Shown one piece after another: positions 1 to 64,000 of a DNA stretch of 64,000 nt. The notes under the pieces are model-generated. The model saw only the letters and a list, made by a program, of their open reading frames with translations. It was not told the DNA's origin and made no database searches. Positions within the stretch are counted from its first letter, which is position 1, and each line of letters begins with the position of its first letter. The stretch is from Sphaerolaimus hirsutus (taxonomy: Eukaryota; Nematoda; Chromadorea; Monhysterida; Sphaerolaimidae), in assembly GCA_964036195.1 (NCBI GenBank), contig OZ038450.1, positions 6,698,701 through 6,762,700 on the forward strand, in the 5' to 3' direction. The position numbers were made by a program, and so were the translations under genes.

Positions 1-163
1 TTTATTAGTTTTTGAAGTTCCATTCAAAAACTAGTGTGCGCGGGGCCATTTTGTGCATATGTAACTATTGGTAAAAGTGATGCGCAAATGATGCACTTTC
101 TTTTAAAATGTCACATTTACATCATGTATGTATTTAAGAAGAAGACATTGACATTGTCCCTAC

Positions 164-855
164 TAGGGATGGCCGAAAAAGGTTGTTTTTCAATGACAGG
201 GTTGTTTTTTTTAAATCGTTTTTTTCAAAAACAGGGTTTTATTTTAAAAGAAAACCGTTTTTTTTCAAAAGCTACCAGATATGGTTATGAGTCAACATAC
301 ACAGGTATATCAGACAGGTATTAGTACTTTGTGGTGTTATATTTAGCCATATAATGGCTGTGGAGCCATGGAATATCATTAGAAGTGGTGATTTCTGTCA
401 AAAAAATCTGTTTTATGTTGACTTATTATATATATCGGCTTTTGTCGAATGTTTGTGACTTCAAGTAAAGTTGGCCTTGGAATAGTGTTTGAATTAAGTT
501 ACAATAGAAAGCAAATTCATTAGAAGTGATTTTTCACACTACAAGTATATGGAGGCACATTGACTGGATATTATATACTACAGTAACATCACAGCTTATT
601 ATCACACAATAGCATGAACAAATGGGAGCTTTTACACTAAAAATGCTGCAAAACCAATGAAAACAACCACAAACAGTAATGTGCATGTGAAATTGCGCAC
701 TTGCGCGCAAAAAAATTGCAAAATACCTAGTGCTTAGTACAAAAATTTTGGTCAAGTTTTTTTTATAAAAAAAACGGTATCGATGGTCGGGGTTTTTTAT
801 AAAATAAAACGTTTTTAAAAAACAAACCTTTGAAAAAAAACATTGGCCATCCTTA
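164..855. mobile_element. A/T-rich non-autonomous hAT-like element
   Basis: The ends are inverted (TAGGGATGGCC at 164, GGCCATCCTTA ending at 855) and the flanks are an 8-bp direct repeat with one mismatch (GTCCCTAC and GTTCCTAC). The interior is runs of T and A with no coding potential. Relatives with the same ends lie at 28197-28890 and 34147-34672. The 8-bp duplication points to a hAT-type transposase; none is encoded here. Confidence 0.75.
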
Positions 856-859
856 GTTC

Positions 860-1616
860 CTACACACTAGTTTTCAACCAAAGTTTCAACAACTCAAAAA
901 AGCTTTGAATGCATTTGAGTTTTCTAGAATGGGATGACTGTCAACTACAGTTGTCAGAGGTTTAAAACAACTCATTTTAGCTAACTCAACCCATTCAATG
1001 CAGATTTATTAGTTTTTGAAGTTCCAGTCAGAAAACTAGTGTGTGCAGGGCCATTTTGTGCATATGTAACGAATGGTAAAAATGGTGGATGAATGATGCA
1101 CTTTCTTTTAAAATGTCACATTTACGTCCTGCATTTATTTAATAAAAAAACTATTTTGCCTGTACACACTAGTTTTCAACTAATGTGTGAAAAACTCAAA
1201 AATCAGCTTCAAATGCATTTGATTTTTATGTAATGATGTAATGAGGGAGGTGACTGTTAACTACCATTGACTGAGATCAAAAATGACTCATTTTAGGAAA
1301 GTCAAATGCATTCAAAGCAGATTTTAAGTGTTAAAGTTTCTGTTGAAAACTATATTGCGCAGGCCGCAGGGCCTGTTTGTGCACATGTAACGAACCATAA
1401 CATTATGCATAAATGATGCACAATTTTTTAAAAGTCACATTTACATCCTGTATGTGAGAAAATAATTAATATTGTGCCTACACACCAGTTTTCAACCAAA
1501 ATTTCAATGACTCAAAAATCAGCTTTGAATGCATTTGAGTTTTCTAGAATCAGGTGACTGTCAACTATAGTTGACAGAGATTAAAAATGAATCATTTTGG
1601 CAAACTCAACACATTC
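860..1616. repeat. Cluster of MITEs with ACTAGTTTTCAAC ends
   Basis: At least three tandemly placed copies of a palindromic element of about 200 bp. Each runs from a left end like CACACTAGTTTTCAACCAAAG, through GAGTTTTCTAGAAT and TCAACTACAGTTG-type blocks, to the inverted right end AAAACTAGTGTGTGCAGGGCC. Other copies in the window lie at about 22668-22862, 30237-30640, 39826-40037, 45859-46052, 46955-47140 and 55918-56112. No coding capacity. Confidence 0.75.
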
Positions 1617-1740
1617 ATAAATTCTGGCTCCGGATTGTTGAATCGGACAAATTCAAGATATATTTCTGAAGAATGTAATTTACTAATCCGGATACACAAA
1701 GACACTTGTTACGCCACCAAAATTTCGACCAAGGACACAC

Positions 1741-2223
1741 CTTGTTGATGTCTATCCAGGATTGTTCATTCCTTCTCTCGATAAATTTAATGCAAGACTT
1801 TGATTGGATGTGATCCATTGCTTTCTTTATGATGCCAACCTCATATGAGCTAAATGATGGATCAATCTAAATGTAATTATTTGCCAATGTTTAAAACGAT
1901 ATAATTAATTTAAATACTTTTAGAATATTTAAATAATTAGTCAGGCACCTTATAGTATACTTTTCCGCCCGGCCATCTTTGGGCCGCATTTTTCACTGCA
2001 GCCCTGCTCCCCCCGGGGATTTCCATGTCCCCTTCGAAAAATCGAGGGTTGGTACTGTGTTCCCCATCTGACGTAGATTTTGGTCTGGGTGCACCCTGAA
2101 AATTGATGCAGTGTGTAGATGATGAGTGTAGATTTTTCAATTTTTGTGAATTGAAAAATTTACTTTGATGTGTGAAATAGTGAGACATAAGTTTAACAGG
2201 AAAATGATAAATGTTTTGGCCAT
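1741..2223 (-). pseudogene. Astacin-family metalloprotease, 5' exons only (relic)
   Basis: Three exons join in phase 0: 2223-2164, 2095-1949 and 1866-1741. The first encodes a start and a hydrophobic signal peptide (MAKTFIIFLLNLCLTISH). The second gives a pro-region with FFEGDMEIPGG, then the WPGGKVYY start typical of mature astacins. The third gives IDPSFSSYEVGIIKKAMDHI followed by SCIKFIERRNEQSWIDI, the usual N-terminal astacin block. Directly after 1741, in a shifted frame, CVLGRNFGG resembles the next conserved block and then meets a stop. No exon with the HExxHxxGxxH zinc site is present to the left, only repeats. I read it as a truncated, probably dead gene inserted antisense in a PRKDC intron. 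A working gene with its remaining exons outside the window is less likely. The family assignment is firm; loss of function is inferred. Confidence 0.75.
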
Positions 2224-2745
2224 TTCGTTTTCAAATGATGTATTGAAATTTGTAGGGAATGATTGAACGACATTCCCCCTATTGCGCATTTTATTTATAT
2301 AAACGGTAGTCATCAATACAAACAAATCACACTGTATTTGTTCAGATGCCATTAAATATGTTTGAAATTACGTGGTAACATTGATACGTCAGAATACTGT
2401 CTTCAAACCGTAACCATAATTCACTTGCCATTTCACTTCGCCTTTGCGCTTTTACTTCGCCTTTGCCATTTCACTTCTCATTTTGCGGAACTGGCACCTG
2501 ATCTGAAAAAATCACAGGGTTGAAACGGATTTTAATTTAAAAAAATTAATTTAAAAATCAATTTAAAAATTTGATTTTAAAAAATTGATTTAAAAATTTG
2601 AATGTAAAAAATCAAGGGGTTTAAAAAATTGATTTTTTTCAACCCTAGTCATGTGAACTTATCGCATAACACCTACCGCCTATGGTGGCTTTGTTCATCG
2701 GAGTGTCGGTTTGTATTTTATTAATGGCAAATATTTTCCTCGCAG

Positions 2746-5700
2746 CCGCCTGTGGGCGATGCCAGCTGCACCAGCATTCTTCATTTCATGGCCACGAAAG
2801 CCATCGACCCCAGTGACATGGAGCTCACCAGGTGGCAGTCCCGCACCCTGTAAAGTGTAGAGTAAAGTGTAAAATGTCATTCAAATTTGTCAAATGTCAT
2901 TAAAAATGTCAAAAGTTCAATAGTAAATTCTTTTTTATTATGTATTTGAATTGACATTTTGCTTGACATTTGACACTTTACTTGAAACTTTTCGGGGTGC
3001 GGTACTGCCCCCAGACGAAATTTGAAGCTGTTTCGGTTCGCTTGCGAAGCTTGGAAGAGGAATAGAATCGAATTTGATCAAAAATTGCACACGTTTTTCT
3101 GCCAGGGCTTCACCTCGTGTGATTTAAAGAGTGATGCCAAATGTGGTTTGTTGTGAAACGATTGTTTCAAGTGACAAATTTTTCGAAAAAGTTTGAAATT
3201 CTTGTTCTAGAGCACACACACTAGTTGACATCAAAATTCGTGTCAACTAAACTCAACCAAAGATTCGTTTATTGTATGATTTCAAGTTTCCTATGTGAGC
3301 ATACCTATATGGAGCAACATAGTTGATTTTATATAGTGACATCTAATTTTCATTGTTTCTGTTAGGTGTACTGCTTTTAATTGTTGTGTTTTTTAGTTGA
3401 CATTCAGTTGAAACGAATTTGCGATGACAACAAGTGTGTGTGGGCCCAAAAGTCACAATTGACATAGTATTTGAACGTTTTTCTGATCGTGAACTCGCCC
3501 CATGCCCCTGAACTTTCGCATTTTTTCTTTAAAAACCCAGACGTGCTGATTAGCTACATCAACGTTTCCTCTTCGCTGTTGGCAATCCGCCAAGATCCGT
3601 TGGGTGCCGAGGGGCGTCAATTCTACACAAAAATGCTGCCGGTCTTGTTGAAGCACCGGTCAACGAAGGTGTACAGGGCGGCGGCCGAGATGGCGGCTCT
3701 TGCTTTGAAAAATTTTCAACGCGATAAGGTTAGATTTTCTTTATATTGTGCATGTCAGGGGTCTCCAGGATTTTGGCCCTCGCGGCGGCTGGATAGATAG
3801 CAAATCGCTCCTCCGGAGGGATAGATAGCTGAAAAAAATTTCTGGGGGGGGCTGGCGGGGGCACAATATATAGGCTTTTTCAAGGTTGAGAAGGCAGAAA
3901 GGGGAAAAAAATCGCTAATAATCAGTCAAAAGTAGCCAAAAGTAGGTATAAAATGGCTAAAAATAGGTATATAACCATGTATATAGCCGGAAAGCATGAT
4001 TTTGAAGGTGAAAAACTACAAAAAGGTGCGAAAATTGGGGATTTTGAGCGAAAATCGGTTCAACATTTCTCAAAAACCACTCCAGGTAGATAGATAGCTG
4101 AGCTATTTGGGGGGGTCTTTTGGGGTAGTAGCCGAAAATTTTGCCTCGGGATAGATAGATAGCTGAGCGGCCTCCGGGATAGATAGATAGCTGGCCGATT
4201 TGGGGGGGGGCAGCCCCCCCCAGCCCCCCCTAGGAGACCCCTGGTGCATGTGTCGCACTTAGTATGGAAACCTACCATGACCCATCTGAGTACTGAACTA
4301 AAATTTATGCATTTTATCGTATGTATAATATTTATATTTCATTTTTTCTATGGAATACTCAATTACTTAATTTATCACCAGATTTTATTAAGTAAATTAT
4401 GGTAGGATTCTGCGCCAAGTATGCGCGCCACTGGGCATATGTTTGTATCAGTATTTGATTCTTTTATATGCTCAGCCGTGTAAATAAAGTAAACATCTCT
4501 ATACCTTCAGGAGGCGGAGCTTGTGCAACTGATAGGGAATGCGGTAGAAAATGCTATCTCAAGCTGCGGGAAGAGTGACAGGGATCGTGTAATCAATTTG
4601 GCTCACGCAATACACGTGCACTTCCCCAGGCTACTGCTTCAGCCCAGGTTCCATTCAGGGTTCGCATATGATATGACTTTTCGATCTGAATTATTCGAAC
4701 ATTTTTTTTTCTTCAAAATATTCTATACAAAGTGTATTTTTCTCATCAATTTAGCTTAGAATCTGGTGCACAACTCTCTTTTGATTTTATTTATCAAATA
4801 TCGGCGACTTGGTGCCAGTCCCAGATCCTGTAAAATGCCGTGTAAAATGTCAAATATCATGCCAAATGTCAAAAGTCATGTAAAATTCCGTGCAAGATGG
4901 TCGCTGAGTTGCCATCTTGCAGGGAAGTTTCCATAACTTTCGACGCGTTCCATGACATTTGACATTTGTAAACGAAGCTATTAGTCCCCATTAGTATAAC
5001 CGATTTACTGATAATTACCGTTAATGTTTTTGTCAAATGTTTATATTCGATCGATACTAAAGATAAATATATTGTTGAAACCCTAACTCCACCAGAATCC
5101 TTTCATTATACCACATTTCAATCAATCATTCCCATGCACTTCAGAATCGCCACGCGCCTATTCGAATGTGCCGCTGGGGCGCAGGCGATTTTTCTCACGC
5201 GCTGCCTGCAAATCGCCGATGCAATGATCACTATTTCTGTGCCGTCTGCTATTCAAATGGAACTTGATGGGCCACGGGAAGGCCCCGCGGCACATTTGAT
5301 CAAGGCTATTAATCTTCAGAAGTGTCTTGGAAGTGGGTAGGTTTGATTTGGGACAGTCCCGCACCTTGTAAAGTGTGATGCAAGATGTCAAAGGTTCGGT
5401 AATTAAATCATGTATATCAACACATTGCATAACATTTTACACATGACATGACACATTACAGGGTGGGGAGCTGCCAGCTGGCGTTTTCCTTGGTTTTTTT
5501 TTAAAGCATCTCTTAATAGACTAGCGGACAGTCCTGCAGCCTGTAAAAATATAATTTTAAGTAGAAAAATGTCAAATGAAATTCGTCAAATAAATAGCGT
5601 AGTGCCTGTCGTCAAACCTCTGCCAAAAATAATCCCCCAGGGGAATTATTCGAGTAAATACGGTAACCCCCATCCACCGTAATCCACCGCAGCACGGAAG

Positions 5701-6898
5701 CAGAGCAGCGGTCGACGGGGCTGCGCCTGGTGCAGCGCTGCGTCGAGCTGGGCCACCTGCAGCCGCTGGCCGTGCTGCGCGCACTGCACAACGCCCGGCT
5801 CGCTAAATGCGTCGCTGAGAGCAGCGGCAACTGCAGGACCGCCGTCTTTGAGCTGGCCATGAGTTTGTACGAGAATTATCGAGACGGCGTCGAGAAATTG
5901 ACGAATGAGTTGGTGGCTTTTTTGTTCGTCGTGGTTGGCCGAATGAGCCAATCGAATCGAAATAAAACGCCACCCCCTTTCGCAGCGACCAGAATGTGGA
6001 GGAATCTGAAAGCGACAGTGAAAGTACTGCGAGCGTCGCGGCAATGGATGTTTGCACGCAGGATATAAATGATGATCAAACTGCGCGCTCAAAGTTGTTC
6101 AACATCGGCACGTTGCTACTTTTGAAATTGATCGCTGATTCTGACCCGGCTATCAGGTGTGCTGCTGGGGATTACAGTAATCCACCGATTAACATTGTAG
6201 TGAAAATAGTCGTTTGATATCGTGTTTTTAATATATTTTTCAGACAACGTGTCCTAAACTTTTGGTCAGCGCAACCTCCAGCCGAAGGAACGACCATGTC
6301 TCGACTCCTTTATGTTATGGAACACATGTTGGCAAAAAGCCAAAACCATTCGATTTTGGCCGGCGGGCTAGCGCTGATTCTTAGCATGTGCACAAAGACG
6401 GGAGAGTATTCGGGAAAAATATTCGACAAACCGCTGGACCAGTGCCATTTTGAGGTGACGTTTTTTATTGTGGTTGTTTCTATCACTCACGATGTAAACG
6501 CGTAAATGACAACAAACTCAAGTGTTTTGAAATCACTCGATCGACTAGACAAGTTGCAAAGAAATGTTTTTATTCATATTATACCAAAATAAATTAATCA
6601 CAAAACACGTTGCACTTTTTTAAAATCTATTTTCGCGTCAGATTTCCCGCCACCAAACGGTGCACAAACGACGTCCATTTGTCACTCAAACCTCATGTTT
6701 CCCTCCCCCACTCTCAGTCGATCGAAATCAACACTGGCTACACGGCGAGGCACGCGTCTCTGCTGGCGCCGGTGGCCCGCGACGCTCTGAGGGCGGCGCA
6801 GCACACGATCAAAGCCGGCAGCTTGGCTGCAGCGGCACGCGACGACACGCCCGCCAGCCTCAGCGACGCCACGCTCGCCGCCGTCAGGGCTCGCAAAG
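2746..6898 (+). CDS. PRKDC: PRKDC exons 1-9 of the window: middle HEAT region
   Basis: Exons: 2746-2831, 3015-3145, 3541-3728, 4511-4647, 5145-5336, 5693-5912, 5993-6156, 6244-6454 and 6718-6898, giving residues 1-503 of the visible fragment. They align with the human region upstream of the ABCDE phosphorylation cluster: NLKLFRFACEAWKRN, KVYRAAAEMAALALKNF, FELAMSLYENYRD and QRVLNFWSAQP keep the spacing of the human helices. An acidic Glu/Ser insert (EESESDSES) begins exon 7. The intron between the first two exons is exactly one introner MITE. The donor of exon 6 (GTGGCT at 5913) was chosen by frame and is less certain than the others. Confidence 0.88.
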
Positions 6899-9800
6899 GT
6901 TTCTTTTGACTGGTGCCTGTCCTATACCCTGTCAAATGTCAAATGTCATGCAAAGTGTCAAAAGTCGTGTAAAGTGCCCTGCAAATTGGTGACTGAGTCG
7001 CCATTTTCAGGGCATTTTACATGACTTTTGACACTTTGCATGACATCTGACATTTTACATTGCATTTACAGGTCTGGGACTGCCTCCTGATGTCTTTGGG
7101 CTTTATGTGGTACAAATCGAATTGCACATGCAAATGAAATGTCTGCGTTAGCATTCGAGTAAAGTTTATCGAATTGTTCACATACCTGGTTACACATTAC
7201 GCTGACCAATCAGCGCGTAGAAAAGCCACTAATTGCGACAAAACGCTGGCATTTTAGATACTCCATTTACACGTGCAAATTCATCTGCAACTAAATACTC
7301 TATAGTTATTTCGTCATATTATTTCGTTTTTTTCTATGAAATAATTAATTACGAAATTTATCACAAGATTTCATTCATTCAATTATGGTAGAATTCTGCA
7401 CGCACTTTGCGAAAATTCAACCAAAATTCAACCCACACCCCCAGGGCCGTATCCAGGGGGGGGGGCGGGGGGGGCTGCAGCCCCCCCCCCTCCCGGGGCG
7501 AGACCAGAAAGTGACCGGAAAATGTGACTTTTTCAATGTCAGCGTCAAAAATTTTGCGCGCAAGCGCGCATTCTTCACCAGATATAAGGTATTGTCATCA
7601 GATTTGCAAGGTATTGTCATCAGATTTGCTCCATGTGGCCGCAAATCGCTATAAATACACTCAATGTTGACCTTTTCGCTGTTTTGTATGTATATTTACA
7701 TACATATACAGCATTCCATGGCGCTAACGCCAACGCCATGGCGTGGCGCCTACTAATGGCGCCATTCAGCCACTATGTAGCTAAAATTTTCGGGGGGGGG
7801 GCTGAGCCCCCCCCCCCCTCGCCGGCCTCCGTAAACAAGCAGCCCCCCCGCTCAAAAATCCTGGATACGTCCCTGCACACCCCCCACAGGCGGCCCGAAG
7901 CCGTTGCTCCTGGCGACGATGGCGGGCGGCGAGTACGGCGGCGGTCTGTTCTCGCCCACGCAGGCGGCCGGCGGCAGCGACGCGTCCCCGGAGGTCACTT
8001 CTACTTTGGCCGCTTTGGCGCAGGGCAACGATCCGGCCGCTCCGGCTGCTGGCGTTCATGCTGCTGCACGTGCGAATGATGGAGGTGGTGCGTGATCGTT
8101 TTTGCAGTTTGTGTGCATGCCGTATTTCCTCGAAATACCCCCAGGGGTTTATTTTTCAGATCGAAAATTTTGTGGATGTTTTTCGAGCGGCCTTATTCGA
8201 GGGATGTTTCTTTTCGTCAGAAATTTTTAGTGAAAGTCATAGTAAAGAATATGCTTTTACATACCCAAAACCGGTACTAAATGCGACCAAGAGGATATTT
8301 TTATGTGTACATATCAACTGGTACATTGCTACACAAACTAGTCTATATATTTACAGCTACGATGCAAATTGACCGCAACGACACATCATGTACATATATT
8401 GCATACATGATGGACATCATTCTAGACGGGGGTATTTCGAGGGGGGTTAATTCAAGAGGGGGATATTTCGAGGGGGGTTAATTCAAGAGGGGGGTATTTC
8501 TGGGATAAACACGGTATATATTTGTGCATATCAGGGCCGTATCCAGGGGGGGGGGCGGGGGGGCTGCAGCCCCCCCCCCTCCCGGGGCGAGACCAGAAAG
8601 TGACCGGAAAATGCGACTTTTTCAACTTCAGCGTAAAAAATTTTGCGCGCGAGCGCGCATTCTTCACCAGGCATACGGTTATAACCATCAGATTTGCTCC
8701 ATGTGACCGCAAATCATTATAAATACACTGAATGTTGTGCTTTTTGCTGTTTTGTATGTATATTTACATACATATACAGCGTTCCATGGCGCTGACGCCA
8801 ACGCCAATGGCGCCATGGCGTGGCGCCTACTTATGGCGCCAGCGCCATGGCGTCATTCCGCCACTATGTACCTAAAATTTTAGGGGGGGGGGGCTGAGCC
8901 CCCCCCCCTCGCCGGCCTCCGTAAACAAGCAGCCCCCCCCGCTCAAAAATCCTGGATACGTCCCTGGTGCATATGTTGCGTACTGTTGCAGACGACCAAT
9001 CGTCGTTGACTGGCGCCGCGGCAAGACTATTTCAACCGAGGAAACAGGCAGTGACCGCATTGAGTTCTGACAGGCGCGCTGGAGGCATGCGGAGACCATT
9101 GACACAGCAAGGTGCTTCGAAGTGACTAGTTTCGAAAAACAATTAGTTAACTATCGCCTCGCGTATAGACATTTGAATAATTATTTACAAATTTGAGTAA
9201 ATATCTATGTAATATCAAAATGATTCGAAAATTTCGCAAGCCACAGATGTCCGAATCTCTTTCAACATTTTGCGCAGAACTGAGCGCATTTGAAGAGCTG
9301 CGAAAGCTGCGCCGTCGCGTCGACCAGACGAGCATTTCGTCGGCACATGATAGGAAAGTCAGCTTTATGAGAACGGCCATTCACAGGCGCCAGAAACAGA
9401 TGGTTGGAATTTTTGATAAAAATACTTTCTGCTTTTTGGCAAAAATACATTAAAAAATGAAATTTCACGACCCAGACCTTACGGGAGCGGGCGGGGCTTC
9501 TCGCGGCGCACTCAGTTTCGCTGTGCCGGACGTACAGGTAGGGTTGTACAAACAAATCTTTTTTTTCAAAACCTATGTTTTTTTAAGATCATTTGTTGAC
9601 TTTGAGATTTGAAAAGCCTATTATTTTAGAAAAATGCCATTTGGATGAAGCTTTGTTGCTTCAAATGCCTTGTTGCTGTAGTGTTCTTAAAAATATCAGA
9701 TTTTTTTAAACCAGGGTTTTTTTAAATCAGTTTAAAAAATTCAGGTGCCGTCCCTACATATTTACACACAGGTACGGCGACCTGCCCGACATCGAGTTGA

Positions 9801-12800
9801 GTCATTCGCAAGTGCTCGACGCCGTGTTGAATCTGGCCGAGCGGCAGGCGGCATTTGCCGCGCAGCTATTTACTGACGTTTGCGTCGCCGTGGTCAAGGC
9901 TGAATATGACAGGCAGTCTGGGGAGGAGATGAAGTTGCGGGTACTCAGGTCTGACTGTTTTTTGGTATTGTGGTCTATTGCGGGAATTTTGGGTGATTGT
10001 CAGTTTGGTATGGAACTATTGACTTGGTCTTGTCAAGTTTGGAAGTCGAGTTTTTTTCTTCGTTTTTTTCATGTATTCGTGTAACGAAAAAGTATTAAAA
10101 TTACGATATATCGAGATATCATATCGGATTAGGAATTTCGTACGTTTCTATTTCGAATCTCGACATAGTATATTTTGTGACAATTATAATAAAAAAATAA
10201 TATGTAATACTAATATATATTTTAACTTTCCCATTTTATAACTTCCAATCTTAACGATATTCACGTTTTTTTCAGAGACTTCGCCTCGGCTGTCGATTGC
10301 GTATTGTCCACGAGATCAAGACTTTATCCGCCATTGATCCACTCCTTACTGGTAACATAAACACCTGAATAGAAACCCCACGGCAATTTTCCGACACATT
10401 TCTCCACCCCCAGCTAGCCCTACATTCGGTGGTAATACGGTACAACCGCGTGGACCTGGTGAATGCCGAGGTGATATCTTATGCGGCCGAGCAGCTGATT
10501 GGTCAGATGGCGGGCGCCGTCACTCACGCAGCCATAGCTCTGCTGGAACAGTGCTGGGACGCGTTGCCAGGGGCCAGTCCCAGATCATGTAAAGTGTAAA
10601 GTAAAGTGTAAAATGTCATGTAAAATGTCATACAAAGTGTCAATTGGCATGATAAATTACGTTCAGTAACAAAATCGTTTCTTTTGTGTTTTGATTAACA
10701 TTTTACATGACATTTGACACTACTTTACATTTTACAGGGTCTGGGACTGCCCGCAGATGTCTCTGGTGACCAGCTGTGTGTGGGAAATGATACGCCAGCA
10801 GCTAAACGCCCCAGGCTAGAGGACGAATCGATTTTGCATCCGCACGTGATACTTATTTGCTTGGCCAAGTGAGTTTAAATACATGTACTTGTCGCTTAAA
10901 TACAGGGCATTCAAAATTCAACTGAGCGATGATTTATCTGCACTTTACCTCTTTATGGATGTTACACTCTCTTTCATTAAATTCGGGGGGGGGGGGGTTA
11001 TCATACCACTTGTGGTATAACGAGGGGGGTTAATTAAAGGGGGTACTTCGATCGAGAAACTACGGTATTTACACTACACATTTGCACTGCAACCCCCACA
11101 GACTGTACCACGGCGCGGGGGATGATGAGAATCTGTCGGCCACCTACGACCGCCTGTTCTCGGCGCAGCGCCACAACGCCGCGTACTCGTCTGCGCACGA
11201 GGCGCTCCTTGCAGAATCACAGGGAAACTTGCAACTGGCGTGGGAGAAATGCAATCAGGTTGGCGGGGGTTGGGGCGCCCAGTGTGAAAATGTGTAAATG
11301 TGTCTGATTTTTTATCTGATTTTTATTCAAAAATAAATTTTTAAACATTTATTATTTTTTATATCAGGACATTTGGAAAAAAATCGATTTTCTCCTACCC
11401 TAGTCATTAGTTCCCTTATCGAAATTTATCACTTCACTTACAATATCACTGCATGTAAAAGATGTATCAGTGTCTTTTAGTTGACGTGTATACGGGATTT
11501 GCATTATGACAGCTAAGGAATGCTTCATTCCAGTTCACTAAAGTGCCAACTTCAGTTGACCGACAGTCGTCCTTCCTCCCCAGGCACTGTCAACCTTACA
11601 AACCGACTCTGGCACTGTGCCAGAAAACGACAATTGGACCAGTTCGTTAATCGAATCGTGCCGCTTGCGCGCCTTGCATTCGCTCGGCGACTGGGCCACT
11701 CTGAGGCACGTTTGCATGCAGACCCTTCGTGCCGAATTCGGTGATTCTGATGGTGACGTCATGCTCTCGCTGAAGCCCTGGAGGGAACTCACCATGGTTG
11801 GCGTGGCTTGATGAATTTAGCTTTCCAAAAATCTGGGGAATTATATTTTTCAAAATAATATAAAATATAAAAAAATGTCGTTTTTATTAACATCTTCACT
11901 AGGTAGGTTTTTCCAAAGAGATTTAATTATATTATATTTATAAGAAGAAAAAATAGAAATAATTTTTTTCCTTTTGGAGGATTTTCTGAGATTATATTTT
12001 CAGAAAAGCATCCATTTTAGGAACTCTAAGCGGATTTTGATATTGTATGTTTTTCCCTTTGTATGTAAAATATTGTCAAGTTGAAATTGTAGACACCCTA
12101 CGTGTATGGATACATCACGTCGTGTGTGAATGAGACAATCGAGGATGGTGACTCGGATGAAACGAAGCATTTTGCCCAGCTCTGCGCTCAGTGGATGCAC
12201 AATGATGAGATTTGCACTACATTGCAGGTGGATGCATTTTTATGACTGGTTTATCTATGACGACATTTTTTATAGGTTTTTCCATTGCTATTCTATTTAC
12301 ATGTGATTTTGATTAATTATATTTTTCACACGCAGGCCGAATATCCATTAGAATTGGGAATATGGGGTGTGGCATCCGGTCAATTGTCCGCCACCAAAAT
12401 TGCCACATTTGCTGAGTATGCAGTGATGCGATTATTACAGGTGAATTTTACCATTTTGCATAAATGTATATTTCGTCAGGGTCAAACCTGACTTGATATT
12501 TCGGAACTACCGCTAAGACTGTCACACATTCGGGAAACGGATCTATTGTGATGAAAAATAGCTATAATAAAAAATTTGAAAAATAGCATAAAGTTGTTCG
12601 TTTTTAGATTGGCTATGGTAAATTTGAATATGAACTGCAATCAGTAGATTACGTAGTATACTCACTAACAAATGCCATCGGTAATTTTTTGGTCAGATTT
12701 TTTCAAACTGGGGACGTATTCAAGGTGCAGGTCTAAATACATGTGTGACACCTTCCCCATCCATCACAGAGGGGCGGAGTTTATCAGTGGTGTATTTTTC

Positions 12801-15800
12801 TTCACTCGGAGGGTGGGAGGTATCCAAGGCTGTCTGATTTTGGTTATTTGATTAACCCGTGGACATCCCATTGTGACGCAGTCATGGCAGCAGGGCTCGT
12901 CCAGCGAACACGTTTCTTTGTCGGGTGCGCTGAGCAGACGCCACAATCTCGCCACGTTGCAAATTGCGGGAGAGTTGTGCGATTTTGCAAAGCAGTGCGA
13001 CCGCCTCAAACTGGGTACGTCGAATAAAAAAAAAATATAATTCGATTAATGAGTTGTTGAAGAAATCTGGCGCTTAGACACGAAATAAGAATCGATGTAA
13101 AGAGAAAAATTTAAAATGACTATACTCCGTAGGCCACGTGCTTTGCGTTTTTCTGATGGGAACACTCCACCAGGGGTAGGAAAGGGGGGGGGGGTCTCAC
13201 TAGTTCATGCGTCTAACTGCCTATTTTCAGTTATTTTTATTAGTATATGTGCTTATATACTCATTTTTCACCTACTTTTAGCGATTTTTCTCCCTTTTCT
13301 TCCTTCTATGCCTATATATTGAACCCCCGCGAACCCCCCCACCAAACCCCCCTCCACCAAACCCCCCTCCACCAACCCCCCGCCCCCCCGGCCCAAAAAG
13401 TTTTTTGGCTATCTATCCCCTCCGGAGGAGCGATTTGCTATCTATCCAACCCCCCGGAGGGTCGAAATCTGGAAGACCCCTGCACTCCACATTCCATCAG
13501 CATGCAACTTTAATTCACACGTGTTAAATTCACATTAAAACGTGTTAAATTCACGTGAAATTCAATTTAAAAGTTTCATGTCTAATTCACAGATGGCACC
13601 GTTCTATGCGATGAGTGGTCTTGGCGATTTGCCAATGCTTTGCTCGATCCCGTTTACACAAAATTAGAGAATGCTGTGCAGATGTTAAATGTTCGGTGGG
13701 TTCTTTTCTTCCATGTTCACATAAATAATTGACAGCTGCTTGATGGCTAGTGGTAGTAGGTAAACGCAAAAAAAATTTTTAGGCTTCTGGGGTCATCCCG
13801 TACCCTGTAAAATGCCATACAGACTTTTAAATGGTCTTGTAACAACAGTAACATGTAAAGTGCCCAGTAAATTTTATTTGCCTTATATATTACCGTGCAT
13901 TTGAGAGTTTAGACCCTACCCCCATCATTCACCACTGTTTTTTTACAGCGCACTATTCACCGAGCGAATTGTGCACTCTGTGGGCGATTGCACACGTCAA
14001 CGAGCACAGTTGCTGTGCAGCGAGCTGAAAGGGAGGCTGTCCCTCGCGCACGCCGCCATGGACAAAATGCGCTACGATTTGGCCAATAGACAACTCGATT
14101 TTGTCACAAAGGTGCTGTCATTTCGTGGTTTCGATCCAATGTATGTATTTGCTGAATGAGTCTCACCTTGAATAAATCCCCTGTTCGGAAAAAAATACGC
14201 GCGCCACCTTGGAATAACTCCCCGTCATATGTGCTTGGGGTATTGTGAAAAGCAACATTTTTTCAATTCGCAAAATGGTTTTCAATGGCAGTGAATTTCA
14301 TAATAATTGTTGATTTTTACAAAAGGAAAAACCTTGAATACGCCCCAATAAAATTTATCCGATAATATAAATATCTGCCTGCGCAGCCATTCAAAGTATC
14401 GATTTGAAATCGCAGAGTTGCTCAGCAGAGTTTCAGTCAACTCAAAATGAGCAGTCTAGCCAGGACGTCAACTCAGAGTTGACATGGGTTCGCAGCGGCG
14501 AGCGCGTGGCCCGCAGCGAGTTGCTCGCTTTGAAAGCATTGAATCTGTGCGACAAGTTTCCTGACAAGTTGAGTTTACTCACCGGTGCAGCTCTGGCAAC
14601 TGGTTGGTTTTGGGGTAACTTGTGAAGGCTTGAACTATTTGATCAGGTATATTTTATGTACAAATACTCGACTTTCAATTTTTATGCGACCTCTCGATGT
14701 TTCCTTTTTTAATTTTATATAACAATGCTGTATATAACTATGCACGCTGTCATGGGTTAAGCTAGGGTTAAGGGCATTGCCATCACAGCATATAAGGCCT
14801 TAACAGTAACCAGAGCTAAGTCGCCGCTGTGTTCCAGCGGACAGGGCGCTTGTGGGGGTACGTGTTCGATTCCCGCCTGTGGCAGTGCAAATTTTGCACT
14901 CTTTCTTTAGACTGAATAACAGCGGTTTTATATGTAAACATTTACCTTGGCACTGTCCTGATTCTACACACGCAGATGGTGATAATCCGTATGAGATATC
15001 TCAAACTGCGCGAGTGGTTGAAAGCTTGTTGAATGTGTTCAGTGAAAATTGGTCAGAATTTGAGGAAAACTTCCCGCATTTCGTTGGCGAGCTGCGGCGG
15101 GCGGAGCATTTTTTCAAGCCAACATCAAAATTAAATGAACCTGCTGATGCTGTGGTCTCGCTGGCTCAGTGCGGTTTTGACTTGCTCATGAAAAATGTAA
15201 TGTCGTCTGGTGATTCTGGCTTGGATTTGGAAAGTTCAATACATGAAGATGACTCATTCAGCGAACATACCTCTGATCACCTGATGAATTTCATAAATTA
15301 TTGCGACTCCATTCTGCAGATTTCAGAGGATGATGGTCAGTGCTTTCATATTTTTAAACATCGTTTTTCATCATTTCAAATTGTACATTTTATCGCAGAA
15401 AATCCGCTGTCGCAGTGTTTCTCAGAAGAAATGGTAAACACTTGCGTCAGACAAATGGTTGAGCAGTGTCTGAATGATATGCAGCGTCATTCAAGCGCAC
15501 GCGGCAATCGTGCAATTGGAAAATTGCCAAGAATTTTGAGTTTAATTGAGAAATGGGATAACGACGGCGATTTGTCGGCTCTATTCGATCGCGAGGTTAG
15601 TAACATAGATTTCTGCTTGAATAATGTATAATCTGCGTAAACTATGCTTACCGTATATCCTCGATTAGTTTCGCTGAGAATTATTGTTCGTCAGACTTTT
15701 TATGAGGGACTATTCAAGGGGAGGAATTGTTTTATGTCAGAATTTCAACCAGATTTTTTTAATTCATTGCATATAACGCTTAATAGGCAAGGAATACTGG

Positions 15801-18800
15801 CGATTTTCTCAGCAGTTGATACACATTATGGGAATGTGTATCACACACTGTAACACACTGTGGGAATCCCACCAATCAAACATGGGAGACTACCTATGTT
15901 TTCCACACTGGACTAGCAGGGGCAACTAAATAATCGGCTATTTTACGTCATTTTTATCGTTTCAGAATGACTTTCTTTTAACTCATCAAAAAGCTGCGAT
16001 CTTTATCGCATAGTTGTTAAAACGTATTTACGTTTACTCGATAAGTACGGATACTCGAGTACTGCGTAAATACGTTTACGTTTCCTCCCGGAAAAAATAC
16101 CAGTACTAACTTACTCGCATACTTTTTGAAAGTACGCGAGTACAGAAAACGTATTTCAAACGGGCTTCGTTATAGTCATAAAACAAGGCATAAAGGGAAG
16201 AAAGAAAAAAAAGCCAAAAATAGGGACAAAATTAGGGTTCAAACGGGACCAGTTTTTCGGACCGGGACCGGGACCGGGACCAGAAATTTTCTAATGTCGG
16301 GACCGGGACCGGGACTGGGGGGTCGGACCGGGACCGGGACCGGGACTGGCTTTTTTCAATTGTCGGGACCGGGACCGGGACCGGGACTGGGGGGTCCGGA
16401 CCGATACTGGGATTTTCCGAACCAGGTACCGGCACCGCGGTATTGTTTGAACCTTATTGGTATGTAATATCCAGCCAATGTTGTTCCACACACCTCCACT
16501 GTGTGAAGGACCACTCTCAATGTATTAGCCTTTTCTTATAACATTATTCAAGCAGTATTCCATTACCGTCTTCACTTGAAGTTGTGAATATATGATGAAA
16601 CGCAATTTACGCAGGATTTTTTTAGGAGGGGGGGCGGCGCCAGTTGTAGGTGCCAACGCCATGCCAGTATTGGCGCTGGCGTTGGCGCCAACGTCTACAA
16701 TATAGGTATCTTTATATACCTATATTTCGTACTATGTAGAATCATGTTGGGGACCTTTCTAACGCTGTCACATTATGGAAAAATACATAGTAATCATTGG
16801 CTGGGTATTTGCGCGCTTGCGCGCAAAATATTTTTAGATGTTCCTACAAAATCGCTTTAGAAAAGTGCCATTTCTGGCAAATGTTCTTGATAAATATGTT
16901 TTTTCCATCCCTTGTCGGGACCGCTATAAAATTACGGGACCGGGACCGGGACCGGGATTGGGTGGTCGGGACCGGGACCGGGACCGGGACTGGCTTTTGT
17001 TAATTGTCGGGACCGGGACCGGGACTGGGGTGTCGGGACCGGGACCGGGACCGCCCGAGTCCCGACTTTTTGCCGAACCATGTACCGGGACCGCGGTCCC
17101 GTTTGAACCCTAGACAAAATATGAAAAATAGCATTAAAAATAGGCAAAAACTCATTAACTAGAGAGGTTGGTGGTGAAAAGGTTTGAAAATTAGTGATTT
17201 TGAGCGGAAATTGGGGCAAATTTTCTCAAAAATACCCAGTTTTGCGTTTTCCTGGAACAAAAGTAATTTACTCGCGTTTACTCATGAGTAAAAGTACAAA
17301 ATAAATACTTTACGTTTTCTGTACTCACCTGTGAGTAAAAAATAAATACTTTACGTTTACTTTCGAAAAAGTTCAGTACTTTTAACAACTCTGCTTCATC
17401 GAAAAGAAAACTTTTCAACATTCACAATCATCACATCTCAACATTCAGACAGCGCACGTGGCCAGTGCTTCCCTTTTGGTTTGGGCGAGTCAACTGTGCG
17501 CCTGCGTCGACCAGCGCACAGTGCTCTCTGACAGGGTGGAGCCGTTGATAGAGCGCATGACGCTGCACCACCCACAGGTGGGACTGTTTTGACACTGGCT
17601 TTTTATTCAGATAGATTATGGTAGATTTACTGGTAGAGCGTGCTGTCATTGGACTGTATGAAAAGTGATTGGAAAAAATCCTTGTTTAAAAAATGATATA
17701 AGTAACGACGATAACATATTTTGACGACCGCAGGAAATGTCTCACCCCCTTCGATTGACTGCCGAATCTACAAACAGCCAAGCCGCAGCTGAATTTCTCT
17801 CGAGGTTCGTTAACGGGTCGAAATTCTTTCTGCTCACATCGAATCATTGAAAATCGCGCAGCCTACAAAATAAACTGCGCCAGCGATGTCCCGCCGTGGA
17901 GCAATTCGTTGCGGCAACGTCTTACGTTTGCGCCCCGCTGCACGTCATCGAAGTGCGTTCTTCATTGACGTTTTTGAAAACGATTTATACTGCACTTAAC
18001 TTTGAAACGTTTACCCCTTGCAGAGTACCTTAAACGACTTGAGGCGTCTGGAATACTTGAAGAAACCTGCTGACATCATGAGAAAACGCATCCATCTCTT
18101 CGTAACTGAATTTTTTCTCACAAACGAAGATCAACGTCGCGTGGCCGGTTCGCTATGGCATCAACTAGCAAAGGTAAAAAACGTTTTAAAATTGGGGCTT
18201 TTTTACTAACTTCTACCTCGAAAAGCCCCCCGTTGTAAGCGCCGTGGGGAAAAGGCTTCAATCCTTGAATAACTCCCCCTCTAGATTTATTGGCATCCAT
18301 TGTATTTACGGTTCACAGGCGAACTAATTTTAGGTCATATTTATGTGTCTAGGTCATGTTAGGCCGGTCATGACCAGGTCATGTGAACGATGCTATAAAT
18401 AATTCATAGTCTATCTGCAAGAGTTGTCATGAATAAAAAACCTTCCCAAAAACAATTTGCTCCGACAAAATCGGTATTTTTACTGATCGATATTCTAAGA
18501 GTTGACGAATAACTTCACGTGAAAAGTGCACGAAAATCACACGCAGTGAAAACAAAACAATTTTAGAAAAATCGAATTTTGAATCATAAGCGACATGATG
18601 CTTCATTGTGAATGTGTGATCAGTGAACTTTAAATAAGAAAGTATTCAACTTCTCTGGGACTATACTCAGCGGACATGATACTCCGCCCTCGCACTGATT
18701 TATGTCTCTCGTTGGAAGGGTGCCAATGATAAAAAAGCATGCGATTTTTGTATAAAAATGAAAAATCATTGTTGTGAATAAATTACCGTATAGCGTTAGA

Positions 18801-21800
18801 ACAGCGACGACTTATTTAAACTTTTGATGAAAATTGCATGCGTAATAACTAGCAGTTGGCACGCTTCCAGCGGGGACCACGCGTGCAGGGTGTAAAGTGA
18901 TTGGAGTATAACAAAGAATAAACTCAATACCTCATTCCTAATAGCTGAACTTCCACAGGCCTTTCACCCATCATACGCGGCGCGTCTGCAGCGCATTCTG
19001 GAGCCGTCGCGAAAGTTTTCCTTGCGCGACGACTTGCTGCCGGTGCTGTGCGAACTGCAGGGCGACGTGAAGAAATGGACCGCGGCGACACAAATCGCCA
19101 ATGCCGGCGGCAAGGTGGAGTTGTCCAAACTGAGTTGTTGGCTGGCGGAATTTGATGGAAGTAATGCTGACGGGTCGCCTGCGCTGTTGCAATTGCCTGG
19201 TGAGCTGGTGGCCGGTTACAAAAGTTGACAAGTGAAAAATTATGAATGGAAGTGGAAAGTTAAAAGACAAGTAAATTTAGATGTGACAAGTAAAATTGCA
19301 ACTTTTCACGACGTTTTACTTGCTATTTCACTTCTCACTTCTAAATTTACTTTTCTTTTTGCTTTTGAGTTGACCTTTCACCTCCTACTTCTCAATTTAG
19401 GTATTTTTATTTTCACTTTTTACTTTCACTTTAAGTTTTTTTACTTCTCCACTTGCGGAATTCTCCCTGTTTTTCTTTGCTTTCTTCCACCGATATTTTT
19501 GCGCTTTGATTCTTTTGCAATTTTAATCATATTTATCTCGTATTTATATAGGCCAGCCGTCGAGCGGCCCCCCACTTTTCGTGTGCAATTTCGAACAGCA
19601 AGTGAGCAGGATGCAGTCGCTGCGCGCCCCGCACGTGCTCAAGATGAGAGCCGACGACGGCAAAGTGTATCCATTTCTCATTAAGGTACTGTTTTTGTAT
19701 CCATTTCTCATTAATGTACCGTTTTGTATCCATTTCTCATTAAGATACCGTTTTGTATCCTTTTCTCATTACGGTATTTTTTGTATCCATTTCATCTGAG
19801 TGCCTGCAATATACATCATTCTGATCGATCAGATGGGCGAAGATCTGCGGGGCGACGCGCGCATCGAGCAAATGTTCACTTCGATGAACGAGATGCTTTC
19901 GCGCGGCGAGTGCGGCAAGCTGCAGCTGTCCATCGCCACCTACGCAGTGGTGCCTCTCACTCCCAGGTGTGTTTATACGGGCAGTCCCAGACCCTGTAAA
20001 ATGGCATTGTGTCCTGTAAAATACCCTGTAAAATGCCATGTGTATCCAAATCTTATAGTATCATATCCCAATCTTTGCTTTTTGCATCCAAATCTATTAG
20101 TATCAAATCCAAATCTTATAAGTTTTGGATACGATACAATAATATTTGGACACACATGACGATTTACAGGGTCTTTTACATCATAAATATTTGACACTTT
20201 ACGTGGCCTTTTACATGGTCTTCACGTGACACCTGACATTTTGCGGGGTCTGGGACTGGCACCAGTCCGCGTTATTTCCTGCCGCTCAAATCTTAGCCAC
20301 GAGAGCTCGGATTGCTTTGCAGGGTCGGTGTGATCCAGTTCTTGCCCGACGTGATTTCCATGAAGGAGCTCATACGCGAACAGATGTCCGCTAAGGAGCG
20401 CGGCCTCACCGCGGGCGAAGTGTGAGTGTGTCCATTTGTGTCTCGATATTGATCTTCGTTGTTCAATATGTTTGATATTCGATATTCGATACGGAAAAAG
20501 TCGATATTCGATATTTGTCATGATTCTATGTAAACATGGATATTTGATGCGATGTATCGTGCCAGCACTGGTACTGGCACTGCTGTCTCCTGTAAAAGTC
20601 ATTTCTTCGTTTTTCGTCACTTTATTCCAATTCAAAATATAACAGTTTGATCACTTTTATATCTGCAGTTGGTCCTCGTACTTCCTGGAGCGCTGCACTT
20701 GGCCCAAATCCAAGATATCTGATTCGAAAAAGAAAAGCATCGATCACAAGCGCGCGTTCACTTCCACATTGGACAGGGGCGACTTGGCAGTGCGCCAATG
20801 CTTGCAGGAGGCCCGCAGCAAGTTTCACGGTGATTTACTCAGCCGGGCGATTTTGGTCCGCTGTTGGTGAGTTGTGCTTTGCGCTCTGTGTCACGAATGA
20901 TGATGTTACTGGTGATGTTTATTGAATGCGATCATTTTAGTGGCATAAAATCGAAAATTGTAAAATATTCCAAAATTATTGTAAAATTCAAAGACTAGTT
21001 TTGTAAAAAATTCTACATTCGAATAGTCATTTTACAAAACAAAAACAATTTGATATTTATACACTTTTCAAATTCACCCATCATTTGATAGCCTAAAGCG
21101 TGAATGTACAGAAACATAAATACGACAATATGCATTCTGCCATCGTTTTTGTGCAAAATTCAATGCAGCAAATTGGGCGGCAATTCAAATCACTTTTTTG
21201 CCAGGTGTGCATCCAGCTACGTGTCGGCGGGGCGGCCGCAGCTGGTTCGCTCGCTGGCCGCGCTCTCGGCCGCCTCGTACGCGCTCGGCATCGGCGACAG
21301 GCACCTGGCCAATCTGCTGGTGCACGCCCGCTCCGGCACCGTGGTCGGCATCGACTTCGGACAGGCGTTCGGTACGTGTGTGGTTTCGTGTGTGGTATAG
21401 GCTTTGCGTTTGTGTTTAGCTCCAGCCCACGAGTGGGGAAAACACGGTATTTTGTAAATCAAAGTAGTGTTGGAAAAAAACAATGCTACCAACACTAATC
21501 CAAGTGGTTTTTGTTGTTACGTAACCATTGTTTTTAGTAAAAGTTGTTAAAACTATTGCCAAACCTACCTCGAATAAGCGCTCGTGTTTAGTGATGTAAA
21601 AGCGCCATGTCGCTTTTGGCGCTTGGCGCTAGCTTAATATGGCGCCATGGCGCTTGGCGCCAAAGTACTGGTACCATTTGCAGCACTCCTCGCAGTCCCC
21701 TTCCCAACTCTATTTGCCCACGCCAGCCACGGGCGTGCAGACGTTGCCCATCCCCGAGCTGGTGCCGGTGCGCCTCACCGAGCAGCTGCGGCGTGCAGTC

Positions 21801-23873
21801 GGCCCCCACGGGTGGCACTCGCAGGCGCCCTTCTGCCGCTCCCTCTGCGCCGCCTGGCTGGCCCTCAGGCAGCATAGACTCCCTCTCATGGACTTGCTGC
21901 AAGTCTTCGTTAGGGAACCACATCTCGATTGGATTGTGCGTTTTTTTAATTTTTTTTGTTTTTGTACGGTTTGCGCGGTTTCGATAACTCCACCTTAAAT
22001 AGCGCACCGTGACAGCGGTAGCTAGAAAATCCCCCCACCATACTCCCATGTCTTACGTGAAAAATCGTTGCAAAACTTCTTTTGGAAACTTACGCATCAT
22101 TACAATAAGCCCGATGAAAAACTTGCCACCTGGGGGGCTTATTCAAGCACACCCATTCATTTGCACACGCAGAGCTACGCGATGGTGACGAACAAGCTGG
22201 ACGGCAGCTCGGCGCCAGTCCAATCCGCGGCGCAGTCGAGCGCTACGAGCAGCGCGGCGGCCGGCGGCGCAGGTGCCACTCCCAGACCCTGTAAAATGCC
22301 ATGTAGAATGTCAAATGTCATGCAAAGTGTCAATAAGTCATGTAAAATGCCCTGGAAAATGGTAATTTTCTTTACTGTTCATTTGCCATTTTACATGACT
22401 TCAGCCATTTTGCATGACACTTGACATTTTACAGGGCACTTTACAGTGTCAGGGAGTGCCTCCAGATGCAGTCGTCTGGTACCCCGCTGCAAAACTGCAC
22501 GTCGTAAGGAGAAAGCTCAGTGGCGCCCATCCAGCTGACGTGTTGTGGTTTGTCGGGTTTTCGGAAAATGTATAGGGTTCGCAATTGGCAGTGGATTCGT
22601 AGGTATCGTCTTTTGAACTGGAAAATCGTTACCTTTCTGTGGACTCTGTAACTTTGGTTCTGAATGGCCCTGCGCAAACTAGTTTTCACACGAAATTTTG
22701 AAAACTCATAAGTGCGCTTTGAACGTGTTTGAGTTTTCCACATTGAGTCATTTTTAATCTCAATCAACTGTAGTTGCGGCCACCTCATTGTAGAAAACTC
22801 AAATACTTTCTAAGCTGATTTGTGAGTTTTCGAAATTTCGTGTGAAAACTAGTGTGCGCAGGCACATTGTAACTAGGTCTCAAACGTTCAATTTGTGTTT
22901 TTGAGACCGAGACCGAAAAGGTAGGACCAGGGACGTACGCAGGATTTTTGAGCGGGGGGGGGGGGCGGATTGTATACGGAGCACGGCGAACTGGGGGGGC
23001 GGCGCCCCCCCCCCCCCTAAAATTCGGCCCTATAGTAAAGGAATGAAGCCATGGCGCTGGCGCCATTTGTAGGCGCCAGCGCCATGGCAGTATTGGCGTT
23101 GGCGCTGGCGCCAACGTATACTATATAGGTATATATTATGACCTAGGTATAGTTACTATGACCACGTGGGGCACTGTTATAATGCTGTTTGATCTGCTGA
23201 AATTATAAATTAAACAACGGGGTGGGGTTTGCGTGCTTGCGCGCCAAAAAAATTTCCAAAGTAAAACATCTACAAAATCGCTTTACAATAGTGCCATTCC
23301 TGGCAAATTTTTATGACCGGCCCGGGAACGGGGGGGCGGCCGCCCCCCCCCCCGCCCCCCCCCCCCCCCCTGCGTACGTCCTTGGGTTGAACTAAATGGT
23401 CGAGACCGAAAAGAAGACCGCGGTCTCGTTTGAACCCTTATTGTAACCCTAGTGACGAGTATTTACAGCCAGTATTATATTTACACCCTTCACTGGCATT
23501 TAATCTTCGCACAGAGGTAACGCTTTCCTGGCCTATTTTGCTCCCCAAATTAGGAATGAAAAAAACACCCACTATCTACAAAGCACATAATTTTTCAGCA
23601 TGGAGGTACGTGGCTGGCGATTTTGGCCGCAATTAGGTGAAAAGTATCAGAAATTGTTGCTCGCTAGCATTTTGTCATCAGCGAAAGACACTGACACTAA
23701 ATCGACATTGACTCCCGCGCAGCAGATGCAATCTCTGATTGGTTGGCCGCCAAAATTTGACACAATTTTTTTTGTCCGATTTTGAATTGTGATATCTTGT
23801 ACTTGTCGCAGATTTATCTACTGATGAGTCCTTGCTGGGTAGAATTTGGATGGGATGGGAACCATGGTTGTGA
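2746..23873 (+). CDS. PRKDC: DNA-dependent protein kinase catalytic subunit, C-terminal ~2,100 residues
   Basis: PI3K-like protein kinase that binds Ku-bound DNA ends in the nucleus and drives non-homologous end joining. I trace 42 exons with GT-AG borders; their phases all agree and sum to 6,297 nt (2,098 residues plus TGA). Order: HEAT-type helices, a short linker with TQ sites, FAT domain, kinase domain, regulatory segment and FATC. Diagnostic stretches are RYGDLPDI, YPFLIK, GEDLRGDARIEQMF, GIGDRHLAN, GIDFGQAF, LPIPELVPVRL and the C-terminus ESLLGRIWMGWEPWL, all matching DNA-PKcs rather than ATM, ATR or mTOR. About the first half of the protein (human is 4,128 residues) is left of the window. 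Many introns are occupied by transposons, and three are themselves single MITEs. Exon lists are in the segment entries. A second, partial, inverted copy lies at 54909-58111. Confidence 0.95.
2832..3014 (+). mobile_element. Introner MITE forming a complete PRKDC intron (first)
   Basis: The exon ends CTCACCAG, the element begins GTGGCAGTCCCGCACCCTG, and it closes with GGTGCGGTACTGCCCC plus a second CAG, after which the exon resumes with ACGAAA. Removing the element and one CAG copy restores a continuous frame reading ELTRRNLKLFRF, which aligns with human DNA-PKcs without a gap. The donor GT comes from the element; the acceptor CAG is the target duplication. Confidence 0.88.
3756..4243. mobile_element. 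hAT-type non-autonomous element, CAGGGGTCTCC ends
   Basis: Inverted ends CAGGGGTCTCC and GGAGACCCCTG, with a perfect 8-bp target duplication GTGCATGT at 3748-3755 and 4244-4251. The interior has repeated GATAGATAGCTG blocks and G and C runs, and no coding frame that looks real. It starts 27 bp after the donor of PRKDC exon 3. Relatives: 13171-13482, about 32760-32900, 37200-38100, 43690-43970, 52204-52690 and 53051 to the gap. Confidence 0.85.
4809..5540. repeat. Degenerate introner-family fragments in two PRKDC introns
   Basis: Family ends are recognisable at about 4809 (GGTGCCAGTCCCAGATCCTG), at 5350-5475 as a pair facing each other, and at about 5528 as a single end. They lie inside introns between exons 4 and 6 but not at the splice borders, so they are older or ordinary intronic insertions. 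Exon 5 (5145-5336) lies between them. Confidence 0.6.
6913..7086. mobile_element. Introner-family MITE inside PRKDC intron 9
   Basis: The left end GTGCCTGTCCTATACCCTG is preceded by CTG at 6910-6912. The right end GGTCTGGGACTGCCTC is followed by CTG at 7087-7089. The element begins 15 bp inside the intron whose donor is at 6899, so it does not itself define the intron. It supports a 3-bp CAG/CTG target duplication for the family. Confidence 0.75.
7442..7875. mobile_element. G-rich hAT-type element, CAGGGCCGTATCCAGG ends (copy 1)
   Basis: Ends CAGGGCCGTATCCAGG and CCTGGATACGTCCCTG with a perfect 8-bp target duplication CACACCCC (7434-7441 and 7876-7883). Long G and C runs sit just inside both ends, and a GCGCCATGGCG-rich palindromic core lies in the middle. 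The right duplication together with the following CCACAG forms the pyrimidine tract and 3' splice site of PRKDC exon 10. Apparent reading frames in it are repeat-derived. Confidence 0.88.
7890..9537 (+). CDS. PRKDC: PRKDC exons 10-13: linker with TQ sites and basic helix
   Basis: Exons: 7890-8084, 8992-9111, 9278-9402 and 9476-9537 (residues about 504-671). Exon 10 is Gly/Ala-rich low complexity (MAGGEYGGGLFSPTQAAGG) and exon 11 ends in PLTQQ. The position matches the human linker that carries the ABCDE autophosphorylation cluster, so these T-Q pairs are candidate PIKK target sites (inference). Exons 12-13 restore strong similarity: EELRKLRRRVDQ, then LCRTYR running into RYGDLPDI. For exon 12, phase requires the AG at 9277 (GCGCAG) rather than the earlier CCACAG. 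hAT-type elements end 14 bp and 25 bp before exons 10 and 11. Confidence 0.85.
8532..8966. mobile_element. G-rich hAT-type element (copy 2)
   Basis: Same family as 7442-7875, with perfect 8-bp target duplications GTGCATAT at 8524-8531 and 8967-8974. It ends 25 bp before PRKDC exon 11. Similarity to copy 1 runs through the whole interior (GACCAGAAAGTGACCGGAAA near the left end, AAATTTT followed by G runs near the right). Confidence 0.88.
9772..19199 (+). CDS. PRKDC: PRKDC exons 14-32: region from GDLPDI through the FAT domain
   Basis: Exons: 9772-9948, 10276-10351, 10414-10570, 10757-10868, 11102-11258, 11584-11796, 12093-12227, 12336-12440, 12882-13014, 13593-13695, 13949-14111, 14416-14602, 14976-15335, 15399-15595, 17449-17577, 17734-17804, 17862-17952, 18024-18173 and 18959-19199. 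They encode helical TPR/HEAT-like repeats of the FAT domain that clamp the kinase. Landmarks: RDFASAVDCVLSTRSRLYPP, ICLAKLYHGAGDDENL, SSAHEALLAESQGNLQLAWE and AFHPSYAARLQRILEPSRKF. Intron 10571-10756 is one introner MITE and begins with GG rather than GT. The 63-nt interval 15336-15398 is open in frame, so it could be retained. Confidence 0.9.
10571..10756 (+). mobile_element. Introner MITE forming a complete PRKDC intron (second), altered donor
   Basis: The exon ends GCGTTGCCAG. The element begins GGGCCAGTCCCAGATCATG and ends GGGTCTGGGACTGCCCG followed by the duplicated CAG. Joining CCAG to ATGTC keeps the phase (ALPDVSGDQL). The border dinucleotide is GG, not GT. The first GT that is in phase is at 10589 (GTAAAG), 18 nt inside, which would add six codons. 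Confidence 0.8.
13171..13482. mobile_element. hAT-type element in PRKDC intron before exon 23
   Basis: Begins CAGGGGTAGGAAAGG and ends GGAAGACCCCTG, flanked by perfect 8-bp duplications CACTCCAC (13163-13170 and 13483-13490). The interior has C-rich tandem blocks (CACCAAACCCCC) and GATAGATAGC-type motifs in the opposite orientation to the copy at 3756. It ends 110 bp before exon 23. Confidence 0.85.
14834..14886 (+). repeat. tRNA-like fragment (box A and box B), probably SINE or tRNA pseudogene
   Basis: GTTCCAGCGGACAGGGCGC resembles a D-arm/box A, and GTGTTCGATTCCCGC is a good box B and T-loop. The flanking GCCGCTG and CTGTGGC could pair as a weak acceptor stem. The anticodon arm is too short for a working tRNA. 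It lies in the intron before PRKDC exon 26. Confidence 0.4.
16012..17390. mobile_element. Composite repeat with GTTGTTAAAA ends and (GGGACC)n blocks
   Basis: Fills most of the largest PRKDC intron (15596-17448). The outer ends are inverted (GTTGTTAAAACGTATTTACG at the left, AAGTTCAGTACTTTTAACAAC at the right). Inside are two nested elements, 16234-16453 and 16914-17113, that start GGTTCAAACGGGACC-like and end GGTCCCGTTTGAACCC-like. Their cores are GGGACC hexamer arrays. Related outer ends are at 42913-43409 and 50055. Confidence 0.65.
18671..18906. mobile_element. MITE with inverted GTTGGCACGCTTCCA core
   Basis: Contains GTTGGAAGGGTGCCAATGAT and its inverse GTTGGCACGCTTCCAGCG about 190 bp apart, then ACGCGTGCAGGGTGTAAAGTG. 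Relatives: 24206-24440, 31628-31868, 51845-52078 and 54342-54576 (the last inside the inverted duplication). No coding capacity. Several apparent 100-150 residue reading frames on both strands are only this repeat. Confidence 0.7.
19552..21935 (+). CDS. PRKDC: PRKDC exons 33-38: protein kinase catalytic domain
   Basis: Exons: 19552-19685, 19833-19966, 20323-20421, 20669-20866, 21205-21371 and 21727-21935 (residues about 1657-1970). The ATP-site lysine is in KVYPFLIK, which ends exon 33 right at the donor. Exon 34 starts GEDLRGDARIEQMF. The catalytic loop GIGDRHLAN and the metal-binding GIDFG are both in exon 37, so the copy looks catalytically intact. Two details differ from human: Gln follows DFG where human has His, and the exon 37/38 junction encodes AFA rather than AFG (the inverted copy encodes AFG). 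Exon 38 continues LPIPELVPVRLTEQ to VREPHLDWI. Confidence 0.95.
19672..19795 (+). repeat. Tandem repeat seeded by the exon 33 / intron border
   Basis: The last bases of PRKDC exon 33 plus its donor (TATCCATTTCTCATTAAGGT) are repeated about five times with a period near 30 bp, running from the exon into the intron. The second unit carries another donor-like ATTAATGTACCG exactly 30 nt downstream (GT at 19716), in frame. Confidence 0.85.
19978..20265. mobile_element. Introner-family MITE inside PRKDC intron 34
   Basis: Left end GGGCAGTCCCAGACCCTG, right end GGGTCTGGGACTGGCACCAG. It lies within intron 19967-20322, 11 bp after the donor, and carries an extra AT-rich insert of ATCCAAATCTTAT-type repeats that makes it longer than the intron-forming copies. 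Confidence 0.75.
22173..23873 (+). CDS. PRKDC: PRKDC exons 39-42: regulatory segment and FATC tail
   Basis: Exons: 22173-22272, 22466-22547, 23599-23741 and 23812-23873 (TGA at 23871-23873). Exon 39 is Ser/Ala/Gly-rich. Exon 40 (VVWYPAAKLHVVRRKLSGAHP) matches the human segment after the kinase domain. Exon 41 has GEKYQKLLLASILSSAK, and exon 42 is the FATC motif ending GWEPWL. The intron between exons 39 and 40 is exactly one introner MITE, and the join G|AT across it is required to keep the human-like frame. The last intron before exon 41 holds an ACTAG-type MITE and a G-rich hAT element. Confidence 0.93.
22273..22465 (+). mobile_element. Introner MITE forming a complete PRKDC intron (third)
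   Basis: Exon 39 ends GGCGCAG. The element begins GTGCCACTCCCAGACCCTG and ends GTCAGGGAGTGCCTC followed by CAG, and exon 40 begins ATGCAGTC. The phase-1 join gives AGDAVVWYP, which aligns with human DNA-PKcs. Internal CATTTTAC and GTAAAATG blocks are inverted. The same intron is preserved in the inverted copy at 56315-56507. Confidence 0.9.
22928..23384. mobile_element. G-rich hAT-type element (copy 3)
   Basis: Begins CAGGGACGTACGCAGG and ends CTGCGTACGTCCTTG, flanked by imperfect 8-bp repeats (GGTAGGAC and GGTTGAAC). G and C runs near both ends differ in length from the inverted copy at 55398-55853, which shifts local reading frames. Confidence 0.75.
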
Positions 23874-24892
23874 TTTGTGATCTAGCTTTATAAAACAAAT
23901 TTTTGTACTCCGCGCACCGCATGTTATGCATTTTCTGGATGAAACACTATCATGACGTCATCATTAATACACTGAAAATTTTCCAAAAAATGTAAGATTT
24001 CATGCGCGAAGCGTATGTTTGTTGCTGTCGGCTCCGCTTTTTCTTTTTGTTTTCTTTTCTTTTTTCTGGTACATGAGTGCATAAAAAGTGGGTACATGCT
24101 CGCGCATTATCGACTAAAACATGAGTAATTTTACGCGCATACTTAGCGGTCCCCAGACTAGGAATGTGCCGTGTTACGTGATCTTGATTGAACTCCTTTG
24201 TACAGTTTTTATGAATGCCCGAGCACTGATTTATGTCTAGTGTTGGAAGCGTGCCAATGATTGTTAAATCATGCGATTTCCATAAAAAGATGTAAAAATT
24301 TATCGATGTGAATATGGTTATGAATAACCTTATAACAACAATCAATTTTGTGATCTTTTTATGAAACTCGCACGCGTTAACTATCGTTGGCATACTTCCA
24401 ACGGGAACCACGCGTGCAAGGTGTAAAGTAACCGGAGTATAGTGTATTTGTCATTATTGTCATATTGTACATATTTCAACTTCATTATTGATTTGTTTTT
24501 AGCCCAAAATTTATGCTTCTGCAAACTCTCATCGTTTCCACATTTGATCTAGAATGACTCCCATGGAGAATGGATTCCATTGCATAAAAGCACCCCTTGA
24601 ATTGCCATTGAAATTCATGAACATCTCAATGGAAAGTTTGCTATTGAATGTGAACCTATTCGTTACGTATATGAATATCAGCCAACTTATAGTCACTTGA
24701 TCGCGTTGCGTTCCGCGGCCATTATATGTAAGGCTGATTGAAGTCCTGCGTCGTTCGCTCTTGTTCGTATAGTACGCAACTGGTGATTTGGAAGTTTGCC
24801 AAGCTCACATATTGTGTATCTCAACCGGTGATGCGCATGTATCCAAATCTGTTCTTTAGGGAGAAAAAGGAGGATATCTCTGGCTGTTCCGA
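23874..24892. other. Intergenic between PRKDC and COA5
   Basis: Holds the PRKDC 3' untranslated region, a GTTGGCACGC-type MITE (24206-24440), and about 450 bp of unique sequence before the COA5 start. I see no other exon and no clear promoter element. Confidence 0.6.
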
Positions 24893-26851
24893 ATGTCTGA
24901 TACGGGAGTGGCTGGCTCTGCCCAGAGCGAACACGCCGCCGAGAAGGTAATATTTGTGACGTTTACCTTTCTTACTCTAGTTGCGCTGTATTTTCTATGT
25001 TTTGTCGTTGTTTAGATTCTAGCCTAATTTACTATAGAATTTATGCGCAAGGGTAAATATGTTGAACTAAAAATAGTGAAAATAGAATCTGGCATTCGCA
25101 GGCGGTCTTCGTCGATGAAGGGGATTTGGAAAAGTACCAAAAAGCGCACCCGGGCCGGGCGTGCGACCAGCTGCGCTACGAATTGAAACGGTGCATGCTA
25201 GACACCGATTGTGTGCGGGTTTGTCGGAAACATTTTAAATAGGTTTGACGGGCTATCACATTATGGGTACCTGCAGATCCGGGTATGCCAGGGCAAAGTT
25301 CCCGTTGTTAATTCCTTTTTCGGATTCAGGATTTGGATACATACATAATTTTTATACTGAATGTACTGTACTGTACGACAACCCCAGGGGTCGCTGAGTT
25401 TCAAAAAGGTATACAATCCGGGGAATGTACGGCTAAGGGGGGGCGATTTTGCCTACGACGACGCCAGGGTCGCTGATGCCAGCAGACTGTCGCTTTTACA
25501 GCTATCCTACGGTGCATGAATATCAAGGGAACTTTTCATACGTTTGTACAGAATTGCATGAATATCAAGGGAACTTTTCATACGTTTGTACGGAATCAAA
25601 CTGCACGTGGCGCGACCGCTAAAGTGGAACTGCACACGTGCAGTTTTTATACTTAAGCCCAGTTAACAGCGAGTTTGTTAACTGAGCTGTGGCGCAGTGC
25701 GTGAGCTTGCGCTTCCCGCGCGAGAGGTCCTGGGTTCGTTCCCGGGGCCTGAGAGGTCCTGGGTTTTCTCCCAGGGCCACTTCTCTCGTTCCCCGTGCCA
25801 CTCTCCTCCCTCAGCACCGATGATTACACACGTCGGTGCTGGCAGGCCGCCGTCTAGCCTTCCAGACCGACCGTCCAGCTGCCCGGCCACTAAATTGCAT
25901 TCGAGTTTGCGCCTTAGGGCTAGTGATAATATTTCAGCCCTACCGTATTTCTTCTAATATAACGGCACGCTGGCAATAATATGGCAGATGGGAATTATGT
26001 TGGCAGAGTGCCAAAACGCAAATATTTGAAAAATGGGGTGGAAACATCCGACGTGTTCAGAATAATGGTTCAGGGATTGTTTCCAAACTTGGTTTTGTTT
26101 GAATCGATGCTCTGATCTAAAAATGTTGCTATGTTTTATTAAAAATAGGTATTATGTTTTATTAAAAATAGGTATTACAATAAATACGGTACTTCATTAG
26201 GTGACACTTGTTTTCCAATGGAGTCTTCTTAACGCAGAGTGGCAAAACGCCGCGGCAGTGCTTCGACGAGCAAGATTCGTCCATTCCAGACCAGTGTTTC
26301 GTGCTGCGCTACCGTTTCTTCGAGTGCAAACGCTCCATGGTTGGTCTCGTCTTTGCCGAACTTGCGTGTTACATTCAAATGATGTATTTTCTGTGTGAAT
26401 GTCTAACGTTTTAAAAATGGTTATGGATATTAACTGCAGAATATTAAGCTGCTTTCTCAGAACAAATATGGCTGAGTCATTAAATACAGCTTTATGAGAC
26501 ACTACTACATCCACTACCTAGTGATGTTCCATAGGGCCCACAAATTCGTGTCAATAATATTTAACTAAATTTTGTCTGATTATGTGATTTCAACTTTCCC
26601 ATGTAATAGAGCTTTACTTAATTGTATATCGTGACACTGTTTTGACTCTTTCTGTAAAGTGTGACGCTTTTAATTTTTTTTGTGTTATTTCAGTTGACAC
26701 GGATTTCGATTTATAAGCCCAAACGTACGAAGAGGGTTACAGTTTTGTTATATCCAAGATTATAAAAACTACTTATGGCATATTCACAGCGCACGATTTT
26801 TTTCAGATCGATATGCGCACTCGTTTCCGCGGACGAAAGTGGGATACATAG
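24893..26851 (+). CDS. COA5: Cytochrome c oxidase assembly factor 5 (PET191 family)
   Basis: Small twin-CX9C protein of the mitochondrial intermembrane space needed for complex IV assembly. Four exons, all joined in phase 0: 24893-24946, 25102-25218, 26238-26339 and 26807-26851 (TAG), 105 residues. Cysteines 39 and 49 and cysteines 77 and 87 form the two CX9C pairs (CDQLRYELKRC and CFVLRYRFFEC). C55 and C65 match the other conserved cysteines. The tail RTRFRGRKWDT matches the RFRGRKGY end of human COA5. The N-terminus is about 30 residues longer than in human, and its start Met is chosen as the only one in frame in exon 1. Intron 2 carries a tRNA-like sequence and a 43-bp tandem duplication. 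Exons 1-2 recur inverted at 53564-53889. Confidence 0.93.
25514..25600 (+). repeat. 43-bp tandem duplication in COA5 intron 2
   Basis: Two adjacent near-identical copies of a unit beginning TGCATGAATATCAAGGGAAC and ending with CATACGTTTGTAC. No coding role seen. Confidence 0.85.
25684..25756 (+). repeat. tRNA-like sequence in COA5 intron 2
   Basis: Box A-like TGGCGCAGTGCGTGAGC and box B-like GGTTCGTTCCC are spaced as in a tRNA. A T-arm CTGGG/CCGGG and an anticodon-like stem CTTGC/GCGAG can form, with TCC in the anticodon position. The acceptor stem and D-stem are poor, so this is more likely a tRNA-derived SINE head or pseudogene than a working tRNA-Gly. Confidence 0.4.
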
Positions 26852-26968
26852 AATTTCGTTCATCTAAATATCTATAGTCATTAGGAATTGTGATTTTGAA
26901 GTTAACAAACAAATTACTCAGTATTTTTAATTCAAATTAATTTAATTCAATAATTAAATCCGGCCAAG
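26852..26968 (+). promoter_or_regulatory. 117-bp COA5-TTC7 spacer
   Basis: A/T-rich. It contains ATTAAA at about 26954 as a possible polyadenylation signal and a TTACTCAG that could serve as a splice acceptor about 45 bp before the TTC7 start. The start context is GGCCAAGATG. There is little room for an independent promoter plus two untranslated regions. Confidence 0.4.
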
Positions 26969-29900
26969 ATGTCAAAATTAAAAGGGATCCGTTTAGAAAA
27001 TGAAGTGGACAAATGTCGAGCGGAGTCTAATTGGCGAAGATTAGATGATTTGTTGATTTATTGCCGCGCAAAAAACAGTGGCATGGAGCCCCTGGTGCCA
27101 TTTTTAACTGGAGAATGCATTTTGGAGAAATATATAGAACAGCAATCTTCACTGTCTGACGGTTTGTGGGTGCGGTTTGCTATATTTAGTTGACGTAGGT
27201 ATTTGTCGGTAGATCAATTTTTCTAGCCGCTTCTCAAAGAACGACCTTTTCTTTTAAAAAAGTGACTCAAATTTTTTCGATCAAATAATCATGATGTATT
27301 TATATGGTGTGATACAAAATGCATTTACAGTAATTCTTCTAACAGAAGGGCATACCGCCAAAGGAATGGCAATTTTTGGCATGTTTTTGCAGATAAAAAA
27401 AGTTGAAAAATAGAACGTAAAATAGAACGGCGCTCTTCCGTTAGAAGAAATGCGATAAACAAAACACAAATTCGAACAAAAAATCAATCTCAAATTCCAG
27501 GCGTCCTCCTACCATCCAAATCGCACCTGCCGCACCTGTCCGACTCGTGCACGCAGCTGCACAGGGTGATCGCCCTGTCGGCCGACGAGTCGTCGCTGAT
27601 CCGGCCCTACGTGGTGTTGGAGACCCGCCTGCTCCTGGCCAAGTTGAATTACGTGTGCGCCGATTTTACGGCCGCCGTGGCAGAAATCGCCGCGTCCAAA
27701 TTGGATAGGGAAGAGGTTCAGTTTCAGACTTTGAGGACGCTCAGATTGGTGGCTGAAGCCTATGCGATCAAGGGTTGGATTGGGGTGTAATTTAGTTTGA
27801 AAATCTGTACTTTTGGTGTGCGGTAGTCATTTATCATTGTGTCCATTTGTTATTTACAGTATATCCTCGAATGAGTCCCCGGACGGGTTAATTTTTTCGT
27901 TTGTCTTTTGACTGGGTAGTTATTCGAAGGGAGTTCTTTTTTTATCAGAATATAAAATAAAATGCATGGTAATTATATTGTATGAATTGGTTTGAATAAG
28001 TAGCATAAACCTGTAAGCCCGAATGACAATTTCATACTTCATGCAATGAAATCAATGCTAGTGAATATCAGCTGGAAAATACATGATTGTAGGAAAACAT
28101 ACATAAGATCTTTTACGCATGGATGTCTATCCCACCCATGAAAAAGGGGGGGGGTTGAGGGGAACTTAATCGAGGATATCTGGGTGTAGGGTTGGCCGAT
28201 GTTTTTTTTAAAATGTTTTTTATTAAAAAAAACGTTTTTTTTTAAAAAAAAACATGACGTCCGAAATGTTTTTTTTTAAAAAAAAACATCGACCGAAATT
28301 TTGAGTACTAAGGACTAGGTATTTTGCAAAATTTTTGCGCGCAAGCGCGCAATTTCACACACAAATTGACATTGGTGGTTGTTTTCATTGGTTTTGTGGC
28401 ATTTTTAGTATCAAAGTATCCAATTCTATGTGCTACCATGGGTTAATAAGCCGTCATATGTTGCTGTAGTTATATAATATTGAGGTAATGTGCTTCCATG
28501 TACCTCCACAGTGTGTAACATCACTCCCAAAGTAACAACCTCCTTTTTTAACCTTGTTTCATCACTATTCCGTGCGAAACTTTACCTGAAGTCACAAACA
28601 TTCGACTATAAGGCGATAAACGAACGATATGTCGACGAAAAATGGATATTTTTGACACAAATCACCACTTATAATGCTATCCCATGGCTCAACAGCCATT
28701 ATATGGTCATATATAACATCACAGAGTATTGCAACTGTCTGATATACCTATATATGTTGACACAAGGTCATATCTGGGAGCTTTTAAAAAAAAACGTTTT
28801 TTATTAAAAAAAAACGTTTTTTTTTTTAAAAAAACGTTGTTTTTTTTAAAAAAACATCGAGTTAAAAAAAACGTTTTTTTTCCAACCCTATCTGGGTGTC
28901 TTTATTATGTCTGAATCAGGTGATATAATTTTGTTCATTGGGTATGTTAATGATCAGGTATATGAAACTGTTTATTTCATTTCCTAAATTTATCCCTCAA
29001 CATTCTGATGTAAATAGATGCCTTGCAATGCAATGCACTTAATCTCCAAATGCAAAAAAACCCTTGTCCCCAGGTCTTTCACTGGAACACAGTCCCACAT
29101 CCGGTCGATCGAGTGCAGTTCCCATCGACACGCAGATCCTGAATTGCTTTGAAAAGGCTGCTGAATTAGCCCTGGCTTATATACAGGAGCTTGAGAAATT
29201 GGCCGCTGATTTTAGTTTTTCCGTTCCTTCTCAAGGGGGTGGTGAGTTCGTGTGTGTCATTTTACATTTGTGACGGGTGGCTGAATCGAACGGATTGGCT
29301 TTCGGACTACAACGGTGCAAATCAAAGAATTTGTCGGGATTAGTGATGGAAAAGCGAAAAGCTGCTAAGTTTACGAAAGTCTCTGCTCCTTGTTGTGCTT
29401 CTTAATGGGCCCACACATACTAGTTGACATCGCTGAAAAATGTCGACTGAATGTCAACTAAATGGCACAAAAAAAACTAAAAAAATTTAAACAATCACTT
29501 AAAAGAAACAATGAAAATTAAATTTAACGATATAAAATAAACTAGGCTCTATCACATAGGAAAGTTGAAGTCACATAATTAACCATAATCAAAATTAGTT
29601 AGCACTAATTATGATGTCAACTAGTGTGTGTGGGCCCAATGCAACAAAAAGACTATTCAAATACTGCAATGAAAAAAATGCAAAAAATTATGTGAAAACT
29701 AATTCACATCTTTCAACATGACAGTTTACCACCCGACAAATGTAAAACAGTAGGAGATTTTACAAAATTTTACATCAGGCTCATCTGCGGGCACGCCGCT
29801 GCAGTCGGGCGCCGCCGGCGGGCAAGTCGGGCAGGGATCTGCGACACCTCTGAGCGCCGGCCTGGCGACCCAGCAGAAAAATACGGAGAAAATAGGTGGA

Positions 29901-32272
29901 TTTGATTTAAAAAATCGGATTTCAAATTTTTGCTGTTGCACATTTGCATGTTCGACCTTCCAACATTTTCCACACGTTTTATAGGGGAGTTTTTGGAAAC
30001 TGCGATTCAGCGCGTGCCGCTGATGCAACTCAAGAGTACCAGTCAGCTATCTGGGCGAATGCTTGAAAAAGGCATTGAGGTAAGGCGTGCTGTGTTTGGG
30101 GGTGTTTGTTTTGGTCTTAATTTGGGTTTATTTTGGGCCACACACGCTAGTTGACATCGACACCAAATGTCAACTGGTGCCGATCCCGATTCAAAGCTTA
30201 CTGTTTTGTTTAGGGAACGCAGGGGGCGTACAATTGTGCCAACACACTACTTTTCAACCGACAAAAATTCGAAAACTCAAATTTCAGCCTTAAACGCATT
30301 TGAGTTTTCTAGAAGAGTCATTTCTAATCCCCATCAACTGTAGTTTATGAACAACGCATTCTAGAAAACTCTATGCGTTCCATCCAAGATGATCTATGGG
30401 GTTTCGAAATTTCAGTTGAAAGCTTCTGCGGGCATGAAAATCGGCTATACCCGCTATTTAGTTTTAAAGCGAAATTCTGAAAACCGAGAAAGAAGCTTTG
30501 TACGCATTTGAGTTTACTGGATTCCGGTGGTTGTCAACAGTTTGCGGGTATTACAAATCACTCATTTCAGTAAACTAAATGCGTTCAAAGCTGATTTATA
30601 AGTTTCTGAAATTCCAGTTGAAAACAAGTGTGCGCAGGGCCTTTTTGTGCAAATGTAACGTACCAACAAAAAAAACTAGTGTGATAACTAACTAGTAACG
30701 TTCAAAACTTAGTTTTTTTCCATCCCTAGACTACACATCACATTAACACCCCCCCCCCCAGCATTATCGACGCGTGTTGACCGCGATCGGCGACAAATCT
30801 GTCGCACAACACCTCCATCAAATGCTCAGCAGGCAACTGGCCGAGGTGCTTCTGCGCGGCGTTCCCGACGGCTGCTACGCGCCCGCCAAGTTTAGTCAGG
30901 CTGCCAGCCAGAAGGCTAAAAGTTTGAGGTACGTTTTGAACCTGTCAGCAATGTGGATTGGTTCGGCTGGTGCTCGAAAAGCGCACGGCTAATGTTATTT
31001 CCGCGTGAAATGTAGTTAATAGGATTATGTATTTAATAGGGTTAATATGTAGTAGTCCTAACACCTGCAACATTTTTCTTTGTGTTTATACAGCTGAGTT
31101 GGATTAGGGAACGTTTTTTCAAAGGTTTTTATTTATTTCAAATCGTTCAAAAAACAGCGTTTTTTCCCTCCCTATTTAAGTTGCATTACAGATTTTTTCC
31201 TCCTGGATGCTTGGTTGCTTGGATGTTCATGCACAGTCATCCTTAAGCGCATCGACTGAAATGAGCGCATGCATCAAAGTGCATGACTGCATTTCACTGC
31301 ATGGATGCACTTTCCTTTGCTGTTGTACCTTGAAGAATGCACTGCGCTCTTCTATAATACACGTGTACTGTAAAATTACACGGCAAGCACTCATTTGCGA
31401 TGATAATGTTTCGCTAGAATTCCATGGAAAGTAATTTTGCATGTGCGTGCACCGATGTTGGTTTGTCGGTGCAGTGATGGGGGTTGTGTTTCGAAGAAAT
31501 GTATGTAATGGGGTAAGACATTACTGCAAACAAAATGCAGATGGATGAACAAAATTAATACTAATTTTCGAGATTAAATTAAGTTAATAAAAACTAATTA
31601 TCGTATCGTGTACAATATTCAATATAAAATGACATGATACTCTGCCCTCGCACTCATTTTTGTCTCACGTTGGAAGCGTGCCAATGATGATAAAGCATGC
31701 TTTTTTTGTATAACAGATGCAAAAAATCATTGTTGTGAATGAGTTTAAGTATAGTGTTATAACAGCGATGACTTGTTTCAACTTTTTATGCAAATCACAT
31801 GCGTAAAAACATCGTTGGCACGCTTCCAGCGGGAATCACGCGTGCAGGGTGTAAAGTGACTGGAGTATAGGTCTATGTCGATGTTAACTGACCAGCTTAT
31901 GTGCCCTGAATGATTTATCTTTTCAGCAAAAAAAAAATCACAAATGATACTGCGTTTTCAATTATCCAAAGTCCTCGTAAAATGTCTTTTAAAAATAAAT
32001 GTAGATTTTCGACCAATTAAATATCAACAGAGTCCGATTCACAACCCCCGCCCCAAAAACCGTGACACCCTCCAAATCCAACCCCCAGATTCTACATGGG
32101 CTCTGACCGGTACTACACGCCCGAGTCGCGCCTGGAAGAGGTGCTGCTGATTCTGTCGATCAGCGAGGCGTTGGCCGCCCGCGACGCGGTGCTGTCCCGC
32201 GCGCCCGACGACCGCAGGATCAGGGCGGCCAGCCTCAAGAGTGTCACCACCGTGCACGACTTGTTGACGCTC
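26969..32272 (+). CDS. TTC7: Tetratricopeptide repeat protein 7, N-terminal seven exons
   Basis: TTC7 bridges PI4-kinase alpha and FAM126/EFR3 at the plasma membrane, supporting PI4P synthesis. Exons: 26969-27161, 27501-27773, 29074-29241, 29779-29895, 29985-30079, 30762-30928 and 32089-32272. Phases agree and give 399 codons. Matches to human TTC7A/B: NEVDKCRAESNWRRLDDL at the N-terminus, LLLAKLNYV, RLVAEAYAIKG, CFEKAAELALAYIQELEK, FLETAIQRV, LSRQLAEVLLRGV and the block LEEVLLILSISEALAARDAV followed by LSRAP. Exon 4 is a Gly/Ser/Ala linker. After VHDLLTL there is a normal donor (GTGGGT at 32273). The next conserved exon (human GRRGQYEMLSECLERA) is absent from the rest of the window, where an unrelated gene runs antisense. 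Either it resumes beyond 64 kb or the assembly is broken. Confidence 0.93.
28197..28890. mobile_element. A/T-rich hAT-like element in TTC7 intron 2
   Basis: Ends TAGGGTTGGCC and TTCCAACCCTA with perfect 8-bp duplications TCTGGGTG (28189-28196 and 28891-28898). Long T and A runs near both ends can pair. Same family as 164-855 and 34147-34672. Confidence 0.85.
29407..29638. mobile_element. MITE with GGGCCCACACACTAGTTGACAT ends
   Basis: Near-perfect inverted ends (GGGCCCACACATACTAGTTG and CAACTAGTGTGTGTGGGCCC). Relatives at about 3213-3449, 26533-26723, 39490-39735 and 50530-51062. Lies in TTC7 intron 3. Confidence 0.8.
30237..30640. repeat. ACTAG-type MITEs, nested, in TTC7 intron 5
   Basis: Two overlapping palindromic units of the ACTAGTTTTCAAC family, including GAGTTTTCTAGAAG and TCAACTGTAGTT blocks, ending GAAAACAAGTGTGCGCAGGGCC-like. 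No coding content. Confidence 0.6.
31628..31868. mobile_element. GTTGGCACGC-type MITE in TTC7 intron 6
   Basis: Left half GTTGGAAGCGTGCCAATGAT, right half GTTGGCACGCTTCCAGCGGG, ending GTAAAGTGACTGGAGTATAG. Same family as 18671-18906. Confidence 0.75.
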
Positions 32273-32427
32273 GTGGGTTGGGTGAAATAGGGGAAAAATA
32301 GGTGTACAGGCAGATAGGTATATATTCACAAGTAGCTGAAAATGGACAATAAGGCAATAAGCTGAAATGGACAATAATTCACATTCAGTCTTGTGTGAAA
32401 TGTGAAAATGTTTCAAAAGTTTGGCAA

Positions 32428-35400
32428 TTAGCGATTTTGAGCACACTTTCTGGCATTCTGCTTGTGCGCGAGATCGTTCGACGCGTCAGTGGGCCGCCGC
32501 AGCGGCTGCAAGTCCGCCGCCCGCCGCTGCAGGGCTTCCACTTCAGGCCGGAGCTGATTCAGTGTCTGCTCAGTTTCCTGTACGCGTTGACACGCCGTAA
32601 CATTAGGGACAGATGTGCATAACGGTCCGGGGAACGACGCTGTACCGGTGCACAAGTTTACCCGGTACACATATAGCAAAAGTAGTAAAATGGCGTCATA
32701 GTTCAGTGTACTTTGGCGCCTTCAAATGACACCATTCCATCACTAATCATGTGTATAGTTGTCCTTTTTGGAGGGGGGGGGGGGGTTTGTAGGGGCTCAA
32801 TATATAGGGTCTTTCAAGCTTTAGAAGGAAAAAGGGAGGAAAATCGCTAGATAAATATGTAGATAGCTGGAGCGTCTTGGGATAACCCCCCTCCCATCCA
32901 ACCCCCTATACTGAACACCTGCAGTGCCCATGAAGACCCAGTGCTCAAGTACGGGGGCCGTACCTAAGCACCGGTGCTTACATTGGCACCGGATATTGCT
33001 ACTTTTGCACCGGGTAAACTTGTGCACAGGGTTCTAGCCCAGGGAACATTGAAAAAAATTCTTTCCAGAACTAACCCGCAATTGGCCAGCCAAAGCATTC
33101 AAGTCGGGTCCCGTTGAGCTTTCCAGATCTCGGCTTTTCTTTTCCTTGCCACCTTCCTCTGGTGCGACGGGCTCGGCGCCAGTTAAGACGGCCTTGACCC
33201 TGTTCAACGTATCCAAAACGGGGGCAAATCTGTCCCTGTCAAAGGAGCCGCACAGGTCCACAAGTGCGTCGCCGGCGTCAGCCAAACTGTGCAGTTTGTC
33301 GCGGTTCTCCTTGCCGCGCCGCAGTTGCTCGTCCAATTGAGACAACTTTTCGGGGTCGGCTGTTTGGTTGGATTTGCAATTTGATGCTTCGGCGACAGGC
33401 CACTTCTGCGGATTAATGAACTATGTGCAAGTTGTTTAGTAGGGATGGAAAAGGGCGGCTTTTAATTAACCCGAACCCGATGTCGAATCACATTTTCAAG
33501 CGCAGAACACACCTGCTCATTATCATAATCGGCAGCAGCATGCCGCAGTGCGTCTGTGTTATCAGCATTGCGCAACGCATCCTCAGCCAGGGGGCACTCC
33601 CAGACCCTGTAAAATGCCATGCAAAATGTCAAATGTCAAGCAAAGTGTCAAAAGTCATGGAAAATGCCCTGTAAAATGGCAAACGTACGAAATTTGATAT
33701 TTTCCATGACTTTTGACACTTTGCATGACATTTGACATTTTACAGGGCATTTCACAGGGTCTGGGACTGGCACCAGGTCGATCTGCTGCCTGAGCAGTCG
33801 CAGCAACTGATCCAGCTTATCGCTCAACTGTTGTCTCGCCATTTCACCTTGACGCTGGTCCAGCGCACAGCCGACGCCCCGGAACTTGTCCCGCATTCGC
33901 TGCACTTCTCGCAGCGGCCAGTCAAGCGGCAGCTCGGCGGCGATGTCGGACGCTGCGGCCAGCCGAGGCTCACAGAGCGACAAGTGCTCGCGTACGTCCT
34001 ACAAAATTCATAATGTTGTCGTCATCGATCAGTTACAGCGACGAGAAGCATGACAAACACTTTCAAGCATTTTTAAAATCAAACAAAAACAAATCATTTC
34101 CAAATGTTGGCATAAATGGTTGCCTTTGAAAGAGCCTAGTACTGTCTAGGGATGGACAAAAATGTGTTTTTAAAGACCCTGTTTGTTTGTTTTAAAAACA
34201 AACATTTTTTTAAACATGTTTTTTTAATAAAATGGGTTTTTTAAAGCTCCCAAATATGGTTATGGGTCAACATATACAGGTATATCAGACAATTGCCAGT
34301 ACTTTGTGATGCTAAATATGAGGGTGCACTGTTTCGCACATAAGCCTGTTTCGCAAATACGCCTGTTTCGCACATAGATGAAACCCGTTTCGCACAAAGG
34401 CCCGTTTCCCGGCACAAAGAACCGAGCACTAACACTGCACTGCGCACATAGGCCTGTTTCGCACATAGCACCAGTTATGTGCGAAACGGGCCTTTGTGCG
34501 AAACGGGTTTCATCCAAATTGCCAGCTTGCGCACAAAAAAAATGCAAATAACCCAGTGCATAAAACAAAAATAATTTGTTGATGTTTTAAAAAATGGTTT
34601 CGATGCCTGTTTTTAAAAAAAACAACAACTTTTTTTTTAAAGGACGGTTTAAAAACACATGAGCCATCCCTAGTACTGACCTTCAAATCTATCACTCGAC
34701 CATCGATCTCTCTCTGGCACTGCGCCAAGCCATCGTCGCACTGTGCCGCGGCGGCAGTGAACCTTGCAACCGAAGCGACCCGTTGCCGCGCCGCCGCGCC
34801 CAGCTGCCCGGCGCTCGCAGTCAGCGTGCCCAGTTGATAGGCTAAAATATGTATTTAAAGTATTTAAAAAAGTATTTTCAAAATGTCATGGAACATTTCC
34901 AAGCAAAAATAGCCTTGGTGCCAGCACTTTTTTGAGTATTTTGCACCAATTTTACAGCCCGTTACATTCACACAAAATTGCGAGTGAGTGTGATTCACAT
35001 GAAAATGGAAATGAAAATGCTTTTACCATAGCTTTTTTGCTTGGACATGATTTTAAATGCTGTTATGCAAAAATTCACAACAAAAAATCAATATAAATAT
35101 ATACTATTAGTCGATTCCAATCAATATGGCCATGTGGTTTCAACATGGTTTCGCAACCTATAAACTGTAATCTTGATGAAAACCAGTCAACCAGGTACCA
35201 ATCCCAGACCGTGTAAAATGCCCTGTAAAATGTCAAATGTCATGCGAAGTGTCAAAAGTCTTGGAAAATGCCCGGTAAAATGGCAAACGTACGTGGGAGT
35301 GCCCCCAGTTGACATTGGGATGTCAACTGCACCAACCGGTTTTCATCAAGATTTAACTTGATGGGTTGCGAAATGTTCAAATGCACATGGCAATATTGAT

Positions 35401-38400
35401 TCCTTTTCGACATTGCCGCATGTGCATTTGAAATTGTCCTGCGACCAAAATTGAGCTAAAATCGAGTTGACACTGAAAACAGTTGACATCCAGCGCGTGT
35501 GGCGCCAATGTGCCGTGTACGCACCTGGGTGTGTTTCTCTGTGTTGAGTGGCGAGCGTCTTGGTGCGGGCGAGGAGCTTGTGCCAATCACTCATGGGGCA
35601 TTCGAACTCATTCACATAGTGCGGAAGTTCGTCGCGCAGGCGTTCGGAGGACAAGCCGCGCTGCTCTAGCACTTTCCTGCACTCGTCAATCGGTTCCTGC
35701 GGAAGCAGACATTTTCACATGATTTGGTGAATGCGCATTTGACAAAACATTCATTCTTAAATTTTAAAATGATTCAACACAGGAATATTTGCATTTTTTG
35801 AAATTTAATCAACCATGTTTTGATTTTTTTTGGAAAATTAGATGGTCCAAATTTTTTGGGCATTCTTTTTTAAAAATTCATATGGTTTAGCTAGTAATGG
35901 GTCTCAAAATTGCATACTATTGTGGGTAGGCACAATACAACTACACACGCACCATGGCGATTTAGGAAAAAATACCTATATGAACAAAAAACATACGAAA
36001 TATCAAATAATTAGACTTGTCACTTAATAAGTCACTTGCAGCTGAGCAATGCTCATAGCCAAATGTTCACAGAGGTGCCACTGGGCGACGGCGTCCGTCT
36101 GCGCCCGCAGCGTCGCGTTTTCATCGGCCACCGCGCGCATCGCGTCCGCGTGCAGCTCACACAGCTTGTCGCAGCGCGCGCCGGGCGCACTCAAGGGCAC
36201 CAGCTCGTCGACCGACTGACGCAGAGACTCGAGCCGCGACTTCGCCGACACGAGCGAATCTGCCGGTGCCTGCGATTATAGGCCGAAAATGTGCCTTTCG
36301 CCGTGGGTCGACGTGAAATAAAACGGGACAAACTCTCGTGGAAAAAAACTGGTGCGAGGAAACTTTCAGTGCATCTAATTTGCTCCCAGTGCATGTGAAC
36401 TCAGTGCACATGGATTGAGTAATTATAGTGAAAAAGGTGCCGCTGCATGAACACACTTATATTTGTTATTTAGTTGATTTTTATAAAATACCTAGTTTAG
36501 AAGTTCAGTGCAGATAATAATTCAAAATTCAAAATAGCACAATTCAAAATATTCAACAGTTTTTTTTATTCCTGCTTATATACTGCACCCCCACTCAAAT
36601 AATCAAAATTGAAAGCCGCAGAGTGCACAGTGCATGGGGTGCGCAGAGTCACTGAGAGGGCAATGGGCATAGATGGGAAATGGGTAGAATTAAATGGGCG
36701 GCGGGCCTGCATGGGCAATGGGTTTAGACGGGCAATACGACCACGTCTATGGCGCCTTTTTACTGTGGCGCCATTGGCGCTTGGCGCTAAGCGATGGAAA
36801 AGCGCCATACCGCTTTTGCTTAGCGCCAAAATCCTGGCGCTTTTCACATCACTAGCCTAGACTATTGAGCAAAAGTATCTAGTAAATACGTTTAGCACTG
36901 ATACCGGAGGTTCCACTGCCACCAATGATTGAAAATATCGATATATCGTCAGCTCATAACTATTGGAAAAATATGAAATAATGATATTGAACAGTCACAA
37001 GTCACAGTACAGTTCCATGCTGTAGCGTTATTTATACCTTTTCCTGGCCGGCGTGCAGCGGGAGACCTTTGAAAACGGCGTCGCCAGAAAAGGCGCCACC
37101 ACCGTCGGTGCACACTGGTTGTTGAGTGGAACGCCCGTCTGAAATGTCGGCAAGCTAAAAAATCATATTTTCTAAAAATTGATACAAATCGTATTGTTTA
37201 AACATCCCAGGGGAATCAGGGGGGTTGGGGGGTAGTCCCACCCAAATCGCCCAGCTATCAATCTATCACGGAGGCCGCCATTCTGGTGCTTCAGATTTTT
37301 CACCTTTCCATTTCCGGAGCGTGAAATTTTCCACCTTTCCATTTTCTGTTTTCCAATAGCGAATTTTTTTACTTTTGGTTTTCCATTTTATGCTATTTCC
37401 CACTAAAAAAAACAAATTACGAAATTTACACAAAATGCGAGCACATTTTGGAGAGAAAACGCTCAATCACGTACGTCCACTTGCAGACGACAGCCGTGGC
37501 GCACTGAGGTGCAGCCATCCTGCACTTTGCAGCGGCTGCCGCGGCCGCTGCCGCTGCGTCACGTTGCCGCATGCCGCCGCCCACTGCGCATCAACGGCGT
37601 GTTCATACCAAACTTGCCGCACACCGCCGAGACAGAATTGAAACACTGGCATTGCTTAAAAACTCACATGTAAGGATGATTGGGGGGGATTGCGTTACAT
37701 ATGCGTTATATCCAAAAATGATTCATTATGGCAAGTGTGTCCAAAACAGATTTATCACTTTTGGAAATTTCAATGGTCAACTGGTGTTACTATCTCTACT
37801 ACTATCTCCTGCACCCACCCCCCCCCCCCAAATCGTCGGATAGATCTTCACCGCCAAAATCACTGGTTCATGTTTTTCAATGCCTATTTTCAGCTATTTT
37901 GAGTACTTTGTTCTTTTATACCTATTTTCAGCTATTTTTCACCTACTTTTAGCAATTTTTCTTACTTTTCTTCATTCTACACCTTGAAAAGGCCTATATA
38001 TTTTGAACCCCCGCAGCCGCCCCTAAATTGTTGTGAGCTATTTATTCCTCCGGAGGTGCGATTTGCTAACCATCCAACCCTGAGGAGGGTCAAAATCTAG
38101 GATAGCCATGGCACCGAGTAAGGATGAGCAGCGGGTAAAGATGAGCAGCGGCACAGGGCCCATGTCAGCCTCACCTGTGCATTCAGTTTCGCCGTATTCA
38201 GCAGGTTGAGGCGCCGCTGCAGCGCGGTCCACTTGCACTCGGCCAACATGGCGCGCTTCTCACATTCGCTCAACGACGCTTGCGCCTCGTCGCGTTTATT
38301 TCGCGCCGCTTCAAATTCATGCCGCAGGTCCTTCATTGCGCGCTGGAGATCGGAACGAGCGTAGATTTGATCGGAATCAAATTTCGACAAAAAAATAAGT

Positions 38401-41400
38401 TGGATTTTGATTTAAAATTCAAATCAACATCCCTGGGGGCGGTCACAAGCGCTGTAAAGTGTAAAGTAAAGTGCCAAATGTAAAGTCAAATGCAAATTAA
38501 AAAATAAATTAGGAAAAGTAATACATAAGTATGGTTATTTACATTGAAATTCAAATGTCAAATGTAAAGTAAAGTGTCAAATGTAACATCAAATGTCAAT
38601 TGTCGCGCAAAGTGTCAAATTTAAAGTCAAATGTAAAGTAAAGTGTTGATTGTGTATCCTAATCATATGTTGTTGTATCCAAATGTTATGTTTTTGTATA
38701 CAAAACTTATTTTTCGACATAAGATTTGAATACACAAACATAATATTTGGATACGAGAAAAATAAGATTTGGATACACAATTGACACTTTACTTTACATT
38801 TTACTTTACATTTGACACTTTGCATGACAATTGACACTTGACTTTACATTTGACTTTGCATTTGACTTTACATGACAATTGACACTTTAATTTACATTTG
38901 ACATTTGACTTTGCATTTGACTTTACATTTGGCACTTTACTTTTCATTTGACTTTACATTTGACACTTTACTTTACACTGGTCAGGGCCTTCGGATTGCC
39001 ACCAGATGGTTCAAATGTGAAAATCTTTTCATTTTCTTGCTTATTTTCATTTCAGAAATGTCATTTTTGTATTTCGATTTTCAAAAATGTAATAATATCA
39101 TGCTGCAATTTAAAAAAGTACGATTGCCAAGAGAATAACTCGAATTCAGCGCCCAATCTGTGCCCCACTTACAGTCTGTTCATTCAACTGCTGCGACAAT
39201 CCATCCCTGGCTCGTGCGGCCGCCGAGAGTTGCCCCTCCGAACGTCGCAGCTTTCCGTCAAGTGTCTTGCTGCAGTTCTCGGCCGACATGCGCGCGCGCC
39301 TTTCCGATTCCAGTTCGCTAGTCTGAGATCGATGATAAATTTGAATAGCGCGCATTTCCGTTCAATTGCTTGCGACCACAAGGTTGCAATTAAGGGTTGG
39401 CCGGAGTTTTTTCAAGGTTTAAAAAAAACACAAGCATCGAAACAGTTTTTCTCTCAAAACCTCAGGCACAATTTTTTGTACTTAGGCGCTCCACACGGTT
39501 GTTGACGCTACTTTTTAGAAGTCGATTGAGTCAACTCAGAGTCAACTGTTTTAAGTATAACTATTTTTAATTTTTTACCTGTGTTGATTAAGAAATATTC
39601 AGAAGTCGATTGATGTAGAATGAAAGAAGGGGATTTTTTGGATACATATTGTAAATGGCTCAAAGTCAATTGAATTTTTGACCAGTTGACTCTGAGTTGA
39701 CGCTAATTTTGGCGTCAACTAGCGTGTGTGGGGCCTTTTGCACTAGATATTTTGCTTTTTTTTGTGTGCGCAAGCGCGCCATTTCACATACACATGACCA
39801 TTGGATGTTGTTTTCTCAATTGCACAAAATGGCCCTGCGCACACTAGGTAAATTTCAACTGAACTTTTAAAAACTAAAAATCTGCATTGCATGCATTTGA
39901 GTTGCAAAAATGACTCATTTTTAATCTCTGTCAACTGCAGTTGACCGTCACATCATTCTAGAAAGCTCAAATTCATTCAAAGAGTATTCAAATATATATG
40001 AGTTTTGAACTTTTGGTTGAAAGCTGGTGTGTGCAATGTGGGAATATTATGGCTTCTTTTTACACAATAGCATGAGCAAATTAAAGCATCTACACTAACG
40101 ATGCTTCAAAACCAAAGAAAACAACATTCAATGGTAATGTGTATTTTATGTGAAATAGCGCGCATGCGCAAATAACAAGCAAAATACCTAGTTTACGACC
40201 GACATTTCGAAAGCTCGTAGATCAAATTTGAACACACTTGAGTTTACTAGAATGATAAGATTTTCGACTCCATCAACTGCAGTTGGCCGACACTCCATTC
40301 TGGCAATGACATGATTACTGCTAACCTGTTTCATTTTCTCTTCTGACGCAATCTTTTGATTCTCCAATGCACGAGCGATTTCATCTTGAGCATCTGAGAA
40401 CTGCACTTGTAAATCCTGTTTTTCCGCCTGTGTCAATGATACATTGGTGTAGTGATGTGAAAAGCGCCAGAAGTTTGGCGCCAAGCGCCATAGCGCTTTT
40501 TGCTCTGGCGCTAGTGCGATGGCTCTTTTACACCACTAAATTGGTGTTTATAAAAAGCTATTTATGACTAGGGTTCAAACAGGACCAGTTTTTCGGACAG
40601 GGAACGGGACCAGAAAGTTTCTAATGTCGGGACAGGGACCGGGACTGGGGGGTCGGGACCGGGACTGGCTTTTTTCAATTGTCGGGACCGGGACTGGGGG
40701 GTCCGAACCGGGACTGGGATTTGCCGATCCATGTACCGGCACCGCAGTCTCGTTTGAACCCTTTTGGTACGTAATATCCAGCCAATGTTGTTCCACACAC
40801 CTCCACTGTGTGAAGGACCACTCTCAATGTATTAGCCGTTTCTTATGACATTATTCAAGCAGTATTCCATTCCCATCTTCCCAAGTCGTGAATATTTGAT
40901 GAAAAGCAATGTATTTATGTAACAAGGTAGACAAAGCACTTGTAACAACACCTAATATAGATTTTTTTGGCAGAAATCACCACTTAAAATACTACAATCC
41001 CCTTGTCGGGACTGCCATAAAATTCCGAGACCGAGACCGGGACCGGGACTGGGTGGTCGGGACCGGGACTGGCTTTTTGTAATAGTCGGGACCGGGACCG
41101 GGATCGGGACTGGGGCGGCGGGACCAGGACCGGGACCACCCCAGTCCCGACTTTTTGCCGAACCATGTACCGGGACCGCGGTCCCGTTTGAACCCCGCGG
41201 TCCCATTTGAACACTATTTATGACCGAATTTAAAAATCAACCAAGCAAATTGAAGGCCAAAAAAATCCACTGAAAAAGCCTCTCACCTGAGCTCTATCCA
41301 ACTGGTTTTCGACTCGCTGTATTTGCAGGCGCTGTTGCTCGAGGCGCGCCCCCTGAGTGTCCTCCCGGTGCACCAGCTCGTCGTAGTCCCCCGCCAGTTC

Positions 41401-44400
41401 GCCGTACCGCTGGTCAGCTTCCACGAGCTCCCCCGTCAGCCGGTCCACCTCCCGTTGCACGCCGCTCAGGCGGGTCTGGTGCTCGTGAAGCGTCTGAAAA
41501 CGGGGGGGGGGGGGGTGATTGAGGGAAAAGGGGGCATTTATGGATTGACCACTCGATAGCATACCACCGATCGTCGAATCTTCATGTGATGACAAAATGT
41601 ACGCTCATCGAATCATATCCGATCAATTAGATAGATGGCAGTTCCGCCCATTGTTAAGTGTAAAGTAAAGTGTAAAATGTCAAATTTGTCAAATGTCAAA
41701 AGTTCAGTGATGAAATATTTTCTTGTTTCATTTTAATTGACATGGTACATGACATTTGACACTTTACGGTACACTTTACAGGGTGTGGGCTGGGACGAGG
41801 GGTTTAGTGAATTTGGACCCTGCGGCGGGTTATTCGCCGGGGCTATATAGGTAGTTTTTTTTCAAGGTGTAGATGGGAAAAAAGGGAAAATCGCTAAAAA
41901 GAATATATCGCTGTGATTGTATTTATCATCGTGAAAAATCACCCGATCAATTGATGCCGGGTCAGTCTCACAAAATCAGAAAGTGTACTGTAAAAATTTT
42001 TCCGGGTATAAAGTGAAATAGACACTGTGCATGCGGCCATGTAAACCCGCTGGCTATGTAGACCCGGCTGCCATGTAATTCTACCCGTTGACCATGTAGA
42101 CCCGGCAGGCATGTACGACGCAGCTACATGGCCGCCGGGCCGCACATCTAGCACTTTTGAGCACGTTATGGAGTTAAATGTGTTCAGACCTTAAAAAGTG
42201 AACAGTGACAAAAAACGTCTAAAACGGTTATTTTTTACTTGCCACTTTTTACTTTATAACGTGATCAAAAGTGATCGATGTGCCCAGCGCCCATGTAGCC
42301 GCGTGGTACATAGCTGTCGGGTCTACATGGCCAGCGGGCGGAATTACATGGCAGCCGGGTCTACATGGCCAGCGGGTTTACACGGCCAGTGAGCCTACAG
42401 CGTGAAATACATATGTAGAGTGTTGAATAAAGGGGCACTAAAGGTATCAACAACACGCCTTCCCCCACCCGTCCCCATAGGTACATATGTAAGGACATAT
42501 AATGCCAAAAATAGTTGAGAGTAAACAATAATTCACATGAACGGTTCTGATTTTTAAATCTGCAAAATCACAATAATGATTTTGAAGGTGAAAACGGGTA
42601 AAAAAAGTGTGACAATTTTCGATTTTGAGCAAATATTGAGGTGGAATTTCCCAAGTGAGGGGAAACGGGGGGGGGCTGAGCGAGAAGACTTTGAATACGC
42701 TGCTTTGTGCGTAAAACGGAGCGTACCCGCTGGACGCTTTCCTTGGCCGCATTCGCTGTGGCCAAATTCGCCTTGACCTCGGACAGCTCTCTATCGATCT
42801 CGCCCAGTTTGTTCTCCTTGTCGCGCAGAGTGCCGTGAAGCGTGTCGCGCTCCACCGTCAAATCGTCTATCTGTGTAAAAAAGCTCAGAGTGAAAATCAT
42901 AATTTATGCATAATTGTTAAAACGCATTTACGTTTACTCAAAAAGAACGTTTACTGGAGTACTGAGTAAATACGTTTACGTATAGTAAAACAGTACCCGT
43001 AGTAGCTTTTACATATACTTTTTGGAAGTACTCGAGGACCGAAACGTATTCCAGAATAGGCTTTGTTATCAGCTTTTTCAAGGCATAGATGGGAAAAAAT
43101 GGAGAAAGACGCGATAGGTAGGGAAAAATTGTCAAATACTGAAAATAGGCAAATAACACATGAATTAGTGAATTTGAATTTTAAAATGGTCTCAAAGGTA
43201 TGAAAATTGGTTATTTTAGTGAAAATTGGGGCAAAAATCCTAAAAAATACTGACGTTTTCTGGGGGAAAAAGTATTTTTCTCACGTTTACTCATGAGTAA
43301 AGCAAAAAAACTTTACTTAACGTTTTCTGTACTCAAGGGGTGGGTAAAACGTAAATACTTTACGTTTATGTATATGTTTAAAAAAGTTTGGCTCTTTTAA
43401 CAACTCTGAACAACTCTTATGATCCTAAGCGACTGAACATGATCACTACTGACTTGTTTTACGAGAACTTTTCGCTTTGCTTCGGCCTCTTTTTCCTTTG
43501 ATTCGCTCGCGTGAGAAACCAGTCGACAGGCCATCAAATTGATCTCCAAGGCCTGCTTTTCTGACTGTGAAAATAATGACAGTGTTCATAAGAAGTGAAT
43601 TATGGCCAAAAAATCGGCGAAAACTCTCAGCGCAAGTAAACCCTGAGAGCAAGTAAGCTCTCAGCACAAGTAAGCTCCCAGCTACTCTCAACGCTACATC
43701 TATCTATCTATCCTCTCAGCTATCTATCTATCCTGAGGCAGATTTATTGGCTAGTATCCCTCAAAAACACCCTTAACACTCGACCAGCTATTTTAGTCAT
43801 TTTTCACCTATTTTTAGCGATTTTTCTCCCTTTTATTTTTATACACATTGAAAAACCCTATATTTTGAACCCCCGCGAACCCCCCCCCCCAAATTAATTT
43901 TTGTTAGCTATCTATCCCTCCGGAGGAGCGATTTACTATCTATATGAACCCCCGGAGGGGTCCAAATTCAGTATTAACTAAACATCTGACTGGGAGTAGA
44001 TTACTTGCGCTGTAAGTTTACTTGCGCTAAGGCACACCCCCCTAAAAAATCCACGGAAAAAGCTTCTCACCTTGATTTCATCAAACCTGTCTTCTAGGTC
44101 TTCCAGCTTCTTCCGGTGCGCCTCCACATTTTGCTGCAACATGCTTCTTGCCTCATTCATTTGTTTGGTGGCTGCTTCAACTTCTTGGGCTGCCTTTTCT
44201 TGGATTTCCTCTAACTTTTCTGGAGCGCATTGAGTTGCGCGCTCCTTTTCTTCCACTAATTGATGTCTGTGTAAAAAATACATGACTTATGACTTTTGCT
44301 GCTGACACTGGAAATTTCATTACTTTTTGCCAAGACAGCGCTGACGTTTACTGAGTTTGGGGGGGGGGTTGTGCGTTCCTTTTCATATTACCTTTCATGA

Positions 44401-47400
44401 AACGTATTGCTTTTCACTTGACATTTTAACATCACCAATGCAAACACGGGAGCAAAAAGTTCCATTTTTTGGCACTGAAAAATCAATGTCGTCGAAGACT
44501 TGCGATTTGGTTGTTGGCAGTTTATAGTCATGGAGCTGCGTAAATATGTCCCACTCGACACCAGTTAGTGAAAATCGATCAAGGTCTCACCTCGTAGCTT
44601 CTAGAAGCAAATTGGCAAAGGCCGCCTTTTCCACAGCTAGATCGGCGCGCCGTTTCTCAGTGCGCAGTGTCTTTTCTAATTGACGGAGCCGCGACTGCGC
44701 GAATTGTTTGGCCCTGCGGCAGATGGGCAGTGGTGATTGGAAGAAACAAGCAGAGCACCCGTGATTTGGGCCTGCGACCAAGTGACCAATTTCCTAGAGC
44801 ACTAATGCAACATCGCGTGGAGTATTCAGATATGGAAAAATATCGAAAACAGAGACCAATAAGTAAATTGTAGCTTGTCATTTCAAATCAAATATTGTCC
44901 AGTCCACGTTGGAATGGGGGTGCACTGATACGCACATCTGCCCGTTACGCACATTTGCCCGTTTTTTTCACTTGACACCTTTCCAAGTGATTTTCAGATA
45001 TGACGTGAAAAACGCAGCGCAATGACATTAGTGAACTTTTTTCACTTCACTCATATCTGAAAATCACTAAAAAAGTGTCAAGTGAAAAAAACAGTCAAAT
45101 GTGCGTATCGGGCAGATGTGCGTATCAGGCCCAAGGACGTATCCAGGGGGGGGGGCGGGGGGGGCTGCAGCCCCCCCCCTTCCCGGGGTGAGACCCAAAA
45201 AGTCCCGGAAAATGCAACTTTACTTATATATTTTCCGATGTTTCTTAAAAATTTTGCGCGCAAGCGCGCAATTTCGTCCCCATGCATTGTATTTTCAGCG
45301 GATCGGCCCCTGTAAACCGATATACTCGGAAATAAAACCCATTTTTGCGATTTTCGCTGTATATGTATGCATTTTACATACATGTAAAGCGGTTCCTGGC
45401 GCTGGCGCCAACGCCAATAGCGCCATGGAATGGTGCCTTTGTATGGCGCTAGCGCCAAAACGCTTTTCCGTCCCTATATAGGGAAAAATTTTAGGGGGGG
45501 GGGGGCTGAGCCCCCCCCGTTCGCCGGCCCCCGTAAACAAACAGCCCCCCCCCGCTCAAAAATCCTGGATACGTCCCTGATCAGGCCTGCCCCGTTGTTG
45601 GAATTTTCGGTCGACCCCAAATCACATATTCTAGCACAAAGAGTGCCGCAGCCAATACACACCGAGTTTGCCGCGTCAGCGACGTGTCCAGCGCGCTCAT
45701 TTGCGCCTGCAGAGACGTCGCGCGTTCCGCCGCCAGCGCCGCGCGCGCTTCTGCAGCGTCCACCTTGGCAGTCAGCTGTGATCGGGTCGAGTGTCGAATG
45801 TGAGTTGAGACATCGCCCCCCCCCCACGCATAAATCACCAGGGAAAATCACTGTTAATCCTGCGCACCATTAGTTTTCAACCAAAGTTATGAAAACTCAT
45901 CAATCAGCTTTCAACGGCTCTGAGTTTACCAGAATGAGGCGCCCGTAAACACAGTTGACGGGGATCAAAAATAACTAATTTTAGTCAAGTCAAATGCGTT
46001 CAAAGCTTATTTATGAGTTTTCAAGATTGGTTTGAAAACTAGTGTGTGCAGAGCCCATTGTGCAAATGTAAGGAACTGTAAAACTAGGGTGTCAACAAAA
46101 ACTTTTTACAGAAAACGGAAACGGAAACGGAATTTTTTTTTGCACTTGCCGGAAAACGGAATTTTTTTTGCGTTTTCCAAAAAAAACGGAAAACGGAAAA
46201 ATGAAAAGCTGGAAAACGGAAACAGAAAAAATTCTCATAATTGAGATCCTGCATGCATGTTTACCAGTTTGGCTGAAACAGAAAACAGAAAATTTAGCTG
46301 GAAAATGAAAAAAAGTTGGAAAAACAGACAATTGAGCCAGAAAACATAAAAAGGGGAAAAAACAGAAAATGAGCTGGAAATGGTGCCAGATCAAAAATTT
46401 GTTACGGAAAATGGAAACTGAAATTTTTGCACTTGCCGGGAAATGGAAACGAAAATTTTTTTGCTTGGCAGAAAATGGAAACGGTAATTTTTTTTTGCAA
46501 TTGTCGGAAAACGGAAGAATGGGCTGGAAAAAGGAAATGAAAAAATTTGCTGAAATTCTGCCTGAGACAGAAAAAATTGCTGAAATTTCACCAGAAAAAA
46601 TCCACATAATTGAAAATGTGCATGCATGTTTACCAGTTTGGCTGAAACAGAAAACAGACAGTTGAGCCAGAAAAGGGAAATATGAGGCGGAAAAACAGAA
46701 AATTGATCCGGAAAATGGAACAAAAGTGAAAAAAAAGAAAATTGAGCCGGAAAAACGAAAAAAAGCAGAAAAACTATAAATTTAGCTGGAAAATGGAAAA
46801 TGAGCCAGAAAACCGGAAATGGAAAAAAATTTCAGTGTTCAGAAAAGGGAATGGAAAACGGGAAAAAATTCTGTGGCCAGAAAACGGAATGGAAAACGCA
46901 AAAGAATTTCCGCGGAAAACGGAAATTTGACACCCTAGTCATGGCACATGTGGCTACACACACTAGTTTTCAACTGAAATTTTGAAAACTCATAAATGAG
47001 CATTGAATTCATTTAAGATTTACTAGAATGAGTTATTTTAGATCTCTGTCAACTGTAGGTCACAGGCACCTCATTCTAGAAAACTCAAATGCATTCAAAG
47101 CTAATTTATGAGTTTTTGAAATTTTAGTTGAAAACTAGAGTTCGCAGGCACCATAGTGATTTTTCTTAAATGATTTTTATATTTTGTGTAATACAGGGTG
47201 TGAATGTGATGTTTGAAATAAGTGCATCACTTCTGCATCATTTTTTTACAGTTCATTACGATTGCACAAAATGACAGTGTGTACACTTGTTTTCAACTGA
47301 AATTTTGAAATCAAGCTAATCAGATTTCCATTCGAAAACTAATATGTGGTCACACATGTCACCGCGAAATGAGCATCAAATTGAACGCATCGCCCGCTGC

Positions 47401-49758
47401 AGCGGACAAAACCGGCCGACCCACCTCAGCGGCCGCTTTCTGCGACTCTTCCAGGCGCCCCTGGGCCCCAGCGAGCTGCAGTCCACTGGCTGTCCATTCT
47501 CTTTCCGCATCCGCTCTGGCCGCCGTAGTAGAATTGAGTTCGTCCTCCAGTTTTTTGCGCTCTCGTTCGGAATTAAACAGTTGCCTTTCGAGGTCGGCCT
47601 CGTTCAGCTGAGCAAATGTGAAGCGCGTCTTTGTGTAATAAACCCCGCCTACCCCCCCCCCCCTTTCCTACCCCTGCGATGCACACTAGATTAGGCACCG
47701 TTCACATGGTATAAACCGATGGTACTCATGGAACTTTTTACTCGACTTATTGAACTTTCTAGTATTGTTGGAATCGTCACACAAAAAAACCCCGTGTGAA
47801 CCGTACATTACGCAAATTTCGGATAGATGAGTAGTGGGTAGCATTAGATGAGTGGCGGGTCTAGATGAGTAGCGGGTTTAGATGAGTAGCATCTACCCTA
47901 AATTTGGTCGCAGGTGTAACATATCAGGAAGTGGACAAATGACAAGTGCTCAGTGATGAGTAAAGTTGTAGCTGATGAGAAAATTTGTAAAAGGTAAATC
48001 TGTGTCACTTATGCACTTGCAGATTTGGTGACATGCAGGGAGCTAACAGACGCACCCGAAAATGCCCTTTCAAACGGTCGATTTCAGCATACAGCGAAAT
48101 AATTTGACGTTTCACCGCCGAGCCACATGGGAGGGATTCGGGATCGTAGTCGGGTTCAGCCTTTTCCGCGTGGCTGCGAGTGCTCGCAAAGGAGCTACAC
48201 TGTAGTTGGGCAGCATGACAATGGCAAACGAAACGGATTCCGCCATTGGTGAGAGACAAGTGAATTCGGGACAGATAAGTAATGCTTAAGTGGTAAATGA
48301 ACTTGAAGGTGACAAGTACCCTATATCTTCTAATAGAATGGCAGTCTCCAATAGAAGGGCGTCTCCAATAGAAGGTACACTTTTTAGACTTAATTTGGGC
48401 CCCATAATAAATAGAAGGGCAGTCTCCAATAGAAGGTACACAAAGTGCTAGAATTGTGCCAACTTAAAATAACCGGTAGGGCCAAATTTTTCAGCTAGGT
48501 GACTTTTCCACCCACTCCCAAATCAGATTGAGTGAACTGGCAAGGTTCCAAAAAGTGTTTTTTGAAAAAATCTAGAGGGAGGTACCTAGGAGTACCTGTA
48601 AATGAATAAAAAAATAATATATATCACCAGAAACTGTGATTTATCGACTTTTGGTCTTTTGAATTTTGTGATATTTTAACATCAAATGTTGAATGAACTC
48701 TGTCATTCTATGAACTGTCAGTGACGTAACATTTTGGAAAACCTTGGCAGAACTTGAAAAGTATTGGCTGAAAAGTTGACGAAAAAAATAGAAGGGCGGT
48801 CTCCAATAGAAAGCCAGGTAAAAAGTTGATGAAAAAATAGAAGGGCGCCATTCTATTAGAAGAAATACGGTACTTCAACTTGAACTTTGCATGTCAAATG
48901 CCACATATTTATTCAGTTACTTGTCAGTTTACTTGTCTTGAGCCAGGACACTCAAATGTGCTACCACTTGATTTGTAACTTGACAAGTTATGGAAGCCAA
49001 AGAAGAAACGTACCGCACTCGACCCGGCCGATTTTGACCGGTGAAATCGTACCACATCTGATCTTTGTTGCGCTGAAAATGAAAGCTTCATAAAAGCAAT
49101 GTAAAAGATCTTTTTTCAAGTGACATTTGAGCAAGGAAAATTACAATGAACCAGAAATCAGAGCTCTACATTTCTCTTTGTGCTCCCACATGAATTTTCA
49201 GCATTGGCATTCAACTGCATTTACTTGCGCGTGGTATGCTAGAAAAAAATCTCTAGCCCCAAGCTATTTATGCGGGCAGAACTACAAATAGATGAAGAAA
49301 ATGTAAGCAAACGCAAACGAGTTTGAATAGTAAAAAATGCCCCCCCCCCCCCCTGGGTACGTCCTTGCCTAGATCCATTTACTACCAGGGGCCAGTTACC
49401 CAAATGCTAAAAATAAATATAGTAAAAATAGGAGAGAAGAGTAAAAAACAGATGGCAAGTAAACTACTACTACTAATTTTTAATTTGTTTTTAAATTTTA
49501 AGTTGTCCACTTGTGGAATTGGCATCAGACCCTGTCGAGCAAAGTTTCAAACAAATTGCCTGGAATTTGAAACGATGACTTATTCCACAAGTGGACAATT
49601 AACAGAACTTGAGAATCTATAGATTTTTATATATTCCGACATTCCGCCCGGCGGCGCTGAGAAACCCGCAAAATGCAAACATCACCAACCGAACGTTCAT
49701 CGAGCCCCTTAAAAAAATTCGTCGGCGGGTCGCCGCTTTTACTGCGCGCCCGCTGCAT
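32428..49758 (-). CDS. Large coiled-coil protein, function unassigned
   Basis: About 22 exons read on the minus strand, with consistent phases, giving about 1,097 residues and a TAA at 32430-32428. Exons from 5': 49758-49690 (tentative start), 49072-49014, 48173-48056, 47607-47425, 45775-45663, 44713-44591, 44266-44071, 43564-43454, 42870-42727, 41493-41287, 40427-40326, 39322-39173, 38342-38175, 37583-37475 (weak), 37138-37038, 36269-36036, 35696-35525, 34841-34681, 33998-33774, 33581-33513, 33405-33076 and 32577-32428. A short basic N-terminus (MWYDFTGQNRPGRV) precedes about 500 residues of heptad-type coiled coil (LNEADLERQLFNSERERKKL, RLSGVQREVDRLTGELVEAD). The C-terminal half is Ala-rich helical with fewer heptads. 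It could be a centrosomal, cytoskeletal or Golgi coiled-coil protein; I recognise no family motif. Confidence 0.75.
33582..33773 (-). mobile_element. Introner MITE forming an intron of the coiled-coil gene
   Basis: On the minus strand the exon ends GACCTG and the element begins GTGCCAGTCCCAGACCCTG, giving the donor. It ends GGTCTGGGAGTGCCCC, followed by the duplicated CTG and GCTGAG. The 3' splice site is that host AG six bases further on. The element proper spans 33591-33773. Without it the exon would read IDLAEDALRNAD, in frame; with splicing it reads IDLDALRNAD. Confidence 0.82.
34147..34672. mobile_element. A/T-rich hAT-like element beside a coiled-coil exon
   Basis: Ends TAGGGATGG and CCATCCCTA; target duplications GTACTGTC (34139-34146) and GTACTGAC (34673-34680). 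The right duplication is the 5' splice site of the minus-strand exon 34841-34681 (reads GTCAGTAC). Nested at about 34320-34520 is a palindrome of CGTTTCGCACA repeats. Confidence 0.8.
35197..35315. repeat. Short introner-family MITE, CAG duplication
   Basis: Left GTACCAATCCCAGACCGTG preceded by CAG, right GTGGGAGTGCCCC followed by CAG. It is shorter than the intron-forming copies and lies within the intron between coiled-coil exons 35696-35525 and 34841-34681. Confidence 0.65.
38436..38990. repeat. Expanded introner-family element with AAAGTGTCAAATGT arrays
   Basis: The left end GGGGGCGGTCACAAGCGCTG and right end GGCCTTCGGATTGCCAC resemble the family ends. The interior is many short direct and inverted repeats of TTGACACTTTACTTTACA type plus an ATCCAAATGTTATG block, roughly three times the usual length. 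Intronic to the coiled-coil gene. Confidence 0.6.
40567..41215. repeat. Two (GGGACC)n elements with GTTCAAACGGGACC ends
   Basis: 40567-40762 and 41013-41215 mirror the elements at 16234 and 16914: ends like GGTTCAAACAGGACC and GGTCCCGTTTGAACC around arrays of GGGACC hexamers. Both lie in one intron of the coiled-coil gene. Apparent Pro/Val or Gly/Thr repeat peptides in them are not genes. Confidence 0.75.
41637..41792. repeat. Introner-family MITE in coiled-coil intron
   Basis: Left GGCAGTTCCGCCCATTG, right ACAGGGTGTGGGCTGGGAC, with inverted GTAAAGTGTAAAATGTCA / TGACATTT blocks between. Not at a splice border. Confidence 0.6.
42010..42410. repeat. Long inverted repeat of ACATGGCCAGCGGGTCTA units
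   Basis: Both arms are built from short direct repeats (CATGTAGACCCGGC on the left, GTCTACATGGCCAGCGGG on the right) around a centre near 42200, so the whole can fold as a hairpin of about 170 bp per arm. Lies in an intron of the coiled-coil gene. Confidence 0.7.
42913..43409. mobile_element. Element with TTGTTAAAACGCATTTACG ends
   Basis: Left end TTGTTAAAACGCATTTACG and right end GGCTCTTTTAACAACTC are inverted, as in the composite at 16012-17390. The interior holds repeated ACGTTTACTC motifs. Confidence 0.6.
45132..45579. mobile_element. G-rich hAT-type element (copy 4) nested in another MITE
   Basis: Begins CAAGGACGTATCCAGG and ends CCTGGATACGTCCCTG, with perfect 8-bp duplications ATCAGGCC (45124-45131 and 45580-45587). 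The host MITE, starting near 44920, has GCACATCTGCCCGTTACGCA-type ends inverted as GTATCGGGCAGATGTGCGTA. Confidence 0.85.
46085..46939. mobile_element. Purine-rich element with TAGGGTGTCA ends
   Basis: Starts CTAGGGTGTCA and ends TGACACCCTAG. In between are about 850 bp of GGAAAACGGAAA-type degenerate repeats, almost purely purine on the plus strand. Long apparent minus-strand frames rich in Phe/Ser are a product of this composition. Confidence 0.75.
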
Positions 49759-52700
49759 AGCAAAATTCGACAGAGTACGCAAAATTGGCTGAGCTGCAAC
49801 GATGAATATTACTGTTCGATAAGGATGCGCGATATCAAAATACACTATACGATCTGCCAGTATTTTGGGTGTCGATATTGTTTCAAAATTCTTGCCATCG
49901 AGAATCGGTATAAATACGCTCGAAATTTCACATATATTTTAAATAAAAGTTCAGCAATAGGCAAGGTGTCCTCGAACATATCCCCACTGTCAGCCGTTTT
50001 TGGCACTGACACCAAACAATTTATTGAAAAAATCTGAGATTGACTCACTACAACGATTGTTAAACTGTATTTACATTTACTCGAAAAGTACATATACTCG
50101 AGTACTTTGTAAATACATATACACAAAATACGGTATTTATATTTTTGTCGTGGACTAATTTAAACATGTAATGTCATGAGTACATCTTTTATCCGAATAC
50201 ATCAATACACATGCAGCATGTTTACAGTAAGTAATAAACATGTATTGTATAAAACCTCTACAAATTCGAAGGCTTATAAAGATCACAATAAGAAAAGCGA
50301 CTGATAGTGATGTATTAACTTGGCCAGAATCAGCGGGACAATCACATTTCAGCTGTTTGGCGTCAATAACAGCCAGGATCAATCCCAAAGACTTGTTGAC
50401 ACACTTGCGTCAACTCACATTCGGCCTCACATGTCGCAAAGCGATCTCCAAATTCACATGCGGCAATGTTGAAAAATAAATATTATGGAAAAAGCAATGA
50501 AGTATCACTCTGCGACACGTGAAGCCAATATCTGAGTTGACACAGACCAGTTTACACACGTGTGTCAACTAGTGTGTGGGCCGCCAAAACAACCAACGTT
50601 TACAGAACACACCTGGGGGCAGTCCCAAGCCCTGTAAAGTGTAAAGTAAAGTGTCAATTGTCATGACAAAAGTAAAGTAAAGTGTCAATTGTCATGCAAA
50701 GTTCAATAACTAAATCTTTTCTTTTTGTTTTGATTGACACTTTACTTTACACTTTACAGGGCTTGGGACTGCCACCAGAATGGCAGTGCCCCAGTGATTC
50801 TAAAACTAACCAAGTGAACACAAATGCGCCCGCAAACTATTCGACACATGTGTGTCAACTGGCCTGTGTCATCTCAGATTTCGGCTTCACGTGTCGCAGA
50901 GTGAGCTTCCAATGCACTTGCTGTCATATTTATTTTTCAACATTGCAACATGTTCATTTGGAGATCACTGTGCGACACGTGTAGTCGAAATCTGAGTCTA
51001 CATGTAGTCGAAATCTGAGTTGACAACTGATACGCATGTGTCAACTAGTGTGCGGGCCGCCTTAAGCTTCGTTCTACTAAATTCCACATGTCCACGTGTC
51101 TGAATCACTAGGAATTGACACAATTCGACGACGTACAGCGCGGTGATTAGTCGACGCGCTTATCTGAAAATTTTGTGCTTTGTAACAAAACATTAGTATT
51201 ATTGTGTCGAGTACGTTATTATGTTACGTACTTAAAAGTATTTACAGCAGGGGCAGTCCCAGACCCCGTAAAGTGTTAAGTAAAGTGTCATGTAAAATGT
51301 CAATCAAAACAAACAAAAAAAGATTTTATTACTCAACTTTGCATGACAATTGACACTTTACTTAACACTTGTCATGACAATTGACACTTTACTTAACACT
51401 TGTCATGACAATTGACACTTTGCATGACACTGTACTTAACATTTGACACTTTACTTTACAGTTTCCAGGGTCTGGGATTGGCACCAGGGGTTTCTAGATT
51501 TGGACCCATACGGTGGTGTTTAAAAAACGCTTTTTATGAGAAAAACTTTTCAAAGGCCAAAAACTACATACAGTAAGTGACAACGACACCAAATGTCAAC
51601 TGGTTCCCATCCCAATTCAAAGCTTGCTCACGAGTAACACTACGCATTATTGTATACACACATACTTCATGCCAGCCCTGTATTTACATTGCACATACCA
51701 CAATCCCTTTAAACACTACTTTTACATTTGAACGTCGTTCGTCGGCTCGTCAGAAAGCTTTAAATAGGGATGGGAACCAGTTGACATTTGGTTTCCTTGT
51801 CAACTAGTGCGAACATCACTCTCAATGTATGAAGCTTCTCGTATACTCCAGTTACTTTACACCCTGCACGCGTGGTTCCCTGGAAGCGTGCCAACGATTT
51901 TTTACGCATGCAATTTACAAAGAAAGTTGAAAAAAGTCATCTCTGTTATAACGCCATACGTTAGTTCAATCAGAACAATGATTTTTTCATATTTAATACA
52001 GAAATCGCATGCTTTACCATCATTGGCACGCTGCCAACGTGAGACATAAATGAGTGCGAGATCAGAGCATCATGTTCGCCGGGTATATAACCTTATCAAA
52101 GCACCATTCCATGTCCAACTTGACTTGAAGTCATGAACATTCCCTGAAAGGTGATAAGCATGACGGGTGGACATAAAAACGGAGTTTTTTGATAGAAACC
52201 ATCCAGGGGTATCTTGAATTTTGACCCTCCGAGGGTTGGATTGATAGAAAATCGCTCCTCCGGAGGGATAGATAGCTGAAAACTTTTCTAGGGGGGTTGG
52301 GGGGGGTTGGGGGGGGGTTGTGGTGGTTCGATATATCGGCTTTTTCGGGGCATAGAAGGAAGAAAAGGGAGAAAAATCGCCAAAAGTAGGTGTATAATAG
52401 CTCAAAATGGGTATACAGAAGCATATAGTACTTAAAATAGCTGAAAACAGGCAGTTAGACGCATGAACTAGTGATTTCGGAGGTGAAAATCTATATATAA
52501 GTATGAAAAATAGCGATTTTGAGCGAAAATTGGGGTATAGTTTCTGAAAAATCGCTCCAGATAGGTAGATAGCTGGGCGATTTGGGGGGCGGGTTTAGGG
52601 GGTAGTAGCCCAAAATTTAGCCTCCGGGATAGATAGATAGCTGAGCGGCCTCCGGGATAGATAGATAGCTGGGCGTGGGGGGGTAACCCCCCCCCCCATT

Positions 52701-53220
52701 GCTCATTGCTCTACAGCCATTATAAAAACCGTCGTTTTTTAAAAACATTGCTCTACAGCCATTATAAAAACCGTTGTTTTTTAATAAAAACCGCATCATT
52801 AAAAAATGTTGTTTTCCAACCCTAGCCCTCACAACAAAATGAAACTGACCAATGGAAATATACCCTGGCCCATCTCATTCATGTCCGGCGGCCGCATTGA
52901 AAAACTTTGTGTAAAAACAAAAAAACATTTTTTGTTTCGTCAGCGAACCTCCACAACAATGGTTTCGTACAATTTATCGGGCGCGTTTTCGGAAGTTGGC
53001 AAATGTCCAGATGTTAGCTGGCCACTGGAACGCCTGGGAAAGCATGGGACGTATACCAGGAGTTTAGTAGATTTGGACCCCCGCGGGGGTCATAAAGATA
53101 GTTAATTGATCCTCCGGAGGGATAGATAAGCTGGAAAAAAAAATATATTTTTTGGGGGGGGGGTTCACGGGGGGGGGGGGTGGGGGGGTTCGCGGGGTGG
53201 GTTCGCGTGGGAGGGGGGTT
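49759..53220. repeat. Gene-free repeat stretch up to the gap
   Basis: No exon found. Contents: element ends of the GTTGTTAAA family (50055), two introner-family MITEs (50616-50776 and about 51249-51484), nested CACTAGTTGACA-type palindromes (50400-51062), a GTTGGCACGC-type MITE (51845-52078), a CAGGGGTATC hAT-type element (52204-52690) and the start of another (53051 on), which runs into G homopolymers at the gap. Confidence 0.65.
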
Positions 53221-53420
53221 NNNNNNNNNNNNNNNNNNNNNNNNNNNNNNNNNNNNNNNNNNNNNNNNNNNNNNNNNNNNNNNNNNNNNNNNNNNNNNNN
53301 NNNNNNNNNNNNNNNNNNNNNNNNNNNNNNNNNNNNNNNNNNNNNNNNNNNNNNNNNNNNNNNNNNNNNNNNNNNNNNNNNNNNNNNNNNNNNNNNNNNN
53401 NNNNNNNNNNNNNNNNNNNN
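53221..53420. other. Assembly gap of 200 N
   Basis: Exactly 200 undetermined bases. The left side ends in long G runs of a hAT-type element. The right side begins abruptly inside the inverted copy of the PRKDC/COA5 locus. Confidence 0.99.
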
Positions 53421-53563
53421 TTCAGTATAAAAATTATGTATGTATCCAAATCCTGAATCCGAAAAAGGAATTAACAACGGGAACTTTGCCCTGGCATACC
53501 CGGATCTGCAGGTACCCATAATGTGATAGCCCGTCAAACCTATTTAAAATGTTTCCGACAAAC

Positions 53564-53889
53564 CCGCACACAATCGGTGTCTAGCATGCACCGTTTCAAT
53601 TCGTAGCGCAGCTGGTCGCACGCCCGGCCCGGGTGCGCTTTTTGGTACTTTTCCAAATCCCCTTCATCGACGAAGACCGCCTGCGAATGCCAGATTCTAT
53701 TTTCACTATTTTTAGTTCAACATATTTACCCTTGCGCATAAATTCTATAGTAAATTAGGCTAGAATCTAAACAACGACAAAACATAGAAAATACAGCGCA
53801 ACTAGAGTAAGAAAGGTAAACGTCACAAATATTACCTTCTCGGCGGCGTGTTCGCTCTGGGCAGAGCCAGCCACTCCCGTATCAGACAT
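53564..53889 (-). pseudogene. COA5 exons 1-2, inverted copy
   Basis: Exon 1 at 53889-53836 and exon 2 at 53680-53564, identical in translation to the primary copy (start MSDTGVAGSAQ; first CX9C pair). Exons 3-4 are not present because the copy stops at the gap. Confidence 0.9.
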
Positions 53890-54908
53890 TCGGAACAGCC
53901 AGAGATATCCTCCTTTTTCTCCCTAAAGAACAGATTTGGATACATGCGCATCACCGGTTGAGATACACAATATGTGAGCTTGGCAAACTTCCAAATCACC
54001 AGTTGCGTACTATACGAACAAGAGCGAACGACGCAGGACTTCAATCAGCCTTACATATAATGGCCGCGGAACGCAACGCGATCAAGTGACTATAAGTTGG
54101 CTGATATTCATATACGTAACGAATAGGTTCACATTCAATAGCAAACTTTCCATTGAGATGTTCATGAATTTCAATGGCAATTCAAGGGGTGCTTTTATGC
54201 AATGGAATCCATTCTCCATGGGAGTCATTCTAGATCAAATGTGGAAACGATGAGAGTTTGCAGAAGCATAAATTTTGGGCTAAAAACAAATCAATAATGA
54301 AGTTGAAATATGTACAATATGACAATAATGACAAATACACTATACTCCGGTTACTTTACACCTTGCACGCGTGGTTCCCGTTGGAAGTATGCCAACGATA
54401 GTTAACGCGTGCGAGTTTCATAAAAAGATCACAAAATTGATTGTTGTTATAAGGTTATTCATAACCATATTCACATCGATAAATTTTTACATCTTTTTAT
54501 GGAAATCGCATGATTTAACAATCATTGGCACGCTTCCAACACTAGACATAAATCAGTGCTCGGGCATTCATAAAAACTGTACAAAGGAGTTCAATCAAGA
54601 TCACGTAACACGGCACATTCCTAGTCTGGGGACCGCTAAGTATGCGCGTAAAATTACTCATGTTTTAGTCGATAATGCGCGAGCATGTACCCACTTTTTA
54701 TGCACTCATGTACCAGAAAAAAGAAAAGAAAACAAAAAGAAAAAGCGGAGCCGACAGCAACAAACATACGCTTCGCGCATGAAATCTTACATTTTTTGGA
54801 AAATTTTCAGTGTATTAATGATGACGTCATGATAGTGTTTCATCCAGAAAATGCATAACATGCGGTGCGCGGAGTACAAAAATTTGTTTTATAAAGCTAG
54901 ATCACAAA

Positions 54909-57900
54909 TCACAACCATGGTTCCCATCCCATCCAAATTCTACCCAGCAAGGACTCATCAGTAGATAAATCTGCGACAAGTACAAGATATCACAATTCAA
55001 AATCGGACAAAAAAAATTGTGTCAAATTTTGGCGGCCAACCAATCAGAGATTGCATCTGCTGCGCGGGAGTCAATGTCGATTTAGTGTCAGTGTCTTTCG
55101 CTGATGACAAAATGCTAGCGAGCAACAATTTCTGATACTTTTCACCTAATTGCGGCCAAAATCGCCAGCCACGTACCTCCATGCTGAAAAATTATGTGCT
55201 TTGTAGATAGTGGGTGTTTTTTTCATTCCTAATTTGGGGAGCAAAATAGGCCAGGAAAGCGTTACCTCTGTGCGAAGATTAAATGCCAGTGAAGGGTGTA
55301 AATATAATACTGGCTGTAAATACTCGTCACTAGGGTTACAATAAGGGTTCAAACGAGACCGCGGTCTTCTTTTCGGTCTCGACCATTTAGTTCAACCCAA
55401 GGACGTACGCAGGGGGGGGGGGGGGGCGGGGGGGGGGGCGGCCGCCCCCCCGTTCCCGGGCCGGTCATAAAAATTTGCCAGGAATGGCACTATTGTAAAG
55501 CGATTTTGTAGATGTTTTACTTTGGAAATTTTTTTGGCGCGCAAGCACGCAAACCCCACCCCGTTGTTTAATTTATAATTTCAGCAGATCAAACAGCATT
55601 ATAACAGTGCCCCACGTGGTCATAGTAACTATACCTAGGTCATAATATATACCTATATAGTATACGTTGGCGCCAGCGCCAACGCCAATACTGCCATGGC
55701 GCTGGCGCCTACAAATGGCGCCAGCGCCATGGCTTCATTCCTTTACTATAGGGCCGAATTTTAGGGGGGGGGGGGCGCCGCCCCCCCAGTTCGCCGTGCT
55801 CCGTATACAATCCGCCCCCCCCCCCCGCTCAAAAATCCTGCGTACGTCCCTGGTCCTACCTTTTCGGTCTCGGTCTCAAAAACACAAATTGAACGTTTGA
55901 GACCTAGTTACAATGTGCCTGCGCACACTAGTTTTCACACGAAATTTCGAAAACTCACAAATCAGCTTAGAAAGTATTTGAGTTTTCTACAATGAGGTGG
56001 CCGCAACTACAGTTGATTGAGATTAAAAATGACTCAATGTGGAAAACTCAAACACGTTCAAAGCGCACTTATGAGTTTTCAAAATTTCGTGTGAAAACTA
56101 GTTTGCGCAGGGCCATTCAGAACCAAAGTTACAGAGTCCACAGAAAGGTAACGATTTTCCAGTTCAAAAGACGATACCTACGAATCCACTGCCAATTGCG
56201 AACCCTATACATTTTCCGAAAACCCGACAAACCACAACACGTCAGCTGGATGGGCGCCACTGAGCTTTCTCCTTACGACGTGCAGTTTTGCAGCGGGGTA
56301 CCAGACGACTGCATCTGGAGGCACTCCCTGACACTGTAAAGTGCCCTGTAAAATGTCAAGTGTCATGCAAAATGGCTGAAGTCATGTAAAATGGCAAATG
56401 AACAGTAAAGAAAATTACCATTTTCCAGGGCATTTTACATGACTTATTGACACTTTGCATGACATTTGACATTCTACATGGCATTTTACAGGGTCTGGGA
56501 GTGGCACCTGCGCCGCCGGCCGCCGCGCTGCTCGTAGCGCTCGACTGCGCCGCGGATTGGACTGGCGCCGAGCTGCCGTCCAGCTTGTTCGTCACCATCG
56601 CGTAGCTCTGCGTGTGCAAATGAATGGGTGTGCTTGAATAAGCCCCCCAGGTGGCAAGTTTTTCATCGGGCTTATTGTAATGATGCGTAAGTTTCCAAAA
56701 GAAGTTTTGCAACGATTTTTCACGTAAGACATGGGAGTATGGTGGGGGGATTTTCTAGCTACCGCTGTCACGGTGCGCTATTTAAGGTGGAGTTATCGAA
56801 ACCGCGCAAACCGTACAAAAACAAAAAAAATTAAAAAAACGCACAATCCAATCGAGATGTGGTTCCCTAACGAAGACTTGCAGCAAGTCCATGAGAGGGA
56901 GTCTATGCTGCCTGAGGGCCAGCCAGGCGGCGCAGAGGGAGCGGCAGAAGGGCGCCTGCGAGTGCCACCCGTGGGGGCCGACTGCACGCCGCAGCTGCTC
57001 GGTGAGGCGCACCGGCACCAGCTCGGGGATGGGCAACGTCTGCACGCCCGTGCCTGGCGTGGGCAAATAGAGTTGGGAAGGGGACTGCGAGGAGTGCTGC
57101 AAATGGTACCAGTACTTTGGCGCCAAGCGCCATGGCGCCATATTAAGCTAGCGCCAAGCGCCAAAAGCGACATGGCGCTTTTACATCACTAAACACGAGC
57201 GCTTATTCGAGGTAGGTTTGGCAATAGTTTTAACAACTTTTACTAAAAACAATGGTTACGTAACAACAAAAACCACTTGGATTAGTGTTGGTAGCATTGT
57301 TTTTTTCCAACACTACTTTGATTTACAAAATACCGTGTTTTCCCCACTCGTGGGCTGGAGCTAAACACAAACGCAAAGCCTATACCACACACGAAACCAC
57401 ACACGTACCGAACGCCTGTCCGAAGTCGATGCCGACCACGGTGCCGGAGCGGGCGTGCACCAGCAGATTGGCCAGGTGCCTGTCGCCGATGCCGAGCGCG
57501 TACGAGGCGGCCGAGAGCGCGGCCAGCGAGCGAACCAGCTGCGGCCGCCCCGCCGACACGTAGCTGGATGCACACCTGGCAAAAAAGTGATTTGAATTGC
57601 CGCCCAATTTGCTGCATTGAATTTTGCACAAAAACGATGGCAGAATGCATATTGTCGTATTTATGTTTCTGTACATTCACGCTTTAGGCTATCAAATGAT
57701 GGGTGAATTTGAAAAGTGTATAAATATCAAATTGTTTTTGTTTTGTAAAATGACTATTCGAATGTAGAATTTTTTACAAAACTAGTCTTTGAATTTTACA
57801 ATAATTTTGGAATATTTTACAATTTTCGATTTTATGCCACTAAAATGATCGCATTCAATAAACATCACCAGTAACATCATCATTCGTGACACAGAGCGCA

Positions 57901-58111
57901 AAGCACAACTCACCAACAGCGGACCAAAATCGCCCGGCTGAGTAAATCACCGTGAAACTTGCTGCGGGCCTCCTGCAAGCATTGGCGCACTGCCAAGTCG
58001 CCCCTGTCCAATGTGGAAGTGAACGCGCGCTTGTGATCGATGCTTTTCTTTTTCGAATCAGATATCTTGGATTTGGGCCAAGTGCAGCGCTCCAGGAAGT
58101 ACGAGGACCAA
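54909..58111 (-). pseudogene. PRKDC exons 36-42, inverted copy
   Basis: Exons 58111-57914, 57575-57409, 57053-56845, 56607-56508, 56314-56233, 55183-55041 and 54970-54909 repeat the kinase C-lobe and FATC tail on the minus strand. All splice sites are intact, including the introner intron 56507-56315. It lacks exon 35 and everything upstream, so it cannot encode a kinase alone. The junction of the second and third exons encodes AFG, the usual PIKK residue, where the primary copy encodes AFA. Confidence 0.92.
55398..55853. mobile_element. G-rich hAT-type element, inverted copy
   Basis: Counterpart of 22928-23384 inside the inverted duplication; the G and C homopolymers differ in length between the two. 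Confidence 0.8.
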
Positions 58112-58307
58112 CTGCAGATATAAAAGTGATCAAACTGTTATATTTTGAATTGGAATAAAGTGACGAAAAACGAAGAAATGACTTTTACAGGAGACAGCAG
58201 TGCCAGTACCAGTGCTGGCACGATACATCGCATCAAATATCCATGTTTACATAGAATCATGACAAATATCGAATATCGACTTTTTCCGTATCGAATATCG
58301 AATATCA

Positions 58308-61300
58308 TGTTTATTATTTTAGCTTCATACATTTTGTGCACTTGAACATTCACAAATCGTAAGTGCTCACTCTCACATTTATCATTTTGCTCACTCTCAC
58401 ATTTACTATTTTGCCCACTCTCACATTTACTATTTTGCCCCCTTCCTTCAAACTATTTTCCCCTTATGTTTACCATTTATCTCACTCTCACATTTACTAT
58501 TTTAGACACTCTCACATTTACCATTTTGCCCACTCTCACATTTACTATTTTGCCCCATTCCTTCAAACTATTTCCCCCTTATGTTTACCATTTATATCAC
58601 TCTCACATTTACCATTTTGAACACTCTCACATTTTGCCCCCTTCCTTCAAACAACTCCCCCTTCATGTTTACCATTTTGCTCACTCTCACATTTACTATT
58701 TTGCACACTCTAACATTTACAATTTTGCTCACTCTCACATTTACCATTTTAAACACTCTCACATTTTGCCCCCTTCCTTCAAACAACTCCCCCTTCATGT
58801 TTACCATTTTGCTCACTCTCACATTTACTATTTTGCACACTCTAACATTTACAATTTTGCTCACTCTCACATTTACCATTTTAAACACTCTCACATTTTG
58901 CCCCCTTCCTTCAAACAACTTCCCCCTTATGTTTACCATTTATCTCACTCTCACATTTATTATTTTGAACACTCTCACGTTTTGTCCCCTTCCCTCAAAC
59001 AATTCCCCCTTATGTATGCCATTTTGATCACTCTCACATTTACCATTTTGATTACTCTCATATTTACCATCGTGCTCACTCTCACATTTACCATTGTGCC
59101 ACTCTCACATTTGCAGCTTCGCGCACTCTCACATTTAATTAACTTAACTAATTCACTTCACTTCACAAATTCACTTTAAATACCTACTGTAAGTGAGTCA
59201 GGTCATCAAATGTGAAAATTAGCATTGTGTGCAAATGTCAAGAATAGCTGAAAATAAGCAAAAAAACTTATGTTAACTAATTTCCCCTTATGTTTACCAT
59301 TTATCTCACTCTCACATTTACCATTTTAGACACTCTCACATTTACCATTTTGCCCACTCTCACATTTACTATTTTGCCCCCTTCCTTCAAACTATTTCCC
59401 CCTTATGTTTACCATTGTTCTCACTCTCACATTTACCATTTTGAACACTCTCACATTTACCATTTTGAGCACTCTCACATTTACCATTTTGAACACTCTC
59501 ACATTTACCATTTTGAACACTCTCACATTTACCATTTTGAACACTCTCACATTTTGCCCCCTTCCCTCAAACAACTCCCCCTCATGTTTACCATTTTGCT
59601 CACTCTCACATTTACCATTTTGAACACTCTCACATTTACCATTTTGAACACTCTCACATTTACCATTTTGAACACTCTCACATTTACCATTTTGATCACT
59701 CTCACATTTACCATTTTGAACACTCTCACATTTACCATTTTGAACACTCTCACATTTACCATTTTGAACACTCTCACATTTACCATTTTGAACACTCTCA
59801 CATTTACCATTTTGATCACTCTCACATTTACCATTTTGAACACTCTCACTATTACCATTTTGAACACTCTCACATTTACCATTTTGAACACTCTCACATT
59901 TTGCCCCCTTCCCTCAAACAACTCCCCCTCATGTTTACCATTTTGCTCACTCTCACATTTACCATTTTGAACACTCTCACATTTACCATTTACCATTTTG
60001 AACACTCTCACATTTACCATTTTGAACACTCTCACATTTACCATTTTGAACACTCTCACATTTACCATTTTGAACACTCTCACATTTTGCCCCCTTCCCT
60101 CAAACAACTCCCCCTCATGTTTACCATTTTGCTCACTCTCACATTTACTATTTTGATTACTCTCATATTTACCATCGTGCTCACTCTCACATTTACCATT
60201 GTGCCACTCTCACATTTGCAGCTTCGTGCACTCTCACATTTAATTAACTTAACTAATTCACTTCACTTCACAAATTCACTTTAAATACCTACTGTAAGTG
60301 AGTCAGGTCATCAAATGTGAAAATTAGCATTGTGTGCAAATGTCAAGAATAGCTGAAAATAAGCAAAAAACAGATGACATATGAAGTTGGAAGTGTCACT
60401 TTTGACACTCTACATTTGACACTTTACTTTACTTTTGACATTTGACTTTGCATTTGACTTTATGTTTGACACTTGACTTTACACTTTTCAGGGCTTGGGA
60501 CTGCCCTCTGATGACATTTCATGCACTCACATGTTTATTATTTTAGCTTCATACATTTTGTGCACTTGAACATTCACAAATTGTAAGTGCTCACTCTCAC
60601 ATTTATCATTTTGATCACTCTCACATTTACCATGTTGCCCCCCTCAAACAATCTCCCCTCATGTTTACCATTTTGCCCACTCTCACATTTACTATTTTGC
60701 CCCCTTCCTTCAAACTATTTCCACCTTATGTTTACCATTTATCTCACTCTCACATTTACCATTTTGAACACTCTCACATTTACCATCTTGCTCACTCTCA
60801 CATTTACTGTTTTGCCCCCTTCCTTCAAACAACTTCCCCCTTATGTTTACCATTTATCTCACTCTCACATTTACCATTTTGAACACTCTCACGTTTTGTC
60901 CCCTTCCCTCAAACAACTCCCCCTTATGTATGCCATTTTGATCACTCTCACATTTACCATTTTTATTACTCTCATATTTACCATCGTGCTCACTCTCACA
61001 TTTACCATTGTGCCACTCTCACATTTACCATCTTGCTCACTCTCACATTTACTGTTTTGCCCCCTTCCTTCAAACAACTTCCCCCATGTTTACCATTTAT
61101 CTCACTCTCACATTTACCATTTTGAACACTCTCACGTTTTGTCCCCTTCCCTCAAACAACTCCCCCTTATGTATGCCATTTTGCTCACTCTCACATTTAC
61201 CATTTTGAACACTCTCACATTTACCATTTTGAACACTCTCACATTTACCATTTTGAGCACTCTCACATTTACCATTTTGAACACTCTCACATTTACTATT

Positions 61301-64000
61301 TTGAACACTCTCACATTTACCATCTTGCTCACTCTCACATTTACTGTTTTGCCCCCTTCCTTCAAACAACTTCCCCCTTATGTTTACCATTTATCTCACT
61401 CTCACATTTACCATTTTGAACACTCTCACGTTTTGTCCCCTTCCCTCAAACAACTCCCCCTTATGTATGCCATTTTGATCACTCTCACATTTACCATTTT
61501 GATTACTCTCATATTTACCATCGTGCTCACTCTCACATTTACCATTGTGCCACTCTCACATTTGCAGCTTCGCGCACTCTCACATTTAATTAACTTAACT
61601 AATTCACTTCACTTCACAAATTCACTTTAAATACCTACTGTAAGTGAGTCAGGTCATCAAATGTGAAAATTAGCATTGTGTGCAAATGTCAAGAATAGCT
61701 GAAAATAAGCAAAAAAACAGATGACATATGAAGTTGGAAGTGTCACTTTTGACACTCTACATTTGACACTTTACTTTACTTTTGACATTTGACTTTGCAT
61801 TTGACTTTATGTTTGACACTTGACTTTACACTTTTCAGGGCTTGGGACTGCCCTCTGATGACATTTCATGCACTCACATGTTTATTATTTTATACATGCT
61901 TCATACATTTTGTGCACTTGAACATTCACAAATCGTAAGTGCTCACTCTCACATTTATCATTTTGCTCACTCTCACATTTACTATTTTGCCCACTCTCAC
62001 ATTTACTATTTTGCCCCCTTCCTTCAAACTAATTTCCCCTTATGTTTACCATTTATCTCACTCTCACATTTACCATTTTAGACACTCTCACATTTACCAT
62101 TTTGCCCACTCTCACATTTACTATTTTGCCCCCTTCCTTCAAACTATTTCCCCCTTATGTTTACCATTTATCTCACTCTCACATTTACCATTTTGAACAC
62201 TCTCACATTTTGCCCCCTTCCTTCAAACAACTCCCCCTTCATGTTTACCATTTTGCTCACTCTCACATTTACTATTTTGCACACTCTAACATTTACAATT
62301 TTGCTCACTCTCACATTTACCATTTTGAACACTCTCACATTTACCATTTTGAACACTCTCACATTTACCATTTTGAGCACTCTCACATTTACCATTTTGA
62401 ACACTCTCACATTTACTATTTTGAACACTCTCACATTTACCATCTTGCTCACTCTCACATTTACTGTTTTGCCCCCTTCCTTCAAACAACTTCCCCCTTA
62501 TGTTTACCATTTATCTCACTCTCACATTTACCATTTTGAACACTCTCACGTTTTGTCCCCTTCCCTCAAACAACTCCCCCTTATGTATGCCATTTTGCCC
62601 ACTCTCACATTTACTATTTTGCCCCCTTCCTTCAAACTATTTCCCCCTTATGTTTACCATTTATCACATTTACTATTTTGTCCCCTTCCCTCAAACAACT
62701 CCCCCTTATGTATGTATTTTGCCCACTCTCACATTTACTATTTTGCCCCCTTCCTTCAAACTATTTCCCCCTTATGTTTACCATTTATCTCACTCTCACA
62801 TTTACCATTTTAGACACTCTCACATTTACCATTTTGCCCACTCTCACATTTACTATTTTGCCCCCTTCCTTCAAACTATTTCCCCCTTATGTTTACCATT
62901 TATCTCACTCTCACATTTACCATTTTGAACACTCTCACATTTTGCCCCCTTCCTTCAAACAACTCCCCCTTCATGTTTACCATTTTGCTCACTCTCACAT
63001 TTACTATTTTGCACACTCTAACATTTACAATTTTGCTCACTCTCACATTTACCATTTTGAACACTCTCACATTTACCATTTTGAACACTCTCACATTTAC
63101 CATTTTGAGCACTCTCACATTTACCATTTTGAACACTCTCACATTTACTATTTTGAACACTCTCACATTTACCATCTTGCTCACTCTCACATTTACTGTT
63201 TTGCCCCCTTCCTTCAAACAACTTCCCCCTTATGTTTACCATTTATCTCACTCTCACATTTACCATTTTGAACACTCTCACGTTTTGTCCCCTTCCCTCA
63301 AACAACTCCCCCTTATGTATGCCATTTTGATCACTCTCACATTTACCATTTTGATTACTCTCATATTTACCATCGTGCTCACTCTCACATTTACCATTGT
63401 GCCACTCTCACATTTGCAGCTTCGCGCACTCTCACATTTAATTAACTTAACTAATTCACTTCACTTCACAAATTCACTTTAAATACCTACTGTAAGTGAG
63501 TCAGGTCATCAAATGTGAAAATTAGCATTGTGTGCAAATGTCAAGAATAGCTGAAAATAAGCAAAAAACAGATGACATATGAAGTTGGAAGTGTCACTTT
63601 TGACACTCTACATTTGACACTTTACTTTACTTTTGACATTTGACTTTGCATTTGACTTTACGTTTGACACTTGACTTTACACGTTTCAGGGCTTGGGACT
63701 ACCCCCTGATGACATTTCATGCACTCACATGTTTATTATTTTAGCTTCATACATTTTGTGCACTTGAACATTCACAAATCGTAAGTGCTCACTCTCACAT
63801 TTATCATTTTGCTCACTCTCACATTTACTATTTTGCCCACTCTCACATTTACTATTTTGCCCCCTTCCTTCAAACTATTTTCCCCTCATGTTTACCATTT
63901 TGCTCACTCTCACATTTACCATTTTGAACACTCTCACATTTACCATTTACCATTTTGAACACTCTCACATTTACCATTTTGAACACTCTCACATTTACCA
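58308..64000. repeat. Satellite of 24-bp monomers in higher-order units
   Basis: Basic monomer CACTCTCACATTTACCATTTTGAA (24 bp), with variants such as TTTTGCT, ATTTACTATTTTG and TTTTGCCC. Monomer runs alternate with blocks of CCCCCTTCCTTCAAACAACT and ATGTTTACCATTT. Larger units start with CATGTTTATTATTTTAGC at about 58306, 60537, 61879 and 63728. They end with a tail running from GCAGCTTCGCGCACTCTCAC through AATTAACTTAACTAATTC to an introner-type end GGGCTTGGGACTGCCCTCTG (60240-60528, 61587-61853 and 63440-63712; a truncated tail at 59130-59275). Because 24 is divisible by three and the unit has few stops, long repetitive reading frames arise on both strands. They are not genes. The array continues past the window end. 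Confidence 0.95.

Follow-up and report, generated by a model that had tools for sequence, protein, structure and literature searches.

Intron-like insertions in genes of the nematode Sphaerolaimus hirsutus are very probably introners, that is, copies of a non-autonomous, NuwaI-type foldback DNA transposon that inserted at CWG targets, often within coding sequence, and are removed from the mRNA. The family was followed from a 64,000-nucleotide stretch of contig OZ038450.1 (positions 6,698,701 to 6,762,700; hereafter the window) into the whole genome. On the genomic evidence, this is intron gain by insertion, and removal from the mRNA would occur by splicing, at junctions read here from the genome alone. 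A sequence-only reading of the window had proposed a MITE family that makes introns, and this proposal is now supported by 16 insertions spanned by homology, by paralogues without one of the introns and by an enrichment in coding sequence. The origin of new introns, together with the splicing of a fresh insertion before selection has acted on it, is an old open question. In this one animal genome, a single family has inserted hundreds of times at both target types, and the paired target copies offer a possible before-and-after record of the 3′ splice site.

The element is a full-length foldback MITE of ~183 bp whose copies in the window are flanked by 3-bp CWG duplications, which bears out the original description of ~185-bp elements duplicating three bases at CAG/CTG. 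It is polar, carrying a GT at one end, and its two orientations are termed GT-first and GG-first. A search of the whole 348-Mb genome with the 19-base end GTGCCAGTCCCAGACCCTG, a check that had been proposed from the sequence, returned 757 + 743 = 1,500 exact matches, and the reversed control returned 0 + 0 in the same genome. With equal flanking copies required, the target duplication was CAG or CTG in 71 of 79 elements. In the median of 79 copies, 78% of the 5′ half is paired to the 3′ half, the folding energy of the copies is -0.60 versus -0.21 kcal/mol per base (79 copies), and the hairpin of the CNOT9 copy has a z of -15.

The CWG target fits the NuwaI group of PIF/Harbinger relatives. NuwaI elements (PHIS, PIF/Harbinger-related) are described as occurring mainly in animals and as making three-base CWG target duplications (PMC4482050), a likeness to the present family that also means that the target, first taken to be an unrecognised one, had already been described. 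Most autonomous NuwaI candidates encode a DDE transposase and a Myb/SANT protein (PMC4482050), whereas no such element with the ends of this family was found here. PF13359 gave at least 163 matches (150 of 306 candidates scored); the one copy of this abundant family that was inspected lacks these ends and is not the cognate transposase, and none carrying them was found in this search.

In the window, 21 merged intervals totaling 3,344 bases resemble the family (Table 1). The four elements first singled out are indeed foldback elements between matching 3-bp copies; the 5′ GT assigned to the copy at 10571 and the border placed at 33582 had to be given up. The copy at 10571 begins with GGGCC rather than GT and so lacks the 5′ splice site ascribed to the family, and an intron at 33582-33773 would use an AG six bases beyond the exact border and drop two codons. 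The gene at this fourth site is tentatively placed on the minus strand; the codon model prefers the opposite one (9.1 vs 3.2), on which the element would be GG-first. The placement of the window introns in coding genes stands at 22273, where a PDB search gave a protein match to DNA-PKcs across the junction (E 7.6e-19) with a low-complexity gap adjoining it; at 2832 and 10571 the support consists of open frames, with no PDB match. Introner 3 lies directly upstream of a conserved WYP..RRKLSGAHPA segment. Two ordinary introns in the DNA-PKcs-like exons can be read as GT..AG, at ~21372-21726 and ~21936-22172 (borders placed by eye).

Table 1. Family copies and associated gene sequence, in window positions
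Feature	Position	Strand	Details
Introner 1 (DNA-PKcs-like gene)	2832..3011	+	GT-first, 180 bp; CAG copies 2829-2831 and 3012-3014
Introner 1, predicted intron	2832-3014	+	GT..AG; junction frame open
Introner 2 (DNA-PKcs-like gene)	10571..10753	+	183 bp; CAG copies 10568-10570 and 10754-10756; 5′ end GGGCC
Introner 3	22273..22462	+	190 bp, GT-first, between CAG copies; intron predicted at 22273-22465, duplicated at 56315-56507
Introner 3 duplicate	56318..56507	-	Within inverted duplication 20473-25361 / 53421-58307 (99-100% identical)
Introner 4 (probable coiled-coil gene)	33591..33773	- (probable)	CTG copies 33774-33776 and 33588-33590; GT-first if read on the minus strand; exact removal (33588-33773) would end TG
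DNA-PKcs-like gene, C-terminal exons	21240..22535	+	PDB homology
Other family copy	4812..4968		Family resemblance
Other family copy	6913..7086		CTG both sides
Other family copy or compound	19978..20262		Family resemblance
Other family copy, partial match	35195..35295		Family resemblance
Other family copy	41633..41796		Family resemblance
Other family copy	50616..50775		CTG one side, CAG other side
Other family copy	51250..51484		Family resemblance

Homology spans the joined exons at 16 insertions in 12 different gene loci, as judged by Pfam, PDB and paralogue comparison. Junction frames were computed on both strands (139, then 94, then more), and 38 junction peptides were chosen by eye for Pfam, a choice that may favour well-known proteins; 19 of the 38 had a match at E 0.01 or better and the junction was spanned in 15. 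Dropping L073 (DUF4715, below the Pfam cut-off) left 14, and PDB searches added one Na,K-ATPase junction and the DNA-PKcs junction to give 16, with the chemoreceptor pair L043/L044 counted once. At nine of these insertions the alignment has no gap at the junction: CNOT9 (C1:10595875-10596052; CTG/CTG, 146 residues gapless over the junction), ATRX (CGG/CGG, 138 residues), the first Na,K-ATPase site (CTG/CAG, 96 residues), cyclin Y (CTG/CAG, 85 residues), the second Na,K-ATPase site (CAG/CAG, 75 residues), one BCKDHA site (57 residues), two OSCP1 sites (50 and 42 residues) and the chemoreceptor compared with its paralogue. Matches at three further BCKDHA sites, in a sugar transporter and in a nucleobase transporter also span the junction, with a length difference of 1 or 2 positions. 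In 6 of the 16 insertions, the two sides of the Pfam match are unequal in length by 1 to 19 positions, somewhere along the match.

Coding context was assigned by the codon model to 30 of 93 insertions and to 154 of 2,929 random points (OR 8.6), making it about six times commoner at insertions. The orientation of the element is also biased, with the GT end upstream in 15 of the 16 homology-supported insertions and in 21 codon-model calls against 3 that are GG-first (p 2.8e-4). Those three (3/24) are the introner 4 site, L033 and L016 1887, the last of which homology places GT-first, its short exon having misled the codon model. The codon model and homology were used for strand because open frames alone do not fix it: within +/-45 nt there were 9 sense-only and 10 antisense-only cases, and within +/-90 nt 23 and 11, respectively. 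The upstream GT is lacking in BCKDHA at L048 4039-4230 and in the DNA-PKcs-like gene at 10571, and probably also at L033, L045 2335 and L058, junctions that no homology crosses.

Nearly half of the targets are CTG and provide no 3′ AG. Paired counts for 424 exact-ended copies in the genome, some of them from duplicated loci, were 221 CAG/CAG, 119 CTG/CTG, 61 CTG/CAG and 23 CAG/CTG, and the excess of CTG/CAG over CAG/CTG (61 against 23, p=4e-5) suggests that selection converts the downstream target copy to AG. Left-to-right changes were CTG to CAG in 8, CGG to CAG in 4, TAG to CAG in 3, CCG to CAG in 1 and CAG to CTG in 1 of 100 sampled copies, which were the first listed on contig C1 (0.97-15.8 Mb) rather than a random draw from the genome, were all located through the GT end, and had a right end whose choice favoured a matching triplet, that was missing for 7 and that fits no single substitution for 15 more. 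Among the 16 supported insertions, the exact border reads GT..AG in 7 (4 CAG/CAG and 3 CTG/CAG, all GT-first), lacks the AG in 8 (CTG/CTG or CGG/CGG) and lacks the GT in 1. Some highly conserved genes contain CTG/CTG copies, the exact removal of which would give GT..TG. The rule first drawn from the window, by which a CAG target yields a clean intron with the protein unchanged, captures about half of the cases and leaves out the polarity, the CTG half and the downstream AG excess.

Copies appear to have been caught at different stages of gaining a proper splice site. The element would supply its own GT at one end, insertion would be tolerated mainly with that end upstream, and the downstream target copy (CNG) would serve as the 3′ splice site. 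A CAG target would then give a canonical GT..AG intron immediately and leave the protein unaltered, and a CTG or CGG target would give an initial GT..TG or GT..GG border, probably used less well; this border would become canonical later, once one substitution had created CAG in the downstream copy, by then part of the intron. The internal decoys GTAAAA and TTTTACAG should lie hidden in the stem of the hairpin, which should also keep both borders together. We tentatively propose, as a possibility short of an even chance, that the intron-length hairpin and the 5′ GT guide exact removal. Hundreds of new introns in an animal could then be spliced with GT..TG or GT..GG borders as soon as they insert, and selection would "mature" their borders to GT..AG through a single change in the downstream copy of the target. 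If true, this genome would hold every stage of intron birth side by side.

Parallels exist in several systems. As in the introners surveyed by Gozashti et al. 2022, a repeated element coincides with an intron after insertion into an exon, with the inverted repeats and short target duplications of many of those families (PMC9860276); among animals, that survey lists just two groups with introners, and the present family differs in its animal host, its full-length foldback, the near half of its targets that lack an AG and its downstream AG excess. In the same survey, a Chrysochromulina introner brings its own 5′ splice site and uses the duplicated target for the 3′ site (PMC9860276). The word Harbinger is absent from the survey's main text, and one literature search for introners together with Harbinger brought up a single paper, a fungal one. 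Introner elements of Amoebophrya likewise have inverted repeats able to bring the intron ends together by pairing, border direct repeats and many introns off the GT/AG rule (PMC7789003), but Amoebophrya is a dinoflagellate with very variable borders (PMC7789003), whereas here the border is the element end and the upstream GT is nearly constant at coding sites. Fritillaria is an animal in which introns largely break the GT/AG rule (PMC13326754), although these are tunicates in which 3′ AC and AT ends are common (PMC13326754). A tunicate host with such splicing was considered for the present genome and set aside, since AGA in its mitochondrial COX1 occupies conserved serine positions and fits serine rather than glycine. 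A chaetognath host was likewise judged unlikely, given a mitochondrial reading frame taken to be ATP6, a gene that chaetognaths are not known to have.

Proteins that continue exactly across CTG and CGG sites, as in CNOT9 and ATRX, and long hairpins with ends meeting near the borders would also be expected if the complete hairpin set both borders regardless of the target, as in SOS splicing, described for transposons in animals (PMC13247085), or in the nonconventional introns of euglenids, which have paired ends and a proposed MITE-like origin (PMC6221363). We regard such structure-guided removal as somewhat unlikely, since neither the upstream-GT bias nor the downstream AG excess is expected if the dinucleotides are irrelevant. 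SOS splicing resembles the present case in removing transposons from animal mRNA, but it is a defence in which the pieces are joined by RTCB (PMC13247085), whereas these copies are intron-like in many genes and the upstream GT appears to matter. Alternatively, CTG copies could be spliced canonically but inexactly, through a nearby GT or GC and AG, at the cost of a few residues added, lost or replaced. In-frame canonical pairs were present in 7 of the 8 CTG or CGG cases tested; none was returned for OSCP1, the remaining case, probably since its exon ends within the tested stretch. This reading is nevertheless unlikely, because the best pair varies by gene, altering the length by a net 0 to 4 residues at best and replacing residues where that figure is 0 or 1. 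In a typical copy, one in-frame pair combines GC at +2 with an ACAG lying 19 bases short of the border, which would add seven codons, and seven added residues would hit conserved stretches of CNOT9, ATRX and the transporters; the downstream AG excess is not predicted either.

It is equally doubtful that many of the CTG/CTG copies represent recent, deleterious, heterozygous insertions that go unspliced and are destined to be lost. CTG/CTG copies have slightly nearer nearest neighbours than CTG/CAG copies (median score 87.5, n=25, vs 77.9, n=8), but right copies with and without AG do not differ detectably in age (p=0.36), CTG/CAG not being clearly older. Moreover, a visibly diverged BCKDHA copy (L048), read as CTG/CTG with a right end one base short, persists, and by the codon model CTG/CTG is as frequent as CAG/CAG at coding GT-first sites (7 and 7). 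Many window copies do lie outside sequence recognised as coding, as they might if a MITE had later invaded old introns, but for the supported insertions this reading is highly improbable: in the joins aligned, the duplicated target abuts coding sequence on both sides, with no residual intron sequence. It is also opposed by four chemoreceptor paralogues (36-51% identical) that are uninterrupted where the L043/L044 pair is split, the one site at which intron absence in paralogues is established; the alignment with chemoreceptor paralogue L099 has no gap at the insertion point.

An empty site was also seen in repeat DNA: when L047 is compared with L001 (75% identity over 114 columns), a single CTG is present. 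Among other members of the chemoreceptor family, a C6 paralogue carries an interruption close to residue 80, and a weak match on C7 ends at residue 85.

The two ends of the family are GTGCCAGTCCCAGACCCTGTAAA and, at the opposite end in reverse complement, GGGGCAGTCCCAGACCCTGTAAA. Searching the whole genome (348,482,957 bases, 762 contigs) with the 19-base end gave 757 + 743 exact matches, while the same pattern read backwards, used as a control, gave none. Within the window, 21 merged intervals showed likeness to the family. The window and the loci fetched from the same assembly (347,860 bases together) contained 79 elements with equal flanking triplets and a median length of 183 bases. Equality of the triplets was the selection rule for this set and their composition was free; the triplets were CTG in 43 elements, CAG in 28 and others in 8. 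The ends are unlike, with GT at one and GG at the other in 57 of the 79 copies, a count to be read knowing that most loci in the sample were picked up through the GT end. Pairing of the 5′ half with the 3′ half had a median share of 78% and reached at least 60% in 65 of the 79 copies, and the folding energy was −0.60 kcal/mol per base; random stretches (up to 200) had a median of −0.21. The copy in CNOT9 folded 15 standard deviations below its shuffles. The entire element thus tends to form a hairpin.

Coding context was assessed beyond the window at 100 listed exact-end places between 0.97 and 15.8 Mb of the window's contig (C1). The codon model used here had 14 exon pairs as its training set, with the tested locus left out. 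Coding sequence was called at 30 of 93 usable insertions; at random points drawn from these loci the figure was 154 of 2,929, giving an odds ratio of 8.6 (p = 3e-15). When the element and one target copy were taken out, the joined exons of CNOT9 aligned with the human protein over 146 residues without a gap, as did those of ATRX (138 residues), cyclin Y (85 residues) and two Na,K-ATPase genes (96 and 75 residues). Pfam matches crossed the insertion in OSCP1 (two sites), BCKDHA (four sites), a chemoreceptor, transporters for a sugar and for a nucleobase, and an AMP-binding enzyme; in the last of these the profile stretch exceeds the protein stretch by 19 positions and the exact join is only putative. 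Including the DNA-PKcs case, 16 insertions at 12 loci were supported by homology, nine of them gap-free at the junction, which shows that the joined exons, as predicted, are real.

The gene ending near 22.5 kb of the window is, judged by the match of its C-terminal exons to human DNA-PKcs (E = 7.6e-19), DNA-PKcs-like. The sequence-only reading had proposed elements as introns of this gene, and this held at 22273, where the alignment crosses the element and reaches the conserved WYP..RKL.GA.PA segment; extra low-complexity query residues adjoin the junction and the exact border there is only predicted. The junctions at 2832 and 10571, however, had no PDB match of their own. Its proposal that the terminal repeat provides the 5′ splice site agrees with the GT at 2832 but not with the GG at 10571. 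At the fourth site the border proposed takes an AG six bases further, and exact removal would end in TG; the codon model preferred the plus strand there, as opposed to the minus-strand reading of the gene. The inverted duplication of almost 5 kb holds the end of the DNA-PKcs-like gene in two copies and may be an assembly artefact.

Coordinates of elements, repeats and other features
Feature	Sequence	Position	Remark
Element	Window	starts 2832	GT and CAG present
Element	Window	starts 10571	begins with GG instead of GT
Introner 3	Window	starts 22273	
Introner 3, second copy	Window	56315-56510	inside the inverted duplication, adjoining runs of N
Fourth element	Window	33591-33773	CTG target on minus strand
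Inverted duplication	Window	20473-25361 / 53421-58307	99-100% identical; N runs near 53.2 kb
Tandem array	Window	58300-63950	long; 24-base spacings and higher-order repeats
Short tandem repeats	Window	16236-17113 and 40540-41236	GGGACCGGGACC type at both places
BCKDHA element	L048	4039-4230	GG end upstream
Harbinger-like transposase copy (L098)	OZ038450.1 (C1)	20512400-20516600	

The orientation of the elements relative to the genes was strongly biased. The GT end lay upstream in 15 of the 16 homology-supported insertions, the sole exception being in BCKDHA, and among the 30 coding calls the codon model placed it upstream in 21 and downstream in 3, with 6 unclear (21 vs 3, p = 2.8e-4). Such a bias is not expected of a MITE without a link to splicing, and it supports a 5′ splice site supplied by the element. 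The polarity is not absolute, the exceptions being BCKDHA, 10571 and apparently L033, L045 (2335) and L058, three sample loci that appear GG-first without homology across the junction.

At the other border, the earlier rule that the CAG target forms the 3′ splice site stood for CAG targets only; in the coding sense CTG is about as frequent, and it leaves no AG at the exact border. The homology-supported insertions comprised five CAG/CAG, seven CTG/CTG, one CGG/CGG and three CTG/CAG pairs (upstream/downstream copy). Unequal pairs among the 100 sampled copies, in GT-first orientation, were CTG/CAG in eight cases and CAG/CTG in one, together with CGG/CAG in four (two being a duplicated locus), TAG/CAG in three and CCG/CAG in one. 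Genome-wide, the pairs around copies of 167-197 bases with exact 11-base ends were CAG/CAG in 221 cases, CTG/CTG in 119, CTG/CAG in 61 and CAG/CTG in 23 (61 vs 23, p = 4e-5; 57 vs 19, p = 1.5e-5, without repeats spotted by eye). Single-end counts went in the same direction (883 CAG and 610 CTG downstream, 744 and 646 upstream; odds ratio 1.26, p = 0.003). In cyclin Y and one Na,K-ATPase, the upstream copy encodes a conserved leucine and the downstream copy is CAG. Most simply, the downstream copy would serve as the 3′ splice site, with AG favoured there. Each copy is then a possible record of that site before and after, which looks new.

CTG/CTG and CGG/CGG copies were found in highly conserved genes of the sample (CNOT9, ATRX, BCKDHA and transporters), and their exact removal corresponds to GT..TG or GT..GG. 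Ordinary introns with both borders seen, two in the DNA-PKcs-like gene and one each in BCKDHA and OSCP1, were all readable by eye as GT..AG (4/4). The CTG and CGG copies may undergo weak GT..TG splicing or hairpin-guided removal, may be spliced canonically at inexact borders, or may be unspliced young alleles. In-frame canonical alternatives existed at 7 of 8 CTG or CGG cases tested, as inexact splicing would have it, but which alternative was best varied by gene; the net change ranged from 0 to 4 residues and, where it was small, residues were replaced. One alternative lies within a typical copy, pairs GC at +2 with an ACAG 19 bases short of the border, and would add seven residues. Divergence of CTG/CAG copies was somewhat above that of CTG/CTG copies, in small numbers. 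A further, 376-base interruption of BCKDHA (L048, minus strand, between LNFSATLK and CPIIFF), where an in-frame TGA comes before any GT at the left border, may be a different kind of non-canonical intron.

Comparison with relatives indicates that the elements, as predicted introns, are gained and not old. Four paralogues of the chemoreceptor (36-51% identical) are unbroken at the site where the L043/L044 pair is split, and one, L099, aligns gap-free at the insertion point. Of two further relatives, the one on contig C6 has a break near residue 80; the other, a weak match on contig C7, ends at residue 85. A case from repeat DNA is L047, whose element is missing from the related sequence in L001, where a single CTG stands.

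The class of introners is already established; a 2022 survey (PMC9860276) reports it in two animal groups and describes a case in which the element carries the 5′ splice site and the 3′ site is co-opted. Open-access titles and abstracts yielded no comparable animal family, and introners together with Harbinger elements brought up one fungal paper. CWG duplications are described, in a passage on the NuwaI group, as a defining trait of these mainly animal PIF/Harbinger relatives (PMC4482050). When the genome was searched for that superfamily's DDE domain, at least 163 matches came up, and a single near-identical family made up most of those listed. The introner ends were absent from the one transposase copy inspected (L098), so that the target site is the sole basis of the family assignment. 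The Harbinger-like family to which L098 belongs has more than 100 very similar matches; most exceed the domain by ~190 bases and contain in-frame TGA codons, the extra bases probably being an intron.

COX1 was located on contig C762 (L097). At what we take to be conserved positions, it has AGA/AGG at serine and AAA at lysine, which fits code 5 and does not fit the tunicate, flatworm or echinoderm mitochondrial codes. An ATP6-like frame directly follows COX1 on the same strand, and frames resembling ND2 and ND1 lie on the other.
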